NCBI RefSeq assembly: GCF_002251855.1
Contig: NZ_NOXW01000022.1
Location: forward strand, 496,001 to 560,000
DNA: 64,000 nt
Direction of reading: 5' to 3'
Source of the DNA: Rhodoferax sp. TH121
GTDB lineage: Bacteria; Pseudomonadota; Gammaproteobacteria; Burkholderiales; Burkholderiaceae_C
The translations under genes were made by a program, and so were the position numbers. A model generated the notes under the pieces. That model had not been told where the DNA came from. It saw nothing but the letters and a program-made list of their open reading frames with translations, and made no database searches. Shown here piece after piece: positions 1 through 64,000 of the stretch. How positions within the stretch are numbered: the stretch's first letter is position 1; each line of letters opens with the position of its first letter.

Positions 1-134
1 ACAAGGGCGAGGTCAGCGTGCCGGTGCTGGTCAGCGACGAATCGGGCGAACAGCCTATTCAATGTGAATTCATCTGGGCGTGGATACCCACCCCGCAACC
101 AAAGAGCATTGCGGGACAGACCGCAGCGACGTAG
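1..134 (+). CDS. C-terminal end of an unidentified protein (partial)
   Basis: An open frame enters from the left edge (first full codon at base 3) and stops with TAG at 132-134, giving 43 residues. The tail contains ...VPVLVSD and FIWAWIPTP and does not show a motif I can assign. A hotdog-fold (DUF4442/PaaI-like) thioesterase is possible, since beta-strand-like VSVPV and EFIWAW stretches and the fatty-acid context fit, but this is a guess. The stop lies 37 bases before the thiolase start, so the two genes are probably co-transcribed. Confidence 0.5.
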   Translation, partial: KGEVSVPVLVSDESGEQPIQCEFIWAWIPTPQPKSIAGQTAAT

Positions 135-171
135 TCGCAAGCTCTGTCCCCAACTGATTAGGAGTTATCCC

Positions 172-1365
172 ATGAAACAAGTCCAAGACGCTTACATCGT
201 TGCCGCCACGCGCACGCCTATCGGGCGTTCCGGCCGCGGCTATTTCCGCAACACCCGCCCTGACGAGTTGCTGGTGTCTGCCCTGCGCAGCGCCATGTTG
301 CAAGTCCCCACCCTGGACCCCAAGGCGATTGAAGACGCCATCATCGGCTGCTCCTTCCCTGAAGGCGAGCAGGGCATGAACATGGCCCGCGTGGCTGTGG
401 GTCTGGCGTTTGACCACCCCGTGGGCGGTATCACCGTCAACCGATTCTGCGCGTCCGGCATTTCCGCTATCCAGATGGCGGCAGACCGCATCCGTGTGGG
501 CGAGGCCGATGTGCTGATCGCCGGTGGCGCCGAGTCCATGAGCATGGTGCCCATGGGCGGTGGCAAGCCCTCGTTCAACCCCGAAGTGTTTGCCCGCGAC
601 GAAAACGTGGGCATCGCCTACGGCATGGGCCTGACCGCTGAGAAAGTGGCCCAACAGTGGAAGGTGACACGCGAGATGCAGGACGCCTTCGCGCTGGAGT
701 CCCACCTGCGCGCCATCAAGGCGCAGCAGTCCGGCGAGTTCACGGACGAGATCACGCCCATCGACGTGATTGAGCGCACCCCCAACCTGGCGACCGGTGA
801 AGTGTCCACCCGCACCCGCACCGTGAACCTGGACGAAGGCCCGCGCCCTGACACCTCCATCGAAGGTCTGGCCAAGCTCAAGCCCGTGTTTGCGGCGCGC
901 GGCAGTGTGACGGCCGGCAACAGCTCCCAGACCAGTGATGGCGCAGGCGCTTTGATTCTGGCCAGCGAGAAAGCCGTCAAACAGTTCGGCCTGACTCCTT
1001 TGGCCCGTTTTGTGAGCTTTGCGGCCCGTGGCGTGCCACCCGAAATCATGGGTATCGGCCCCATTGAAGCCATTCCTGCCGCCCTGCGTTACGCCGGTCT
1101 GCAGCACTCCGACATCGACTGGTTCGAGCTGAACGAAGCCTTTGCAGCCCAGTCGCTGGCCGTGATCAACACCCTGGGTCTGGACCCGTCCAAGGTCAAC
1201 CCCATGGGTGGCGCCATTGCGCTGGGTCACCCGCTGGGCGCCACCGGTGCCATCCGCGCTGCTACCGTGGTGCATGCACTGCGCCGCCACAACCTGAAGT
1301 ACGGTATGGTGACTATGTGCGTAGGAACCGGGCAGGGTGCTGCCGGCATCTTTGAACGCGTATAA
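172..1365 (+). CDS. Acetyl-CoA C-acyltransferase (thiolase, FadA/FadI type)
   Basis: Predicted 397-residue thiolase that cleaves 3-ketoacyl-CoA with CoA in fatty-acid beta-oxidation. The nucleophilic cysteine is C93 in NRFCASG, the catalytic histidine is H353 in ALGHPLGATG, and the second cysteine C383 lies in CVGTGQG; AGGAESMSM and NEAFAAQ are also family signatures. Length matches the family. I chose ATG 172 because AGGAG sits at 160-164 and because the family begins with a short strand (DAYIVAATRTPIG) directly after it; an in-frame extension to 64 has no family similarity. A strong hairpin follows the stop, so this gene probably closes a beta-oxidation operon that begins outside the window. 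Confidence 0.95.
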   Translation: MKQVQDAYIVAATRTPIGRSGRGYFRNTRPDELLVSALRSAMLQVPTLDPKAIEDAIIGCSFPEGEQGMNMARVAVGLAFDHPVGGITVNRFCASGISAIQMAADRIRVGEADVLIAGGAESMSMVPMGGGKPSFNPEVFARDENVGIAYGMGLTAEKVAQQWKVTREMQDAFALESHLRAIKAQQSGEFTDEITPIDVIERTPNLATGEVSTRTRTVNLDEGPRPDTSIEGLAKLKPVFAARGSVTAGNSSQTSDGAGALILASEKAVKQFGLTPLARFVSFAARGVPPEIMGIGPIEAIPAALRYAGLQHSDIDWFELNEAFAAQSLAVINTLGLDPSKVNPMGGAIALGHPLGATGAIRAATVVHALRRHNLKYGMVTMCVGTGQGAAGIFERV

Positions 1366-1379
1366 CAGAGCGTCACACC

Positions 1380-1404
1380 AAGGCCACCTCCGGGTGGCCT
1401 TTTG
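1380..1404 (+). terminator. Rho-independent terminator after the thiolase
   Basis: Eight-base perfect stem AGGCCACC/GGTGGCCT (1381-1388 with 1393-1400), 4-base loop, followed by TTT. It lies 16 bases after the thiolase stop. Confidence 0.75.
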
Positions 1405-1446
1405 CATGGGGCGGGTAAGCTCCGTGGCCACTGGGAGAGTATTTGA

Positions 1447-2253
1447 ATGAGTACCCACGTTTTTGATGAAGCCATTGCCTTGGAGGCACAGCCCAACGGC
1501 AGCTGGAAAGGGCACACCCATCCTGCCTACGCCAACATGGTGGGGCCCTTTGGTGGCATCACCACGGCACAGGCCCTGAATGGGGTATTGCAGCACCCGG
1601 ATCGATTAGGCGAACCGGTGTCGCTCACGGTGAACTTTTGCGCAGCACTGGCCGATGGGCCTTTCACCGTGATGGCCCGCCCGGCTCGCACCAACCGGTC
1701 GACCCAGCACTGGACCATCGAGATCCAGCAAGGCGATGCCATTGTGATGACGGGTACCGCCGTAACTGCGGTGCGCCGCGAAACCTGGGGCGTGGACGAG
1801 CAGCCCATGCCCCTGTGCCCACCACCCGCCGAGGTGCAGCCCCCCAAAATGTTGGCGCCCATGGAGTTCGTGAAGCGCTTTGAGCAACGTCCCGTCACCG
1901 GCCAATTGCCAGCCATATGGGACGGCAGCGGCCACAGCAGCCTGTCGCAAATCTGGGTGCGCGATAACCCGCCGCGCCCGCTGGACTTTGCGTCGCTCGC
2001 TTGTATTTCCGATGTGTTCTTTCCCCGCGTCTTCATCCGCCGGGCGACGCACGTGCCGGTGGGCACCGTGTCGATGACGGTGTATTTCCACGCCAGCACA
2101 GAGCAGCTGGCGCAGACAGGCACGGGATACCTGCTGGGGCAAGCCCAGGCGCAGGCCTTTCGCAACGGTTTTTTTGACCAGAGCAGCCAACTCTGGAACG
2201 AAGCCGGCGTGCTGCTGGTGACCACACACCAGATCGTCTATTACAAACAGTGA
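1447..2253 (+). CDS. Acyl-CoA thioesterase, double-hotdog (TesB-like) family
   Basis: 268 residues resembling proteobacterial thioesterase-family proteins with two tandem hotdog folds (4HBT_3/TesB-like), which hydrolyse acyl-CoA to free acid and CoA. The N-terminal hotdog shows the helix NMVGPFGGITTAQALNGV followed by LTVNFCAALADGPF and the strand QHWTIEIQQGDAIVMTGTA; the C-terminal half has the second hotdog strand SMTVYFHAS and ends TTHQIVYYKQ. GGGAGAG at 1432-1438 precedes ATG 1447. It stands between the thiolase terminator and the crotonase gene and is probably transcribed with the latter (33-base gap). The substrate cannot be read from sequence. Confidence 0.8.
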   Translation: MSTHVFDEAIALEAQPNGSWKGHTHPAYANMVGPFGGITTAQALNGVLQHPDRLGEPVSLTVNFCAALADGPFTVMARPARTNRSTQHWTIEIQQGDAIVMTGTAVTAVRRETWGVDEQPMPLCPPPAEVQPPKMLAPMEFVKRFEQRPVTGQLPAIWDGSGHSSLSQIWVRDNPPRPLDFASLACISDVFFPRVFIRRATHVPVGTVSMTVYFHASTEQLAQTGTGYLLGQAQAQAFRNGFFDQSSQLWNEAGVLLVTTHQIVYYKQ

Positions 2254-2286
2254 TCCAATCACGCATCCCTTTTTGAGCGAGCGACC

Positions 2287-3051
2287 ATGCAAGACATCCT
2301 GATCCACACCGACGCCGGCATTACCACCATCACCCTGAACCGGGTGGAGAAAAAGAATTCCTTTACCCAAGCCATGTACGCTGCTTGCGCGGACGCGCTC
2401 GATGCTGCGCGCGACGACGCTGCCGTGCGTGTGGTGGTGTTCCAGGGCGACGCCACCGTGTTCAGCGCCGGCAACGATATTGGCGACTTTCTGAGCAACG
2501 CACCCAAAGCGCAAGATGCACCTGTGTTCCGCTTCCTCCGGGCCCTGGCGGCCTTCCCCAAACCCATCATCGCCGCCGTGTGCGGCCCGGCGGTGGGCAT
2601 CGGCACCACCATGCTGTTCCATTGCGACCTGGTCTATGCCGGTGACAACGCAGCGTTCTCCATGCCCTTTGTGAACCTGGGCTTGTGCCCGGAAGCGGCT
2701 TCCAGCCTGCTGGTGCCCCAGATGATGGGTTACCACCGCGCCGCCGAGGCCTTGCTCATGGGCGAGCCCTTCATGGCCGAAGCCGCGCTGGAAGTCGGTC
2801 TGGCCAACCGCGTGGTGCCGCCCACCGAAGCCAATGCCGTGGCCCAGGCCCAGGCCCGCAAGCTGGCCGCCAAGCCCATCGCCTCGCTGATCGAAACCAA
2901 GCGCCTGCTCAAGAAAGGCCAACTGGCTGACGTGCTGGCCCGCATCGACGAAGAAGCCGTGAGCTTCGGCCGCATGCTGGGTGAGCCTTCTGCCAAAGAG
3001 GCCTTCACGGCGTTCATGGAAAAGCGCAAGCCTGACTTCACTAAGGTCTGA
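2287..3051 (+). CDS. Enoyl-CoA hydratase/isomerase (crotonase superfamily)
   Basis: 254-residue crotonase-fold enzyme acting on enoyl-CoA thioesters. The first oxyanion-hole segment is FSAGNDIGDF and the second is CGPAVGIGTT. The only conserved acidic catalytic position I can find is E136 in LGLCPEAASS; the arrangement LGxxPExxSS resembles delta3-delta2-enoyl-CoA isomerases (ECI2, PaaG) more than two-glutamate hydratases, so an isomerase that handles unsaturated fatty acids is more likely than a classical hydratase. This is inference from motif spacing. The gene follows the TesB-like thioesterase by 33 bases. Confidence 0.85.
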   Translation: MQDILIHTDAGITTITLNRVEKKNSFTQAMYAACADALDAARDDAAVRVVVFQGDATVFSAGNDIGDFLSNAPKAQDAPVFRFLRALAAFPKPIIAAVCGPAVGIGTTMLFHCDLVYAGDNAAFSMPFVNLGLCPEAASSLLVPQMMGYHRAAEALLMGEPFMAEAALEVGLANRVVPPTEANAVAQAQARKLAAKPIASLIETKRLLKKGQLADVLARIDEEAVSFGRMLGEPSAKEAFTAFMEKRKPDFTKV

Positions 3052-3070
3052 ATCCTGTTGCCAGGGTTTT

Positions 3071-4225
3071 ATGCCAAATAAGCCATTGGTGCCCATAGAT
3101 ATTGCGCGAGCAGCTATTGTTTCTGTAGCGTTTTGCGCTGCATCCTTGGCGCTTGCCAATCCTTATTACGACCCGGGCAAACCCCACCATACGCCCGACG
3201 GTTTTCGCAACAACTACAGCGGCGCCGTCCAGAAGCCCTTCTCGGAGCTGGTGCGCTGGCAGTGGGAGTCGTGGCGCGAAGGTTTGCCCAAGCCTGCCCA
3301 GACACCCACGCCCCAAGTCGCCCCCGATCTGCTGCGCATCCAGGGTTACCAGCGCACGCCGGCCGACAGCACGGCGGGCCAGTCCGCGTCGCCACCGGCC
3401 ATCACCTGGGTGGGGCATGCCAGCCTGCTGGTGCAGGCTGGTGGGCTGAATGTGCTGACCGACCCCATCTTCAGTGAGCGCGCTTCTCCCGTTCAACTGT
3501 TTGGCCCCAAGCGGGCCGTGCCACCCGGCGTAGCTTTGGACGATCTGCCCCCCATCGATGTGGTGCTGATCTCCCACAACCACTACGACCACCTGGACCG
3601 CGGCAGTGTGGTTGCGCTGCACCAGCGGGCTTTGACCGCGCGCAGCAGCACCTTGTTTTTGGTCCCACTCGGCCAGAAGCCGTGGTTCACTGCGCTTGGC
3701 ATCGACAGCGTGGTGGAGTTGGACTGGTGGCAACAGCACGCCGTGCGTGGTGTGGACTTCGTGCTGACGCCCGTGCAGCACTGGTCGGCCCGTGGCGTGG
3801 CCGATCGCAGCACCACCTTGTGGGGCGGCTGGGCAGTGCTGGGCCAAGACCTGCATTGGTATTTTGGGGGGGACGCCGGCTATAGCAAAGACTTTCTGGA
3901 CACCCGCCTGCGCCTGGCTACACGTCAGACGGAAGCCTTGGGCGGCGGCTTTGACATCGCGCTCTTGCCCGTGGGGGCCTATGCGCCGCGCTGGTTCATG
4001 CGCGAGCAACATATGAATCCTGAAGAAGCCGTGCAAGCCCACCTCGATTTGGGTGCCCGGCGCAGCGTGGGCATGCACTGGGGGACGTTCCAGTTGACCG
4101 ATGAGCCGCTGGACCAGCCACCGCAAGACCTGGCAGATGCCAAGCGCGCACGACAGTTGGATGACGCGCAGTTTTTTCTCTTGGCGATTGGCGAAACCCG
4201 AACCCTCCCGGCCCGGCCCCGATAG
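3071..4225 (+). CDS. Exported metallo-beta-lactamase-fold hydrolase (NAPE-PLD/RomA-like)
   Basis: 384-residue protein with an N-terminal signal peptide (hydrophobic stretch about residues 10-29, ending ASLALA) and an MBL domain. The metal motif is H169-N-H171-Y-D173-H174; further ligand candidates lie in GGDAGYS and MHWGTFQLT. The segment NPYYDPGKPHHTPDGFRNN after the signal peptide and WESWREGLPKP are typical of the N-acyl-phosphatidylethanolamine phospholipase D-like branch, so a periplasmic phosphodiesterase or lactonase role is inferred. ATG 3071 is chosen because it opens the signal peptide; longer versions read back into the crotonase gene. Residues 4-20 are encoded by a copy of the dispersed repeat, so part of the signal peptide is repeat-derived. 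Confidence 0.8.
   Translation: MPNKPLVPIDIARAAIVSVAFCAASLALANPYYDPGKPHHTPDGFRNNYSGAVQKPFSELVRWQWESWREGLPKPAQTPTPQVAPDLLRIQGYQRTPADSTAGQSASPPAITWVGHASLLVQAGGLNVLTDPIFSERASPVQLFGPKRAVPPGVALDDLPPIDVVLISHNHYDHLDRGSVVALHQRALTARSSTLFLVPLGQKPWFTALGIDSVVELDWWQQHAVRGVDFVLTPVQHWSARGVADRSTTLWGGWAVLGQDLHWYFGGDAGYSKDFLDTRLRLATRQTEALGGGFDIALLPVGAYAPRWFMREQHMNPEEAVQAHLDLGARRSVGMHWGTFQLTDEPLDQPPQDLADAKRARQLDDAQFFLLAIGETRTLPARPR
3082..3129 (+). repeat. Dispersed element copy 1, inside the MBL signal peptide
   Basis: Contains the core TTGCGCGAGCAGCTATTG followed after 6 bases by GTAGC, preceded by a diverged left arm GCCATTGGTGCCCATAGAT. Encodes IARAAIVSVA in the signal peptide of the hydrolase gene. Confidence 0.75.
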
Positions 4226-4254
4226 ACGCTGTTAAGCGTTAGATATTTTTACCA

Positions 4255-4268
4255 AGCAAACGCTTGCT
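4255..4268. promoter_or_regulatory. Inverted repeat, probable operator of the TetR-type regulator
   Basis: AGCAA-ACGC-TTGCT lies 30 bases before the TetR start codon in the only gap upstream of this operon. TetR-family regulators of acyl-CoA catabolism commonly autoregulate through such palindromes, so this is the likely binding site. Confidence 0.5.
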
Positions 4269-4298
4269 AAAAATAAAGGGCTTTGGTATGGTGCGGAC

Positions 4299-4982
4299 AT
4301 GATGCCACCCGACAGCCTGCTTGCCACGCCCGAAAGCGACACCCCCCCGGCCCCCGACACGCCCAAACGCCCGCGCGGCCGGCCCCGCAAAACGGTGGAC
4401 GAGCGTGACGATGGCAACCGCCGCCATGCGCTTTTAAGCGCTGCGGCCCAGCTGTTCCGCCGCAAGGGTTTTGCGGCCACCACCACGCGCGACATTGCTG
4501 CCGCAGCTGGCATGCAAAGTGGCTCGCCCTTCTACCATTTCAAGAGCAAGGACGCGCTGCTGTTCGCTGTGATGGAGCAAGGCATGCACACGGCGTTGGG
4601 CCGGCAACAGGCCGCGTTGGGTGTGCCGGGTTATGCCGCGCTGCCCCCTGCCGAGCAACTGCGGGCGCTGGTGCATGCGCACTTTGCCGTATTGCTGGGG
4701 CCAGGCAACGACTTTGTGCCGGTGATGCTGTACGAGTGGCGCTCCCTCAATGTGCGCCAGCGCAAGGTGCTGGCCAAACTGATTGCCGACTACGAAGCTC
4801 TGTGGATGCCGGTGCTGACAGCCCTGCATGCCAGTGGCCAGCTCAAGGCCCCGGTGGGCCTGGCGCGCCTGCTCATGCTGGGTGCACTCAACTGGTCGGT
4901 GCAGTGGTTTGATGCACGCAAGAGCGCATCGATTGAAGAACTAGGCAATGCCGCCGTATCCCTGTTTTTGAAGGAGTCCTGA
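4299..4982 (+). CDS. TetR/AcrR family transcriptional regulator
   Basis: 227 residues. A Pro-rich, basic N-terminus (PKRPRGRPRK, an AT-hook-like patch) precedes the TetR helix-turn-helix (about residues 44-90: ALLSAAAQLFRRKGFAATTT, DIAAAAGMQSGSPFYHFKSK). The C-terminal helical ligand domain (FAVLLGPGNDFVPVMLYEW) is of the TetR_C type found in regulators of acyl-CoA catabolism. It is the first gene of an operon: its stop overlaps the SDR start by one base, and the SDR, acyl-CoA dehydrogenase and thioesterase follow. It probably represses this operon through the palindrome at 4255-4268 and responds to an acyl-CoA; the ligand is unknown. Confidence 0.85.
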   Translation: MMPPDSLLATPESDTPPAPDTPKRPRGRPRKTVDERDDGNRRHALLSAAAQLFRRKGFAATTTRDIAAAAGMQSGSPFYHFKSKDALLFAVMEQGMHTALGRQQAALGVPGYAALPPAEQLRALVHAHFAVLLGPGNDFVPVMLYEWRSLNVRQRKVLAKLIADYEALWMPVLTALHASGQLKAPVGLARLLMLGALNWSVQWFDARKSASIEELGNAAVSLFLKES

Positions 4983-5866
4983 TGTCTTACGCTTCGGTAT
5001 TTGCGCCCGGCTTGTTTGCGGGCAAGGTGGTGGTGGTCACCGGCGGTGGTTCTGGTATCGGGCGCTGCGTGGCGCACGAGCTGTCGGCCCTGGGCGCCAC
5101 GCTGGCGCTGGTGGGCCGCAAGCTGGAGAAGCTGCAGGCCGTGCAGGCCGAGCTTGCAGAGGACGGCGGCAGCGCCACCATCCACATCTGCGACATCCGG
5201 CAGGAAGACACCGTCAAACAAACCGTGGTCGACATCCTGGCCCAGCATGGGCGTATTGATGGGCTGGTGAACAATGCGGGCGGCCAGTACATGACACCGC
5301 TGGAGGCCATCAGTGCCAAAGGCTGGGAGGCGGTTGTCCATTCCAACCTCACAGGCGGGTTCTTGATGTCGCGCGAGTGTTACACCCAGACCATGGCCAA
5401 GCATGGCGGTGCCATTGTCAACATCGTGGCCGACATGTGGGGCTCCATGCCCGGCATGGGCCACAGTGGCGCAGCGCGCGCCGGCATGGTGAGCTTCACG
5501 GAAACGGCGGCCGTCGAGTGGGCCAACCGCGGCGTACGTGTCAATGCGGTCGCACCGGGCTACATCGCGTCCAGCGGCATGGACCATTACCCGGCCGAGA
5601 TGGCGCCCATGGTGCGCGAGATGGCCAAGACCGTACCTCTGGGGCGCTTTGGCACCGAGGCCGAAACCGCGGCCGGCATTGTGTTTTTGTTGAGCCCTGC
5701 AGCCTCCTTCATCAGTGGCAGCACGCTGCGCATCGACGGTGCGCGGCCGCAGGCCCGCCTGGGCTACCCCATGCGGGTAGCCGATGAGAAGGCTCAGGCG
5801 CGTGACGGTATCAAACCCTTCAACGGCTTCCACCGCGCCAAGCTGCCCAAGGTGTTCACCGTATGA
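4982..5866 (+). CDS. SDR family oxidoreductase, 2,4-dienoyl-CoA reductase-like
   Basis: 294 residues with a Rossmann fold: the NADP-binding motif TGGGSGIG (about residues 20-27) and NNAGG. The classical YxxxK catalytic pair is absent; the equivalent segment reads GHSGAARAGMVSF, close to the atypical active site of 2,4-dienoyl-CoA reductases, with Arg where Lys is usual. PGYI and the tail RIDGARPQAR fit SDRs. It probably reduces a dienoyl- or enoyl-CoA intermediate in the pathway served by this operon. TGATG links it to the upstream regulator, and its end overlaps the acyl-CoA dehydrogenase start by 4 bases (ATGA). Confidence 0.8.
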   Translation: MSYASVFAPGLFAGKVVVVTGGGSGIGRCVAHELSALGATLALVGRKLEKLQAVQAELAEDGGSATIHICDIRQEDTVKQTVVDILAQHGRIDGLVNNAGGQYMTPLEAISAKGWEAVVHSNLTGGFLMSRECYTQTMAKHGGAIVNIVADMWGSMPGMGHSGAARAGMVSFTETAAVEWANRGVRVNAVAPGYIASSGMDHYPAEMAPMVREMAKTVPLGRFGTEAETAAGIVFLLSPAASFISGSTLRIDGARPQARLGYPMRVADEKAQARDGIKPFNGFHRAKLPKVFTV

Positions 5867-7053
5867 GCGCGGTTGTGGACACATTGCAAGACATTGGGCC
5901 CGACGACATCGCGGCGGTGGAAGAGGCGGCGCGCCGCTTCATACGTACCGAGGTGGCCCCGCATTTGGACAAGTGGGAAGAGGCAGGGGCGTTTCCTCGG
6001 GCGCTCTACCAGCGCGCCGCCGATCTGGGCTGGCTGGGGCTGGGCTACCCCGAGACCTTTGGCGGCACGCCGGCCCCTTGGGCGCTGCGCAATGCCATGA
6101 CGATTGCACTGGCCCGCACCGGTGGCAGCGGCGGGCTCATGGCCAGCCTGTTCAGCCACAACATCGGTTTGCCACCCGTGTTGCGCCACGGGTCACCGGC
6201 GCTGCAGCAGCGCGTGATTCCCGATGTGCTGGCGGGTAAAAAAATTGCCGCCTTGGCCATCACCGAACCAGGCGGCGGAACCGATGTGTCGGCCCTCAAA
6301 ACCACCGCACGGCGCGAGGGGGATGACTATGTGGTGGATGGCGAAAAGGTCTTCATCACCTCCGGCATGCGTGCCGACTGGATCACGGTGGCTGTGCGCA
6401 CCGATCTGCAGAACAAGGGGCCCATGGGCATCTCCATGCTCATGGTGCCGGGTGATGCGGTGGGTCTGTCGCGCAGCCCGCTCCAAAAAATGGGCTGGTT
6501 GTGCTCCGACACGGCACACCTGCGTTTTGACGGCGTGCGGGTGCCGGCCAGCAACCTGGTGGGCGAAGAGGGTGCAGGCTTCAAGATCATCCTGACCAAT
6601 TTCAACGGTGAGCGCCTCTCCATGGCGGCCATGGCGTTGGGCTTTGCCGAATGCTGCTATGACGAGGCCCTGGCCTGGGCGCAGCAGCGCAAGACCTTTG
6701 GCGCGGCGCTCATCGACCACCAGGTGATACGCCACAAGTTCATGGACATGAAGATGCGCATCGAGTCCACACGTGCGTGGCTGCATGCGGTGTCGGCCCG
6801 CGCGGATGCCGGGGACCGCGGCGACAAGTCTGCCAAGGGGGCGGAGTGGGTGGCGCAGGTGTGCTTGCTGAAGAACCATGCCACCCAAACCATGCAGTTC
6901 TGCGCCGACCAGGGTGTGCAGATTCTGGGTGGCATGGGCTTTATGCGTGGCACCGCTTGCGAGCGTATTTACCGTGAGGTCAAGGTCATGATGATTGGTG
7001 GCGGGGCCGAAGAGATCATGAAAGAATTGGCCAGTCGTCAGCTCGGCCTGTGA
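5863..7053 (+). CDS. Acyl-CoA dehydrogenase
   Basis: 396-residue flavoenzyme that oxidises acyl-CoA to 2-enoyl-CoA. Visible features are the N-terminal helical domain with LGWLGLGYPETFGG, the FAD/substrate segment ALAITEPGGGTDVSAL, and the C-terminal helices with QILGGMGFMRGTACERIYRE and MIGGGAEEIMK. The position that carries catalytic Glu in medium-chain enzymes is Gly (IGGG), so the base is probably the Glu of the NFNGERLS helix, as in isovaleryl/long-chain type members; this is inference. It starts inside the stop of the SDR gene (ATGA), indicating translational coupling. Confidence 0.92.
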   Translation: MSAVVDTLQDIGPDDIAAVEEAARRFIRTEVAPHLDKWEEAGAFPRALYQRAADLGWLGLGYPETFGGTPAPWALRNAMTIALARTGGSGGLMASLFSHNIGLPPVLRHGSPALQQRVIPDVLAGKKIAALAITEPGGGTDVSALKTTARREGDDYVVDGEKVFITSGMRADWITVAVRTDLQNKGPMGISMLMVPGDAVGLSRSPLQKMGWLCSDTAHLRFDGVRVPASNLVGEEGAGFKIILTNFNGERLSMAAMALGFAECCYDEALAWAQQRKTFGAALIDHQVIRHKFMDMKMRIESTRAWLHAVSARADAGDRGDKSAKGAEWVAQVCLLKNHATQTMQFCADQGVQILGGMGFMRGTACERIYREVKVMMIGGGAEEIMKELASRQLGL

Positions 7054-7062
7054 CAATGCCCC

Positions 7063-7563
7063 ATGGCCAAAACACTTTCTGTTGATGTGGCGCCGGACGC
7101 GGCGCTGCAGTTCGAGCCCGCGTTCATTGCGGGGCTGACCCGCATTTTTGAAGAAAGCATCGTCTTCAACCAGGTACTGGGTCTCAAGATCACCGGCATC
7201 ACACCGGCCAAGGTGAGCGCACGCATTGCCATGCGCCACGAGCTGGTGGGCCACTACAGCTACAACCGCATCCACGGAGGCGTCATCAGCGCCGGGCTGG
7301 ACGCCATGGGCGGGTTGGCGGTCATGGCAGCCATTGGCGCGCGCCATATGGACGAAGCCCCCGAGCAGCGCCTGCACCGCTTTGCCAAACTGGGCACCAT
7401 TGACCTGCGCGTGGACTACCTGCGCCCCGGCATTGGTGAGCACTTTAACCTGCATGCCGAGGTGATGCGCCTGGGTTCGCGCGTGGCTTCCACCCGCATG
7501 GAGTTCCTGGGCGCCGACGGCAAGCTGCTGTCTACCGGATCGGCCGCGTATATCGTTTCCTGA
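7063..7563 (+). CDS. Hotdog-fold acyl-CoA thioesterase (PaaI/YigI-like)
   Basis: 166 residues, single hotdog domain. YNRIHGGVISAGLDAMGG contains the HGG motif and the long helix of PaaI-type thioesterases, followed by the strand GTIDLRVDYLRPG and the closing strand STGSAAYIVS. It hydrolyses acyl-CoA esters, presumably draining or proofreading intermediates of this operon. It starts 9 bases after the acyl-CoA dehydrogenase stop and is the last gene of the TetR operon. A copy of the dispersed repeat begins 3 bases after its stop. Confidence 0.8.
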   Translation: MAKTLSVDVAPDAALQFEPAFIAGLTRIFEESIVFNQVLGLKITGITPAKVSARIAMRHELVGHYSYNRIHGGVISAGLDAMGGLAVMAAIGARHMDEAPEQRLHRFAKLGTIDLRVDYLRPGIGEHFNLHAEVMRLGSRVASTRMEFLGADGKLLSTGSAAYIVS

Positions 7564-7565
7564 GT

Positions 7566-7597
7566 GCTATTAAAACAGGAGCTTTCAGCGCACTATC
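7566..7597 (-). repeat. Dispersed element copy 2, intergenic
   Basis: Read on the minus strand: TAGTGCGCTGAAAGCTCC then TGTTTTAATAGC. It is a diverged, shorter copy directly after the thioesterase stop. The rest of 7564-7716 contains no gene that I can support. Confidence 0.6.
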
Positions 7598-7716
7598 CAC
7601 GGGTCTTTGGGCGTTATTTGACGGTGTTTCTGTGAAATGCGCCGCCTTCTGGCACCACATTGGCGTTTTGCCTCGGGTGGGATGGGACAAGATGCCGCCC
7701 TGCACAGGGAGCCACC

Positions 7717-8397
7717 ATGACCATCACCACACTGGGCAATGCGCGCGCCAGCACTGCCGCCGCCAGCAGCCAGACTGCCGCACAAGCCGCCGAAAAGGCT
7801 GACCCCATCACCGCGGGTTTGCAAAAGTCCAGCAGCAAACTGCAAACCCTGCTGAACACAGCCACCGCCAGCCTTTCCACTTTGGGCAAGTTCAAGGCCG
7901 CTGTGGCTGCCAGCCAGACCGCGGCCACGGGCCTGAGTACCCTGAAGGACAGTGCCACCAGCGACGAGGTGAAAAAGGCCCTGAACAGCTTCGTCAGCAC
8001 CTTCAACACCATGGTGGCCTCGACCCAATCGGCCGCCGCCGCCAGCAGCGGGGTCGAGCGCATCAGTCGGGGCATGACCCGCGCCATGACAGCGGATTTC
8101 TCCCGGGTGGATGCCCTGCGCCAAATGGGTTTTACCAAAGCCAGCGACGGGACCTTGAAACTGGATACCGCGAAGCTGGACGCAGCGTTCAAGGCTTCGC
8201 CCTCAGGGGTGTTGGGGACCTTGTCCAAACTGGGCAAGCTGGTGGACAAGGTGTCCACCAAAGAGTTGGCTAGCGGTGGCAGCATTGGCAACACGGTCAA
8301 CGCCCTGGCCAGCAAGGCCACGGTGCTGCAAATGCAGCAGAGCGCACTCCAAAAAGCGGCCCAACAGTACGCCAGCTTCGCGCAGACGCGCGCATAA
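7717..8397 (+). CDS. Orphan FliD C-terminal-like protein
   Basis: 226 residues, rich in Ala/Ser/Thr/Lys. STLGKFKAAVAASQTAATGL resembles the start of the flagellar cap protein FliD, and TADFSRVDALRQMGFTKASD plus GTLKLDTAKLDAAFKASPSG resembles the FliD_C pattern (LADIGIxxxxDGTLxLDxxKL). It is about half the length of FliD and stands alone, with no other flagellar gene nearby. No signal peptide is visible. ATG 7717 is preceded by AGGGAG at 7706-7711; an upstream extension to 7660 has no family similarity. A domain-level relation to FliD is likely, while a role in flagella is unproven. Confidence 0.65.
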   Translation: MTITTLGNARASTAAASSQTAAQAAEKADPITAGLQKSSSKLQTLLNTATASLSTLGKFKAAVAASQTAATGLSTLKDSATSDEVKKALNSFVSTFNTMVASTQSAAAASSGVERISRGMTRAMTADFSRVDALRQMGFTKASDGTLKLDTAKLDAAFKASPSGVLGTLSKLGKLVDKVSTKELASGGSIGNTVNALASKATVLQMQQSALQKAAQQYASFAQTRA

Positions 8398-8420
8398 AAA
8401 AGCCACCTTGCGGTGGCTTT
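8398..8420 (-). terminator. Bidirectional terminator between the FliD-like gene and the liv operon
   Basis: Stem AAAGCCACC/GGTGGCTTT (8399-8407 with 8412-8420). The minus-strand tail is a run of six T, so it is strongest for the leftward liv operon; the plus-strand tail is short. Confidence 0.8.
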
Positions 8421-8441
8421 AGGCAGATAAGGGCGCGCCCT

Positions 8442-9617
8442 TTATTTCTTGGCGGGCATGTCGCCCACATAGTCCGAAACCACCTTCCACTTGCCATCGG
8501 TGATCTGGGACAGGCGCGATGCACCGCTGCCCAGGCGTTTGCTGGCGGTGAAGGTCTGCAGGGGCGAGCCAAACATGTCGGGCTGGATGGTCGTGCTGTC
8601 CATCACCTTGATGAAGCTGTCGGTGGTCAGGTTCTTGCCGGCTTTGTTGGCCGCAGTGGCAAAGGTGTTGATGATCAGGTAGCCGTAGACCGAGAACACG
8701 GTGGGGTCTTCGTTGAACTTGGTCTTGTATTTGTTGGCCCAAAAGCGGATGCCGGGTGTCTGCTCATCCGTGTACGGGTTTTGCACGGTCATGGTGGCGT
8801 AGAGACCGTCCATGGCCTTGCCGCCGATCTTGTGGATCAGGTCGGTATAGGCGGCACTCGACCCGATGAAGGTGGGGTTGTAGCCCAGTTTGCGGGCCGT
8901 GCCGATGGCGCCAATGGTTTCACGAATGATGGTGCCCAGCACCACAAAGTCGCAGCCGCTGGCCTGCATTTTGGACACTTGTGACGAGAAGTCGGTGGCG
9001 CCGCGTTTGTAGGATGTCTTCTCGGCGAATTCCATGCCGATGGTTTTCAGGCCGTCTTCGCCACCTTTGAGCACTTCAAGGCCAAAGTCGTCATCTTGGT
9101 ACAGCGTGCAGACCTTCTTGGCACCCTTTTCTTTCACCAGTTTGGGCACGGCCAGGCGCATCTGGTCGTAATAGGGGGCAGCAAACGAATACTTGAGCTT
9201 GTGGAAGGGCTCGTACATCTCGCGTGCTGCGGTGATGGGGAAGAAGTTCGCCACATTCTTCTCAAACTGCACGGGCATGGCCGCCATGTTTTGGGCGGTG
9301 CCGATGTGCCCCACCATCATGAAAATCTTGTCCTGGTTGACCAGTTTTTGTGCGGCCAACACGGCCTTTTTGGGGTCGTAGCCAGAGTCCTCCACCAGTA
9401 GCTTGACCTTGCGGCCATTGATACCGCCTTGTTCATTGATTTCGTCCACGGCCAACAACATGCCGGCACGGGCCTGTTTGCCAAAGCCGGCCAGCGGGCC
9501 GGACAGGTCCTGGATGGACCCGAGCAGAATTTCGTCTTTGCCGACGCCTTGCTGGGCGCTGGCAAAGGTCGCGGTCAGGGCCAAAGTGCCCAGTGCGATA
9601 GCGGTACGCAGTTTCAT
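8442..9617 (-). CDS. ABC transporter substrate-binding protein, branched-chain amino acid (LivK) family
   Basis: 391 residues. A signal peptide (MKLRTAIALG..., cleavage likely after A21 in FASA|QQ) is followed by the Peripla_BP_6 fold: EILLGSIQDLSGPLAGFG, LAVDEINEQGGINGRKV, LVEDSGYDPKKAV. It would capture a solute in the periplasm for the LivHMGF permease encoded upstream. It is the last gene of the leftward operon, after the acyl-CoA synthetase, and ends at the terminator at 8398-8420. LivK relatives in this order often bind aromatic or aliphatic carboxylates, and the neighbouring synthetase supports a carboxylic-acid ligand; the ligand is not readable from sequence. Confidence 0.9.
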   Translation of the reverse strand: MKLRTAIALGTLALTATFASAQQGVGKDEILLGSIQDLSGPLAGFGKQARAGMLLAVDEINEQGGINGRKVKLLVEDSGYDPKKAVLAAQKLVNQDKIFMMVGHIGTAQNMAAMPVQFEKNVANFFPITAAREMYEPFHKLKYSFAAPYYDQMRLAVPKLVKEKGAKKVCTLYQDDDFGLEVLKGGEDGLKTIGMEFAEKTSYKRGATDFSSQVSKMQASGCDFVVLGTIIRETIGAIGTARKLGYNPTFIGSSAAYTDLIHKIGGKAMDGLYATMTVQNPYTDEQTPGIRFWANKYKTKFNEDPTVFSVYGYLIINTFATAANKAGKNLTTDSFIKVMDSTTIQPDMFGSPLQTFTASKRLGSGASRLSQITDGKWKVVSDYVGDMPAKK

Positions 9618-9665
9618 GGTCTTGTCTCCTCGTTGTTGAAAGGGATGCTGAAAGTTGACAGCATT

Positions 9666-11519
9666 TCAGCGGTACATCGCCTCTATCTGGGCTTCGTATT
9701 TCTTCTCCACCAGCTTGCGTTTGAGCTTCATGGTGGGCGTGAGTTCCTCGTCCTCTGCCGTGAGCTGGTTTTCCAGCAGGAAAAACTTTTTGATCTGCTC
9801 CACCCGGGCAAACTTCTTGTTCACCCGGTCGAGCTCGGCCTGAATCAGGGCCTGTACCTCGGGCGCGCGGGTCAGCGATGCGTAATTGCTGAAGGGCACA
9901 TCGGCGTCCTGGGCAAACTTTTCCACGTTCTCTTGGTCGATCATCACAATCACCGTCAGGTAGGCGCGCTTGTCGCCAATCACCACCGCATCGGTGATGT
10001 AGGGCGAAAACTTCAGATCGTTCTCCAGCTCGCTGGGCGTGATGTTTTTGCCGCCGGCGGTGATGATGATGTCCTTCATGCGGTCGGTGATCCGGAAGAA
10101 TCCGTCCTCGTCCTGCACGCCCACGTCACCCGTGTGCAGCCAGCCGTCGGTGGTGATGGTCTCTGCGGTTTTCTCGGGCAGGTTCAGGTAGCCTGCAAAG
10201 ACGTTTTTGCCGCGCACCAGTATCTCTCCGGTCGCCGGGTCCAGCTTCACCTCGTTGAAGCCCGCTGCGGGGCCGATGGAGCCGGGTTTGATCTTGTCAG
10301 CCGGAACGCCGGTGGAGGCTCCACAAGTCTCGGTCATGCCCCACACTTCGAGCATGGGCACCCCCAGCGCCAGGTACCAGCGCACCAGATCAGGGGAAAT
10401 GGGGGCTGCACCGGTCACCAAGAAGCGGGCCCGGTGGATGCCAATGAGCTTGCGCACATTGTTGAGCGCCAGCACCTGCGCCACGCGGAACTGGAACTTC
10501 AGCGAACCTTCCACAGGCTGCCCCGCCAACACTCTCTCGGCAATCCGGGTACCCACGCCAATGGCCCAACCATAGGCCGCCTGCTGAATGAAGCCGGCTT
10601 CCTTCAGGCCAATCATGACCCCGGAGTAAAACTTCTCCCACACCCGCGGCACCGCCGTAAACACCGTGGGGGCAATCTCCCGCACGTTCTCGGGAATGGT
10701 CTCGGGGTTCTCTACAAAATTGAGCTTGGCCCCGGTGTAGAGCGCAAAGTACTCGCCGCCCATGCGTTCTGCAATATGGCATAGCGGCAGAAAGCACATG
10801 CGTTCATCGTGATCGTCCTGGGCAATCAGGGTGTTGAAACCGCGCACCGTGTAGACCAGGCCCTGATGCAAATGCATGGCGCCCTTGGGCTTGCCCGTGG
10901 TGCCTGAGGTGTACACCAGGATGGCCAGGTCTTCCGGCTTGCAGGCATCTACGCGCTGCTGCACAGCCTGCGGGTGGGTGGCGTTGTAGGCACGGCCCAG
11001 CGCGCGCAATGCGTCCAGGCTGATGACGCCAGGATCGTCCAATCCGCGCAGACCTTCCATATCAAACACCACAATGCTGCGCAGCTTGGGGCACTGGTCG
11101 CGCACCTCCAGGGCCTTGTCGAGCTGCTCATCGTCTTCCACAAACAGGATGCTGGTGGAAGAGTCTTCACACAGGTACTGCACCTGGCTGGCCGCATCAG
11201 TGGGGTAAATGCCGTTGGACACGCCGCCGGCGGACAACACCGCCAAATCTGCCCAGACCCACTCCACCACGGTGTTGGCCAAGATGGAGGCGGTATCACC
11301 CTGGTGAAATCCCAGGCTCATCAAGCCGCCCGCAATCTCACGCACCGCATCGGCGGTTTGGTTCCAGGTCCAGCTGCGCCACAAGCCCAGATGTTTTTGC
11401 CGCAACCAGATGTTCGGGCCGCGGCTTTGTACCGCATTCCAGAACATGGCGGGAATGGTCTCGCCCGCCATGACGATGTCATTGCGCGGCTGTATGTGTG
11501 AGGTGTCCCAGAGGCCCAT
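9666..11519 (-). CDS. AMP-dependent long-chain acyl-CoA synthetase (FadD-like)
   Basis: 617-residue adenylate-forming enzyme that activates a carboxylic acid to its CoA thioester with ATP. The P-loop-like motif LVYTSGTTGKPKGAM, the A5 motif VWGMTETCGAS, the A7/A8 region DGWLHTGDVG and FFRITDRMKDIIITAGGKNI, and a lysine-containing C-terminal domain (TPTMKLKRKLVEKKY) are all present. It is encoded between livF (5-base gap) and livK, so uptake by the ABC transporter and CoA activation are probably coupled. The bubblegum-type length (about 600 residues) suggests medium- to long-chain or aryl acids. Confidence 0.92.
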   Translation of the reverse strand: MGLWDTSHIQPRNDIVMAGETIPAMFWNAVQSRGPNIWLRQKHLGLWRSWTWNQTADAVREIAGGLMSLGFHQGDTASILANTVVEWVWADLAVLSAGGVSNGIYPTDAASQVQYLCEDSSTSILFVEDDEQLDKALEVRDQCPKLRSIVVFDMEGLRGLDDPGVISLDALRALGRAYNATHPQAVQQRVDACKPEDLAILVYTSGTTGKPKGAMHLHQGLVYTVRGFNTLIAQDDHDERMCFLPLCHIAERMGGEYFALYTGAKLNFVENPETIPENVREIAPTVFTAVPRVWEKFYSGVMIGLKEAGFIQQAAYGWAIGVGTRIAERVLAGQPVEGSLKFQFRVAQVLALNNVRKLIGIHRARFLVTGAAPISPDLVRWYLALGVPMLEVWGMTETCGASTGVPADKIKPGSIGPAAGFNEVKLDPATGEILVRGKNVFAGYLNLPEKTAETITTDGWLHTGDVGVQDEDGFFRITDRMKDIIITAGGKNITPSELENDLKFSPYITDAVVIGDKRAYLTVIVMIDQENVEKFAQDADVPFSNYASLTRAPEVQALIQAELDRVNKKFARVEQIKKFFLLENQLTAEDEELTPTMKLKRKLVEKKYEAQIEAMYR

Positions 11520-11524
11520 GCTTA

Positions 11525-12322
11525 CTATCTCCAGGTTTTCTTTTTCTTCCAGCGTCGCTCGCCGCGTACGCCAGTTTCCTTCATGCCGAGGTAGAACTCC
11601 TTGATGTCGTCCTTCTCACGCAGGTGGGCGCAGGTGTCTTCCATGACGATGCGGCCGTTTTCCAGCACATAGCCGTAGTCGGAGGCGTTGAGCGCCATGT
11701 TGGCGTTTTGTTCCACCAGCAGGATGGTGGTGCCGCGCTCGCGGTTGATGCGCACCACGATCTCGAAGATCTCTTTGGTCAGCTTCGGAGACAGGCCCAG
11801 GCTGGGTTCATCCAGCAGGATCAGGTCCGGGTCCGCCATCAGCGCGCGGCTGATGGCCAGCATCTGCTGTTGCCCGCCCGAGAGCAGTCCGGCATCCTGC
11901 GAGGCGCGCTCTTTCAGGATGGGGAAATAGCCATACACCGTCTCGATGTCTTTGGCCACGCCGTCACGGTCAGAGCGCGTGTAGGCACCCATGAGCAGGT
12001 TGTCGCGCACGCTCAGCAGCGGAAACACCTCGCGCCCCTCGGGCACATGGCTCAGGCCTTCTTGCACGATGTAGGCCGGGTCTTTGGCAGTGATGTCTTC
12101 ACCCTTGAACTCCACTGAGCCCTTGCGCGGGTCGATGATGCCGGAGATGGTTTTGAGGATGGTGGTTTTTCCTGCACCGTTGGAGCCCAGCACGGTGGCG
12201 ATCTCGCCACGGCGCACCTGCAGGCTCACGCCACGGATGGCTTTGATCGGGCCGTAGGCGCTTTCCACATTGAGCAGCTTGAGCACCGGTTGGTCGCTGA
12301 TGGGGGGCGGCTGGGTGCTCAT
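11525..12322 (-). CDS. livF: Branched-chain amino acid ABC transporter ATP-binding protein LivF
   Basis: 265-residue ATPase. Walker A GSNGAGKTT, signature LLSGGQQQMLAISRAL, Walker B LILLDEPSLGLSP and a switch histidine region (TTILLVEQNANMAL) are visible. The C-terminal tail is longer and more basic than usual (GERRWKKKKTWR). It pairs with LivG on the cytoplasmic face of LivHM. Its start overlaps the LivG stop by 4 bases (ATGA). Confidence 0.92.
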   Translation of the reverse strand: MSTQPPPISDQPVLKLLNVESAYGPIKAIRGVSLQVRRGEIATVLGSNGAGKTTILKTISGIIDPRKGSVEFKGEDITAKDPAYIVQEGLSHVPEGREVFPLLSVRDNLLMGAYTRSDRDGVAKDIETVYGYFPILKERASQDAGLLSGGQQQMLAISRALMADPDLILLDEPSLGLSPKLTKEIFEIVVRINRERGTTILLVEQNANMALNASDYGYVLENGRIVMEDTCAHLREKDDIKEFYLGMKETGVRGERRWKKKKTWR

Positions 12323-13146
12323 ACAGCCTCCGAGGTGTACTGGCGGCGCAGCGAGGACACGTCGTCGATGGAGCCCAGGTAGGCCTCCACCACGCCGGGG
12401 TCAGTCTGCACCTCACGCGGCGAGCCCATGGCGAGCACTTCGCCCTGGTTCATGGCCAGCACACGGTCGCTGACCTTCGAGACCAGGCTCATGTCGTGTT
12501 CCACCATCAGCACGGTGATGCCCAGTTCGCTTTTGATGTCCTGGATCCAGAAGGCCATGTCGTCGGTTTCTTCCACGTTCAGACCGCTGGACGGCTCGTC
12601 CAGCAGCAGCAGCTTGGGTTCGGTGCACAGGGCGCGGGCCATCTCCACCACCTTGCGCACACCATAGGGCAAGCCCGCCACCAACGAGTCCCGGTAGTGC
12701 TGCAAGTCTAGGAATTCGATGACTTCTTCGGCCTTCTCGCGGGCCTTGAGTTCTGCTTCCCGGGCTGCAGCGGTAAAAAACAGGTCCTGCCACAGCCCGG
12801 TTTTGCGGTGGGTGTGGCGGCCAATCAGCAGGTTGTGCAGCACGCTGGCGTGTTCAAACAGCTCGATATTCTGAAAGGTGCGCGCAATGCCCAGCGAAGC
12901 GACGTCTTGCGGCGGCTGCGCCGTGAGCTTGAGAGCGCCCTGCGGACCCAGGTAATCAATGTCACCTGTGGTCGGGGTATAGATACGGCTGATCAGGTTG
13001 AACACGGTGGTCTTGCCGGCGCCATTGGGGCCAATGAGGGTGAAGACCTCGCCCTGCTTCACATCGAAGCTCACGTTGTTGACCGCCAGCACACCACCAA
13101 AGCGCACGCTGAGCTGATTGGCAGAAAGTAAGGTGTCGGGTTTCAT
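12319..13146 (-). CDS. livG: Branched-chain amino acid ABC transporter ATP-binding protein LivG
   Basis: 275-residue ATPase. Walker A GPNGAGKTT, the LivG-typical FQNIELFEHASVLHNLLIG, a degenerate signature LPYGVRKVVEMARAL, Walker B LLLLDEPSSGLNVEE and the C-terminal BCA-ABC extension VEAYLGS are seen. I chose ATG 13146, which overlaps the livM stop by 4 bases; a longer version starting at 13242 would run into livM and has no family match. Confidence 0.93.
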   Translation of the reverse strand: MKPDTLLSANQLSVRFGGVLAVNNVSFDVKQGEVFTLIGPNGAGKTTVFNLISRIYTPTTGDIDYLGPQGALKLTAQPPQDVASLGIARTFQNIELFEHASVLHNLLIGRHTHRKTGLWQDLFFTAAAREAELKAREKAEEVIEFLDLQHYRDSLVAGLPYGVRKVVEMARALCTEPKLLLLDEPSSGLNVEETDDMAFWIQDIKSELGITVLMVEHDMSLVSKVSDRVLAMNQGEVLAMGSPREVQTDPGVVEAYLGSIDDVSSLRRQYTSEAV

Positions 13147-14219
13147 TTCAGCCGATCTGACTTTTGGAAGGATTTCTGCCGCTTGAACATGCCCTTGCGG
13201 TAGAACGGGAACATCTGCAAATAGGTGCGCACCTTGAGCCACCGGCCGTACAGGCCCATGGGCTCAAACAGCACAAACAGGATCAGCATGCTGCCGTAGA
13301 TCACGCTCTTGAGTCCGGGGGCCTGGCCGATGATCTCTGGCAAAAACTCTTTCACGGCGGAGATGCCCTGCGGCAGCATGATCAGGAAGATGGCGCCCAG
13401 GAACACGCCGTGGATGGAGCCCAGGCCGCCGATCACGATCATCAGCAGCAAGTCGATGGACTGCAGCAGGTTGAATTGGTCGGGCGAGATGAAACGCAGG
13501 TTGTGGGCATACAGAGCCCCAGCCACACCGGCCAAAGCCGCAGAAATGGCAAACGACAGGGTTTTGTAATACGCGAGGTGGATGCCCATGCTCTGAGCCG
13601 AGATTTCGGAGTCCCGGATCGCCACAAAGGCTCGACCCGTGGGCGCACGCAACAGGTTCAGGATGCCCAGCGTGCAGACCACGGCGATGGCCAAACAGAC
13701 AAAGTAGAAGCCGGTGCCGCTGCCCAGGTCGTAGCCCAGCAGCTGGACGGCGGCCACGGACTTGCCGGCGTTGCCACCAGTGACCGAATCCCAACGCGCA
13801 AACACCTCTTCGATGATGAAGCCAAACGACAGCGTGGCCATGCCGAGGTAAATGCCCTTGAGCCGCAAGGCCGGCAAGCCCACCACGATGCCAATCAGGG
13901 CGGACAGAAAACCGGACACCCCCAGCGCCAGGAGAAATGGCAGGCCTGCCGCGATGAGGTAGGCCTGGGTGTATGCCCCTACACCCAGGAAGGCCGCATG
14001 CCCCAGCGAAAACTGCCCGGTGAAGCCAGCCAGCAGCATCAGCCCCAGGCCTGCAATCGCGTAGATCAGGACCAGGACGAGCTGCGCCAGGCTGTATTCG
14101 GCCAGCAGCCACGGAGCGGCCAGCAAGAAACCACCCAGTGCGCTGTACCAGAACACATGCCCGCCATGTTTGGCAAGCTTGATGTCCTGCGCATAGTCTG
14201 TCTTGAATATGAATCTCAT
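13143..14219 (-). CDS. livM: Branched-chain amino acid ABC transporter permease LivM
   Basis: 358-residue inner-membrane permease with about eight to ten hydrophobic helices. The family motif GLGLMLLAGFTGQFSLGHAA and the EAA-like cytoplasmic loop ALRLKGIYLGMATLSFGFI are present, followed by VAIRDSEISAQSMGI. It forms the translocation pore with LivH. The ORF overlaps livH upstream and livG downstream by 4 bases each, a tightly coupled operon. Confidence 0.93.
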   Translation of the reverse strand: MRFIFKTDYAQDIKLAKHGGHVFWYSALGGFLLAAPWLLAEYSLAQLVLVLIYAIAGLGLMLLAGFTGQFSLGHAAFLGVGAYTQAYLIAAGLPFLLALGVSGFLSALIGIVVGLPALRLKGIYLGMATLSFGFIIEEVFARWDSVTGGNAGKSVAAVQLLGYDLGSGTGFYFVCLAIAVVCTLGILNLLRAPTGRAFVAIRDSEISAQSMGIHLAYYKTLSFAISAALAGVAGALYAHNLRFISPDQFNLLQSIDLLLMIVIGGLGSIHGVFLGAIFLIMLPQGISAVKEFLPEIIGQAPGLKSVIYGSMLILFVLFEPMGLYGRWLKVRTYLQMFPFYRKGMFKRQKSFQKSDRLK

Positions 14220-15112
14220 ACCTTCTTCCGCAGCTTTTCGCCGAACAGGCCGTTAGGCTTGACCATCAGCATGACCAGCACCACCACATAGGCTGCGGTG
14301 TCTTTGAAGCCGTCGGGCAGGTAGAAGCCGGCAAACGACTCCACCAGCCCGATCACCAGCCCGCCCACAATCGCGCCGGGCAGGCTGCCAAAGCCTCCCA
14401 CCACAGCTGCCGGGAAGGCCTTGAGTCCGATCATCCCCATGTTGGCGTGCACAAACGTGATGGGTGCCAGCAGGATGCCGGCGATGGCGGCCACCGCCGC
14501 GGCGAGGCCCCAAGCGAGGCCATTGAGGCGCTGCACGGGAATGCCCATGTAATAGGCGGCCAGCTGGTTTTGTGAAGCCGCCTGCATGGCGATGCCCAGT
14601 TTGCTGTAGCGGAACAGCGCAAACAGCAGCGCACACAAGATGCCGGTGGCACCAATGATGGCCAGATGCTCCACATTGAGCACCAGTGCGCCAATGCCCA
14701 TCTCATTGCCGCCAAACTTGAGGATTTCGTCTTTGTAGGGAACGGGCAGGGCATTGGTATCGGTGCCCATGCCAGGGATCATGGTGATGAGCCCGCGCGC
14801 CACATAGCCAATACCGATGGTCAGCATGACGATGGAAAAGGCCGGCTGCCCGAGGATGGGGCGGATCACCACGCGCTCCAACAGAATGCCAAACACCGCC
14901 ATGGCCACGATGGCGCTGGGCACTGCGACCCAATAGGGAAAGCCCAGCAGGGTCATGCCCGCCAGACCGCCGAAGGCGCCCAGCATCATCAGCTCACCCT
15001 GGGCGAAGCTGACGGTCTCGGTCGCTTTGTAAATGAGCACGAAGCCCAGCGCGATCAGGCCGTAGATGCACCCTTGTGCGACGCCGCTGATCAGCAATTG
15101 AAGGAACTGCAC
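14216..15112 (-). CDS. livH: Branched-chain amino acid ABC transporter permease LivH
   Basis: 298-residue permease, first gene of the leftward livHMGF-fadD-livK operon. QLLISGVAQGCIYGLIALGF and the motif VSFAQGELMMLGAF are characteristic of LivH, as is the loop YSKLGIAMQAASQNQLAAYYMG. GAGGAGG precedes the start (GAGGAGGCAAGGTGCAG on the minus strand). The promoter must lie in 15113-15248, where I see no convincing -35/-10 pair. Confidence 0.93.
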   Translation of the reverse strand: MQFLQLLISGVAQGCIYGLIALGFVLIYKATETVSFAQGELMMLGAFGGLAGMTLLGFPYWVAVPSAIVAMAVFGILLERVVIRPILGQPAFSIVMLTIGIGYVARGLITMIPGMGTDTNALPVPYKDEILKFGGNEMGIGALVLNVEHLAIIGATGILCALLFALFRYSKLGIAMQAASQNQLAAYYMGIPVQRLNGLAWGLAAAVAAIAGILLAPITFVHANMGMIGLKAFPAAVVGGFGSLPGAIVGGLVIGLVESFAGFYLPDGFKDTAAYVVVLVMLMVKPNGLFGEKLRKKV

Positions 15113-15248
15113 CTTGCCTCCTCGTGTTGTGCAGTCCGGTTATAGCGGGAGCCCCCTGTTTTACCGATAGGGTTCTCACTGATCTCGTAGACCCTAAGCA
15201 CAGGGGTCTGAACGGTGTTTTCTTGAGTTTGTGAGATTTATAAGAAAT

Positions 15249-15298
15249 GGGCCTGTAGGGCCCATGAATGCGGCGCGAGCAGCTATAAAGGTTGTAGC
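15249..15298 (+). repeat. Dispersed element copy 3, intergenic, full length
   Basis: Left arm GGGCCTGTAGGGCCCATGAA, core GCGCGAGCAGCTAT, right half GTTGTAGC; 50 bp. It sits between the liv operon promoter region and the 3' end of the YciA-like gene, ending one base before the stop codon of that gene. Confidence 0.8.
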
Positions 15299-15299
15299 A

Positions 15300-15716
15300 T
15301 CAGATGGCGCGAACTGGTATCTCTCTGGGTTGGCCGTTGTCGTCGATGGCCACATAGGTCAGTGACGCCTCGGTGACTTTGATGTACTGGCCCTGGCTGC
15401 GAAAACGCTCGGCATAGACCTCCACCTTCACGGTGATGGAGGTCCGGCCAATGCGGCTGACCTTGCTGAAAAAGCTCAAGATGTCGCCCACACGCACCGG
15501 CTGTTTGAAGACAAATTCGTTGACCGCCACGGTGGCCATGCGGCCCTGGGTGTAGCGCGCGGGCAGCACGGAGCCGGCCAGATCGACTTGGGCCATGACC
15601 CAGCCGCCAAAGATGTCGCCGTTCGCATTGCAGTCGCCGGGCATGGGGATGACTTTGAGCACGAGCTCCTGGTCGGTGGGCAATTGGACGATGGGTGGGC
15701 TTGAATTGGTAGACAT
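15300..15716 (-). CDS. Acyl-CoA thioesterase, YciA-like
   Basis: 138-residue hotdog thioesterase. The motif NANGDIFGGWVMAQVDLAG carries the catalytic Asp (in the helix, VDLAG) and is followed by VAVNEFVFKQPVRVGDILSF and VYAERFRSQG, the standard YciA/cytosolic acyl-CoA hydrolase layout. It cleaves short- to medium-chain acyl-CoA in the cytoplasm. ATG 15716 is preferred over GTG 15722 because AGGA lies 8 bases before the ATG but only 2 bases before the GTG. It is transcribed away from the Atm1-type gene. Confidence 0.88.
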   Translation of the reverse strand: MSTNSSPPIVQLPTDQELVLKVIPMPGDCNANGDIFGGWVMAQVDLAGSVLPARYTQGRMATVAVNEFVFKQPVRVGDILSFFSKVSRIGRTSITVKVEVYAERFRSQGQYIKVTEASLTYVAIDDNGQPREIPVRAI

Positions 15717-15757
15717 GGGCACAATCCTGACTTGAAACTTATCCCGGATTGTCCCCC

Positions 15758-17629
15758 ATGCGCCCCTCTGGTCTCCCCGCTGCAGCCCCTGCGGCCTCCA
15801 TCTCCACCACCGGTCTGGCCGTGACCGTTCCCCCCAAGTCGGACTGGGACACGCTGCGCCGCCTGTTCCCCTACCTGTGGGCCTACAAATGGCGGGTCAT
15901 TGCGGCACTGGCCTTCATGGTGGGCGCCAAGATGGCCAACGTGGGCGTCCCCGTGTTGCTGAAAAACCTGGTGGACGCCATGACCCTGAAGCCGGGCGAC
16001 CCCGCTGCGCTGCTGGTGGTGCCCGCTGCGCTGTTGCTGGGTTATGGCGCCTTGCGCCTGTCCACCTCCTTGTTCACCGAGCTGCGCGAGCTGGTGTTTG
16101 CCAAGGCCACTGAGGGGGCGGCGCGCTCCATCAGCCTGCAGGTGTTCCGCCACCTGCACGCCATGAGCCTGCGCTTTCACCTGGAGCGCCAGACCGGCGG
16201 CATGACGCGCGACATCGAACGCGGCACGCGCGGCGTGCACTCGCTCATCAGCTACTCGCTCTACAGCATCATTCCCACCTTGATCGAGGTGGCGCTGGTG
16301 CTCACGCTGTTGGCGGTCAAGTTTGACGTCTGGTTTGCCTGGATCACCATCGTGGCCTTGGCCGTCTACATCGCCTTCACCATCACCGTGACCGAGTGGC
16401 GCACCCAGTTCCGCAAGAAGATGAACGACATGGACAGCACGGCGCACAGCCGTGCGATCGATTCGCTCCTGAACTACGAAACCGTCAAGTACTTCAACAA
16501 TGAAGAGTTCGAGGCCCGGCGCTATGACGAGAACCTGGAGAAGTACCGCCGCGCCGCCGTCAAGAGCCAGACCACGCTCTCGTTGCTCAACACCGGGCAA
16601 CAGCTCATCATCGCGGTGGCGCTGGTCACCATGTTGTGGCGCGCCACCCAGGGCGTGGTCGACGGGCGCATGACGCTGGGCGATCTGGTCATGGTCAACG
16701 CCTTCATGATCCAGCTCTACATCCCGCTGAACTTCCTGGGCGTGATCTACCGCGAGATCAAACAAAGCCTGACCGACCTGGAAAAGATGTTCACGCTGAT
16801 GGAGCGCGAGCGCGAGATTGCCGATGTGCCCGGCGCGCAAGCCCTGCAGCTGGCAGCCAGCGGCGCCGATGCCACGGTGCGGTTTGAGAACGTCACCTTC
16901 AGCTACGACCAGGCGGGCAGCGCCGCCGCCACGGGCACCACGGCACGCACCATCCTGCACGGCATCAGCTTCGAGATTCCGGCCGGCAAGACGGTGGCCG
17001 TGGTGGGCCCCAGCGGCTCGGGAAAGTCCACGCTGGCACGCCTGCTATTCCGCTTTTATGACGTACAGCAGGGCCGCATCACCATCGCCGGGCAGGACAT
17101 CAAGCAGGTCACCCAAGGCAGTGTGCGCCAGGCCATCGGCATCGTCCCGCAAGACACCGTGCTGTTCAACGACACGGTGGAATACAACATCGCCTACGGC
17201 CGTCCTGGCGCCACACGCGCCGAGGTGGAGGCTGCTGCCAAGGCCGCCCATATCCACGCGTTCATCGCCGCGGCGCCCAAGGGCTTTGAGACCATGGTGG
17301 GCGAGCGCGGCCTCAAGCTCAGCGGTGGTGAGAAACAGCGTGTGGCGATTGCCCGCACGCTGCTGAAGAACCCGCCGGTGATGATTTTTGACGAAGCCAC
17401 CAGTGCACTGGACAGTGCCAACGAACGCGCCATCCAGGCCGAGCTGGCGGGCGTGTCACAGAACAAAACCACCCTGGTCATCGCCCACCGCCTCTCCACC
17501 GTGGTGGATGCGCACGAAATCCTGGTGATGGATGCGGGTCATATCATCGAACGCGGTACCCACGCCCAGCTGCTGGCCGCCAACGGCCGCTACGCGCAGA
17601 TGTGGGCGCTGCAGCAGAGTGCGGAGTGA
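15758..17629 (+). CDS. Atm1/HMT1-type ABC exporter (fused permease-ATPase)
   Basis: 623 residues. An N-terminal six-helix membrane domain (about 40-340) contains the Atm1-family signature DSLLNYETVKYFNNEEFEAR and LLNTGQQLIIAVAL. The C-terminal ATPase has Walker A VVGPSGSGKST, signature LSGGEKQRVAIA and Walker B VMIFDEATSALDS. Atm1 relatives export glutathione-linked sulfur or metal-thiol adducts across the inner membrane and affect heavy-metal tolerance. As a homodimer it needs no partner gene. ATG 15758 is preferred over TTG 15749. Confidence 0.88.
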   Translation: MRPSGLPAAAPAASISTTGLAVTVPPKSDWDTLRRLFPYLWAYKWRVIAALAFMVGAKMANVGVPVLLKNLVDAMTLKPGDPAALLVVPAALLLGYGALRLSTSLFTELRELVFAKATEGAARSISLQVFRHLHAMSLRFHLERQTGGMTRDIERGTRGVHSLISYSLYSIIPTLIEVALVLTLLAVKFDVWFAWITIVALAVYIAFTITVTEWRTQFRKKMNDMDSTAHSRAIDSLLNYETVKYFNNEEFEARRYDENLEKYRRAAVKSQTTLSLLNTGQQLIIAVALVTMLWRATQGVVDGRMTLGDLVMVNAFMIQLYIPLNFLGVIYREIKQSLTDLEKMFTLMEREREIADVPGAQALQLAASGADATVRFENVTFSYDQAGSAAATGTTARTILHGISFEIPAGKTVAVVGPSGSGKSTLARLLFRFYDVQQGRITIAGQDIKQVTQGSVRQAIGIVPQDTVLFNDTVEYNIAYGRPGATRAEVEAAAKAAHIHAFIAAAPKGFETMVGERGLKLSGGEKQRVAIARTLLKNPPVMIFDEATSALDSANERAIQAELAGVSQNKTTLVIAHRLSTVVDAHEILVMDAGHIIERGTHAQLLAANGRYAQMWALQQSAE

Positions 17630-17644
17630 TTTGAGGGTGTTTTA

Positions 17645-17693
17645 TGCCTCCGGGGCTCATGGATATTGCGTGAAAAGCTATTGAATTGATAGC
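17645..17693 (+). repeat. Dispersed element copy 4, intergenic
   Basis: GCCTCCGGGGCTCATGGATA, core TTGCGTGAAAAGCTATTG, right half TTGATAGC. It lies 15 bases after the exporter stop. The remainder of 17630-17779 shows no gene. Confidence 0.75.
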
Positions 17694-17779
17694 GTTCGAG
17701 GCGCGGTGCAGGGATACTCTGCGCCCGCGTACACTCTGCGCCGACTGTTCCCCTCCGCATTTCTGATCCCTATTTCCCC

Positions 17780-18385
17780 ATGGACCTTCTGATTTTTGCC
17801 GCGCTGGTGATTGGCGTGGTGGTACTCAAAAAACGCGACCAGCGCCGCCGCATCCTGCTGCTGGGCAGCCATCTGGCCCGCTATGACATCGAAAAACTCA
17901 TGGAAGGCCTGACCGAAGGCTACTTGCGCGTGCTGGGCGAGGCCGATGTCGAGCGCCAGGCGCAGGTGTGGAGTTTTCTCGATACGCAAGAGGTGAAGCT
18001 GCGTGACCAGTTCCAGACCTTTGCGACCGAGTTTGCTCAGGAAGACGCGGCACTCACCCGGGTCAGCAAGCTGCCCTTTGCCCTGCCGTTTGCCACCACC
18101 CTGTTTCCTGCAGCCACCTTCGACGTGCGCCAAGCTTTGCAGATCCACGCCCAAGCCATTGCCGACGCGGTAGAGAACCGCGAGCGACGCAGCCAAAAGG
18201 CCAAGGCATTCACGCTGTCGGCCGAACTGTTTCTGATGCAACACACCTGCCACTGGTTTTGCCGCTCCAAGGCGGTAGCCTCGGCGCGTTTGCTGGCGCG
18301 CCACAAAACGCCGTACGCGCAAGTGCTGGCCTCGGTAGCCCCGGCCACCCGCGCGCGTTATGAGGCATTGCTGCAGGGGCGTTGA
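17780..18385 (+). CDS. Membrane-anchored protein of unknown function
   Basis: 201 residues. One hydrophobic helix at the N-terminus (MDLLIFAALVIGVVVLKKR, positive side inside) anchors a soluble, largely helical domain (about 25-200) with no motif I recognise; a C-H-W-F-C stretch (TCHWFCRSK) and Arg-rich patches are present. It is 22 bases upstream of the narX-like gene and in the same direction, so it may be co-transcribed, but nothing else links it to nitrate sensing. Confidence 0.7.
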   Translation: MDLLIFAALVIGVVVLKKRDQRRRILLLGSHLARYDIEKLMEGLTEGYLRVLGEADVERQAQVWSFLDTQEVKLRDQFQTFATEFAQEDAALTRVSKLPFALPFATTLFPAATFDVRQALQIHAQAIADAVENRERRSQKAKAFTLSAELFLMQHTCHWFCRSKAVASARLLARHKTPYAQVLASVAPATRARYEALLQGR

Positions 18386-18407
18386 AGCCACCGCGCATAA
18401 TTTGCGC

Positions 18408-20312
18408 ATGTCCCGCTCCCGTGCCGCATCCCTGTCCACCAAGCTGATCCGCATTGGCGCCAGCCTCTTGGTGGTGGCGCTGATGTCGATTGGCCTCACC
18501 CTGTGGGTGACCTGGCAACTGGAGGGCGGCGCGGCTTCGGTCAATGAGGCCGGGCGCATGCGCATGCAGGCCTGGCGCCTGGCCAGTGCCTTGCAGGCCG
18601 ATGTGCCGCGTCCACAGGTGTTGGCGTTGGTGGCGCAGTTTGACCAGAGCCTGGAATTGCTGCGAACCGGTGACCCCTCGCGTCCGCTGTTTGTGCCCTG
18701 GGATGCGGGCGTGCGTGAGCGTTTTACGGGAGTCAATCGCCTGTGGCAGGCCCAGCGCAGCCAGTGGGCGGGGGAGCCGCCGCCCACAGCGAAGGCGTCG
18801 TTGCAGGCTGCTGAGGAATTTGTGGCCGCCATCGATGCGCTGGTGCTGGCCATCGAGCACCAGCTCGCCCGACTCACAGCCATCCTGAACCTGTTCCAGT
18901 TTGTGATGATGGCGCTTGCCATTGGCGGGGCGGTGCTGATGCTCTACACCGGCTACTTGTATGTCATCAACCCGCTGCTGCAGCTGCAGCAGGGCTTGCA
19001 CAAAGTGGAGGAAGGGGACTTTGGCACCCGCATCGAAGTGGATAACCAGGACGAGTTTGGCCAGGTGGCGCAGGGCTTCAACCGCATGTCTACGCAGCTG
19101 CAGGCCATGTACGACGGGCTGGAAGCCCAGGTCATTGCCAAGACCGAGCGCATCGAGGCGCAGCGCGCACGCATTGAGGCCTTGTACGAAGTCAGTGCAT
19201 TTTTGGCTGGCGCCAATTCCATCGAAGAGATGTCGCGCGGCTTTGCGCAGCGGGTGCGCCTGGTGATGAGTGCCGATGCCGTGACTGTGCGCTGGTCAGA
19301 CGAGGCCAATCAGCGTTACCTGATGCTCGCATCCGATTGCTTTCCGCAGGACATGCTGGAGGAAGAGCGCAGCCTCTTGGCCGGCGCTTGCGCCTGCGGC
19401 AGCCTGCAGCCCGATGCGCGCACGCGTGTGATCCCCATCCATGACCACACGGCAGCGCCCATGCGCCGCTGCGTTAAGGCCGGCTACGAAAGCCTGGTCA
19501 GCGTGCCCGTGCGGCTGCAGCAGCGTCTGATGGGGGAAATTGACCTGTTCTTCCGGCACGCGGTGGAGCTCTCCAAGGACGAGGTGGAGCTGCTCGACGC
19601 ACTGGCCAGTCACCTGGCCAGTGCCCTGGAGGGGCTGCGTGCGGCTGCGTTGGAGCGGGAAGCGGCGGTGGGCGAAGAGCGGGCCTTGCTGGCACGCGAG
19701 CTGCATGACTCGATTGCGCAGTCGCTGGCGTTTCTCAAAATCCAGGTGCAGCTGTTGCGCAGCGCGACCCACAAGGCTCAGCCGGAGCAGGTGCAGTTGG
19801 CGCTGGACGAGCTGGACACCGGGCTCAAGGAAAGTATCAACGATGTGCGCGAACTGCTGGTGCACTTTCGCACCCGCACCAACACCGAAGACATCGCGTC
19901 CGCGTTGCTGGAAACCTTGCAAAAGTTCAAGCACCAGAGTGGCTTGGCCACGCAGCTGCACATCAGTGGCGATGGCCTGCCGCTGCCTTCGGACGTGCAG
20001 GTGCAGGTGCTGCATGTGGTGCAAGAGGCCTTGTCGAATGTGCGCAAACATGCCCAGGCGAACCAGGTCACACTGAATGTGACCAAGGGCGAGTGCTGGC
20101 GCTTTGCCGTGCAGGACGACGGGGTGGGGTTTCTGGCCGCGCAGCAGCGTGACAGTTCACACGTGGGGCTCACCATCATGCAGGAGCGTGCCGCCCGCAT
20201 TGGTGCCACTGTCGAGGTGCAGTCCCACCCCGGGAGCGGCACCACCGTGAGCTTGGATCTGCCGGCCCACCCGGTGATCGGCAATGTTTCGGCGCCCGCC
20301 CCCTTGGCCTGA
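18408..20312 (+). CDS. narX: Nitrate/nitrite sensor histidine kinase, NarX family
   Basis: 634 residues: TM1 (about 14-33), a periplasmic PilJ/NarX-like sensor with the P-box-like NEAGRMRMQAWRLA (about 45-58), TM2 (about 165-190), HAMP, a coiled linker, a GAF-like module (about 260-415), then HisKA_3 with the phospho-acceptor H433 in ARELHDSIAQSLAF and an HATPase domain (VQDDGVGF, HVGLTIMQERA). It senses nitrate/nitrite and phosphorylates NarL, encoded 11 bases downstream. The GAF region contains C328-A-C330 and C355, which might bind metal or sense redox; this is speculative. ATG 18408 opens TM1. Confidence 0.9.
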   Translation: MSRSRAASLSTKLIRIGASLLVVALMSIGLTLWVTWQLEGGAASVNEAGRMRMQAWRLASALQADVPRPQVLALVAQFDQSLELLRTGDPSRPLFVPWDAGVRERFTGVNRLWQAQRSQWAGEPPPTAKASLQAAEEFVAAIDALVLAIEHQLARLTAILNLFQFVMMALAIGGAVLMLYTGYLYVINPLLQLQQGLHKVEEGDFGTRIEVDNQDEFGQVAQGFNRMSTQLQAMYDGLEAQVIAKTERIEAQRARIEALYEVSAFLAGANSIEEMSRGFAQRVRLVMSADAVTVRWSDEANQRYLMLASDCFPQDMLEEERSLLAGACACGSLQPDARTRVIPIHDHTAAPMRRCVKAGYESLVSVPVRLQQRLMGEIDLFFRHAVELSKDEVELLDALASHLASALEGLRAAALEREAAVGEERALLARELHDSIAQSLAFLKIQVQLLRSATHKAQPEQVQLALDELDTGLKESINDVRELLVHFRTRTNTEDIASALLETLQKFKHQSGLATQLHISGDGLPLPSDVQVQVLHVVQEALSNVRKHAQANQVTLNVTKGECWRFAVQDDGVGFLAAQQRDSSHVGLTIMQERAARIGATVEVQSHPGSGTTVSLDLPAHPVIGNVSAPAPLA

Positions 20313-20323
20313 CAATACCCGCC

Positions 20324-21013
20324 ATGACGCTTCTCCGACTGATGGTGGTGGACGACCACTCCCTGTTTCGCCGTGGGCTGGTGGCCCTGCTGTCCCAGGA
20401 CGGCCGCTTCGAGGTCGTGGCCCAGGCCGCTGACATGGGCGAGGCGCTGCGCTGCGCGGGTACCTTGGCCCCGCAGCTGATCCTGCTGGACAACCACCTG
20501 CCGGGCGTGCGCGGGGTGGATGGCATTGCCGCTCTGAAAGAGGCCTTTGCCGGCGTGCGCATTCTCATGCTCACCGTCAGCGAGGACGCGCAGGATTTGG
20601 CCGCGGCCATGCAGGCCGGGGCCGATGGCTACCTGCTCAAGACCGTGGAGTCCGAGCACCTGTGCGATGCGCTGGTCAAGGTCATGGCGGGGGAGCCCGT
20701 GATCAGCCCCGAGATGATGACCAAGTTTGTGGCCGCTTTCCGGGCCAAGCCGGTGCAAGCAGCCGTGGCGCCGGCCGAGGCCAGCCTGACGGCCGACCTG
20801 GCGCCCGCGGATGGCGGGCTGGAATCGCTGTCGGCCCGCGAGCGCGAAATCCTGGCGTACATCGCGCGCGGCGACAGCAACAAGTTGATCGGGCGGGCAT
20901 TGGACATTGCCGAAACCACGGTCAAGGTGCACGTGCAGCACATCCTGCGCAAGCTGCAGCTCAGTTCGCGGGTGCAGGCGGCGGTATACGCCGCGGCGCG
21001 CGGCCTAGTTTGA
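20324..21013 (+). CDS. narL: Response regulator NarL
   Basis: 229 residues. Receiver domain: acidic pocket VVDDHSLFRRGL, phospho-acceptor Asp in ILLDNHLPG, and conserved Lys in GYLLKTVE. A linker of about 40 residues leads to a LuxR-type helix-turn-helix, LSAREREILAYIARGDSNKL...ETTVKVHVQHILRKL. It partners NarX and should act on the nar promoters downstream. Its stop codon overlaps the FNR-like box at 21010-21023. Confidence 0.92.
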   Translation: MTLLRLMVVDDHSLFRRGLVALLSQDGRFEVVAQAADMGEALRCAGTLAPQLILLDNHLPGVRGVDGIAALKEAFAGVRILMLTVSEDAQDLAAAMQAGADGYLLKTVESEHLCDALVKVMAGEPVISPEMMTKFVAAFRAKPVQAAVAPAEASLTADLAPADGGLESLSAREREILAYIARGDSNKLIGRALDIAETTVKVHVQHILRKLQLSSRVQAAVYAAARGLV

Positions 21014-21023
21014 TCCAGATCAG
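21010..21023. promoter_or_regulatory. FNR/Anr-type binding site upstream of narK1
   Basis: TTGAT-CCAG-ATCAG matches TTGAT-N4-ATCAA at 9 of 10 fixed positions. It lies 150 bases before narK1 and overlaps the narL stop. An oxygen-responsive activator acting here would explain anaerobic expression of the nar operon. Confidence 0.6.
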
Positions 21024-21047
21024 GCGCCCGCCACACTTCCTGGACGC

Positions 21048-21063
21048 TACTCCTTTGGAACTA
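21048..21063. promoter_or_regulatory. Candidate NarL heptamer pair
   Basis: TACTCCT fits the NarL heptamer TACYYMT; after two bases GGAACTA is a weaker inverted half (5 of 7), giving a 7-2-7-like layout 25 bases after the FNR-like box. Confidence 0.35.
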
Positions 21064-21087
21064 TGCCGCCCCGTGGCGACATAGTTC
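21058..21087 (+). promoter_or_regulatory. Inverted repeat in the narK1 leader
   Basis: GAACTATG at 21058-21065 pairs with CATAGTTC at 21080-21087, with an inner CCGCC/GGCG pairing. It could be a narL transcription terminator (followed by TTT), a leader hairpin or a protein site; sequence alone does not decide. Confidence 0.45.
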
Positions 21088-21172
21088 TTTGGCGGCCTGC
21101 GACCAGTACCAATGGCGGATGTTCAATCCGCCCCCAAACCACGACAGTCATTCCATCCCTAGGAGATGGAAT

Positions 21173-22441
21173 ATGGCCTCTGATTTAAGCAACGCGCGCA
21201 AAGCCTGGTCGGTACTCATCGTCAGCACGTTGGCGTTTACCGTGTGTTTCATGGTGTGGATGATGTTTGGCGTGATCGGTATCCCGATCAAGAAGATGCT
21301 GAACCTGAATGCCACGGAGTTCGGCCTGCTCACCGCCACGCCGGTGCTCACCGGCTCGCTGATCCGGGTGCCGCTGGGCATCTGGACCGACCGCTTTGGT
21401 GGTCGCATCGTCATGGCGGTATTGATGGCTGTGACCGTGCCTGCCATCTGGATGATGGCCTACGCCACCCAGTACTGGCACTTCATCACCATCGGCCTGT
21501 TTGTCGGTCTTGCCGGCGGCTCGTTCTCGGTCGGCACCCCTTATGTGGCGCGCTGGTTCCCCAAGACCAAGCAGGGCACGGCCATGGGCATTTACGGAGC
21601 GGGCAACTCGGGCTCGGCCGTCAACAAGTTTGTGGCGCCGGTGATTCTGGTCGCCTTTGGTTGGACCATGGTGCCGCAGGTCTATGCGGCCATCATGCTG
21701 GGCACGCTGGTGCTGTTCTGGATGTTCAGCCACAGCGACCCGGCCCACTTGGTGCCCAACAACGTCAAGTTCACCGACCAGCTCAAGGCGCTGAAAGACC
21801 CCAAGGTCATCAAGTACTGCCAGTACTACAGCATTGTGTTTGGCGGCTATGTGGCGTTGGCGCTGTGGATGGTGCAGTACTACGTGGGCGAGTTTGGCCT
21901 GGACATCCGCGTGGCTGCCTTGCTGGCCGCGTGTTTCTCCTTGCCCGGTGGGGTGCTGCGTGCCTTCGGCGGCATGCTGTCCGACAAATACGGTGCCCAC
22001 AGCGTGACCTGGTGGGTGCTGTGGGTGAGCTGGATCTGCCTGTTCCTGCTGTCCTACCCGCAGACCGATTTCACCGTCATGACGGTGAACGGCCCCAGCA
22101 CCTTCCACATCGGCCTCAACGTCTATGTGTTCACCGGCCTGATGTTCATCCTGGGCATTGCCTGGGCCTTTGGCAAGGCCAGTGTCTTCAAGTACATCAG
22201 CGATGACTATAGCCACAACATCGGCGCCATCAGCGGCATCGTGGGCCTGGCCGGCGGCCTGGGCGGCTTCATCTTGCCCATCCTGTTTGGCGTGTTGATG
22301 GACCTGACCGGCATCCGCTCCAGCGCTTTCATGCTGATGTACGGCGTGGTCTGGGTGTCGCTGATCTGGATGTACTGGACCGAGGTGCGCAAGACCGAAG
22401 TCATGGGTCAGAACGCCAAAAACTTTTCCCTTCAAAGCTAG
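21173..22441 (+). CDS. narK1: NarK-type nitrate/nitrite transporter 1 (MFS)
   Basis: 422-residue, about 12-TM major facilitator. The nitrate-signature motifs AGNSGSAVNKFVAP and GIVGLAGGLGGFILP (about TM5 and TM11) and the arginine-containing helix GSLIRVPLGIWTDRFGGR are present. By length and position it matches the NarK1 type, a proton-nitrate symporter; this is by analogy with other nar clusters. ATG 21173 is preceded by AGGAGATGG at 21162-21170. It is the first structural gene after narXL and is followed after 9 bases by narK2. Confidence 0.9.
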   Translation: MASDLSNARKAWSVLIVSTLAFTVCFMVWMMFGVIGIPIKKMLNLNATEFGLLTATPVLTGSLIRVPLGIWTDRFGGRIVMAVLMAVTVPAIWMMAYATQYWHFITIGLFVGLAGGSFSVGTPYVARWFPKTKQGTAMGIYGAGNSGSAVNKFVAPVILVAFGWTMVPQVYAAIMLGTLVLFWMFSHSDPAHLVPNNVKFTDQLKALKDPKVIKYCQYYSIVFGGYVALALWMVQYYVGEFGLDIRVAALLAACFSLPGGVLRAFGGMLSDKYGAHSVTWWVLWVSWICLFLLSYPQTDFTVMTVNGPSTFHIGLNVYVFTGLMFILGIAWAFGKASVFKYISDDYSHNIGAISGIVGLAGGLGGFILPILFGVLMDLTGIRSSAFMLMYGVVWVSLIWMYWTEVRKTEVMGQNAKNFSLQS

Positions 22442-22450
22442 GACATTGAC

Positions 22451-24079
22451 ATGAGCACCAACGCCTCCTCGCGTGCTGACATTGCCGACTGGCGCCCCGA
22501 AGACGAACGCTTCTGGGAGAGCACAGGCAAAAAGGTCGCTTACCGCAACCTCTGGATTTCCATTCCGGCCCTGCTGTGCGGCTTTGCCGTCTGGGGCATG
22601 TGGGGCATCATCACCGTGCAGATGCTGAACCTGGGCTTTCCCTTCACCCAGGCCGAACTGTTCACGCTGACCGCCATTGCCGGCATCTCGGGCGCCACCA
22701 TGCGCATCCCGGCGTCCTTCCTGATCCGCATGGCGGGCGGGCGCAACACCATCTTCCTGACCACGGCCATGCTGCTGGCCCCCGCCATCGGTACCGGCGT
22801 GGCGCTACAGCACCCCGAGTGGCCGCTGTGGGTGTTCCAGCTCATGGCGCTGTGGTCGGGCGTGGGCGGCGGCAACTTTGCGTCCTCCATGTCCAACATC
22901 AGCACCTTTTTCCCCAAGCGCCTGCAGGGCACGGCCCTGGGCCTGAACGCCGGCTTGGGCAACTTTGGCGTGACCACCATGCAGATCGTCATCCCGCTGG
23001 TCATGACCATCGGCATCTTTGGCGCCTTCGGCGGTGAAGCCAAGGCCCTGGTGAAAGACAGCGGCTGGATCTTCGGCAAGATTGCGGCCGGCACCCCCAC
23101 CTACATCCAGAACGCGGGCTTTGCCTGGGTGCTGTCGCTCATTCCGCTGTCCATCCTCTGCTGGTGGGGCATGAGCAACCTCAAGACCGTGTCGCCCACG
23201 ACCGGCAACCCGCTGGTGGCCTTCGGCAAGATCACGTATCTGTATTCGCTGGCCTTCATCCCGTCCATCGGCATGTTGTACCTGTACCTGCCAGCGCCCA
23301 CCGGCCTGGGCCTGCTGAACATGTGGGTGGCGATTCCTTTGGACATTCTGGCCGCCGTGCTGATGATGCGCGTCGCTGCCTTCGGCGCCATGCGCGAGAA
23401 CGTGCAAAAGCAATTCGCCATCTTCCGCAACAAGCACACCTGGAGCATGACCGCGCTCTACGTGGTCACCTTCGGCAGCTTCATTGGCTTCTCCATGGCC
23501 CTGCCCCTGGCCATCACCGTGATCTTCGGCTTCCAGCACATCCCCGATGCGGCTGGCGTGCTGCAGCACACGGTCAAGAACCCCAACGCCCCATCGGCCC
23601 TCACCTACGCCTGGATAGGCCCCTTTGTCGGCGCCGCCGTGCGGCCCGTGGGTGGCTGGATCTCGGACAAGGTAGGCGGCTCCATCGTCACGCAAATCAT
23701 CTCCGCCATCATGGTGCTGGCGTCGGCCGCCGTGGGTTACGTGATGTTGCAGGCCTACCAGTCGCCCACGCCCGAGCAGCACTTCATGGCCTTCATGGGC
23801 CTGTTCATCGTGCTGTTTGCCGCCAGCGGCATTGGCAATGGCTCCACCTTCCGCAGCGTGGGTTTCATCTTTGACCGCCAGCAGGCCGGCCCGGTGTTGG
23901 GCTGGACCTCGGCGGTGGCAGCCTACGGCGCCTTCATCGCCCCGGTGCTCATCGGCCAGCAGATCAAGGCCGGAACACCGCAATACGCCTTCTACGGCTT
24001 TGCCGTCTTCTACGCCCTGTGCCTGGTGCTGAACTGGTGGTTCTACCTGCGCAAGGGCGCCGAGATCCAGAACCCCTGA
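22451..24079 (+). CDS. narK2: NarK-type nitrate/nitrite transporter 2 (MFS)
   Basis: 542 residues, about 12-14 TM helices. It is longer than narK1 because of loops between helices (for example SGWIFGKIAAGTPTYIQNAG and the stretch after IPDAAGVLQHTVKNPNAP). The family motifs GLGNFGVTTMQIVIP and SGIGNGSTFRSVGFIF are seen. NarK2-type proteins exchange nitrate for nitrite, which would pair with NarK1 symport. It ends 96 bases before narG, with a dispersed repeat in the gap. Confidence 0.9.
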   Translation: MSTNASSRADIADWRPEDERFWESTGKKVAYRNLWISIPALLCGFAVWGMWGIITVQMLNLGFPFTQAELFTLTAIAGISGATMRIPASFLIRMAGGRNTIFLTTAMLLAPAIGTGVALQHPEWPLWVFQLMALWSGVGGGNFASSMSNISTFFPKRLQGTALGLNAGLGNFGVTTMQIVIPLVMTIGIFGAFGGEAKALVKDSGWIFGKIAAGTPTYIQNAGFAWVLSLIPLSILCWWGMSNLKTVSPTTGNPLVAFGKITYLYSLAFIPSIGMLYLYLPAPTGLGLLNMWVAIPLDILAAVLMMRVAAFGAMRENVQKQFAIFRNKHTWSMTALYVVTFGSFIGFSMALPLAITVIFGFQHIPDAAGVLQHTVKNPNAPSALTYAWIGPFVGAAVRPVGGWISDKVGGSIVTQIISAIMVLASAAVGYVMLQAYQSPTPEQHFMAFMGLFIVLFAASGIGNGSTFRSVGFIFDRQQAGPVLGWTSAVAAYGAFIAPVLIGQQIKAGTPQYAFYGFAVFYALCLVLNWWFYLRKGAEIQNP

Positions 24080-24090
24080 GACGGAAGATT

Positions 24091-24138
24091 GCTACCAAAT
24101 GTATAGCTGCTTGCGCATATTTCACCTGGGCTACGGCC
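24091..24138 (-). repeat. Dispersed element copy 5, between narK2 and narG
   Basis: Minus-strand reading: GGCCGTAGCCCAGGTGAAAT, core ATGCGCAAGCAGCTATAC, then TTGGTAGC; 48 bp. It occupies half of the narK2-narG gap and could influence mRNA processing or the narG promoter. Confidence 0.8.
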
Positions 24139-24151
24139 TGATTTCATTCAA
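24138..24151. promoter_or_regulatory. Weak FNR-like box upstream of narG
   Basis: CTGAT-TTCA-TTCAA matches the FNR consensus at 8 of 10 positions, 24 bases before the narG start codon. That is too close for a classical activating site, so it may be chance. Confidence 0.25.
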
Positions 24152-24175
24152 AAAATCGACTGCAGAGGTATCCCC

Positions 24176-27100
24176 ATGAGCCATTTTCTGGACCGCCTGA
24201 GCCATTTCTCGGCTCCCACAGAGGAGTTTGCCGACGGCCACGGTGTGGCCACCGGCGAAGACCGCACCTGGGAAGACGCCTACCGCGACCGCTGGGCGCA
24301 CGACAAGATTGTTCGATCCACCCACGGTGTGAACTGCACCGGTAGCTGCTCGTGGAAGATATACGTCAAGGGCGGCATCGTCACCTGGGAAACCCAGCAG
24401 ACCGACTACCCCCGTACCCGCGCCGACCTGCCCAACCACGAACCCCGCGGCTGCGCCCGCGGTGCCAGCTACAGCTGGTACCTGTACAGCGCCAACCGCG
24501 TGAAGTACCCCATGATCCGGGCCCGCCTGCTGCAGCACTGGCGCGCAGCCCTGCTGGTGGCCAAGAGCCCGGTGGACGCCTGGGCCAGCATTGTGGAGAA
24601 CCCGCAAGCCCGCGCCGAATGGCAAAAGCAGCGTGGCCTGGGCGGCTTTGTGCGCAGCACCTGGGAAGAAATCAACCAGCTGGTGGCCAGCGCCAACGTC
24701 TACACCGCCAAGCAATATGGCCCGGACCGCATCATCGGCTTCTCGCCCATTCCGGCCATGAGCATGGTGAGTTATGCCGCAGGCAGCCGCTACCTCAGCC
24801 TCATCGGTGGCGTGTGCATGAGCTTTTACGACTGGTACTGCGACCTGCCGCCCGCCAGCCCCCAGGTCTGGGGTGAGCAAACCGACGTGCCCGAGAGCGC
24901 CGACTGGTACAACAGCACCTTCATCATCGCCTGGGGCTCCAACGTGCCCCAGACCCGCACGCCCGATGCCCACTTCTTCACCGAGGTGCGCTACAAGGGT
25001 GCCAAGACGGTGGCCATCACCCCCGACTACGCCGAGATCAGCAAGCTCGCCGACCTGTGGATGCACCCCAAACAGGGCACCGACGCCGCCGTGGCCATGG
25101 CCATGGGCCACGTCATCCTCAAGGAGTTTTACTTCGACAAGCGCAGCAGCTACTTTGACAACTACGTGCGCCGCTACACCGACATGCCGAATCTGGTGCA
25201 GTTGGAGGAGCGCACGCTGCCCGATGGCCGCAAGGTCATGGTGCCCGGCCGCTACCTGCGCGCCAGCGACTTCAACGGCAAGCTCGGCCAAAGCAACAAC
25301 CCCGAGTGGAAGACCGTCGCGCTGGACGAGAACGACAAGATGGTGCTGCCCAACGGCTCTATCGGTTTCCGCTGGGGCGCGGCCGAACGCGAGGATCTGG
25401 GCAAATGGAACCTGGAAAACAAAGAGGCCCGGGGAGACACCGAGGTCACGCTCAAGCTCAGCCTGATGGAGGGCGGCGCGAATGGTGCCGCTGCCGACTA
25501 TGAGGTGGGAGAGGTCGGCTTCCCGTACTTTGGCGGCATAGACACCCCCAACTTCGACGCCAACAAACAAAGCGCCGCTGTGGGTGACGTGCTGGTGCGC
25601 AAGGTGCCGGTGCGCCGCGTCAAGCTGGGCAAGGCGGGGGAGGAGCGCTACGCCCTGGTGGCCACTGTGTTCGACCTGACCGTGGCCAACTACGGTGTGG
25701 CCCGGGGCCTGCCTGGCGAGAACGCCGCCATGAGCTTTGATGACGACACCCCTTACACCCCCGCCTGGCAGGAAAAAATCACCGGCGTCAAGCGTGACCA
25801 GGTGATCGCCGTGGCGCGCCAGTTTGCCGACAACGCGGACAAGACCCGTGGCAAGAGCATGGTCATCATCGGCGCGGCCATGAACCACTGGTACCACAGT
25901 GACATGAACTACCGCGGCATCATCAACATGCTGATGATGTGCGGCTGCATCGGCCAAAGTGGCGGCGGTTGGGCGCACTACGTGGGCCAGGAAAAACTGC
26001 GTCCCCAGACCGGCTGGACGGCGTTGGCCTTTGCGCTGGATTGGGTGCGCCCACCGCGCCAGATGAACAGCACCAGCTTCTTCTACGCCCACACCGACCA
26101 GTGGCGCTACGAGCGCCTGGGCGTGGACGAGATCCTCTCGCCCCTGGCCGACAAGAGCAAGTTTGGCGGCAGCCTGATCGACTACAACGTGCGCGCCGAG
26201 CGCATGGGCTGGTTGCCCAGTGCCCCGCAGCTGCAGACCAACCCCATGCAGGTGGTGAAGGATGCTACCGCTGCTGGCATGGACCCCAAAGACTATGTGG
26301 TGCAGTCGCTCAAGGACGGCAGCCTGGCCATGAGCTGCGAAGACCCGGACCACCCCGCCAACTGGCCGCGCAACATGTTTGTCTGGCGCTCCAACATTCT
26401 GGGCTCCAGCGGCAAAGGCCACGAGTACTTCCTCAAGCACCTGCTGGGCACCACCCACGGCGTGCAAGGCAAGGACCTGGGGGTGGACGACGCCAAACCC
26501 ACCGAAGTGCAATGGCACGACAAGGCACCCGAAGGCAAGCTGGACCTGCTGGTCACGCTGGACTTCCGCATGAGCACCACCTGTCTGTACTCCGACATCG
26601 TGCTGCCCACCGCCACCTGGTATGAGAAGAACGACCTCAACACCAGCGACATGCACCCCTTCATCCACCCCCTCAGCACGGCGGTGGACCCGGCCTGGCA
26701 AAGCAAGAGCGACTGGGAGATTTACAAGGGCTTCGCCAAGTCCTTTAGCGAGGTCTGTGTGGGCCACCTCGGTGTGGAAAAAGAAGTCATGCTCACCCCG
26801 CTGATGCACGATACGCCCGCCGAATTGGCCCAGCCTTTTGGCGTGGCCGAGTGGAAGAAGGGCGAGTGCGACCTCATCCCCGGCAAGACCGCACCCAGCA
26901 TCCAGGTGGTGGAGCGCGACTACCCCAACACCTATGCCCGCTTCACAGCCCTGGGCCCTTTGCTGGAAAAAGTGGGCAATGGCGGCAAAGGCATTGCCTG
27001 GAACACCCAGACCGAAGTGGCCCAACTCAAGGAGCTCAATGGCAATGTACATACCGAGGGTGTCGCCAAGGGCCTGGCCCGCATTGAGACCGATATTGAC

Positions 27101-27985
27101 GCCTGCGAGGTGGTGCTGCAACTCGCCCCCGAGACCAATGGCCACGTGGCCGTGAAAGCCTGGGAAGCCCTGGGCAAGCAAACCGGGCTGGACCACACCC
27201 ACCTGGCCATCCACCGCGAGGACGAGAAGATTCGCTTCCGTGACATCCAGGCCCAGCCGCGCAAGATCATCAGCTCGCCCACCTGGAGCGGCATCGAGAG
27301 CGAGACCGTGTCCTACAACGCGGGCTACACCAATGTGCATGAGCTGATTCCCTGGCGCACCCTGACCGGCCGCCAGCAGTTCTACCTGGACCACCCCTGG
27401 ATGACCGCGTTTGGCGAAGGGCTCTCCAGCTACCGCCCGCCCGTGGACCTGAAGACCGTGGGGGACATCATGGGCCGTAAACCCAATGGCAACAAAGAGA
27501 TCTCGCTCAACTTCATCACGCCGCACCAGAAGTGGGGAATCCACTCCACCTACACGGACAACCTGATGATGCTGACGCTCAACCGCGGTGGCCCGGTGAT
27601 CTGGCTCAGTGAAGACGACGCCAGGAGCGCCGGCATTGTGGACAACGACTGGGTCGAACTGTTCAACACCAACGGCGCCATTGCGGCCCGTGCGGTGGTG
27701 AGCCAGCGCGTGAAGGTGGGCATGGTGATGATGTACCACGCCCAGGAAAAGATCATCAACACCCCGGGCGCCGAGATCACCGGCACCCGCGGCGGCATCC
27801 ACAACTCGGTGACCCGCATCGTGACCAAACCCACCCACATGATCGGCGGCTACGCGCAGTTCAGCTACGGCTTCAACTACTACGGAACCATCGGTACCAA
27901 CCGCGACGAGTTTGTGGTGGTACGCAAGATGCGCAAGATCGACTGGCTCGATGGCGAGTCCGCCACACCGACCATCCAGGCCTGA
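24176..27985 (+). CDS. narG: Respiratory nitrate reductase alpha subunit NarG
   Basis: 1269 residues (E. coli NarG 1247). It reduces nitrate to nitrite at a Mo-bis-MGD centre on the cytoplasmic side of the membrane. The FS0 [4Fe-4S] ligands are H50, C54, C58 (HGVNCTGSCSW) and C93 (RGCARGASYSW); the molybdenum ligand is D223 in YDWYCDLPP. The N-terminus MSHFLDRLSHF is the usual vestigial Tat-like segment. It forms NarGHI with the two subunits downstream. Codon use is strongly C/G-ending, as expected for a highly expressed gene. Confidence 0.98.
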   Translation: MSHFLDRLSHFSAPTEEFADGHGVATGEDRTWEDAYRDRWAHDKIVRSTHGVNCTGSCSWKIYVKGGIVTWETQQTDYPRTRADLPNHEPRGCARGASYSWYLYSANRVKYPMIRARLLQHWRAALLVAKSPVDAWASIVENPQARAEWQKQRGLGGFVRSTWEEINQLVASANVYTAKQYGPDRIIGFSPIPAMSMVSYAAGSRYLSLIGGVCMSFYDWYCDLPPASPQVWGEQTDVPESADWYNSTFIIAWGSNVPQTRTPDAHFFTEVRYKGAKTVAITPDYAEISKLADLWMHPKQGTDAAVAMAMGHVILKEFYFDKRSSYFDNYVRRYTDMPNLVQLEERTLPDGRKVMVPGRYLRASDFNGKLGQSNNPEWKTVALDENDKMVLPNGSIGFRWGAAEREDLGKWNLENKEARGDTEVTLKLSLMEGGANGAAADYEVGEVGFPYFGGIDTPNFDANKQSAAVGDVLVRKVPVRRVKLGKAGEERYALVATVFDLTVANYGVARGLPGENAAMSFDDDTPYTPAWQEKITGVKRDQVIAVARQFADNADKTRGKSMVIIGAAMNHWYHSDMNYRGIINMLMMCGCIGQSGGGWAHYVGQEKLRPQTGWTALAFALDWVRPPRQMNSTSFFYAHTDQWRYERLGVDEILSPLADKSKFGGSLIDYNVRAERMGWLPSAPQLQTNPMQVVKDATAAGMDPKDYVVQSLKDGSLAMSCEDPDHPANWPRNMFVWRSNILGSSGKGHEYFLKHLLGTTHGVQGKDLGVDDAKPTEVQWHDKAPEGKLDLLVTLDFRMSTTCLYSDIVLPTATWYEKNDLNTSDMHPFIHPLSTAVDPAWQSKSDWEIYKGFAKSFSEVCVGHLGVEKEVMLTPLMHDTPAELAQPFGVAEWKKGECDLIPGKTAPSIQVVERDYPNTYARFTALGPLLEKVGNGGKGIAWNTQTEVAQLKELNGNVHTEGVAKGLARIETDIDACEVVLQLAPETNGHVAVKAWEALGKQTGLDHTHLAIHREDEKIRFRDIQAQPRKIISSPTWSGIESETVSYNAGYTNVHELIPWRTLTGRQQFYLDHPWMTAFGEGLSSYRPPVDLKTVGDIMGRKPNGNKEISLNFITPHQKWGIHSTYTDNLMMLTLNRGGPVIWLSEDDARSAGIVDNDWVELFNTNGAIAARAVVSQRVKVGMVMMYHAQEKIINTPGAEITGTRGGIHNSVTRIVTKPTHMIGGYAQFSYGFNYYGTIGTNRDEFVVVRKMRKIDWLDGESATPTIQA

Positions 27986-27997
27986 GGAGACATTACT

Positions 27998-29530
27998 ATG
28001 AAAGTACGCGCACAAATCGGCATGGTGCTGAACCTGGACAAGTGCATCGGCTGCCACACCTGCTCGGTCACCTGTAAAAACGTCTGGACCAGCCGCCCCG
28101 GGGTGGAATACGCCTGGTTCAACAACGTGGAAACCAAGCCCGGCATCGGCTACCCCAAGGACTGGGAGAACCAAGACCGCTGGAACGGCGGCTGGGTCCG
28201 CAAGGCGGACGGCTCCATCGAGCCCCGCCAGGGCGGAAAGTGGAAGTTGCTCATGCGCATCTTCGCCAACCCCAATATGCCGCAGATTGACGACTACTAC
28301 GAGCCCTTCACCTTCGACTACGACCACCTGCAAACCGCCAAGGAAACCAAGGCCGCGCCGACCGCACGGCCGCGCTCGCTGATCACCGGCAAGCGCATGG
28401 AGAAGATCGAGTGGGGCCCCAACTGGGAAGAAATCCTGGGTGGCGAATTCAGCAAGCGCAGCCAGGACGCCAACCTGGCCAACTTCGACCAGATCCAGAA
28501 GGACATGGTGGGTCAGTTCGAGAACACCTTCATGATGTACCTGCCGCGCCTGTGCGAACACTGCCTGAACCCGGCGTGTGTGGCCTCGTGCCCCTCGGGC
28601 TCCATCTACAAGCGCGAAGACGACGGCATTGTGCTGATCGACCAGGACAAGTGCCGCGGCTGGCGCATGTGCGTGTCGGGCTGCCCCTACAAGAAGATTT
28701 ACTACAACTGGCAGACCGGTAAGGCCGAGAAGTGCATCTTCTGCTACCCCCGCATTGAGGCCGGCCAGCCCACCGTGTGCTCCGAGACCTGCGTGGGCCG
28801 CATCCGCTACCTGGGGGTGGTGCTGTACGACGCCGACCGCATTGCTGAAGCGGCCAGCGTAGAAAACGAGAAGGACCTGTACCAGGCCCAGCTCGACATT
28901 TTCCTGGACCCGAGCGACCCCGCCGTCATCGAACAGGCGCGCAAAGACGGTATCCCCGAAGCGTGGCTGGAAGGTGCGCGCAAGAGCCCGGTCTACAAGA
29001 TGGCCGTGGAGTGGAAGGTGGCTTTGCCCCTGCACCCCGAGTACCGCACGCTGCCCATGGTGTGGTACGTGCCACCGCTCTCGCCCATCACCTCGGCTGC
29101 CAACGCCGGTCACATCGGCCCCAACGGCGAGCTGCCCGACATTGCCCAGATGCGCATTCCCGTGCAGTACCTGGCCAACCTGCTCACCGCCGGCGACTGC
29201 GGCCCCGTGGTGCGGGCGCTGGAGCGCATGCTGGCCATGCGCGCCTACCAGCGCAGCAAACATGTGGACCAGATCGAGAACCTGGCCGTGCTGCAGCAAA
29301 CCGGCCTGACCGTGGCCGAGGTGGAGGAGATGTACCAAATCATGGCGATTGCCAACTACGAAGACCGCTTCGTCATCCCCAGCAGCCACCGCGAGTACGC
29401 CGAGAACGCGTTCGACCTGCGCGGCGGCTGCGGCTTCTCGTTTGGCAATGGTTGCTCCGACGGCGCCTCGGAGACCAGCCTCTTCGGTGGCAGCAAGTCG
29501 CGCACCATCCCCATCAAGTCCATGCTCTGA
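27998..29530 (+). CDS. narH: Respiratory nitrate reductase beta subunit NarH
   Basis: 510-residue iron-sulfur protein that passes electrons from the NarI hemes to NarG. Cysteine groups are CIGCHTCSVTC near residue 16, CEHCLNPACVASCPSG near 185, CRGWRMCVSGCPYKK near 220 (Trp at the position that makes the [3Fe-4S] cluster) and CIFCYPRIEAG. DYYEPFTFDYDHL is a NarH signature. It follows narG by 12 bases. Confidence 0.97.
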   Translation: MKVRAQIGMVLNLDKCIGCHTCSVTCKNVWTSRPGVEYAWFNNVETKPGIGYPKDWENQDRWNGGWVRKADGSIEPRQGGKWKLLMRIFANPNMPQIDDYYEPFTFDYDHLQTAKETKAAPTARPRSLITGKRMEKIEWGPNWEEILGGEFSKRSQDANLANFDQIQKDMVGQFENTFMMYLPRLCEHCLNPACVASCPSGSIYKREDDGIVLIDQDKCRGWRMCVSGCPYKKIYYNWQTGKAEKCIFCYPRIEAGQPTVCSETCVGRIRYLGVVLYDADRIAEAASVENEKDLYQAQLDIFLDPSDPAVIEQARKDGIPEAWLEGARKSPVYKMAVEWKVALPLHPEYRTLPMVWYVPPLSPITSAANAGHIGPNGELPDIAQMRIPVQYLANLLTAGDCGPVVRALERMLAMRAYQRSKHVDQIENLAVLQQTGLTVAEVEEMYQIMAIANYEDRFVIPSSHREYAENAFDLRGGCGFSFGNGCSDGASETSLFGGSKSRTIPIKSML

Positions 29531-29544
29531 GCAGGAGAAGACCT

Positions 29545-30222
29545 ATGAAAGACAACCGTTACTCCCTGCGGGCCCTGGCGCTGCTCCTGGGCTACCCCGA
29601 CGCCGCCCTGCGTGCCCAGTTGCCCGCCTTGATGGACGTGCTGGACCAGGAGGGCAGCGTGCCCGCCGCCCGCCGCGCCGAGCTGCGCAGCTTGGCCGCC
29701 GATCTGAGCCGTCGCGACCCGCTGGAGGTGGAAGCGCAGTACGTGGAAACCTTTGACCGGGGCCGCGCCACCTCGCTGCACCTGTTCGAGCATGTGCACG
29801 GCGACTCGCGCGACCGTGGCCCTGCCATGGTGGACCTGGCGCAAACCTACGAAAAAGCCGGGCTGCGCCTTTCCGCCGAAGAGCTGCCCGACCACCTGTG
29901 TGTGGTGCTGGAGTTCGCATCCACCCAGCCACCGCAACTGGCCCAGGATTTTTTGGGCGAGATGGCCCACATCCTCACATCCATCTTCAGTGCCCTGCTC
30001 AAGCGCGGCAGCCCCTACGCAGCCGCGGTGGCCGCGGTGCTGGAGCTGGCAGGCCAGCGCGTGCAGGCCGTGCCCTTTGTGGCCGATGCGCCGCTGGACG
30101 ACAGCTGGGCCGAGCCTGAGGCCTTTGACGGCTGCAGTACCAAAGGCCAGTCCCGCCCCGGCGAAGCCCAGCCCATTCACATCGTGCGCAAGGCCCCAGC
30201 CGCGCAAGGAGCCGCTGTATGA
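29545..30222 (+). CDS. narJ: Nitrate reductase assembly chaperone NarJ
   Basis: 225 residues of the TorD/DmsD/NarJ family. SLRALALLLGYPDAAL at the start and DRGRATSLHLFEHVHGDSRD with GPAMVDLAQTYEKAGL are typical NarJ motifs. It binds apo-NarG and assists insertion of the molybdenum cofactor; it is not part of the final enzyme. ATG 29545 is preceded by AGGAGAAG at 29533-29540. The end overlaps narI by 4 bases. Confidence 0.93.
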   Translation: MKDNRYSLRALALLLGYPDAALRAQLPALMDVLDQEGSVPAARRAELRSLAADLSRRDPLEVEAQYVETFDRGRATSLHLFEHVHGDSRDRGPAMVDLAQTYEKAGLRLSAEELPDHLCVVLEFASTQPPQLAQDFLGEMAHILTSIFSALLKRGSPYAAAVAAVLELAGQRVQAVPFVADAPLDDSWAEPEAFDGCSTKGQSRPGEAQPIHIVRKAPAAQGAAV

Positions 30223-30950
30223 ACGCCCTCGACAACTTCCTCTTCGGCATCTACCCCTACATCTGCCTGAGCGTGTTTCTGCTGGGCAGCCTGTTGCGCT
30301 TTGACCGCGAACAGTACACCTGGAAGAGCGACTCCTCGCAGTTGCTGCGTGCCGGTCAGTTGCGCTGGGGCAGCAACCTGTTCCATGTGGGGGTGCTGTT
30401 CCTGTTCTTTGGCCACAGCTTTGGCATGTTGACGCCACACTTCCTCTACGAGCCCTTCATCAGTGCCGGTGCCAAGCAACTGGTGGCCATGGTCTCGGGT
30501 GGTGCGTTTGGTTTGCTGGGTTTCATCGGGGTCAGCCTATTGCTGCACCGCCGACTGAGCGACGAGCGTATTCGGGCCAACTCCAAAACCAGCGACATCA
30601 TGTTGCTGGTGTTGCTGTGGCTGCAACTGGCCCTGGGTCTGGCCACGATTCCCTTGTCGGCCCAGCACCTGGACGGCGGCATGATGATGAAGCTGGCCGA
30701 GTGGGCCCAGCGCATCATGACGCTGCGCGTTGGTGCTCCCGAGCTGCTGGCCGAGGCGGGTTGGATCTTCAAGGCCCACATGTTCCTCGGCATGTCCATC
30801 TTCCTGGTCTTCCCCTTCACCCGCCTGGTGCATGTGTGGAGCGGCTTTGGCACTGTGGCCTACCTGGTGCGCCCCTACCAGCTGGTGCGCAGTCGCCGCA
30901 TCGGCATGACACCACGCGAGCCCATGAGCCGCAGCCACCCACACCGCTGA
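30219..30950 (+). CDS. narI: Respiratory nitrate reductase gamma subunit NarI
   Basis: 243-residue membrane cytochrome b with five TM helices. The four heme b ligands are H56, H66, H187 and H205, the same numbering as E. coli NarI. It oxidises quinol and anchors NarGH to the membrane. It overlaps narJ by ATGA and is followed after 13 bases by the isomerase gene. Confidence 0.97.
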   Translation: MNALDNFLFGIYPYICLSVFLLGSLLRFDREQYTWKSDSSQLLRAGQLRWGSNLFHVGVLFLFFGHSFGMLTPHFLYEPFISAGAKQLVAMVSGGAFGLLGFIGVSLLLHRRLSDERIRANSKTSDIMLLVLLWLQLALGLATIPLSAQHLDGGMMMKLAEWAQRIMTLRVGAPELLAEAGWIFKAHMFLGMSIFLVFPFTRLVHVWSGFGTVAYLVRPYQLVRSRRIGMTPREPMSRSHPHR

Positions 30951-30963
30951 AAGGACTCCTTCC

Positions 30964-31812
30964 ATGAACGCCTCCACCTCCCATTCCGGCGGCTGCGGCA
31001 GCGGCAGCTGCCAGTGCGCTGCCGCCGCAGCCTCCGGTGCCGTGTCTGTGGCCAGCATCAATGGCATCAGCCTGCATGCGCCCGGCGAGCAGCCCGATCC
31101 GTTGACCCTGCAGGAGCTGGCTTACACCGAGCTGCTGCGCCAGCAGGCGGTCAAGGCCGGCCTGCTGCCGCGCAGCAAAGGCCTGAGCGCGCCAGTGTTG
31201 AACGATGCAGAGCGCAAAGTGCTGGAAGACATGCTCGACGCCGCCGTCACCAGCCCACAGCCCACCGAAGAAGAATGCCAGCGCTACTACACGGCCAACA
31301 TGGCGCAGTTTGTGGTGGGGCAGGCCGTGCATGTGCGCCACATCCTGTTTGCGGTAACCCCCGGTGTGAATGTGCACGCCCTCACCGTGCGCGCTGAAAA
31401 GGCCCTGATTGAATTGCTGGGCAAGGACGTGGCGCCCGACCGCTTTGCGGCCCTGGCGGCCGAGCTGTCCAACTGCCCCACCAGCACCCAAGGCGGTGAC
31501 CTGGGCTGGCTGCAGCCCCACGATTGCGCGCCCGAGCTGGCCAACGAGCTGTTTCACCAGGCCCAGGCGGGTCTGGGGTTGGGCGTGCACCCGCGGCTCA
31601 TCCACACCCGCTTTGGCTTTCACATCATCCAGGTGCTGGCCACCCGCAAGGGCAAGCAGGCCCCGTATGAAGAAGTGCGCGAGCGCATTGCGGCCCAGCT
31701 CACGCTGCAGTCGCGTGCCAAAGCCTTGCACCAGTACATGAGCCTGCTGGTGGGGCAGTCCCTGGTGGAGGGCGTGAGTCTGGAGCGGGCCGATTCCCCC
31801 CTGGTGCAATGA
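30964..31812 (+). CDS. Parvulin-type peptidyl-prolyl isomerase of the nar operon
   Basis: 282 residues. A cysteine-rich N-terminus (GGCGSGSCQC, residues 9-18) precedes a SurA/NifM-like helical part (about 40-110) and a rotamase domain (AVHVRHILFAV... LAAELSNCPTSTQGGDLGWL... HTRFGFHIIQVLATRKG). No signal peptide is visible, so it acts in the cytoplasm, where it could help fold NarG/NarH, as suggested for the PpiC/NifM-like proteins found in other nar operons. The cysteine tail may bind metal. Its stop overlaps the carbonic anhydrase start by 4 bases. Confidence 0.85.
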   Translation: MNASTSHSGGCGSGSCQCAAAAASGAVSVASINGISLHAPGEQPDPLTLQELAYTELLRQQAVKAGLLPRSKGLSAPVLNDAERKVLEDMLDAAVTSPQPTEEECQRYYTANMAQFVVGQAVHVRHILFAVTPGVNVHALTVRAEKALIELLGKDVAPDRFAALAAELSNCPTSTQGGDLGWLQPHDCAPELANELFHQAQAGLGLGVHPRLIHTRFGFHIIQVLATRKGKQAPYEEVRERIAAQLTLQSRAKALHQYMSLLVGQSLVEGVSLERADSPLVQ

Positions 31813-32519
31813 AGGAAGCGACGCCAGCCCCCGACGAGCTGCTGCTGCGGCTGCGTCGCTTCCATTCCAACTACTTTCCGCTGCACCAGCAGCGCTTCCA
31901 GGACCTGGTGGCGCAGGGGCAGCACCCCAAGACCCTGTTTATTGGCTGCTCCGATTCGCGCCTGGTGCCCTATTTGTTGACCGGCGCCGGACCGGGTGAG
32001 TTGTTCATCGTGCGCAATGTGGGGGCGCTGGTGCCGCCTTACGACGGTTCACATGGGCTGCATGGCACCATGGCGGCCATCGAATACGCGGTGCTGAACC
32101 TGCATGTGGAGCGTGTCATCGTCTGTGGGCACAGCCACTGCGGCGCCATCCGTGCCGCCTACGAAGGTGTGCCGGAGGAGGCCCGCGCGCTGCAGGCCTG
32201 GCTCAAACTGGCGCAAGAGGCCTTGCTGCCCGTGCAAAGCAGTCCCGAGGCGCTGTTGCGGACCGAGCAGCGCTCCGTGGTGCTGCAGCTGGAGCGGCTG
32301 ATGGACTACCCCATGGTACGCCGCGAGGTGGAGGCCGGTCGTCTCACGCTGCATGGCTGGCACTATGTCATTGAGGACGGCGAGATCCATGTGTTTGACG
32401 CCCAGCAGGCCGGCTTTGTGCCGGCCTCCACGGCATCGAACAGCGGCACCGGCCCCTACCAGCCCTATGTGGAGTACGACGGCCAGGCCTTCACGGTGCC
32501 CGAGGAGGACTTGCCATGA
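31809..32519 (+). CDS. Beta-class carbonic anhydrase
   Basis: 236 residues. Zinc ligands C47, H108, C111 with the Asp49-Arg51 dyad (GCSDSRLV and CGHSHCG) identify the beta class, interconverting CO2 and bicarbonate. RNVGALVPPY and GLHGTMAAIEYAV are further signatures, and HGWHYVIEDGEIHVFD is the usual C-terminal part. It is embedded in the nar operon with 4-base overlaps on both sides; why carbonic anhydrase is needed there is unknown. Adjusting CO2/bicarbonate or pH during nitrate respiration is possible. Confidence 0.93.
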   Translation: MKEATPAPDELLLRLRRFHSNYFPLHQQRFQDLVAQGQHPKTLFIGCSDSRLVPYLLTGAGPGELFIVRNVGALVPPYDGSHGLHGTMAAIEYAVLNLHVERVIVCGHSHCGAIRAAYEGVPEEARALQAWLKLAQEALLPVQSSPEALLRTEQRSVVLQLERLMDYPMVRREVEAGRLTLHGWHYVIEDGEIHVFDAQQAGFVPASTASNSGTGPYQPYVEYDGQAFTVPEEDLP

Positions 32520-32959
32520 GTGGCCCCGCCCAGTTGCGCGCCGAGCAGCAGCGCTACGCCCAGTTGCCGCTGGTCTATGCCTGCTCGGGCTGCTCCAGCG
32601 CGGCCCAGCTGTCCAACCAGATGGCGCTGCGCCTGGACCATGCGGCGCTGGCCGAGATGTCGTGTATTGCCGGGGTGGGGGCGGGCGTCAAGCCGCTGGC
32701 GCGCACGGCCCAGTCCGGCCGTCCCATCCTGGCGCTGGACGGTTGCCCGCTGCATTGCGTGCGCCATGCGCTGGCCCAGCAGGGCGTGCAGCCCACGGTG
32801 CATGTGGACCTGTCGGACCACGGCGTGCGCAAAGACCTGCACCGCCTGCCCAGCAGCACCGAGAGTGAGGCCGTGTGGACCTCTGTGGTACTGCCAGCCC
32901 TGCAACACACCCTTGTGTCCGCACCTGCGGACGTGATGTCCAAGAAAGAAACGCTATGA
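32516..32959 (+). CDS. Putative zinc-binding DGC-domain protein
   Basis: 147 residues with the DGC-family pattern: YACSGCSSAAQL near residue 21, MSCIAGVG near 50, and the name-giving LDGCPLHC near 77. The cysteines suggest zinc or iron-sulfur binding; no enzymatic function is established for the family. Overlaps of 4 bases with carbonic anhydrase upstream and nrdJ downstream mean it is translated with them. Confidence 0.85.
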   Translation: MSGPAQLRAEQQRYAQLPLVYACSGCSSAAQLSNQMALRLDHAALAEMSCIAGVGAGVKPLARTAQSGRPILALDGCPLHCVRHALAQQGVQPTVHVDLSDHGVRKDLHRLPSSTESEAVWTSVVLPALQHTLVSAPADVMSKKETL

Positions 32960-35397
32960 CCGTCCACGGCCTGAACGCCGACAAGCCCCAGCCCATCAGC
33001 CAGGATGTGCTGGCCGAGAAATACCTCAAAGCCGGGGAAACCTGTGCCGACGATGTGTACCTCCGCGTGGCGCGGGCCCTGGCCAGCGCAGAAGCACCGG
33101 AGCAGCAGGCGCATTACGAGGCGCTGTTCCTGGGCAACCTGCGCGCAGGGGCCATCGGTGCCGGCCGCATCATGAGTGCGGCGGGCACCAGCATCCAGGC
33201 CACGCTGATCAACTGCTTTGTGCAGCCCGTGGGCGACTGCATCCAGGGCACGGACGACGAGGGCTACCCCGGCATCTACGAAGCCCTGCGTGAAGCTGCC
33301 GAGACTATGCGCCGCGGTGGCGGTGTGGGCTACGACTTCTCGCGAATCCGCCCGCGCGGGGCTGATGTGAAAGGCACGGCCTCGCTGGCCTCGGGCCCGT
33401 GCAGCTACATCAATGTGTTCGACCAGTCCTGCTCTACGGTGGAGAGCGCAGGCGCGCGGCGCGGTGCGCAAATGGGGGTGCTGCGCATCGACCACCCCGA
33501 TGTGCTGGAGTTCATCACCGCCAAGCGCACGCCGGGGCGTTGGAACAACTTCAATGTCTCGGTGGGCGTGCCCGATGCCTTCATGCAGGCCCTGCAGGCC
33601 GATGCGCCCTGGGGACTGGTGCACCGCGCCAGGCCCGGTGCGGCCCTGCTGGCGCAGGGGGCGCGCCAGCGTGCCGACGGGCGCTGGGTCTACACCACCG
33701 TATCGGCCCGCACCCTGTGGGACACGGTGATGCGCTCCACCTACGACTTTGCCGAGCCTGGCATCCTGTTTCTGGACCGCATGAACCAGGACAACAACCT
33801 GGCCTATTGCGAAACCATAGAAGCCACCAACCCCTGCGGCGAGCAGCCGCTGCCCGCCTATGGCTGCTGCGACCTGGGGCCCATCATCCTGCCGCGCTTT
33901 GTGCAGCACCCCTTTGGCCAGGGCGGCGGCGCAGCGTTTGACTTTGCGGGTTTTGCCCAGTCCGTGGCCCTGCAGGTGCGGGCGCTGGACAATGTGCTGG
34001 ACGTGACGGTGTGGCCGCTGCCCCAGCAGCAGGCCGAGGCCGCCGCCAAGCGCCGCATCGGCGTGGGTTTTACCGGCCTGGGCGACACGCTGACCCTGCT
34101 GGGCCTGCGCTACGACAGCGCTGAGGGCCGAGCCCTGGCCGTGCAGATTGCCAGCTGCATGCGCGACAGTGCCTACGCGGCGTCCGTGGCTCTGGCGCAA
34201 GAGAAAGGTGCCTTTCCCCGGTTTGACGCAGACGGCTACCTGGCAGAAGGTACCTTTGCCAGTCGCCTGCCCGCAGCCCTGCAGGCTGACATCCGCACGC
34301 ACGGCATTCGCAACAGCCATTTGCTCTCCATCGCCCCCACCGGCACCGTGAGCCTGGCCTTTGCCGACAACGCCTCCAACGGCATCGAGCCTGCGTTCTC
34401 CTGGACCTACACGCGCAAAAAACGCGAGGCCGATGGCAGCACCAGCGAATACGCGGTGGAAGACCATGCTTGGCGCGTCTACCGCGCACAAGGCGGCGAT
34501 GTGAACCAACTGCCTGCCAGCTTTGTGTCTGCGCTGGAAATGGCTGCGCAAGACCACATCGCCATGATGGAGGCGGTGCAGCCGCTGGTAGACACGGCCA
34601 TCTCCAAGACCGTGAACGTGCCGGCCGACTACCCCTATGAAGATTTCAAGGGCCTGTACCTGCAGGCCTGGCAGGCGCGGCTCAAGGGCCTGGCCACCTA
34701 CCGGCCCAACGCCATCCTTGGCTCCGTGCTGCAGGTCACTCCTTCACCTGTTGCAGTGCCAGAAGTTACTCCCGAGTTGATAGCTGCTCGCGCAGATCCC
34801 ATGCGTGCTGTGATCGAAAAACGCCCTAAAGGTTCGCTGGCCGCCGTGGCCGAGAAGGTGGAGTATTGGACGCAGGAAGGGCACAAGACCCTGTACCTGC
34901 TGGTGTCCTTTTTGCCGGTGCCGACAGCAGACGGCAGGGGCACCGTGGAGCGTGCCATCGAGTTCTTCATGCCGCTGGGCCAAAGCGGGGAGTCGCAGCA
35001 GTGGATTACGTCCAGCATGCGCCTGCTCTCGCTGGCGGCGCGTGGTGGCTTTCTGGAGCGGGCTCTGCGCGACATGCGCAAAGTGGCCTGGGACCGCGGC
35101 CCGGTGCGCCTGGGCCACTACACCAAGCAGGATGGCAGCAAGGTCCCGCTGTGGCACGACTCCGAGGTGGCTGCCATTGCCTACGCGCTGCAGCAAATCA
35201 TTGCGCGACGGCAGGCGCCTGCCGGTGCGTCGGAGGCTGCAGACGACGCCGAAGACAACAGCCTGGGGCTGAGCACACCGTCGGCCAACCCGGTGATGGT
35301 GGGCAAGAAGTGCGGTGAGTGCGGCGCCTATGCCGTGATCCGCAAGGATGGCTGTGGCTACTGCACCCAGTGCGGCCACGTGGGGACCTGCGGATGA
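32956..35397 (+). CDS. nrdJ: Adenosylcobalamin-dependent (class II) ribonucleotide reductase
   Basis: 813 residues. It makes deoxyribonucleotides with B12 and without oxygen. C87 (NCFVQPVGD) and C294 with E296 (TNPCGEQPLP) are the expected active-site residues; RRGGGVGYDFSRIRPRG and SIAPTGTVSLAF match the family. The C-terminus has a zinc-type tail (CGECGAY...CGYCTQCGHVGTCG). Residues about 604-615, in a linker before the C-terminal domain, are encoded by a copy of the dispersed repeat. Placement in the nar operon gives dNTP synthesis in anoxia. ATG 32956 overlaps the DGC gene by 4 bases. Confidence 0.95.
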   Translation: MTVHGLNADKPQPISQDVLAEKYLKAGETCADDVYLRVARALASAEAPEQQAHYEALFLGNLRAGAIGAGRIMSAAGTSIQATLINCFVQPVGDCIQGTDDEGYPGIYEALREAAETMRRGGGVGYDFSRIRPRGADVKGTASLASGPCSYINVFDQSCSTVESAGARRGAQMGVLRIDHPDVLEFITAKRTPGRWNNFNVSVGVPDAFMQALQADAPWGLVHRARPGAALLAQGARQRADGRWVYTTVSARTLWDTVMRSTYDFAEPGILFLDRMNQDNNLAYCETIEATNPCGEQPLPAYGCCDLGPIILPRFVQHPFGQGGGAAFDFAGFAQSVALQVRALDNVLDVTVWPLPQQQAEAAAKRRIGVGFTGLGDTLTLLGLRYDSAEGRALAVQIASCMRDSAYAASVALAQEKGAFPRFDADGYLAEGTFASRLPAALQADIRTHGIRNSHLLSIAPTGTVSLAFADNASNGIEPAFSWTYTRKKREADGSTSEYAVEDHAWRVYRAQGGDVNQLPASFVSALEMAAQDHIAMMEAVQPLVDTAISKTVNVPADYPYEDFKGLYLQAWQARLKGLATYRPNAILGSVLQVTPSPVAVPEVTPELIAARADPMRAVIEKRPKGSLAAVAEKVEYWTQEGHKTLYLLVSFLPVPTADGRGTVERAIEFFMPLGQSGESQQWITSSMRLLSLAARGGFLERALRDMRKVAWDRGPVRLGHYTKQDGSKVPLWHDSEVAAIAYALQQIIARRQAPAGASEAADDAEDNSLGLSTPSANPVMVGKKCGECGAYAVIRKDGCGYCTQCGHVGTCG
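34765..34797 (-). repeat. Dispersed element copy 6, inside nrdJ
   Basis: Minus-strand core ATCTGCGCGAGCAGCTATCA followed by a diverged right end GTAAC. It encodes PELIAARADP in frame in NrdJ. Confidence 0.6.
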
Positions 35398-36653
35398 GCG
35401 CACCTATGTCTTGGCACCCGCGCCACCTGTTGCTGGCGCCGCACCGGTTGGGCTTCTTTCTGGGCATGGTGTTGCTGTGGGCGGCGGGCCTGTGGTGGGC
35501 GCTGGTGCAACTGGATCGGGTCACCAGCGCGCTGGGTCTGGCCTACGTGCTCTCGCCCTCGCTGGTGCATGGGGCAGTCATGACCTTTGGCTTCATCCCG
35601 CTGTTTTTCTCAGGCTTTCTGTTCACCGCCGGCCCCAAGTGGCTGGGCGTACCGCCGCCGGAGGCTCCGCAACTGCTGGCGCCCTTGCTTTTGCAGGCCG
35701 GTGGCTGGCTGCTGTGGCTGGCCGGTGCGCACCTGCACTTGGCGGTCGGGCTGTGCGGGTTGGTGATGGCGTGTGTGGGGCTGCTGTGGATGAGTGCGCT
35801 GTTCTGGCGCTTGCTGGCCCGTAGTGAGGTGGTGGATACGGTCCATGCCCTGGTGATTGCCCAAGCCTGTGGTGTGGGGTGTGCCAGCCTGCTGGGCTTG
35901 GTCGTGAGCGTATGGGCCGTGGCCGAAGCGGTGGCACTGGCGTGTGTGCTCACGAGCCTGTGGGGCTTTGTGGTGGCGGTCTATGTGGCCGTGGCCCACC
36001 GCATGATTCCATTCTTCACCTCCAGCGCCATGCCACAGCTCGCCGCGTGGCGGCCGTTCTGGGCGCTGGGGCTGATGCTTGCTGTGGTGGTGCTGGAGGT
36101 GCTGGCCGTCTGGCTGGACTTGCTGCAGCCGGCCGACGTGGCGTGGGGCACGCTGTGGCTGCTGCTGCGCGGTACGCTGGAGCTGGCGGCCGGGGCAGTG
36201 CTGCTGTGGCTAGCCGGCGTGTGGGGGCTGGTGCAAAGCCTCAAGAACCGCCTGCTGACCATGCTGCATATCGGCTTTGTGTGGCTGGGCCTGGCCTTGC
36301 TGTTGGCCGGCGCCAGCCAGTGGCTCAGCTGGGGCCTGGGCACACCTGTGCTGCCCTTGGGTGCCTTGCATGCGCTCACCATGGGTTGTCTGGCCTCGCT
36401 GATGCTGGCCATGGTGACCCGCGTGTCGGCCGGCCACAGTGGCCGCGCCTTGGTGGCTGATGGCTGGGTGTGGTCCCTTTTCATGCTCTTGCAGGTGGCC
36501 ACGGCTCTGCGTATTCTGGCTGCAGGTGCGGCCGCATGGGCAGCGCCGATGCTGGCGGTGGTGGCGTGTGGGTGGTTTGCCGTGATGGCCCTGTGGGGCG
36601 GCAGGCTGGTGGGCTGGTATGGTCGCAGGCGCAGCGATGGGCGCCCCGGATAA
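35394..36653 (+). CDS. nnrS: NnrS family membrane protein
   Basis: 419 residues, about 12 TM helices. HGAVMTFGFIPLFFSGFLFT and the helix VAHRMIPFFTSSAMP, with HALTMGCLASLMLAMVTRVSAGHSGR, are NnrS signatures with conserved His residues that could bind heme or copper. NnrS proteins protect the iron pool from nitric oxide during denitrification. ATG 35394 overlaps the nrdJ stop by 4 bases. Confidence 0.85.
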   Translation: MSAPMSWHPRHLLLAPHRLGFFLGMVLLWAAGLWWALVQLDRVTSALGLAYVLSPSLVHGAVMTFGFIPLFFSGFLFTAGPKWLGVPPPEAPQLLAPLLLQAGGWLLWLAGAHLHLAVGLCGLVMACVGLLWMSALFWRLLARSEVVDTVHALVIAQACGVGCASLLGLVVSVWAVAEAVALACVLTSLWGFVVAVYVAVAHRMIPFFTSSAMPQLAAWRPFWALGLMLAVVVLEVLAVWLDLLQPADVAWGTLWLLLRGTLELAAGAVLLWLAGVWGLVQSLKNRLLTMLHIGFVWLGLALLLAGASQWLSWGLGTPVLPLGALHALTMGCLASLMLAMVTRVSAGHSGRALVADGWVWSLFMLLQVATALRILAAGAAAWAAPMLAVVACGWFAVMALWGGRLVGWYGRRRSDGRPG

Positions 36654-36674
36654 GCAATATGCAAGGACTTGGTG

Positions 36675-37076
36675 ATGATTTCCAATTTTGATGAATTGCT
36701 GCAAGCAGCGCGTTCCCAACCCACGGCGCAGCGCCTGCTGCTGGTGTTTGCGGGGGCCGAGTTGCCCGAGGACGCCGATGCCGCGCAGCGCGCCCGGTAC
36801 CAAGCGGGGCAGGGCGGGGCCCTGGTGCCCCTGATGTATGTGGACAAAGCGGTGGACGAGGTGGCCTCGTTTGCCGCGCTGGCGCAGGAAGCGGCCCAGT
36901 TTGGTCCGCCCTGGGCGATGGTGTTTGCGGCCGCCATGTCGGGCCAGGGCGCGCAGGCGCCCAGCGCAGACGATGCGGCCCCTGTGCTGCAGCGCATGGT
37001 GGATGCCATTCAGCGCGGCGACATTGCCGCCTACATCCCCTTCAACCCGCAGGGCGAGGCGGTGCAGCTTGGCTGA
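36675..37076 (+). CDS. Small conserved protein of unknown function in the nar operon
   Basis: 133 residues, acidic, with FDELLQAARSQPTAQRLLLV, FAGAELPEDADAAQRARY and PLMYVDKAVDEVASFAALA. I recall similar proteins in related bacteria labelled ribonucleotide reductase subunit alpha, but no RNR motif is present and that label looks like a carry-over from the neighbouring nrdJ. It could be a partner or sensor for NrdJ or hemerythrin. ATG 36675 follows AAGGAC at 36663; the stop overlaps the next start by 8 bases. Confidence 0.75.
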   Translation: MISNFDELLQAARSQPTAQRLLLVFAGAELPEDADAAQRARYQAGQGGALVPLMYVDKAVDEVASFAALAQEAAQFGPPWAMVFAAAMSGQGAQAPSADDAAPVLQRMVDAIQRGDIAAYIPFNPQGEAVQLG

Positions 37077-37617
37077 GCCCCTGCCGCACCCGGCACCGCA
37101 AGCAGGGTTTGAGGCGCCGTTTGAGCTGCTGCAGGCCTGCCACGAGCGAGTGCAGCGAACCCTGGCGCTGATGGCGCGCTTGCAGCAGCATCTGCATACG
37201 GTGGGCTGCGACGACAACGCGCGCCAGGCCGCGCGCGATGTGCTGCGCTACTTTGATGTGGCAGCCCCTTTGCACCACCAGGACGAAGAATTGCATGTGT
37301 TTCCCCCGTTGCTGCTGGGGGCCGACGCAGCCTTGCGTACGCTGGTGCGCCAGCTCATGCAAGATCACCGTGACATGGAGGCCGCCTGGGTACAGGCCCG
37401 GGCCGCCCTGCTGGCGGTGGCAGAAGACTCTACGGGGACGTTGGCGCTGAGCCCTCGCCAGACCCAGGCGCTGGACCAGTTTGCAGTCTTGTACGGCCAG
37501 CACATCGTGCATGAAGAAGGGCTGGTATATCCGGCCGCGCAAGCGGCGCTGTCCAGCACGGCCTTGCAGGCCATGGCACAAGACATGATGCAGCGTCGCG
37601 GCGTTCGGGCCGTTTAG
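37069..37617 (+). CDS. Hemerythrin-like HHE-domain protein
   Basis: About 182 residues. Conserved histidines occur in the four-helix pattern LLQACHERVQRTL, PLHHQDEELHVFPPL, LMQDHRDMEAAW and YGQHIVHEEGLVYP, which fits a di-iron hemerythrin fold. In this context it may bind oxygen or nitric oxide, or repair iron-sulfur clusters. No ATG is available; TTG 37069 inside the preceding gene is the best start, so the N-terminus is uncertain. Its stop TAG (37615-37617) overlaps the stop of the convergent cyclase gene. Confidence 0.8.
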   Translation: MAEPLPHPAPQAGFEAPFELLQACHERVQRTLALMARLQQHLHTVGCDDNARQAARDVLRYFDVAAPLHHQDEELHVFPPLLLGADAALRTLVRQLMQDHRDMEAAWVQARAALLAVAEDSTGTLALSPRQTQALDQFAVLYGQHIVHEEGLVYPAAQAALSSTALQAMAQDMMQRRGVRAV

Positions 37618-39389
37618 GGCGCGAAGGTCAGGCTGCCGCGGCGCACGCAGTGCTTGCCTGCGCTCTTGCCCTCGTACATGGCGGCATCCGCGCACTTGAG
37701 CAGGGCAACCGCATTCATCCCGTCCTGCGGTGCCAGCGCATATCCGGCCGTCAGGCCGATGTGGCAGGTCTGCTGCGCCAAGGCGAAGGGGTCTGCAAAG
37801 GCTTCCAGCAGCTTTTCACCAATGTCGTGGGCTTCCTGTGCGCTGTGCAGGTGGCATGACATCACCACAAACTCATCGCCGCCCAGGCGGGACACCACGT
37901 CGGTGCTGCGCACATTGGCCTGCAGGCGCCGGGCCACAGCCACCAGCAACTCATCCCCCACGTCATGGCCGTACTGGTCATTGATCTGCTTGAAACCATC
38001 CAGGTCGAGGACATACACCGCCACCATGTTGTCGGCATGCGCGCCCTGGATGGCCGCCTCTACGGCCGTGTGAAGCCCACGGCGGTTGGGCAACTCGGTC
38101 AGCGGGTCGGTGTGCACCAACGAGCGCAGGTTGTCACGCTCCTGCGTGGCGTCCTGCACTGCGGTGTGCAGCGCCTTGGTACGCAGCCCTAGCACACGCA
38201 TGAAGATCAGCATGTCCAGGGTGGCGCCGATCTGGAAGGCGTGCATTGTCCAGAAGTTGGCATCCACCCGGCCTTTGATCACTTGGATCAGTACAAAGGT
38301 GCTGATGAAGTAGGTGGCCCACGCCAGCAGAAAGTAGAGGCCCACGCTGTCACCCCGGCGCGCGCGCGCAATGGCGCCTGGCGCGGCCAGCAGCGCTGGC
38401 GCCAGACCAATGGTGCTCACAATCGCCGTGACGGCAAACACATCCAGAAGGTCGAAGGCGTACAGCACCGCGGAAGTCGCCGTAATGCCCGCCCCCATTT
38501 TCATGAGCCGGCGTTGCCATGGGCGCAGGTCCGGCCCTGCCAGTGCCTGTTCATTGAAAAGAAAGGAGCCAGTGGCGGCAATCAGCGCGGACAGCCCCCC
38601 CATATGGATCTCGGCCCATGCATTGCCGCCCCACAAGTACTGGGAGCCAATGCCAAAGTGCAACAAGGAGAACAGCAGGCTGCCTGTCACCAGCAGCGCG
38701 TACTTGCCGTACAAGGGCTCGCGCAGCGTAAGCCACTGGGCCAGGCTGTAGACCAGCAGGCACAGGGCCAATCCGGTGAGCAGTCCTTGCAGCATCTGTT
38801 CCTGCAGTGCGCGTGCGTGGAATGTGTTGGGCTTGCTCAGGGTGATGGGCAGAATCATGGTGCCCGTGTTGGTGATGCGCAGATAGAGGTCGTAGGTTTC
38901 TCCCGGCTTGAGCTGCAGCCCAAAGCTGTGGGCACGCCCCTGGATGGCCCGCTTTTCATATGGCTCCAGATTGCCTTGCTGCAGGTATTTGAGCACCTGC
39001 GTCCCCTGGGTCAGGTACACCGCAATGTGGTTAAGCACCGGGTAGTCGATGTCCAGGACCCACAAGCCGTCCCCGGAAGGGGCCACGGTCAGGGGGATGT
39101 GCAGCCATACCTGGTGGTGCTCCATGCCAAGCGTGCCGTTGGCGGTTGTCGGGGGCTGGAACTGGTGGCGCTGGGCCATGGCGTCTGGCAAGCCCAGTGT
39201 CTGGTCGGGATCCGCCAACACGCGCAGGGCGTGCCACACCGGTGTGGATGGCGTGTGGTCGTCGAGATGCGCGACGACCTCGTTGGCCGAAGCAAAGCGG
39301 CCCAAGCCAAGGAGTGCGCAGACCAGCAGTAGCTGCGCAACGCACCAGCGAGCCAAGAAGGTATTTCCGGTTTTCATCCAACGACGCAT
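37614..39389 (-). CDS. Diguanylate cyclase with 7TM-DISM sensor
   Basis: About 591 residues. A signal-anchor helix is followed by a periplasmic 7TMR-DISMED2 domain (about 35-190, ...VLDIDYPVLNHIAVYLTQG), seven TM helices (about 205-400) and a GGDEF domain (about 430-591) with the active-site loop RLGGDEFVV. It makes cyclic di-GMP in response to an extracytoplasmic ligand. I found no RxxD inhibitory site directly before GGDEF and no EAL domain. ATG 39389 or 39377 are possible starts. Confidence 0.88.
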   Translation of the reverse strand: MRRWMKTGNTFLARWCVAQLLLVCALLGLGRFASANEVVAHLDDHTPSTPVWHALRVLADPDQTLGLPDAMAQRHQFQPPTTANGTLGMEHHQVWLHIPLTVAPSGDGLWVLDIDYPVLNHIAVYLTQGTQVLKYLQQGNLEPYEKRAIQGRAHSFGLQLKPGETYDLYLRITNTGTMILPITLSKPNTFHARALQEQMLQGLLTGLALCLLVYSLAQWLTLREPLYGKYALLVTGSLLFSLLHFGIGSQYLWGGNAWAEIHMGGLSALIAATGSFLFNEQALAGPDLRPWQRRLMKMGAGITATSAVLYAFDLLDVFAVTAIVSTIGLAPALLAAPGAIARARRGDSVGLYFLLAWATYFISTFVLIQVIKGRVDANFWTMHAFQIGATLDMLIFMRVLGLRTKALHTAVQDATQERDNLRSLVHTDPLTELPNRRGLHTAVEAAIQGAHADNMVAVYVLDLDGFKQINDQYGHDVGDELLVAVARRLQANVRSTDVVSRLGGDEFVVMSCHLHSAQEAHDIGEKLLEAFADPFALAQQTCHIGLTAGYALAPQDGMNAVALLKCADAAMYEGKSAGKHCVRRGSLTFAP

Positions 39390-39490
39390 TTTGTGGCGCA
39401 ATGGCTTGCGCGATAGGCCATTTTAGAGATTCGCCGTTTCAAGGGTACGACCCTGGGATGTGGGGGCATCCGAGCAAAGGGTGTGCGATC

Positions 39491-39507
39491 TATGCGCTCC
39501 GCGCATA
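39491..39507. promoter_or_regulatory. Inverted repeat at the LysR gene promoter
   Basis: TATGCGC-TCC-GCGCATA, with T and A at both ends as in LysR sites, 11 bases before the LysR start codon and overlapping a CATAAT -10-like sequence. It is probably an autoregulatory site. Confidence 0.45.
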
Positions 39508-39517
39508 ATCTCGCCCC

Positions 39518-40492
39518 ATGGAAACCAAATGGCTTGAAGACTTTGTGTCTTTGGCTGAGACCCGCAGTTTCAGCCGCTCCGCGCAGTTGCGCCACGTTAC
39601 CCAGCCTGCTTTCTCGCGGCGCATCCAGTCGCTGGAGGCCTGGGCCGGCACCGATCTGGTGGACCGCAGCAGCTATCCCACGCGCCTGACGCCGGCCGGC
39701 GAGACCCTCTACGACCAGTCGCTGGAAGTGTTGCAGGCCCTGCAGAGCACGCGCGCCATGCTGCGTGGGCATACCACCGCGGCGCAGGACGTGGTGGAGT
39801 TTGCGGTGCCACATACGCTGGCCTTCACCTTCTTTCCGGCGTGGGTGTCCGAGTTGCGCGAGAAGTTTGGCCCGCTCAAGAGCCGGCTGATTGCGCTCAA
39901 TGTGCATGATGCCGTGATGCGCTTGGTGGAAGGCAGCTGCGATCTGCTGATCGCCTACCACCACCCTTCGCAGCCTTACCAGTTGGACTCGGAGCGTTAC
40001 GAAATGGTGAGCTTGGGCGAAGAGGTGGTGGCACCGTATTCCAAACCCGACAGCGATGGCAACCCCATGTTCTCTTTGCCCGGCAAGGTGGGCCAGCCCT
40101 TGCCCTACCTGGGCTATGCGCCCGGCGCCTACCTTGGGCAAATGGTGGAGCTGATCCTCAAGCAGGCCGACGTGGCCATCCACTTTGACCGCGTCTATGA
40201 AACCGACATGGCCGAGGGCCTCAAGGCCATGGCGCTGGAGGGCCACGGGGTAGCCTTCCTGCCCCATAGCGCGGTGAAAAAAGACCTGCGCGCCAAGAAG
40301 CTGGTGAGTGCCTTGCCGCCGCACATGAAAGGGCTGCACATCACCATGGAGGTGCGCGCCTACCGGGAGCGCCTCTCCAGCCGCGAGGCCGCCCGCGGGC
40401 TCAATGCCGCCCAGCGTGCCCAGACCCGTACGCCCAAGGGATCGGCCCAGGCCCTGTGGGACTATTTGCTAACCCAAGGTGCTGCGGCATAG
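39518..40492 (+). CDS. LysR family transcriptional regulator
   Basis: 324 residues. The N-terminal winged helix-turn-helix is ETKWLEDFVSLAETRSFSRS with QPAFSRRIQSLEAW; the C-terminal substrate-binding domain follows (about 95-300). A neighbouring target is not obvious: the gene is divergent from the cyclase and is followed by an orphan amino-acid binding protein 108 bases away, which it may regulate (inference). The TATGCGC palindrome upstream suggests autoregulation. Confidence 0.88.
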   Translation: METKWLEDFVSLAETRSFSRSAQLRHVTQPAFSRRIQSLEAWAGTDLVDRSSYPTRLTPAGETLYDQSLEVLQALQSTRAMLRGHTTAAQDVVEFAVPHTLAFTFFPAWVSELREKFGPLKSRLIALNVHDAVMRLVEGSCDLLIAYHHPSQPYQLDSERYEMVSLGEEVVAPYSKPDSDGNPMFSLPGKVGQPLPYLGYAPGAYLGQMVELILKQADVAIHFDRVYETDMAEGLKAMALEGHGVAFLPHSAVKKDLRAKKLVSALPPHMKGLHITMEVRAYRERLSSREAARGLNAAQRAQTRTPKGSAQALWDYLLTQGAAA

Positions 40493-40600
40493 AAGTTGCA
40501 TTCATTTTTTGCATACCGCGCCAACCAATCGGCATTGGCTGCGGGGCTAGGCGCTGGCTAGAGTGGCCAGCTTCGGTCAACACGGATCGTTGGAGTTTCT

Positions 40601-41491
40601 ATGAAAAATAAGGTGTGGTGCCTCTGGGGCACGGTAGTTTGGGTCATGCTGGCCACTGGTGGCGCCAGCGCAGGCGTTTTGGAGCGCGTGGCTGCAGGCG
40701 GGGCGCTGGTGGTGGCGCACCGGGAGTCTTCCATCCCCTTCTCTTACCTGGACGGTAAAAAAGAAGCCGTGGGTTACGCGGTCGACCTGTGCCTCAAGCT
40801 GGCGGAGGCCGTGCGCAAGAAGACCGGTGCCAAGAACATGCCGGTCGAATTTTTGCAGGTGACACCGGCCAACCGAATTGCCATGGTGGAAGCCGGCAAG
40901 GCGGACCTGGAGTGTGGCTCCACCACCAACAACGCCGAACGCCGCCAGAAGGTGGCTTTCACCATTCCCCATTTCATTACTGGCGCGCGCATGCTGGTGC
41001 GCACCGAGAGCAAGGTCGAGCGCATTGAAGACCTCAACGGCAAAAAGCTGGTGTCCACCAAGGGCACCACACCCCTGAAGGCGGCGGAGCAGGCCAACCG
41101 GGAGCGCCTGATGAACATTACGATTCTGGAGGCGCCGGACCATGCCAGAGCTGTGGAGATGGTGGAAAAGGGCGAGGCCGACGCTTTTGTGATGGACGAT
41201 GTGCTGCTCTACGGCCTGGCCGCCAACCGTGCCAAGCCTGAAGCTCTGAAGGTGGTGGGCAAATTTCTGACCACCGAGCCGCTGGCCATCATGCTGCCCA
41301 AAAACGACCCCGAGTTCAAAAAACTCATCGACGAAGAAATGCGCCGCCTGATCGTGAGCAAAGAGATTCAGCCGATCTACGACAAGTGGTTTTTGAAGCC
41401 GATCCCCCCCAACGACAAGCCACTGAACCTGCCAGTGAGTTACTTGCTCAAGGACTTCTGGAAGTACCCCAGCGACTTTGTCCCTTTCTAG
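40601..41491 (+). CDS. Orphan amino-acid ABC transporter substrate-binding protein (GltI-like)
   Basis: 296 residues. Signal peptide (hydrophobic core LWGTVVWVMLATGG, cleavage near ASA|GV), then a SBP_bac_3 fold: VAHRESSIPFSYLDG, GYAVDLCLKLAEAV, ANRIAMVEAGKADLECGSTT. The motif set resembles glutamate/aspartate-binding GltI. No permease or ATPase genes are adjacent, so it must serve a distant transporter or act as a receptor. A CCAAT-CGGC-ATTGG inverted repeat occurs at 40525-40538 upstream. Confidence 0.85.
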   Translation: MKNKVWCLWGTVVWVMLATGGASAGVLERVAAGGALVVAHRESSIPFSYLDGKKEAVGYAVDLCLKLAEAVRKKTGAKNMPVEFLQVTPANRIAMVEAGKADLECGSTTNNAERRQKVAFTIPHFITGARMLVRTESKVERIEDLNGKKLVSTKGTTPLKAAEQANRERLMNITILEAPDHARAVEMVEKGEADAFVMDDVLLYGLAANRAKPEALKVVGKFLTTEPLAIMLPKNDPEFKKLIDEEMRRLIVSKEIQPIYDKWFLKPIPPNDKPLNLPVSYLLKDFWKYPSDFVPF

Positions 41492-41539
41492 CTTTTCCGG
41501 GCATGAGGGCCTGGTGGATGATTTGGGACAATAGCGCCC

Positions 41540-42583
41540 ATGACCGCATCCACCCCCCAGACCCTCACCATCACCCGCCCGGACGACTGGCACTTGCATG
41601 TGCGCGACGGCGGCGCCCTGCACACCGTAGTGCCGCACACCGCAGCTCAGTTCGCCCGCGCCATCATCATGCCTAACCTGAAGCCGCCGGTGACTACCGC
41701 GGAGCAGGCCCTGGCCTACAAGGCGCGCATCCAGGCCGCGGTACCCGCCGGCATGCAGTTCGAGCCGCTGATGACGCTCTACCTCACCGACAACCTGCCC
41801 GCTGAAGAAATTGCGCGCGCCAAGGACGCCGGTGTGGTGGCTGCCAAGCTCTACCCCGCAGGCGCCACCACCAACAGCGATGCCGGTGTGACCGACATGC
41901 GCAAGACCTACAAGACGCTGGAGGCCATGCAAAAGGCCGGTCTGCTGCTGCTGGTGCACGGCGAAGTGACCAGCAGCGACATCGACCTGTTTGACCGCGA
42001 GGCGGTGTTCATCGACACGCAGTTGATCCCGCTGCGCCGCGACTTCCCTGAGCTGAAGATTGTTTTCGAGCACATCACCACCAAGGAAGCTGCCCAGTAT
42101 GTGGCGGACAGCGACCGCTTTACTGCGGCCAGCATCACGGCCCACCATCTGCTCTACAACCGCAACGCCATCTTCACCGGCGGCATTCGCCCGCATTACT
42201 ACTGCCTGCCCGTGCTCAAGCGTGAAACGCACCGCCAGGCCTTGGTGCAGGCGGCCACTGGCGGCAGCGCCAAATTCTTTTTGGGCACCGACAGCGCGCC
42301 GCACCCTACGCACCTGAAGGAGCACGCCACCGGTTGCGCGGGCTGCTACACCGCCCACGCGGCCATGGAGCTGTATGCCCAAGCGTTTGACACCGCTGGC
42401 GCGCTGGACAAGCTGGAAGGCTTTGCGTCTTTTCACGGTGCTGACTTCTACGGCCTACCACGCAACACCAGCACCATCACCCTGAAGCGCGAGAGCTGGA
42501 CACCACCCGAAAGCTTTGCCTTCGGCGAAACCTCCCTCAAACCCCTGGCTGCGGGCGAAGCACTGCATTGGAAGCTGGTATGA
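41540..42583 (+). CDS. pyrC: Dihydroorotase PyrC (type II)
   Basis: 347-residue zinc amidohydrolase of pyrimidine synthesis, converting carbamoyl aspartate to dihydroorotate. Metal motif HLHVRDG near residue 18, the carboxylated lysine in [14 protein letters not shown], further ligands VFEHITT and AHHLLYNRN, and catalytic Asp in LGTDSAPHP. Length agrees with E. coli PyrC. The stop overlaps the NYN gene start by ATGA. Confidence 0.95.
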
Positions 42584-43398
42584 GCAGCCGCTTGCCCGTC
42601 CGCAATGAAGCGCGTATCGCCTTGCTGATTGATGCAGACAACTCCCCCGCTAGCAAAATCGACGTCATCTTGACTGAGTTGTCGACCTTTGGGGTTACCA
42701 ATGTGCGGCGTGCCTACGGCAACTGGAAGAAAAGCGAGTTGCGTGGATGGGAAGAAAAATTGCATGAACACGCCATTCGCCCGATGCAGCAGTTTGACTA
42801 CTCCAAAGGGAAAAATGCCAGTGACATTGCAATGGTCATCGACGCATTGGAGTTGCTTTATACCGATCAGCCAGATGCCTTTGGAATCGTGTCGTCCGAT
42901 GCTGATTTCACGCCCTTGGTGATGCATTTGCGTGCCAAAGGGGCTGCTGTATACGGGTTTGGGGCGCAGAAGACCCCTGAGCCCTTTGTGAACGCATGTT
43001 CGCGGTTTTTGTATCTGGATCGACTGGGAACGGCGGAAGTCCCAGACGCCGCCGAAGCTGCAGTGGTGTCCGGAATTTCAGCTGTGGATTCCGATGCGCC
43101 TGCAGTAAAACAAGCGCAGCCTTTGCGGGTGCCTACGGATCAGCTGCGCAAGGACAACAAGCTGTTGTCTTTGTTGCGCGCCTCTGTGATTGCTTGCGAA
43201 GACGAGGACGGTTGGGCCAAGGTGGGTGCAGTGGGCACTCACCTGAGCAATCGCGCGTCCTTTGATCCCCGGAACTATGGGTATGCCACGTTGACCAAGT
43301 TGCTGATCGCTACCGAGGCCTTCAACCTGCGAGATGAGGGAACCTCCAAAGTCTCCGTGCGCGACAAGCGGCACTTTCTGGCTTTATCCGGGGCATGA
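42580..43398 (+). CDS. NYN-domain (PIN-like) nuclease with OST-HTH/LOTUS domain
   Basis: 272 residues. The N-terminal NYN domain shows [18 protein letters not shown], the Asp-rich [17 protein letters not shown] and [20 protein letters not shown], four acidic positions of a PIN-like metal site, implying RNase activity. The C-terminal part (about 190-272, [20 protein letters not shown]) matches OST-HTH/LOTUS RNA-binding domains. The coding sequence looks less GC-rich than its neighbours, with more A/T-ending codons. It overlaps pyrC and DUF3025 by 4 bases on each side. Cellular RNA targets are unknown. Confidence 0.85.
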
Positions 43399-44177
43399 TC
43401 AAGCTGCAGCAGTCCCCCGTGGATATTGCCGCAATCAACTGGGACGCACCCTGGCTGCAGCCCTGGCGCGCCGTGGGCGAGGGGCTGGCCGCGCAGATCA
43501 ACGGCGGCTTGAGCGTGGCGGATGCCTTGAATGCGGCGCAGCGCGCACCGGTGCGGTTTGTGCCGCAGGCCGAGTTGCCTGCAGGCATGGCCTATGAGCA
43601 GCACATTTTTGAGACCGGCCGCGTGCCCACGCGGGATGGTCTGCATGACTTTTTCAACGGACTGTGCTGGCTGCACTTTCCGCTGGCCAAGCAGAAACTC
43701 AACCAGCTGCAGGCCGAGCAGATTGCCCAGATCGGCATCCAGCCCGTGCGCGGCGCTGCGCGTGATGCGCTGACCGTGTTTGACGAAAACGCAGCGCTGC
43801 TGGTCGCACCCGAACCTTTATGGCAGGCCCTGCAAGCCAAGGACTGGGAGACGCTGTTTGGCCGCCTGCGCCCGCTGTGGGCCCAGGCCTCGCTGCTGCT
43901 GTTTGGCCATGCGCTGCTGGAGAAGCTCATTTACCCACGAAAACCGATCACAGCCCATGTATTTGTTGTGCAAGCAGCTATCGAATCCATAGCAGAACTG
44001 GACGTCTGGTTGGCCCAAACTCTCTCGGCACCGCTCTTGGCCAGCAAACCGTTTGCGCATTTGCCGGTGTTGGGCGTGCCGGGCTGGTGGCCCGACAACG
44101 AGACGCCCGCGTTTTACGCCGATGCCAGCGTCTTCCGGGCGCCACGCCCCTCCGCAGGAGCGCTGCAAAGCCCATAA
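43395..44177 (+). CDS. DUF3025 domain protein
   Basis: 260 residues. ETGRVPTRDGLHDFFNGLCW, DALTVFDENAALLVAP and VLGVPGWWPDNETPAFY are DUF3025 hallmarks; the function is unknown, although WH(L)-type motifs with conserved Asp/His/Asn suggest an enzyme. Residues about 186-200 (HVFVVQAAIESIAEL) are encoded by a copy of the dispersed repeat. It is translationally coupled to the NYN gene (ATGA). Confidence 0.82.
   Translation: MIKLQQSPVDIAAINWDAPWLQPWRAVGEGLAAQINGGLSVADALNAAQRAPVRFVPQAELPAGMAYEQHIFETGRVPTRDGLHDFFNGLCWLHFPLAKQKLNQLQAEQIAQIGIQPVRGAARDALTVFDENAALLVAPEPLWQALQAKDWETLFGRLRPLWAQASLLLFGHALLEKLIYPRKPITAHVFVVQAAIESIAELDVWLAQTLSAPLLASKPFAHLPVLGVPGWWPDNETPAFYADASVFRAPRPSAGALQSP
43951..43994 (+). 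repeat. Dispersed element copy 7, inside the DUF3025 gene
   Basis: ACAGCCCATGTATTTG, core TTGTGCAAGCAGCTATCG, right half TCCATAGC. Read in the same frame as copies 1 and 10 (x-Ala-Ala pattern). Confidence 0.75.
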
Positions 44178-44203
44178 ATTTCGTGGGCTCAAGGGGTGTT
44201 GCG

Positions 44204-44230
44204 CTTGAAATCGGCCTCCGCGCCCCTACC
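44204..44230 (+). promoter_or_regulatory. Heat-shock (sigma-32-type) promoter of htpX
   Basis: CTTGAAA at 44204-44210, a 12-base spacer, then CCCCTACC at 44223-44230, close to the RpoH consensus CTTGAAA-N11-16-CCCCATNT. It lies 46 bases before the htpX start codon, and htpX is a known heat-shock gene. Confidence 0.6.
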
Positions 44231-44276
44231 ATCCGTGTCAATGACGGGAGCCCCGTCGCTTTCCGAAAGAAGAACC

Positions 44277-45152
44277 ATGAAACGTATTGTCTTGTTTGTA
44301 ATGACCAACCTGGCCGTGGTGCTGGTGTTGGGTGTGGTGGCCAATTTATTGGGCGTCAACCGCTTTTTGACCGCCAACGGCCTGAACCTGGGCGCACTGC
44401 TGGGCTTTGCGCTCATCATGGGTTTTGGCGGCGCCATCATTTCCTTGTTGATCAGCAAGCCGATGGCCAAATGGACTTCGGGCGTGCGCGTGATCGATCA
44501 GCCCCAGAACATGGACGAAGCTTGGATTGTGGACACCGTGCGCAAGTTTGCGGACAAGGCCGGCATTGGCATGCCCGAAGTGGGTATCTTCGAGGGCGCA
44601 CCCAACGCCTTTGCCACTGGCGCCTTCAAGAACTCGGCCCTGGTGGCGGTGAGCACGGGCTTGCTGCAGGGCATGACGCGTGAAGAAATTGAGGCTGTGA
44701 TTGGCCACGAGGTGGCCCACATTGCCAACGGCGACATGGTGACCATGACGCTGATCCAGGGTGTGATGAACACCTTTGTGGTGTTCATCAGCCGCGTGGT
44801 GGGGTACGCCGTGGACAGCTTCTTGCGCAAGAACGACGAGCAAAGCAGCGGCCCCGGCATTGGTTACTATGTCACCACCATCGTGCTGGACATCGTGCTG
44901 GGCTTTGTGGCCGCCATCATCGTGGCCTGGTTCAGCCGCCAGCGTGAATTCCGTGCCGACGCAGGTGCTGCCCAGCTCATGGGCCGCAAGCAGCCCATGA
45001 TGAACGCGCTGGCCCGCCTGGGCGGCATGACACCCGGCGAGCTGCCCAAGAGCGTGGCTGCCATGGGTATTGCTGGCGGTATTGGCCAGTTGTTCTCGAC
45101 CCACCCGCCGATTGAAGAGCGCATTGCTGCGCTGCAAGCTTCCGGCAACTGA
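44277..45152 (+). CDS. htpX: Membrane zinc metalloprotease HtpX
   Basis: 291 residues, M48 family. Two N-terminal TM helices (about 4-24 and 35-55), zinc motif [10 protein letters not shown] (HExxH), two further TM segments ([32 protein letters not shown]) and the third ligand region [14 protein letters not shown]. It degrades damaged inner-membrane proteins together with FtsH. ATG 44277 opens the first TM helix and follows AAAGAAGA. Confidence 0.94.
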
Positions 45153-45180
45153 TGGGTGCGGCACACGCCGCGTCCAGCGA

Positions 45181-45218
45181 CCCCTTTGTGCCCCGTGTGC
45201 AAAGGGGTTTTGTTTTTT
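45181..45218 (+). terminator. Rho-independent terminator after htpX
   Basis: CCCCTTTG (45181-45188) pairs with CAAAGGGG (45200-45207), loop of 11 bases, tail TTTTGTTTTTT. Confidence 0.85.
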
Positions 45219-45263
45219 GGGGCGTGTTACAAAGCAGGCCCGATGGATGGAACGGATGTGCAG

Positions 45264-45893
45264 ATGGAACTCTCGACTTGGCTTGCCTTTTTTGCCGCCT
45301 CCTGGGCGATCAGTATTTCGCCCGGTGCGGGGGCGGTGGCGGCCATGAGTGCCGGACTCAATCACGGGTTCAAGCGGGGCTACATCACCACGCTGGGCCT
45401 GGTACTGGGCATCTGGACGCAGATCGTGGTGGTTGGCGTGGGCCTGGGCGCGGTGGTGGCCACCAGCGCCACCGCCTTTCTAGTCATCAAGTGGGCCGGT
45501 GTGGCCTATCTGGTGTGGCTGGGCATCCAGCAGTGGGGGGCGCCCACCGTGCCGCTGGCGGCCAAGACGGAAGAGGCCGGCCAAGCCAGTGTGCGCAGCA
45601 TGGTGTTCCGGGCCTGGGTCATCAACGCGCTGAACCCCAAAGGCACCGTGTTCCTGCTGGCGGTGGTGCCGCAGTTTCTGAACCTGGCGCAGCCGCTGGC
45701 ACCGCAGTACCTGGTGATTGCGGCCACACTGGGCTTTACTGATCTGGTGGTGATGGGTGGCTACACCGCGCTGGCCGCCAAGGTGCTGCGCGCACTCAAG
45801 TCCGAGGCACACCTGCGGGCCTTGAACCGGGTATTTGGTGGCTTGTTTGTGGCAGCTGGCACGCTACTGGCATTTTTCAAGCGCGCGGCGTGA
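45264..45893 (+). CDS. LysE family amino-acid exporter
   Basis: 209 residues, about six TM helices. The start WLAFFAASWAISISPGAGAV is a clear LysE/RhtB signature (xPGPxxxx-like), and WVINALNPKGTVFLLAVVP is the conserved TM segment. It exports amino acids such as homoserine, lysine or threonine in exchange for protons; the substrate is not determined. ATG 45264 is chosen because the family starts one or two residues before the first helix; ATG 45243 is possible. The end overlaps the convergent FAD oxidoreductase gene by 17 bases. Confidence 0.88.
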   Translation: MELSTWLAFFAASWAISISPGAGAVAAMSAGLNHGFKRGYITTLGLVLGIWTQIVVVGVGLGAVVATSATAFLVIKWAGVAYLVWLGIQQWGAPTVPLAAKTEEAGQASVRSMVFRAWVINALNPKGTVFLLAVVPQFLNLAQPLAPQYLVIAATLGFTDLVVMGGYTALAAKVLRALKSEAHLRALNRVFGGLFVAAGTLLAFFKRAA

Positions 45894-47685
45894 GCATGTC
45901 CAAGGCCAGAGCCTCTGCCACTTTGATGCCGTCCACCCCTGCGGACAAAATGCCGCCGGCGTAGCTGGCACCTTCGCCGGCCGGATACAGACCGCGCACG
46001 TTGGTGCTTTGCAGGTCATCGCCACGTGGCATCTTGATGGGGCTGGAGGTACGGGTTTCCACACCGGTCAACACTGCGTCTGCCATGTCAAAGCCCTTGA
46101 TCTTCTTGCCAAACGCGGGCAGCGCCTCGCGCAGCGCGGCAATGGCATAGCCGGGCAGGCTGGGCGCCAGGTCACCCAGCTTCACGCCGGGCTTGTACGA
46201 CGGGGTCACACTGCCAAATTCGGTGGAGGGCTTGGCGGCGATGAAGTCGCCCACCAGCTGGCCGGGCGCCTCGTAGGTGCCGCCGCCTAGTGTGTAGGCG
46301 CCACTCTCCAGCTGGCGCTGGAACGCAATGCCTGACAGGGGGTGTGCGGCTTTGGGGTCCTGGGCCTTCATCGCGGCGGCTTCTGCCGCGTAGCGCTGGC
46401 CTTTCTCTTCGCCAAAGGCGTGCACAAAAGCGGCTTCGTCGTCCGGGTAGTCGGGCGGGTCGATGCCCACCACCATACCGGCGTTGGCGTTGCGCTCGGC
46501 GCGTGAGTACTGGCTCATGCCGTTGGTGACCACACGGCCCGGCTCGCTGGTGGCGGCCACCACGGTGCCACCGGGGCACATGCAGAAGCTGTACACCGCG
46601 CGCCCGTTGGCGGCGTGGTGCACCAGCTTGTAGTCCGCCGCACCCAAGAGCGGGTGGCCAGCGTGGCGGCCCCAGCGTGCGCGGTCGATTACGCTTTGCG
46701 GGTGTTCGATGCGAAAGCCCACCGAGAACGGCTTGCTCTGCATGGCTACGCCGCGCTCATAGAGCATGGCAAAGGTGTCGCGGGAACTGTGGCCCAGCGC
46801 CAAGACTACGTGGCGGGCAGGCAGCACGTAATGCTCTCCGTTTTGAAGGTTTTCGACCTCTAGCCCTCGTAGAGTCTGCGCGGATAGCTCCTGATTCAAT
46901 AGCAAATCTGCCACCCGCTGCTCAAAGCGAATCTCTCCGCCCAGTGCGATGATCTGCTCGCGGATGCCTTCAACCACCTTCACCAGCTTGAAGGTGCCGA
47001 TGTGCGGGTGGGCTTCATACAGGATCTCGGCTGGCGCACCGTGCTGCACAAACTCGTGCATGACCTTGCGGCCCAGAAATCGCGGGTCCTTGATCTGGCT
47101 GTAGAGCTTGCCGTCCGAAAACGTGCCCGCGCCGCCTTCGCCAAACTGCACATTGCTCTCGGGGTTCAGGTTCTTCTTGCGCCACAGGCCCCAGGTGTCC
47201 TTGGTGCGCTCGCGCACCGGTTTGCCGCGCTCCAGCACGATGGGCTTGAAGCCCATTTGCGCCAGCACCAGCGCCGCAAACATGCCGCACGGCCCAAAGC
47301 CCACCACCACCGGGCGCTCGGCCAAATCGGCCGGAGCCTGCGCGACCAGATGGTAGGCCATGTCCGGCGTGGGCAGGATGTGCGGATGGTTCGGGAATTT
47401 GGCGAGTAAGGGCGCTTCCAGCGCCAGGTCCGTCAGCGTGAGGTCCACGATGTAGACCGCCAGCAAATCGGCCTTGCGCGCATCAAAGCTGCGCTTGAAG
47501 ACATGCAGGTCGGCGATGGCCGCCATGTCGATGCCCAGTGCCTGGGCGCTGAGGCGCTTGAGCGCATCGATTGGGTGCGCCACGGGCGCGCGGTCGGCCT
47601 CGGTCTCGGTGGGGGCGTCGGCGGCACGGCGCTCTTCCACGGGCAAGGCGGACAGGGGGAGTTTGAGTTCGGTCAGGCGGATCAT
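45877..47685 (-). CDS. FAD-dependent oxidoreductase (COG2509-like)
   Basis: 602 residues. After an N-terminal ferredoxin-like region (about 1-105), the dinucleotide motif VVGFGPCGMFAALVLAQMG is followed by QFGEGGAGTFSDGKL, FCMCPGGTVVAATSE and the C-terminal GLYPAGEGASYAGGILSAGVDG. This pattern belongs to uncharacterised FAD-dependent dehydrogenases of many bacteria; the substrate is unknown. Residues about 261-276 (LLNQELSAQTLRGLEVE) are encoded by a copy of the dispersed repeat, inside the FAD/NAD domain between two strands. Confidence 0.85.
   Translation of the reverse strand: MIRLTELKLPLSALPVEERRAADAPTETEADRAPVAHPIDALKRLSAQALGIDMAAIADLHVFKRSFDARKADLLAVYIVDLTLTDLALEAPLLAKFPNHPHILPTPDMAYHLVAQAPADLAERPVVVGFGPCGMFAALVLAQMGFKPIVLERGKPVRERTKDTWGLWRKKNLNPESNVQFGEGGAGTFSDGKLYSQIKDPRFLGRKVMHEFVQHGAPAEILYEAHPHIGTFKLVKVVEGIREQIIALGGEIRFEQRVADLLLNQELSAQTLRGLEVENLQNGEHYVLPARHVVLALGHSSRDTFAMLYERGVAMQSKPFSVGFRIEHPQSVIDRARWGRHAGHPLLGAADYKLVHHAANGRAVYSFCMCPGGTVVAATSEPGRVVTNGMSQYSRAERNANAGMVVGIDPPDYPDDEAAFVHAFGEEKGQRYAAEAAAMKAQDPKAAHPLSGIAFQRQLESGAYTLGGGTYEAPGQLVGDFIAAKPSTEFGSVTPSYKPGVKLGDLAPSLPGYAIAALREALPAFGKKIKGFDMADAVLTGVETRTSSPIKMPRGDDLQSTNVRGLYPAGEGASYAGGILSAGVDGIKVAEALALDMLTPRA
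46857..46903 (+). repeat. Dispersed element copy 8, inside the FAD oxidoreductase gene
   Basis: Left arm CCTCTAGCCCTCGTAGAG, core TCTGCGCGGATAGCTCC, right half TTCAATAGC; full length, opposite to the gene direction. The gene strand reads it as LLNQELSAQTLRGLEVE. Confidence 0.75.
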
Positions 47686-47770
47686 GGGGCGGGCTCGTGG
47701 TTATCAAGCAAGGCCGGGATTTTACGCGCCACCCGTTGCGTGGGGGCCCTCAGAGGGGCAGGCGACCCCG

Positions 47771-48709
47771 TCAGTGCGGTCCGCTGGAGCAGTCTGCCGA
47801 CGGACTGTGGCCAAACAGTTTGCGGTAGTCGCTGGAGAATTGGCTGAAGTGCCAGAAACTCCAGTCCGCAGCCACATCACTGACGGTACTGGCGGCCTTG
47901 TTGCGCAAATCGCGCCGCGCGCCATTGAGGCGCAGGATACGCAGGTACTGCAGGGGGGCCATGCCCAGCACATCTTCAAAGCAGTACTGCAGGGTGCGGC
48001 GGCTCACAAACAGCTGCTGGCACAGGTCAGGCACGGTGATGGCCTGGTCGTGGTGGGCCAGCAGGTAGTCGCGCGCCTTGGCCACAATGCGCTGGCGCCG
48101 GGCAAAGCTGTCGCGCACCTCGCGCTCCACCACCCCCGTGTCGATCAGGGGCAGCAAGGCCGCCACTACAGCCTGCTGGGTGGCTTCAGCGCCCTCGGGG
48201 TGGCCGGGGTGCTGCAACAGGGCACCCAGGGTGTGCAGACACTGTTGGCGCGCTGCCGGGGAGGCATGCACCAGTTCGGCCCCACGCATGCGTTCCCAGT
48301 CAATCGCATAGCCCAGGCGCTGAGCCGCGTCGTGCAGGGTGTCCTGGCGCACCACAATGCCAAAGATGGTGTAGTCCGCCGGTGTAATGAGTTCGAACTC
48401 ACAGTCGCCCGGGCGCACCAGCACGCTGTTGGGGGCCACGGTACGGCCGTTGATGCGGGTCGCCTGCGCCGAGTAGGGCAAGCCGAACCACAACGCGTCT
48501 GGCCATACGCAGCACGTCTGGCGCATGCCCTGGCTGGTGCTTTCCCGGAAGACCTGCATGGCCGGGAGTTGCAGCTCTTCCAGCAGGCCGTGGAACACGC
48601 CGGCGGTGGTCTGGTCGTAACACTGCTCCCAATTGGTGAGGTTGCGGGCGTGTTCGTCTGCGTCCATGGCCTCCACGATGCGGAGTGCGGGCGGGTAGGT
48701 GTGGTGCAT
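47771..48709 (-). CDS. AraC family regulator, probably of ethanolamine use (EutR-like)
   Basis: 312 residues. The C-terminal AraC domain has two helix-turn-helices (ITVPDLCQQLFVSRRTLQYC and DVAADWSFWHFSQFSSDYRK). The N-terminal cupin-like part (about 20-190) is of the type found in EutR-like activators. Divergent placement from the ethanolamine permease-eutBC operon supports control of those genes, perhaps with ethanolamine or adenosylcobalamin as effector (known for EutR, not shown here). ATG 48709 has the strong ribosome site GGAGG. Confidence 0.8.
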   Translation of the reverse strand: MHHTYPPALRIVEAMDADEHARNLTNWEQCYDQTTAGVFHGLLEELQLPAMQVFRESTSQGMRQTCCVWPDALWFGLPYSAQATRINGRTVAPNSVLVRPGDCEFELITPADYTIFGIVVRQDTLHDAAQRLGYAIDWERMRGAELVHASPAARQQCLHTLGALLQHPGHPEGAEATQQAVVAALLPLIDTGVVEREVRDSFARRQRIVAKARDYLLAHHDQAITVPDLCQQLFVSRRTLQYCFEDVLGMAPLQYLRILRLNGARRDLRNKAASTVSDVAADWSFWHFSQFSSDYRKLFGHSPSADCSSGPH

Positions 48710-48823
48710 GGGGTCCTCCAACGGTGCAAGCCCAAGCCGGCGCACCGCGCGGGTGCGCACTGCAGGTTTGCCGATTTTCGATACCGGCTTGGCGTGGGGC
48801 TGCCTACAGTCGCTGCAAGCAAA

Positions 48824-48845
48824 GCCCATGCCGAAATGCATGGGC
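48824..48845. promoter_or_regulatory. Inverted repeat upstream of the ethanolamine permease gene
   Basis: GCCCATG-CCGAAATG-CATGGGC, 7-base arms, between the AraC-type gene and the permease gene (32 bases before the start). It may bind the regulator or form a leader hairpin. No cobalamin riboswitch is seen in this gap. Confidence 0.4.
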
Positions 48846-48876
48846 GCCCTGTCTCAATCCCTGTCGGAGGAAATTC

Positions 48877-50274
48877 ATGTCATCTGCACAACCATCCACG
48901 GGCGCACACACGCTCAAACCGGTGCTCGGCACCCTGCAGCTCTGGGGCATTGCCGTGGGGCTGGTGATCTCGGGCGAGTATTTCGGCTGGAGCTTCGGCT
49001 GGGCCTCGGCCGGAACCCTCGGCTTCACGGTCACCGCGCTGTTCATCGCGGCCATGTACACCACCTTCATCTTCAGCTTCACCGAGCTGACCACCTCCAT
49101 TCCCCACGCCGGCGGCCCGTTTGCGTACAGCAAGCGCGCGTTTGGTCCCACCGGCGGCTACCTGGCCGGGGCGGCCACCTTGGTGGAGTTCGTCTTTGCG
49201 CCGCCGGCGATCGCACTGGCCATCGGCGCCTACCTGAATGTGCAGTTCCCTGCCCTGGACCCCAAGCTGGCCGCCCTGGGCGCCTATCTGGTGTTCATGA
49301 CGCTCAACATCGTGGGCGTGCAGATTGCCGCGACCTTTGAGCTGTGCATCACCGTGATTGCCATCTTCGAGTTGCTGGTGTTCATGGGCGTGGTGTCGCC
49401 TGGCTTCTCCATGGCCAACTTCACCAAGGGCGGTTGGTCCGGTAGCGATGACTTCAGCTGGGCCGCGATCCCGGGCATGTTTGCCGCCATTCCGTTCGCC
49501 ATCTGGTTCTTCCTGGCGATTGAAGGGGTGGCCATGGCCGCCGAAGAGGCCAAAGACCCCAAGCGCTCCATCCCGATTGCCTACATCACTGGCATCCTGA
49601 CGCTGGTGTTTTTGGCGGTAGGCGTGATGGTGTTTGCCGGCGGCGCTGGCGACTGGACCAAGCTCGCCAACATCAACGACCCGCTGCCCCAGGCCATGAA
49701 GCTCATCGTGGGTGAAAACAGCGGTTGGCTGCACATGCTGGTGTGGTTGGGCCTGTTTGGGTTGGTTGCGTCCTTCCACGGCATCATTCTGGGTTACTCG
49801 CGCCAGATCTACGCCTTGTCGCGTGAGGCCTTTTTGCCGTCCTACTTTGCCAAGGTGCACCCCCGCTTCAAGACCCCGCACCGCGCCATCCTGGCCGGTG
49901 GCGTGGTAGGCATTGCCGCCATCTACAGCGACGCCTTCATCACCATCGGCGGCCAGTCCCTGACAGCCAACATCGTCACCATGTCCGTGTTCGGCGCCAT
50001 TCTGATGTACATCCTGAGCATGCTGAGCCTGTTCAAGCTGCGTCGCAGCGAGCCCGCCATGGTGCGCCCCTTCCGTGCGCCGCTGTACCCCTACTTTCCA
50101 GCCTTTGCGCTGTTCGGCGCGCTGGTGTGCATGGCCACCATGGTTTATTACAACCCCCTGATTTTTGGCTTGTTTGTCGGCTTCCTGGTACTGGGCTACG
50201 GCTACTTTAAGATGACCGGACAACAACGCGCCGATGCGCTGCCCCTGGGCGTCAGTGCCCCCGTCGCCAAGTAG
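48877..50274 (+). CDS. eat: Ethanolamine permease (APC superfamily)
   Basis: 465 residues, about 12 TM helices. VLGTLQLWGIAVGLVISGEY and FGWSFGWASAGTLGF at the N-terminus are typical of the Eat ethanolamine permease, as is FAIWFFLAIEGVAMAAEEAK. It imports ethanolamine for deamination by EutBC, encoded 17 bases downstream. ATG 48877 follows GGAGGAAATT, an excellent ribosome site. Confidence 0.9.
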   Translation: MSSAQPSTGAHTLKPVLGTLQLWGIAVGLVISGEYFGWSFGWASAGTLGFTVTALFIAAMYTTFIFSFTELTTSIPHAGGPFAYSKRAFGPTGGYLAGAATLVEFVFAPPAIALAIGAYLNVQFPALDPKLAALGAYLVFMTLNIVGVQIAATFELCITVIAIFELLVFMGVVSPGFSMANFTKGGWSGSDDFSWAAIPGMFAAIPFAIWFFLAIEGVAMAAEEAKDPKRSIPIAYITGILTLVFLAVGVMVFAGGAGDWTKLANINDPLPQAMKLIVGENSGWLHMLVWLGLFGLVASFHGIILGYSRQIYALSREAFLPSYFAKVHPRFKTPHRAILAGGVVGIAAIYSDAFITIGGQSLTANIVTMSVFGAILMYILSMLSLFKLRRSEPAMVRPFRAPLYPYFPAFALFGALVCMATMVYYNPLIFGLFVGFLVLGYGYFKMTGQQRADALPLGVSAPVAK

Positions 50275-50291
50275 TCTCCCTCCGTTTCTCC

Positions 50292-51692
50292 ATGCCCAGT
50301 TGCTCCTTTCGCCATACCGTAGGCAGCCGTACCTACGGATTTCGTGACCTCAAAGACCTCATGGCCAAGGCCACGCCGCTGCGCTCGGGCGATGTGCTGG
50401 CCGGCGTGGCCGCCCACAGTGCCGAGGAGCGGGTGGTGGCGCAAATGGTGCTGTCCGCGTTACCGCTGCGCACCTTGCTGAACGAAGCGCTGGTGCCTTA
50501 CGAAGAGGATGAGGTTAGTCGCCTCATCCTCGACAGCCACGACACGGCCGCGTTTGCCCCCATTCGCCATTTGACCGTGGGTGACTTCCGCGATTGGCTA
50601 CTGAGCGACGCGGTAGACAGTGGGACGCTGGCCGCCATGGCCCCGGGCATCACGCCGGAAATGGCGGCGGCGGTGAGCAAAATCATGCGCAACCAGGACC
50701 TGATTCTGGTGGCCAAGAAGTGCCGTGTGGTCACCGCCTTTCGCAGCACCATTGGCTTGGCCGGTCGCATGGCCACGCGCCTGCAGCCCAACCACCCGAC
50801 AGACGACACCACCGGCATCGCTGCCAGCCTGCTGGACGGTCTGCTCTATGGCAGTGGCGATGCGGTGATCGGTATCAACCCTGCGACCGACAACGTGGGC
50901 CAGGTGGTCAAGCTGGTGCACATGATGGACGACATCATCCGCCACTACGCCATCCCCACCCAGTCTTGTGTGTTGACGCATGTGACCAACACGGTGCAGG
51001 CCATCGAGCGTGGCGCCCCGGTGGACCTGGTGTTCCAGTCCATCGGCGGCACCGAGGCCACCAACCGCAGCTTTGGCGTGGACCTGGCGCTGTTGGCCGA
51101 GGCGCGCAGTGCCGCCTTGTCGCTGAACCGGGGCACGGTGGGCAACAACGTGATGTACTTCGAGACCGGGCAGGGCAGCGCTTTGTCCGCCAACGCGCAC
51201 CATGGCATGGACCAGCAAACCTGCGAGGCGCGTGCCTATGCGGTGGCTCGCGCGTTCAAACCCTTGCTGGTCAACACGGTGGTGGGCTTCATCGGCCCTG
51301 AATACCTGTTTGACGGAAAACAAATCATCCGCGCCGGGTTGGAAGACCACTTCTGCGCCAAGCTGCTGGGCCTGCCTATGGGCTGCGACGTCTGCTACAC
51401 CAACCATGCCGAAGCCGACCAGAACGACATGGATGTGCTGCTCACCCTGCTGGGCACGGCAGGGTGCAGTTTTGTCATGGGCATTCCGGGCTCGGACGAC
51501 ATCATGCTGAACTACCAGACCACGTCCTTCCATGACGCGCTGTACGCCCGCCGTGTGCTGGGCCTGCGGCCCGCGCCCGAGTTCGAGGCCTGGTTGCAGC
51601 GTATGCAGATTTTCAGCGAAGCGGGTGCCGACTTTGCCCTGCATGCAGCCGTACCACCCGCTTTCCAGAAAGCTGTGCTGCAGCTGGCATGA
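50292..51692 (+). CDS. eutB: Ethanolamine ammonia-lyase large subunit EutB
   Basis: 466 residues. With EutC and adenosylcobalamin it converts ethanolamine to acetaldehyde and ammonia. YGSGDAVIGINPATDN, FQSIGGTEATNRSFGVDL, YFETGQGSALSANAHHG and GFIGPEYLFDGKQIIRAGLE are characteristic EutB stretches, including the E of FETGQG and the N/Q substrate-binding residues. The length is normal. No microcompartment genes are nearby. It overlaps eutC by ATGA. Confidence 0.95.
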   Translation: MPSCSFRHTVGSRTYGFRDLKDLMAKATPLRSGDVLAGVAAHSAEERVVAQMVLSALPLRTLLNEALVPYEEDEVSRLILDSHDTAAFAPIRHLTVGDFRDWLLSDAVDSGTLAAMAPGITPEMAAAVSKIMRNQDLILVAKKCRVVTAFRSTIGLAGRMATRLQPNHPTDDTTGIAASLLDGLLYGSGDAVIGINPATDNVGQVVKLVHMMDDIIRHYAIPTQSCVLTHVTNTVQAIERGAPVDLVFQSIGGTEATNRSFGVDLALLAEARSAALSLNRGTVGNNVMYFETGQGSALSANAHHGMDQQTCEARAYAVARAFKPLLVNTVVGFIGPEYLFDGKQIIRAGLEDHFCAKLLGLPMGCDVCYTNHAEADQNDMDVLLTLLGTAGCSFVMGIPGSDDIMLNYQTTSFHDALYARRVLGLRPAPEFEAWLQRMQIFSEAGADFALHAAVPPAFQKAVLQLA

Positions 51693-52537
51693 CGACCATG
51701 AGCGCCCCGCACAGCCCTGTCATCCCCAACCCCTGGTCTGGCCTGCGCCAGTTCACCGATGCGCGCATTGCGCTTGGGCGCTCTGGTGTGAGTCTGCCCA
51801 CGGCGCCCCAGTTGGCCTTCCAGTTGGCCCATGCCCAGGCCCGCGATGCGGTACACCGCGGCTTGGACGTTGCCCGCTTGGCCGATGGATTGGCCGCCGC
51901 CTGGCCAGATGCGCCGCCGCCTTGTCTGCTGCTGCACAGCGCCGCCGCCGACCGCAGCCAGTACCTACAGCGCCCCGATTTGGGCAGGCGGCTGGATGCG
52001 GCGTCGCTGGACGTGCTATCGCAGCTCTACCGGCCTGCGTTCGCGGACGACGTCGTGCAAGACCGCCCCTATGACCTGGCGTTGGTGGTGGCGGACGGTT
52101 TGTCCGCATTGGCCATCGAACAGAATGCCGCACCGTATTTATATGCCTTGCACCAGCGCATGGCGGGTGAGGGCTGGCGCGTGGCGCCGCTGTGCATTGC
52201 CCAGCAGGCACGCGTGGCGATTGGCGATGACATTGGCCAGGCGCTGGGCGCCAAAGCGGTGGTGGTCTTGATTGGGGAGCGCCCGGGCCTGAGTTCACCC
52301 GACAGCATGGGCCTGTACCTGACCTGGATGCCCCGCGTGGGGCTGAGCGATGCCAGCCGCAACTGCATCTCCAACGTGCGCCCTGCAGGCTTGGCGTATG
52401 CGGACGCCGCCTTCAAGCTGCACTACCTGCTGGCCCAGGCGCGCCAGCGGCAGCTCTCCGGGGTTGACTTGAAGGACGAAACCGCACCTGCGGCTACCGT
52501 CCTGCATGCGGAGCGCGGCAACTTTCTGCTGAAATAA
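51689..52537 (+). CDS. eutC: Ethanolamine ammonia-lyase small subunit EutC
   Basis: 282 residues. The N-terminus (RQFTDARIALGRSGVSLPTA) and the B12-contact part (VADGLSALAIEQNA, RVAIGDDIGQAL, VVLIGERPGLSSPDSMGLYL and RNCISNVRPAGLAYADAA) match EutC, which holds the cobalamin with EutB. The end lies 20 bases from the convergent cysK stop. Confidence 0.94.
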   Translation: MTTMSAPHSPVIPNPWSGLRQFTDARIALGRSGVSLPTAPQLAFQLAHAQARDAVHRGLDVARLADGLAAAWPDAPPPCLLLHSAAADRSQYLQRPDLGRRLDAASLDVLSQLYRPAFADDVVQDRPYDLALVVADGLSALAIEQNAAPYLYALHQRMAGEGWRVAPLCIAQQARVAIGDDIGQALGAKAVVVLIGERPGLSSPDSMGLYLTWMPRVGLSDASRNCISNVRPAGLAYADAAFKLHYLLAQARQRQLSGVDLKDETAPAATVLHAERGNFLLK

Positions 52538-52557
52538 GCCGCCGCGGCCGCGTGGGC

Positions 52558-53475
52558 TCAGGTGGGCAGGTAGCCGTCCACCGACAGGTAGCGCTCGCCG
52601 GTGTCGTAGTTGAAGCCCAGCACCGTGCTGCCGGCAGGAATTTCGGGCAGTTTTTGGGCGATGGCGGCCAAGGTGGCGCCGCTGGAGATACCCACCAACA
52701 GCCCCTCTTCGCGTGCGCTGCGGCGGCCGTACTCGCGGGCTGGCTCCGCATCCACCTGGATCACGCCGTCCAGCAGCTCGGTCTTCAGGTTTTTGGGGAT
52801 GAAGCCTGCGCCAATGCCCTGGATGGGGTGCGGTGCAGGCGCGCCGCCGCTGATCACGGGGGAGGCGGTAGGTTCCACCGCAAACACCTTTAGCTGCGGC
52901 CACTGTGCCTTGAGCACCTGCGCCACACCGCTGATGTGGCCACCCGTACCGACGCCAGTGACGAGGACGTCGACGCCGTTCGGGAAGTCTTTCAGGATTT
53001 CCTGTGCCGTGGTGCGCACATGCACGTCGATATTGGCGGGGTTTTCAAACTGCTGTGGAATCCACGCCCCTGGCGTTTGCTCTGCCAGCTCCTGCGCGCG
53101 CGCGATGGCGCCTTTCATGCCTTTTTCGCGGGGGGTCAGGTCAAACGTGGCGCCATAGGCCAGCATCAGGCGGCGGCGCTCGATGGACATGCTGTCGGGC
53201 ATGACCAGAATCAGCTTGTAGCCCTTGACGGCGGCCACCAGGGCCAAGCCCACGCCGGTGTTGCCCGAGGTGGGTTCAATGATGGTGGCGCCGGGCTTCA
53301 GGGCGCCGCTTTTCTCTGCGTCTTCCACCATGGCCAGCGCAATGCGGTCCTTGATGGAGCCGCCAGGGTTGCTGCGCTCGCTCTTCACGAACACCTGGTG
53401 GGTGCTGCCAAACAGCTTGTTGATGCGAATGACGGGGGTGTTGCCGATGGTTTGCAGGACGTTGTCGAATGCCAT
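52558..53475 (-). CDS. cysM: Cysteine synthase (O-acetylserine sulfhydrylase)
   Basis: 305-residue PLP enzyme making cysteine from O-acetylserine and sulfide. The PLP lysine is in [11 protein letters not shown], the substrate loop is [10 protein letters not shown], and the phosphate loop is [21 protein letters not shown] is near the C-terminus. Motif order ([12 protein letters not shown]) fits CysM slightly better than CysK, so the symbol is tentative. ATG 53475 is the start; a longer reading frame through rnpB is a shadow. Confidence 0.9.
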
Positions 53476-53591
53476 GGGGTGTCTCCGAGTGAGGGGGATC
53501 AGTCCCTCATTTTGGCCCCAATGTCTGAATTCCTTGCGACACTTTGGGTATATCCATATGCCAGTTGCGCAGGGGTGGGGTTGGCAGGCGC

Positions 53592-53597
53592 GATAAT
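53592..53597 (+). promoter_or_regulatory. -10 box of rnpB
   Basis: GATAAT, 6 bases before the inferred 5' end of rnpB; no clear -35 hexamer at 17 bases. Confidence 0.4.
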
Positions 53598-53603
53598 CGT
53601 CAT

Positions 53604-53979
53604 GTGAAGCCCACCAGACCACCGCTGGTGCAATCTGGGAAACCAGGCACTGGAGGAACGTCCGGACTGCATAGGGCAGCGTAGCAGTTAACGACTGTCC
53701 ACCGACAAGCGTTTGGCGTAAGCCAAGCGCCCTAAGGTGAGGATTAGAGCAACAGAGACGAGTTTTGGACTCGGACGCAACGCAAGTTGCGGCACGAGCC
53801 CAAAGGTGAAACGGGCAATCTCTACGCGCAGCAATACCAAGTAGGCCAACGTTGACGGGGCCCCCGGAGTTGGCGGGTAGGTAGCATCGAGCCGTTTGGG
53901 TGACCAGCGGCCCAGAGTAATGGTGGTCACGTGGGGGGAAACCCCCATGCACAGAATCCGGCTTATCGGTGGGCTTCAC
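53604..53979 (+). ncRNA. rnpB: RNase P RNA, bacterial class A
   Basis: The ribozyme that matures tRNA 5' ends. The P1 stem pairs GTGAAGCCCACC at the 5' end with GGTGGGCTTCAC at the 3' end. Conserved regions seen are GAGGAACGTCCGGACT, CATAGGGCAG, GAGGATTAGAGCAACAGAGA and the 3' AGAATCCGGCTTATCGG. Total length is about 376 bases, as for beta-proteobacteria. A run of seven T at 53982-53988 after P1 gives a terminator. Confidence 0.95.
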
Positions 53980-54029
53980 ACTTTTTTTGTTGTATGGTTG
54001 GGTCTTCACAGTCACTGGGAGATGAAGCC

Positions 54030-54458
54030 ATGCGACCGATTCTTGAACTGTTGGAAAAACAAGGCGGTGCCGTCTGGAGCCTGAGTCCCGATGACAGCGT
54101 CTACCAGGCTCTGGAGATGCTGGCGGAGTGCAATGTCGGCGCGCTCATGGTGCTGCAGGCTGACAAGCTGGTGGGCATCTTCTCGGAGCGGGATTACACC
54201 CGCAAGATCGCGCTGGCAGGGCTCTCATCCAAAGACACCAATGTGCGCGACATCATGACCTCGCAGGTGTTGACCGTAACCCCCAAGACGTCCACCGATG
54301 ACTGCATGGCCCTGATGAGCCAGAAGAAGATCCGCCACTTGCCGGTGGTCGATGGCAGCAAAGTCGTCGGTATGGTCTCCATCCGTGATCTGATGGACGA
54401 CATCATCAAGGACCGCGAGCAGACCATCACCCAGCTGCAGAACTACATCACTTCTTGA
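54030..54458 (+). CDS. CBS-domain protein
   Basis: 142 residues made of two CBS motifs: [14 protein letters not shown] with [18 protein letters not shown], and [20 protein letters not shown] with [23 protein letters not shown] pairs bind adenine nucleotides and usually regulate; no partner domain is fused. It lies just after rnpB. ATG 54030 is chosen over longer options because GGGAGATG precedes it and they would run into rnpB. Confidence 0.88.
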
Positions 54459-54481
54459 TATCGCCCCCACGCTCCGCCCAC

Positions 54482-54600
54482 GCACGGCCTGCAGGCCGTG
54501 CCGGGCGTATTGCCACAACGTGAGCGCATCTGCGACCGCAGATGCGTGAGCGGGTCGCTGCCCCCCCGAGGGGGCTAATTTCCCTTGGGGCGGCCCGGCG
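54482..54600. repeat. Cluster of palindromes after the CBS gene
   Basis: Three successive inverted repeats: a perfect 20-base palindrome at 54482-54501 (GCACGGCCTG and its complement), CGCATCTGC-N4-GCAGATGCG at 54525-54546, and GCCCCC-CCGA-GGGGGC at 54560-54575, followed by CTAATTTCCC and a GGCGGCCCGGCGGG stretch. The last resembles an intergenic GC-rich repeat common in Burkholderiales. It may act as a bidirectional terminator between convergent genes or be a REP-like remnant. Confidence 0.6.
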
Positions 54601-54610
54601 GGAGATTGCA

Positions 54611-55618
54611 CTAAAACTTCTCGTATCCAGCGAGAAACCGCCACTGCCCCACAGGCATGTCGGCCAGGGTGACGCGGCCCAGGCGGATGCGGCGCATGGC
54701 CAGGATATCGAGCTTGGCCAGTCCGCACAGGTAGGCCACCAGGCCGGGGTGCGAGCCTTTGATGGCGAAGCGCAGCCGGCTCAGTTCTGGGGTGCTGCTG
54801 TTCACGCTCACCTTCACCGACGGTAGGTCCAGGCGCTCGTCCTTGAGCGCGTAGCCAATCGGTTTGAGGGCATCGGCTTCCACTGCGCCTTTCACCTCCA
54901 CCAAGAACTCGTGCTCCATGGTCGCCATGTCTTCGGTCAGCTTGCGCGTGGTGCGCCAGTCCTGTGTGAACACCACCAGTCCGCTGGCACCGTTCTCCAG
55001 CTCAATGTCAGCCTCCAGGTGCTTGAAATGGCGCTGCAGCACGGGCGTGTCCGTCGGGTCGTGTTCCCAGTGGGTCTGCGCCGTCAGCAGGTTGCGTGCG
55101 TCGGGAATCGCCTTGCGTCCGCGTGCAGGGGACATTTCTTCTGTGCCATCTGTGTAGCCCGGCGGTTTGTTCAGCAGCAGGGTCACGGCAGTCAGGTTGA
55201 GCAGGCTCGCGTTCGGGTCCACGGTGATGGTCTCGCGGTCTACGCGGTGCGCAGGCTCTTCCACCACGACGCCATTAACGCGCACCCAGCCGCCCTCGAT
55301 GTATTGCTCTGCTTCCTTGCGCGAGCATTCCTTGAGCTGCATCACGCGCTTGGACAGGCGCTCGCCAGTGTCGGGCAGGGGCTTGGGCGCAGCCTTGCCC
55401 GGTGCCCTGGCGCGCGGCGGGCGGGCATCCGCTGTGGCAGCGCGGACTTTGTTGGGGGCTGCCGCAGGGCGGCCTGCGGGCCGTGGCCCAGCTGGGCGCG
55501 GGGTTGGCGCGCGTGCGGGCTTGGCGGGGGGGGGCGATGCAGGCGCCTTGCGGGCCGCAGGTGCTGCCTTAGGCGCAGGCTTGGGTTTGGGCGTGAGCTT
55601 GAGGGTGGGGCGGTTCAT
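54611..55618 (-). CDS. Pseudouridine synthase, RluF-like, with unusual active site
   Basis: 335 residues. A Pro/Ala/Lys-rich, low-complexity extension of about 100 residues precedes an S4 RNA-binding domain (ERLSKRVMQLKECSRKEAEQ) and an RsuA/RluB/RluF-type catalytic domain. The usual catalytic Asp (L-D-x-x-S/T-x-G-L) is replaced by Glu: E208 in IELENGASGLVVF. Either the family tolerates Glu, the enzyme is inactive, or it functions only in RNA binding. It ends near the palindrome cluster and its start overlaps the MBL gene stop by 4 bases. Confidence 0.75.
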   Translation of the reverse strand: MNRPTLKLTPKPKPAPKAAPAARKAPASPPPAKPARAPTPRPAGPRPAGRPAAAPNKVRAATADARPPRARAPGKAAPKPLPDTGERLSKRVMQLKECSRKEAEQYIEGGWVRVNGVVVEEPAHRVDRETITVDPNASLLNLTAVTLLLNKPPGYTDGTEEMSPARGRKAIPDARNLLTAQTHWEHDPTDTPVLQRHFKHLEADIELENGASGLVVFTQDWRTTRKLTEDMATMEHEFLVEVKGAVEADALKPIGYALKDERLDLPSVKVSVNSSTPELSRLRFAIKGSHPGLVAYLCGLAKLDILAMRRIRLGRVTLADMPVGQWRFLAGYEKF

Positions 55619-56565
55619 GGCAGGGAGCCTTTCTGCGCCGCCAGTGCCTGGATGCGCTCCACATGCGCCAGCAGGGAGCGCTTGGCCACGGGCCATAGGC
55701 GCGAGTCCACGTCGTCATAGGCCAGGGGCACCCAGTCGTCAGGGCTGCCCGCCGGGATGGCTTGCATGGCGGCAGCGACCTTGGCCTCGCGCGCCAGGCG
55801 GTGTGCCTTGAGCTTGGCAATCGCTTCTAGCGCACCGTCGATCACATGCCCATGCGCTGGCAGGATGTACTGCACACCGTGTGCGGTACAGGCCTCGGTT
55901 AGCGTGTCCAACGAGTCCAGGTAGTCGGCCATACTGCCGTCGGGCGGGTCAATCACCGTGGTGCTGCCGTTGAGGATGTGGTCGCCGCTGAACAGCAGGC
56001 CGTCCTCCTCCAGCAGCAGGCACACATGGTTGGCGGCGTGGCCGGGGGTATGGATCACCTGCAGCGTGTGCACGGGCTTTAAAGCAGTTTCAACGTCCAG
56101 CCCAGGCAGCATATGCGCGAGCAGCTCCCGATTTAATAGCGGCCGGTCGGGCGTGAAGGCGCTGGCGGCGCGTGCTGTGGGAGCAGACGGCAGGCCCAGG
56201 ATGGGTGGGCCGCCCTGGCACAGGGCCTGCAGCGGTGCGGCGCCGGGCGAGTGGTCGGGGTGGGAATGGGTGCAGACGATGCGCAGGACGTTGCCGCCCG
56301 TGCCGTCCTCAAACTGCGCGGCCTGCCACAGGCGCTGCAGGTGGTCGGCATCGGCCGGGCCGGGGTCGATCACGGTGTAGCCGGTGGCGGGCTCGCCCAC
56401 CAGGTAGCTGTTGGTGCCGGGGCCGGTCATCACGCCGGGGTTGGGCGCGGTCAGGCGCAGCACATTGCGGGTCAGGGGGACGGGGCGTTCGGTTTGCCAG
56501 GCGTCAACGAGCGAGGCGGCCGCGGGCAAGGTATCCGCAGGCAGGGTGTGGGTGGGTCTAACCAT
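55615..56565 (-). CDS. Metallo-beta-lactamase-fold hydrolase (LACTB2/glyoxalase II-like)
   Basis: 316 residues. Metal motif [10 protein letters not shown] near residue 100, then [18 protein letters not shown] and [10 protein letters not shown], the arrangement of LACTB2-type MBL proteins, with the tail helix region [21 protein letters not shown] and VIDPGPAD are typical N-terminal motifs. It may be a ribonuclease or thioesterase; the context gives no substrate. Residues about 142-156 ([17 protein letters not shown]) come from a dispersed repeat. It is transcribed divergently from dapF, 38 bases apart. Confidence 0.82.
56098..56140 (+). repeat. Dispersed element copy 9, inside the MBL gene
   Basis: CAGCCCAGGCAGCA, core TATGCGCGAGCAGCTCCC, right half TTTAATAGC. 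It shares orientation and reading frame with copy 8 relative to the gene. Confidence 0.75.
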
Positions 56566-56602
56566 GCGGCGGATTGTGACGCCAAACGCGGATAATCCGG
56601 CC

Positions 56603-57472
56603 ATGCGAATTCCGTTCACCAAAATGCAGGGCGCCGGCAACGACTTTGTCGTGCTCGACGAAACGCGCGGTCGGCTGGGCCTGACCGAGGCGCACTATCG
56701 CTTCCTGGGTGACCGCCACTTTGGCGTGGGCGCCGACCAGATTCTGACGGTGCGCCCCTCGCCGGCCGAGGGCATCGACTTCGAATACGTAATCCACAAC
56801 GCTGACGGCAACGAGGTGGAGCAGTGCGGCAATGGCTCGCGCTGCTTTGCCCGCTTTGTGCACGACCGCGGCCTCACCACCAAAGACCGCATCCGCGTGC
56901 AGACCATGAAAGGCGTGATCGAGCCGCGCCTGAACGCCGATGGCCGCGTCACCGTGGACATGGGCGCGCCGGTGTTCACGCCGGCCGAGATTCCGTTTGA
57001 CGACAGCGGTCTGGTGCTGCAGCCCATGGGCTCTTGGGGAAATTGGCCGCTCGCCCTCGCGGAAACTGCGCAAGCCGCTCCTCTTTTCGTAGCAACTGTG
57101 TCCATGGGTAATCCTCATGCGGTGACGCTGGTGGACGACGTGGACACCGCCGCGGTGGCCACACTGGGCCCGGCCGTGCAGGCCAGCCCGCGTTTCCCGC
57201 AGGGCGTGAACGTGGGCTTTCTGCAGGTGGTGGACCGTAGCCATGTGCGCCTGCGGGTGTTTGAGCGCGGTGTGGGCGAGACCCTGGCCTGCGGCACCGG
57301 CGCCTGCGCGGCCGTGGTGGCTGGCATCCGCTTGGGTCTGTTGGACGCCAGCGTGGACGTGCAGACCCGCGGCGGCGTACTCACCATTGCGTGGGCGGGC
57401 CTGGGCCAGTCGGTCTTCATGACTGGCCCCGCCACCACCGTGTTCCACGGCGAAATTGACCTTCCCGAATAA
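56603..57472 (+). CDS. dapF: Diaminopimelate epimerase DapF
   Basis: 289 residues. It interconverts LL- and meso-diaminopimelate for lysine and peptidoglycan. The two catalytic cysteines are C75 ([11 protein letters not shown]) and C230 ([10 protein letters not shown]); the start [15 protein letters not shown] and SMGNPHAV are family motifs. A GATAAT -10-like sequence lies 6 bases before the ATG. Residues about 149-164 ([17 protein letters not shown]), just before SMGNPHAV, are encoded by a dispersed repeat; this essential enzyme presumably tolerates it. It heads dapF-DUF484-xerC. Confidence 0.95.
57049..57093 (+). repeat. Dispersed element copy 10, inside dapF
   Basis: GCTCGCCCTCGCGGAAA, core CTGCGCAAGCCGCTCC, right half TTTCGTAGC. 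Alignable over its length with copy 8 (for example GCCCTCG and CTGCGC). Confidence 0.7.
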
Positions 57473-57487
57473 CCTCACATCCTCACC

Positions 57488-58186
57488 ATGACCACACCCG
57501 TGAACCAGGCTTTGGCCAACCCCATCACCGAAGACGACATCGCCAACTACCTGGCCAACACGCCTGACTTCTTCCAGCGCCACGCCGAGCTGCTGGCCAC
57601 AGTGCAGTTCACCAGCCCGCACAGCCACCGCGCCGTGAGCCTGCAGGAGCGCCAGGCGGAGATGCTGCGCGAGAAGATCAAGCTGCTGGAGCAGCGCATC
57701 ATGGAAATGATCCGCAACGGCAACGAGAACGTGATGCTGTCGGACAAGATCCTGCGCTGGGCGCGCACCCTGTTCCTCACCACGAACCTGGCCGATTTGC
57801 CTGCGGAAATCGTTCAGGAGATCAAAGACCAATTTGCCGTGCCCCAAGTCGGCCTGCGCATGTGGGGGGTGGCTGACGCGTTCTCCGGACTCGCTTGTGT
57901 GCAGGGTGTGAGCGATGACGCGAAGGTGTTTGCCTCCTCACTGACCGAGCCTTTCTGCGGCCTGAACACCGGGTTTGAAGCCGTGAGCTGGCTGGAGGAC
58001 GCCCACAACGTGAGCTCGCTGGCCCTGATTCCCCTGCGTAGCGGACCGGCTGGCAGCGCGGCTCCGGCGTTCGGCTTGCTGGTGCTGGCCTCCAGCGATG
58101 CGCAGCGCTTCAACAGCGGCATGGGCACCGAGTTCTTGGCGCGCATCGGCGAGCTGGCCAGCGCGGCGCTCTCCCGCCTGCGGTAA
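57488..58186 (+). CDS. DUF484 family protein
   Basis: 232 residues. ITEDDIANYLANTPDFFQRH at the N-terminus and a predicted coiled coil (LQERQAEMLREKIKLLEQRI, about residues 57-80) precede a GAF-like domain (about 95-232). DUF484 proteins are regularly encoded between dapF and xerC in gamma- and beta-proteobacteria; the molecular function is unknown. It lies 15 bases after dapF and 6-12 bases before xerC. Confidence 0.9.
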   Translation: MTTPVNQALANPITEDDIANYLANTPDFFQRHAELLATVQFTSPHSHRAVSLQERQAEMLREKIKLLEQRIMEMIRNGNENVMLSDKILRWARTLFLTTNLADLPAEIVQEIKDQFAVPQVGLRMWGVADAFSGLACVQGVSDDAKVFASSLTEPFCGLNTGFEAVSWLEDAHNVSSLALIPLRSGPAGSAAPAFGLLVLASSDAQRFNSGMGTEFLARIGELASAALSRLR

Positions 58187-58198
58187 CCCTCGTTGGTC

Positions 58199-59179
58199 GT
58201 GACTACCGACGATACGGCTCTGGTCGAAAAATACCTGGAGTACGTCCGCGTCGAAAAACGTTTGGCCACGCGTACGGTCGAGCTGTATGCGCTGGACTTA
58301 GGCAAGCTGGGCTCCAACGCTACCCAGGCCCAGGTGGCGCTGCGGGAGGTGAAGAACCACCACATCCGTCGCTGGGTGGCACAAATGCACAGCGGAGGGA
58401 GCAGCGGCCGTGGCATTGCGCTCATCCTCTCGGGCTGGCGCGGCTTCTACACCTGGCTGGGCCGCCAAGGCCTGGTGGCCAGCAACCCGGTGCAGGACGT
58501 GCGTTCCCCCAAAGCCCCCAAACCCCTGCCCAAGGCCCTGGGCGTGGACGATGCCGTGCAACTGGCCGATTTTGAGAGCGACGACAACGCTTGGCTGGAG
58601 GCGCGCGACGCGGCCATGGTGGAGCTGCTCTACGGCAGCGGCCTGCGTGTGGGCGAACTGGTGGGGTTGGACGTGGTGGCCGGCAAAGACGCCAAAGGTT
58701 GGGTCGACCTGCAGGCCGCCGAGGCCCATGTGCTGGGCAAAGGCAGCAAGCGGCGCACCGTGCCGGTGGGTACACAGGCGTTGGTGGCGCTGCAGCGCTG
58801 GCTGGAGGTGCGCGGCCCCAGCGGCACGGCGAGTGCTGCGCCTGTGCATGCGACTCAGGCCGATGCCAGCGCCGCCCTCTTCACCGGGCGCAACGGTACC
58901 CGGCTGACGGCGCAGAGCATCTGGCAACGCTTGCGCCGGCGCAGCCAACAGGCTGGCCTGAACACCCCGGTGCACCCGCATATGCTGCGCCATTCGTTTG
59001 CCAGCCATGTGCTGCAAAGCAGCGCCGACCTGCGCGCGGTGCAGGAGCTGCTGGGCCACGCCAACATCACCACTACCCAGGTCTACACCCGGCTGGATTT
59101 TCAGCACCTGGCCAAGGCCTACGACGCGGCACACCCGCGGGCGCGCCTGCGTGGCCCCAAGAAAGACGGAGCGACCTAG
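58199..59179 (+). CDS. xerC: Tyrosine recombinase XerC
   Basis: About 326 residues. An N-terminal SAM-like domain (YLEYVRVEKRLATRTVELYA) precedes the catalytic domain with the Arg of GSGLRVGELVGL, the Lys of LGKGSKRRTVPV, H-x-x-R in HPHMLRHSFASH, His of LLGHANITTTQ and nucleophile Tyr in VYTRLDF. It resolves chromosome dimers at dif with XerD. The domain between GVDLQ... and R2 is somewhat enlarged (TASAAPVHATQADASAA). GTG 58199 is a likely start (TTG 58193 possible); its stop abuts that of the convergent chemotaxis gene. Confidence 0.9.
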   Translation: MTTDDTALVEKYLEYVRVEKRLATRTVELYALDLGKLGSNATQAQVALREVKNHHIRRWVAQMHSGGSSGRGIALILSGWRGFYTWLGRQGLVASNPVQDVRSPKAPKPLPKALGVDDAVQLADFESDDNAWLEARDAAMVELLYGSGLRVGELVGLDVVAGKDAKGWVDLQAAEAHVLGKGSKRRTVPVGTQALVALQRWLEVRGPSGTASAAPVHATQADASAALFTGRNGTRLTAQSIWQRLRRRSQQAGLNTPVHPHMLRHSFASHVLQSSADLRAVQELLGHANITTTQVYTRLDFQHLAKAYDAAHPRARLRGPKKDGAT

Positions 59180-60730
59180 CTAGCCCGGCAGGGCCTGCTG
59201 CATGCCTGGCAGCCGGAACACCGAGACGGCGCGTACCTGCTCTCCGGCCAATCCCTTGAGGCTGCTGGCAGCGGCCGCCATTTGCTCCACCAAGGCGGCG
59301 TTTTGCTGGGTGGTCTGGTCCATTTGCACCACGGCCTCGCCCACCTGCTCCACGCCCTTGGCCTGCTCGCTGCTGGCGGCGCTGATCTCCGCCATGATGT
59401 TGGTTACGAGCTGGATGCTCTGTACGACCTCGGCCATGGTCGAGCCCGCCTCGTCCACCAAGGTGGTGCCTTGCGCCACGCGTTCCACGCTGGTGCTGAT
59501 CAGGGTCTTGATTTCCTTGGCCGCCTCGGCGCTGCGCCCGGCCAGGCTGCGCACCTCGCTGGCCACCACGGCAAAACCGCGGCCCTGTTCGCCCGCCCGC
59601 GCCGCTTCCACGGCAGCGTTCAGCGCCAGGATGTTGGTCTGGAAGGCGATGCCGTCGATCACGCTGATGATGTCGGCGATCTTGTTGCTCGATTCGTGGA
59701 TGCCCTTCATGGTCTGCACCACCTGGCCACCCTTTTGCGCCACGCTGGAGGCCGTGCTGGCCAACTGATTGGCTTGCTTGGCGGCGTCAGCGTTGTGCTT
59801 CACCGTGGCGCTGAGTTCTTCCATGCTGGCCGCGGTTTCTTCCAGTGCGCTGGCCTGTTGTTCCGTACGGGTCGAGAGGTCGTTGTTACCCTGCGCAATC
59901 TCCGCGCTCGCGCTGGCCACGCCTTCTGATCCCTGGCGCACCGTGGATACGACGGCTACTAGGCTGTCCTGCATATCGCGCAGCGCACCCAGCAGAAGCC
60001 CCGTTTCGGTCTTTCCTTTCGCTTCAATGTGCTGGGTCAGGTTGCCTCCTGCCACTTCGCGGGCCAGGTCCACCGCCTGGTTCAGGGGCTGGGTGATGGC
60101 GCGAATCAGCAACACACCAATGGCGCTGCCCACGGCGATCGCGGCCACCACAATGATGCTGAACAGAAGCATGGTTTCCTGGTAGCTGGCAGTGGATCGG
60201 TCGTATTCGGCCTTGGCCTCTGTCAGTTGCAAGTCCACCAGCTTACTCAAGCCTTCGCTCAGAGGGTCCACCTGCTCGTACAGCGGGCGCACCAGCGCAG
60301 CCACTTGTTCGCGGCTGCCCGCTGCCAGAGCGGCTTGCAGGCTCGCCACGACCGGGGCTGCCTTGCCCACGCGCTCGGTGACGGCGGCTGCGTCCAGTTT
60401 TTCCTGCGGGGTGAGTTCGGTGGCCAGGTAATCTTTCCACTGCTTTTGAATGTCGACCAGGCTGTTGCTGACGTTGGCTTGGGCTGCCTTGGGCTCGAGC
60501 AAGCCTGCGGATACCTTGTTGGCGTTGTCGATGATGTTGACTGCGTAAAGGTCAGACACCGCCTTGAGCTGCTTGAGAGGGACCACCCGGTCGGCATAAA
60601 TGGTGCCAATGGACTGGTTGGTCACGCGGACTTCGTACAGGCCGAAGGCTGCCATCAGTGCCACCAGGGCGACCAGACTGGCAAAGCCCAAGCTCAGGCG
60701 GGTGGAGAACTTCACATTGCTCAAGTCCAT
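59180..60730 (-). CDS. Methyl-accepting chemotaxis protein
   Basis: 516 residues. TM1 (about 10-33), periplasmic four-helix bundle sensor (about 34-185, 4HB_MCP), TM2 (about 190-212), HAMP ([20 protein letters not shown]) and a signalling helix hairpin with the tip [20 protein letters not shown] and [20 protein letters not shown]. No C-terminal CheR-binding pentapeptide is seen. The ligand is unknown. The stop TAG at 59180-59182 directly abuts the xerC stop, sharing a CTAGCTAG sequence. Confidence 0.92.
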
Positions 60731-60879
60731 AGCGGTCCCTTTGTTCCAGACGTTGCGGGTGGGTGTCGCCGCGGCACGGGCTCGCAGCGACGCAATTTTT
60801 CTCCGGTGCATCCCAATATAGGCCAGCGTCTCTGGCTTGTAAACGGGAGGTTGCCGCTGGATGGCCGACAATTGCAGGC

Positions 60880-62061
60880 ATGAAAACCATTCGCCTGCGC
60901 GCCGGCAAAGAGCGCTCCCTGTTACGCCGCCATCCCTGGATCTTTGATTCGGCCATTGCCAAGGGCGGTGGTGACAGCGGGGAGACCGTGCGCGTGGAGT
61001 CGGCCGAAGGGCAGTTCCTGGGCTGGGCAGCATTCAGCCCGCAGTCCAAGATCCGCGCGCGGGTCTGGAGTTTTGACGAAAAGCAGCGCATCGATGCTAG
61101 CTTTTTCGTAGCTGCTTGCGCAGAATCTGTAAGGGCTAGAGCCAGATTTGATATCAAAAGCGATGGTGTGCGCCTGGTGCACGGCGAGTCTGACGGCCTG
61201 CCCGGCCTCATCGTGGACCGCTATGGCGACACGCTGGTGGCCCAGTTCACCTCCGCTGGCGTGGAGAAGTGGAAGGGCGTGATCGCTGATGCGCTCTTGG
61301 CGGCCACGGGCCTGACCAAGCTCTACGAGCGTTCCGACGCCAGCAGCCGCGCACTGGAAGGCCTGCCCGAGGCCACGGGTTGGCTGCGCGGTGAGGGCGC
61401 CACCGACTTGGTGCTGCAGGAGCATGAATGGAAGTTGGCGCTGAGCATTGCCGAGGGCCACAAGACCGGCTTCTACCTGGACCAGCGCGACAGCCGCAAG
61501 CGCTTTGCCGACACGACACGCCGCCTGGGTTTCCAGACCGTGCTCAACTGCTACTGCTACACGGGCGGCTTCACCGTGGCAGCGCTCTCGGGCGGTGCGG
61601 ACCACGTGACTTCCATTGACTCCAGCGGCCCGGCCATCGAGAAAGCGCGCGCAAACGTGGCGCTCAACGGTTTTGAAGCCAGCCGTGCCACCTTCATGGA
61701 CGCCGACGTGAACGCAAGCTTGCGTGCTTTTGCCGCTGAGGGCCGTACCTTTGACGCCATCATCCTGGACCCGCCCAAGTTCGCGCCCACTGTGGCCCAT
61801 GCGGAGCGGGCAGCCCGCGCGTACAAGGACATCAACCGCCTAGCCTTCAAGCTGTTGCAACCCGGGGGCGTGCTATTCACCTATAGCTGCTCGGGCGGCA
61901 TTAGCGCTGACCTGTTTCACAAGATCATCGCCGGCGCCGGTTCGGACGCTGGGGTCGATGGCTACATTACCGAACGCATGGGCGGCGCGCCGGATCACCC
62001 CATGACCATTGCCTTCCCCGAAGGAGAGTACCTCAAAGGTCTGGTGGTGATGCGGCGCTGA
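60880..62061 (+). CDS. rlmI: 23S rRNA (cytosine-C5) methyltransferase, RlmI-like
   Basis: 393 residues. A PUA-like N-terminal domain ([20 protein letters not shown]) and EEHD domain precede the Rossmann methyltransferase: [40 protein letters not shown] and [13 protein letters not shown], with the catalytic-type YSCSGGIS. It methylates 23S rRNA. Residues about 73-88 ([16 protein letters not shown]) are encoded by a dispersed repeat, in the helix region preceding [11 protein letters not shown]; relative to E. coli RlmI the length is nearly conserved. Confidence 0.9.
61096..61143 (-). repeat. Dispersed element copy 11, inside rlmI, full length
   Basis: Minus-strand reading: GGCTCTAGCCCTTACAGAT, core TCTGCGCAAGCAGCTAC, right half AAGCTAGC; 48 bp. 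Best-preserved example of the left arm TCTAGCCCTT. Confidence 0.85.
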
Positions 62062-62159
62062 ATCAGTCTATGGCTGGCCGCAGCGGGGTGGGGGCTTGAC
62101 AGGCTCGCTACACTCCCCAACTACCGTCTTTTGCACCGCACCATTTTTGGAAGACTCCC

Positions 62160-63227
62160 ATGAGCCTGATCCCCGCCACCATCCTGACCGGCTTTCTCGG
62201 TTCCGGCAAAACCACGCTGCTCAAGCGCGTGCTGGCCGAAGCCCACGGCCAGAAGATCGCCGTCATTGAAAACGAGTTCGGCGAAGAGAACATCGATAGC
62301 GATATCTTGGTCAGCGACACCACCGAGCAAATCATCCAAATGAGCAACGGCTGCGTCTGCTGCACCATCCGCGAAGACCTGCGCACCACGCTGAAAGACC
62401 TGGCTGAGAAAAAACGCAAGGGCGAGCTGGATTTCGAGCGCGTGATCATCGAAACCACCGGTGTGGCCGACCCCGGCCCCGTGGCGCAGACCTTCTTTAT
62501 GGATGACGAGGTGGCCGAGACCTACCTGTTGGACTCCATCCTCACGCTGGTGGATGCCAAGCACGCCGAGCAGCAGCTCAGCGACCGCCAGGAAGTGCGC
62601 CGCCAGATCGGCTTTGCCGACCAGTTATTTATCAGCAAGTCCGATCTGGTGTCCAAGGACGACCTGGACGCGCTGATGCACCGCATCAAGCACATGAACC
62701 CACGCGCGCCGCAGAAAGCAGTGCATTTTGGCGAGGTGGCGCTGAACGAAGTGTTGGATCTGCGCGGCTTCAATCTGAACGCCAAGCTCGACATCGACCC
62801 CGACTTCCTCAAGGAAGACGATCACGAGCACCACCACCATGATCATGACCACGAACATGGCGAGCACTGCGACCACCCCTCGCACAAGCATGAGCACGGT
62901 CATGGCCATGCCCACCACCATCACCACGATGACGATGTGAAAAGCTTCGTCTTCAAGTCCGAGCGCCCCTTCGATCCGGCCAAGCTGGAAGACTTCCTGG
63001 GTGCCGTGGTCAACATCTACGGCCCGCGCATGCTGCGCTACAAGGGCGTGCTCTATATGAAGGGCACCGAGCGCAAGGTCATCTTCCAAGGCGTGCACCA
63101 ACTCATGGGCAGTGACCTGGGCCCAGCCTGGGCAGAGGGTGAGCAGAAGTGCAGCAAAATGGTCTTCATTGGCATCGATCTGCCCAAGGACATCTTCCTG
63201 CAGGGCATGGAACAGTCCCTGGTCTGA
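62160..63227 (+). CDS. CobW/ZNG1-family GTP-dependent metal chaperone
   Basis: 355-residue G3E GTPase. P-loop GFLGSGKTTLLKRVL near residue 11, metal-binding CVCC in NGCVCCTIRED, switch ENEFGEENIDSD, ISKSDLV for guanine. Between the GTPase and C-terminal CobW_C domain a His/Asp-rich stretch (about residues 221-260, over 15 His) probably binds zinc or nickel. These proteins hand metal to client enzymes under limitation. The gene is followed 190 bases later by the Lys/Ala-rich gene. Confidence 0.9.
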   Translation: MSLIPATILTGFLGSGKTTLLKRVLAEAHGQKIAVIENEFGEENIDSDILVSDTTEQIIQMSNGCVCCTIREDLRTTLKDLAEKKRKGELDFERVIIETTGVADPGPVAQTFFMDDEVAETYLLDSILTLVDAKHAEQQLSDRQEVRRQIGFADQLFISKSDLVSKDDLDALMHRIKHMNPRAPQKAVHFGEVALNEVLDLRGFNLNAKLDIDPDFLKEDDHEHHHHDHDHEHGEHCDHPSHKHEHGHGHAHHHHHDDDVKSFVFKSERPFDPAKLEDFLGAVVNIYGPRMLRYKGVLYMKGTERKVIFQGVHQLMGSDLGPAWAEGEQKCSKMVFIGIDLPKDIFLQGMEQSLV

Positions 63228-63417
63228 CCCGGAACACACCACCGAATCGCAGGGAAACAAATGTTTGTCTCGCTTTTGCAACTGATGGGCTTACCGATGG
63301 GGAAACCTGTACACTCGCGCGCCGAAGAAACCCGCGTTGAGCCCCCTTCAAAGAGGGCAAAGACGCCAGCAGCCACCAGGGACCGTGCGCAGGCGAGTAC
63401 TGCCAGGAGACAAGAAG

Positions 63418-64000
63418 TGAAAGCGACATCCGGGAAAGACACCAAGGCCAAAGACGCGAAAGCCAAAAGCGTCAAGGCCAAGCCTGCGGCCAAAGCAGCA
63501 GCCAAGCCAGTAGTGAAGGTGCAAGCCAAAGCTGCCGTCACCAAGGCAGCCACCAAAGCCGTGAGCAAACCCGTGGCCAAAGCGCCGCCGCCCAAGGCCA
63601 AGGCCGCCGCCAAGCCGGTTGCCAAGGCGCCGGCCAAGCCTGTCGCGAAAGCTGCGTCGAAGGCTGCAACCGCCAAGGCCCCGGCCAAGCCAGTGGCCAA
63701 AGTGGCAGCCAAACCCGTCGCCAAGGCGCCCGCAAAGGCTGCGCCCGCAGTTAAAATCAAGGCGGTTGCCGAAAAACCGGCCGCCAAGCCTACCGTGAAG
63801 GTCGTGGCCCCTGTGAAAACTGCGCCCGCCAAAGTGGTCGCGGCGCCTGTAGCAGCCAAAGTCCCGGTGACGGCACCCGTACCCGCTCCTGCGGCTGCGG
63901 TGCCTGCCAAGTCAGGACGCCCGTCATCCCGGTTGGCCCAACTTACCGTGCCCTCCATGGCGCAATCTGTGGCCTCCACAGCCGCCAAAGCCAGCTATAC
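63418..64000 (+). CDS. Lys/Ala/Pro-rich N-terminus, possibly of DksA (partial)
   Basis: GTG 63418 with AGGAG at 63406-63410 opens a frame without stop to the window end (194 codons). It encodes many AKPVAKA/PAKAAAK-like units from about residue 20 to 160, resembling histone H1-like basic tails, then SGRPSSRLAQLTVPSMAQSV. In Comamonadaceae the transcription factor DksA often carries such an extension and lies near a CobW-type gene, so this is a candidate; a basic DNA-binding protein or sigma factor is also possible. The diagnostic C-terminal part is outside the window. Confidence 0.6.

Follow-up and report, generated by a model that had tools for sequence, protein, structure and literature searches.

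Uptake sequences are 9-11 bp long according to the excerpted text of PMC4212676, which also states that Acidovorax temperans is transformed by own-species DNA only and that uptake in Verminephrobacter requires type IV pili and looks selective. For the DUS, excerpts of PMC3630211 describe dialects, intragenic and permissive positions and close inverted pairs. Transformation in the Comamonadaceae, as published, looks sequence-selective, and in the open-licence literature no reported uptake signal was found for it. A spaced motif of Polaromonas naphthalenivorans occurs in 125 copies, 101 of them intergenic and 34 between convergent genes, and among the 569 genomes of the same survey, Rhodoferax ferrireducens ranks first in the number of motif pairs (PMC5217627). 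The BRE is present in only 4 copies in each of these two species, as given in excerpts of PMC3110155.

Here we analyse a dispersed element found in a 64,000-nucleotide stretch of the Rhodoferax sp. TH121 genome (the window). Words of the element gave only an unrelated match in the open-licence literature. Based on comparisons of its copies within and between genomes, we propose that it is a 68-bp double-stranded DNA recognition site, non-transposed and present, by extrapolation, in about 590 copies, for which we tentatively take a self-recognition tag for natural transformation to be the likeliest role.

Results

A 68-bp unit with fixed internal spacing

The original prediction described a unit of about 48 bp with 11 copies in the window. 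All 11 copies are real. A weight matrix of 68 columns, for which the window and 30 retrieved loci supplied 34 strict copies, detects exactly these 11 sites, at 20.5-77.7 bits, and no other above 8 bits, with no matches in the reversed window used as a control. A covariance model returns the identical 11 sites (E 2.5e-5 to 7e-16); its alignment overlaps the matrix seeds, comprising 29 of the 34 copies, with the five seeds with weak left arms excluded, and two weaker window copies. The unit is longer than first proposed, since conservation reaches beyond the left arm recognised earlier, with blocks at TTT near -38 and AAAT near -29, and spans 68 bp, its limits lying at -41 and +26 relative to the core. 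Its internal spacing is fixed: the gap from AGCTAY to RTAGC, previously given as 5-9 bases, is exactly 7 in 96 of 96 genome matches to a pattern that permitted 3-12. The window copies are listed below with their scores and their occurrence in the sister species G156 and G150 and in G014.

3065..3132, + strand: element copy, intergenic, stop codon 13 bp before; 71.8 bits (covariance model 54.4 bits); corresponding place in G156 and G150 also has a copy
7563..7630, - strand: degenerate element copy, located at the stop of a gene of the thioesterase family (Pfam 4HBT); 20.5 bits; G156 has a 63.5-bit copy in the same register
15234..15301, + strand: element copy, intergenic, ends at the stop of the next minus-strand gene; 62.0 bits; common to G156 and G150
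17629..17696, + strand: element copy, located at the stop of a gene for an ABC transporter (Pfam); 46.5 bits; absent in G156 and G150
24088..24155, - strand: element copy, 8 bp past the stop of a gene for an MFS transporter (Pfam); 77.7 bits; G156 and G150 lack the syntenic context
34765..34832, - strand: element copy, antisense in the ribonucleotide reductase large-chain gene (32956-35397, +), outside the part aligned to solved homologues; 32.1 bits
43929..43996, + strand: element copy in a DUF3025 gene (43395-44177, +; Pfam); 55.1 bits; same place in G156, G150 and G014
46839..46906, + strand: element copy, antisense in a VP0956-like gene (45877-47685, -); 39.9 bits; same place in G156 and G150, not in G014
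56076..56143, + strand: element copy, antisense in a probable metallo-hydrolase gene (55615-56622, -); 46.2 bits; same place in G156, G150 and G014
57029..57096, + strand: element copy in the diaminopimelate epimerase gene dapF (56603-57472, +); 42.2 bits; same place in G156, G150 and G014
61093..61160, - strand: element copy, antisense in an RlmI/YccW-like methyltransferase gene (60880-62061, +); 71.9 bits; same place in G156, G150 and G014

Both genic and intergenic settings were thus correctly recognised before, with the counts changing from seven and four to six and five when a simple ORF caller is used; in all five intergenic copies a stop codon lies no more than 13 bp away. The scan of the genome and its relatives that had been called for bears out an element that is dispersed, occurs in many genera and on both strands, inside genes as well as between them, and is far more frequent than expected by chance. 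The strict pattern GCRAGCAGCTAYN{3,12}RTAGC yields 96 matches (50 forward, 46 reverse) compared to 0 in the backwards control, and a looser pattern yields 371 (186 forward, 185 reverse; control 0). A matrix scan of 464 kb of the genome, with the matrix refitted on its own matches, detects 68 copies, which extrapolates to about 590 in the whole of this genome.

Copies outside genes mostly lie near stop codons

The 68 copies are distributed over genes (27, of which 12 are sense and 15 antisense), the spaces between them (30) and gene edges (11). Outside genes, 33 of 41 have a stop codon at a distance of at most 30 bp, and intergenic copies lie between convergent genes more often than between divergent ones (11 vs 3). 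DNA common to the sister species holds 59 of the 68, where 47.5 are expected (p=0.002). Gaps of less than 500 bp between copies do not occur in three related genomes, compared to 11.9 such cases expected, in counts that are not independent as these genomes have most sites in common; close inverted pairs of the DUS type are therefore missing there. Inter-copy spacing otherwise resembles random placement (CV 0.86-1.00). In G031, which belongs to another genus, four gaps are shorter than 500 bp.

Sites are shared between species, and in-gene copies arose in place

Among comparable sites, 38 of 42 in one of the sister species G156 and G150 and 41 of 47 in the other are common to both genomes compared, and four in-gene sites are also common to G014, of another genus. 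Such sharing makes the element unlike a mobile repeat, and the outcome is close to that of ancestral copies, which the original prediction had named as speaking against it. Some sites are present in one species and missing in others, and at one intergenic site the species differ by about 86 bp.

Ten element-bearing genes were compared to motif-free orthologues, with 68707 set against G031, rich in its own dialect and carrying no copy there, and 459521 aligned at 50% identity. The net length difference is 0-6 residues, and the gap of 22-23 residues expected of an insertion was not found in any of the ten. Orthologues of the DUF3025 gene without the element differ by 0-3 residues. The RlmI/YccW-like protein aligns gapless over the element to E. 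coli YccW (3c0k), as does IcmF to its solved homologue. The solved homologue of the VP0956-like protein (3nlc) is about 9 residues shorter at the element. When the in-gene copies of the window are compared to relatives, G123 is not motif-free, having one 30-bit match, in dapF at the matching place, where its product is 9 residues longer. Hence, the motif was written into existing codons: in-gene copies are part of pre-existing code and were not inserted, and the kinship to Rickettsia palindromic elements, REP or MITE families as inserted sequence, suggested earlier, is not supported for these genes.

Constraint acts at the DNA level

At high-information columns of in-gene copies, third codon positions are 82.7% identical compared to 59.5% in the flanks (p=3e-23), in a test for which 25 of 27 elements had a usable pair and the relative was also required to have a match. 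Without that requirement the values are 81.0% and 57.4% (p=8e-12), obtained from 24 of 54 element-relative pairs, 30 being left out because the context was missing or the gaps differed in length and 23 of the 24 being shared sites anyway. In the neutral columns of the element, codon positions 1 and 2 are less conserved than the flanks.

A/T tracts are phased with a period of 10.9 bp, and the palindrome centre is AAA/AAT/ATT/TTT with few TpA steps (96 strict copies), an avoidance that is weaker in G031. The ends of the element had been proposed to pair. However, variable arm positions in 187 copies of three genomes, the invariant ones being uninformative, form pairs at or below the shuffled number (100 vs 105.2, and 66 vs 89.6). 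Together with the in-gene constraint and the dialect described below, the phasing and the absent covariation point to a double-stranded DNA recognition site that would be maintained by selection or drive.

Dialects and spread among relatives

G031 has a dialect of its own, set in the same frame of 68 bp: 200 kb of its DNA contain 48 copies (control 0), and 204 kb of G145 contain none. Matches to the element pattern occur in 61 of 150 genomes. Within the genus, 31 of 61 genomes, many of them incomplete, have at most two pattern matches and 12 have more than 150, and pattern-poor genomes may carry other dialects, as G031 does. In G156, 167 forward-strand places of the element were recorded.

ComEC was considered as a discriminating gene and rejected: it is matched in 32 of 33 genomes, motif-rich and motif-poor alike, and G183, without a ComEC match, has 39 pattern matches.

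Discussion

Based on the analyses above, we propose a mechanism in which selection or biased recombination maintains the element at its sites and transposition does not spread it. A putative surface or pilus protein complex would bind free DNA at the phased A/T tracts and at the GCTAY-N7-RTAGC core, and tagged kin DNA would then be imported and recombined, with tagged alleles being favoured. Such favouring would write the motif into permissive places, i.e. just past stop codons and in loosely constrained protein stretches. A more specific version, put forward with greater reserve, is that Comamonadaceae and relatives possess a long, multi-block, helically phased kin-DNA signature with lineage dialects, possibly read by a DNA-wrapping complex and not by one pilin, and placed at hundreds of sites, coding sequence included, by biased recombination. 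Protein binding, a role of that protein in uptake and maintenance by drive are all presumed in these proposals. Against an uptake role speak the 68-bp length, which exceeds that of uptake sequences several times over, the matching of ComEC in motif-rich and motif-poor genomes alike, with G183 carrying the element pattern but having no ComEC match, and the missing close inverted pairs in three related genomes. Thanks to the sharp species differences and the dialects, it should be possible to find the recognising protein by comparing genomes.

The main rival, which we regard as somewhat less likely, is a chromosome-organising site, where a nucleoid, supercoiling or segregation protein would wrap the 68-bp unit at each of hundreds of sites and have no role in uptake. 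The 10.9-bp phasing of the A/T tracts, the TpA-poor centre, the location at gene 3' ends with the excess between convergent genes, and the lack of gaps below 500 bp in three non-independent genomes all speak for this role. However, the element is missing from close relatives, as seen in the 31 of 61 genomes with two matches or fewer (other dialects may escape the pattern), and its spacing is otherwise random-like.

A REP/REPIN-like or MITE-like repeat, moved by a RAYT transposase or a lost parent, appears improbable. It was considered as driver because the stop codon of the one RAYT-like gene is overlapped by an element copy; the RAYT gene of G031 is also followed by a copy, in other genera fragments follow RAYT, and sites exist in one species that others lack. 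In contrast, RAYT orthologues are found in 142 of 150 genomes, far from the 61 with the element pattern, and of the eight genomes without a RAYT match G040, which is element-rich and only 74% complete, and G131 carry elements. The arms lack covariation, the element is under DNA-level constraint and in-gene copies are not insertions, which largely refutes this explanation for those copies, and RAYT was rejected as driver. No parent transposon, as sought by the original prediction, was found in a scan of Y1_Tnp as the only transposase family; the sole Y1-type gene found in the genome is the RAYT-like one, with orthologues also in element-free genomes.

Least probable of all is an RNA hairpin, terminator or transcript processing signal, for which the proximity to stop codons (33 of 41 non-genic copies within 30 bp) would speak and which was rejected on account of both orientations occurring in genes (12 sense, 15 antisense), arm pairs at or below the shuffled number, and Rfam searches that give nothing but RNase P in the window and nothing but weak unrelated matches at eight loci.

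If the element is an uptake code, as we tentatively favour, it would be a candidate signal for the sequence-selective transformation reported for Acidovorax and Verminephrobacter, adding another large bacterial group with such a system and a signal several times longer than those known. Should it serve to organise the chromosome instead, its length and density would be unusual for such a site. Under either reading, protein-coding sequence in many genera is constrained by long DNA sites that number in the hundreds.

Compared to described repeats, the element differs from the Rickettsia palindromic element, an in-frame insertion adding residues, in that the ten genes lack a 22-23 residue gap. 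It resembles REP/REPIN sequences with RAYT in being abundant, containing a small palindrome, often following genes and sharing a genome with a RAYT-like gene, whereas REPs are palindromes of 20-40 bp (excerpts of PMC3733652), and the element has 27 of 68 copies in genes, not inserted, and arms that do not covary. The BRE is likewise reported from Comamonadaceae, with some copies in coding sequence, but it is set apart by its description alone, in excerpts of PMC3110155, as about 90 bp, 69% GC in Bordetella and often tandem. The P. naphthalenivorans motif ATAGCT(N)22CAAAAG (Tong et al. 2017, PMC5217627), compared from its published form only, has the same ATAGCT block and 22-base gap and a second block, 2 of 6 letters off, where the element has the conserved CTAGAG. 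That survey, which describes neither a unit of 68 bp nor dialects, orthology or a function, probably saw part of the element in Polaromonas and assigned no function to it there. The best analogues, DUS (Neisseriaceae) and USS (Pasteurellaceae), measure about 10 bp and raise uptake or transformation of the DNA carrying them, a role that is putative for the element with its several blocks over 68 bp; the short length of uptake sequences (about 9-12 bp) is not shared, as conservation extends over 68 columns, and the close inverted pairs of DUS (excerpts of PMC3630211) are missing in the three related genomes. Abundance on both strands, in-place origin and dialects, by which uptake sequences are recognised, are all found in the element, and its likeness to DUS and USS, as portrayed in excerpts of PMC3630211 and PMC4212676, extends to dispersed copies numbering hundreds to thousands, located within genes or behind them and at permissive positions, to an association with core DNA and to lineage-specific dialects.

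Structure and abundance of the element

Alignment of 34 strict copies, taken from 30 loci and the window and oriented on TGCGCRAGCAGCTAY, reveals gapless conservation from -41 to +26 around the core, i.e. a unit of 68 bp rather than the approximately 48 bp of the original prediction. The blocks run from TTT (about -38) through AAAT (about -29), CTAGC (about -18) and a CGTGGA stretch (about -10) to TGCGCRAGCAGCTAY-N7-RTAGC. With the 68-column weight matrix exactly the 11 predicted copies are recovered, the rest of the window scoring at most 8 bits and the reversed window yielding no copies; a covariance model agrees on the same 11. The window also carries a class A RNase P RNA gene (53606-53981, + strand).

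A matrix refitted on its own hits detects 68 copies above 12 bits in the 464 kb around and including the window, mostly at 60-75 bits and with a single copy below 30. In the reversed control the count is zero above 14 bits and one above 8. Extrapolated from these 464 kb, the 3.99-Mb genome would hold about 590 copies. A looser pattern gives 371 genomic matches (control, 0), and all 150 candidates taken for covariance scoring, from 2056 in the genome, matched.

Placement and proposed recognition

According to our own gene calls (coding fraction 0.926), 27 of the 68 copies lie in genes, 30 between genes and 11 on a gene edge. Outside genes, a stop codon is found within 30 bp of 33 of 41 copies and, by the element's own orientation, 11 are placed between convergent genes versus 3 between divergent ones. 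For in-gene copies, a single reading frame predominates on each strand (34/40 on the same strand and 29/41 on the opposite, three genomes), which, as we read the consensus, would be the frame devoid of stop codons.

No excess of Watson-Crick pairing was detected between the arms in 187 copies from three genomes (100 versus 105 shuffled, and 66 versus 90), a test that rests on variable positions, invariant ones being uninformative. In 96 strict copies the palindrome centre is AAA, AAT, ATT or TTT and TpA steps are scarce; the best A/T period along the 68 columns is 10.9 bp (column permutation, p=0.017 in this genome and p=0.0005 in G031, a genome with a different dialect of the element). The element thus resembles a bent or wrapped protein site on double-stranded DNA, from which we infer protein binding.

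A single-copy RAYT-like Y1 transposase gene (L031:1462-2154; G000:C17:783925-784614) has a stop codon overlapping a 45-bit copy. Its orthologues occur in 142 of the 150 genomes of the family, and many of these genes are followed 3' by GCTAY-N-AAATTT-GATRTGTCCC and GGAATCTGACCCC blocks.

Origin of copies inside and between genes

The in-gene copies compared arose in place, in existing codons. Five from the window were aligned to their counterparts in eight family genomes; a 22-23 residue gap is present in none of these orthologues, and the RlmI alignment is gapless throughout. The orthologue pieces examined contain no matrix match in seven of the eight genomes, the eighth (G123) having a single 30-bit match at the matching place in dapF. 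In G014, of another genus, four of the genes (DUF3025, probable metallo-hydrolase, dapF and RlmI) bear the motif at the matching codons, but the VP0956-like gene does not; G145, of that same genus, has it in none of the five aligned genes. In a broader comparison, for ten elements of this genome with motif-free orthologues (nine versus G145, one versus G031), the net length change is 0 in five and 1, 1, 2, 4 and 6 residues in the others. Relative to solved homologues, IcmF and RlmI have no gap across the element. DapF exceeds its solved homologues there by about 10 residues and the VP0956-like protein by about 9, so the length of some loops did change.

Constraint acts at the DNA level. In 44 element-relative pairs (25 elements), third-codon-position identity is 82.7% in high-information columns, 58.7% in low-information columns and 59.5% in flanks (high-information versus flanks, p=3e-23); without demanding a motif match in the relative, the comparison gives 81.0% versus 57.4% (p=8e-12; 24 pairs, 14 elements). 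The low-information columns are 72.2 and 76.2% identical at the first and second codon positions, less than the flanks (89.7 and 94.0%), indicating that changes in these columns are acceptable to the host protein whereas the motif bases are retained.

Much of the window is collinear with two sister species of the genus, G156 and G150; the aligned pieces are about 70-98% identical, most of them 78-90%. G156 has both flanks of 42 of the 68 sites (38 with a same-orientation element, 3 without, 1 reversed) and G150 flanks of 47 (41, 5 and 1, respectively); most comparable sites are thus old, and the differing ones show that gains or losses do happen. At one of the latter the species differ by roughly 86 bp of intergenic sequence, and intergenic copies may accordingly have been inserted or deleted. 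Both sisters carry the element in reverse at one intergenic site (G000:C17 region position 142067; window coordinate -57933), and the copies there look independent. Neither sister has a collinear equivalent of a 21-kb block (about 18309-39488 of the window) that holds two copies. Overall, 59 of 68 copies reside in DNA common to the sister species, versus 47.5 expected.

Distribution and dialects

The looser pattern has a match in 61 of the 150 GTDB family genomes, and the covariance model matches 55 of 150 at E up to 1e-4 (in 31 of these, 33 of 33 scored candidates). Of 61 genomes in the genus, 31 show at most 2 pattern matches and 12 more than 150. G031 has one pattern match genome-wide, yet 200 kb of it contain 48 copies of another consensus that keeps the frame of the element, with TAGCCGGCGTATTTATTGCCT as its middle part (reversed control, 0); four neighbouring pairs are less than 500 bp apart. 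In this 49% GC genome the copies (e.g. L222-L231) occur about once every 4 kb, a higher density than the window's genome has. G150 and G031 share one site near the start of a gene, each in its own dialect. In 204 kb of G145 nothing exceeded 0 bits.

Named matches to one strict pattern comprise 45 stretches labelled Rhodoferax, Curvibacter, Comamonadaceae bacterium or unassigned proteobacterial MAGs; one stretch carries the label Gammaproteobacteria. The core pattern also appears in 32 viral-contig stretches (L287-L318), phage or host DNA, all above 15 bits with the 68-bp matrix.

Function and comparison to known systems

In its strand symmetry, origin in place, permissive locations, enrichment in shared DNA, dialects and absence from relatives, the element resembles uptake sequences more than other genome motifs known to us. 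By this analogy it might be a DNA-uptake signal, a reading that we hold tentatively, at somewhat under even chances. According to PMC4212676, only conspecific DNA transformed Acidovorax temperans, and Verminephrobacter uptake requires type IV pili and resists excess foreign DNA. Counting against an uptake signal are the length of 68 bp, the missing close inverted pairs in three genomes, the presence of ComEC in element-rich and element-poor genomes alike, and the lack of a ComEC match in the element carrier G183. A chromosome-organising site is the serious rival.

In the literature searched, no published description of the 68-bp extent, the dialects or the in-place origin was found. BRE, as described in PMC3110155, appears different in length, GC and copy number. 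PMC5217627 lists a spaced motif pair of Polaromonas naphthalenivorans and leaves its function open; the first block and the 22-base gap fit our element, and the second block shares 4 of 6 letters. Among the genomes of that study, Rhodoferax ferrireducens has the largest number of motif pairs.
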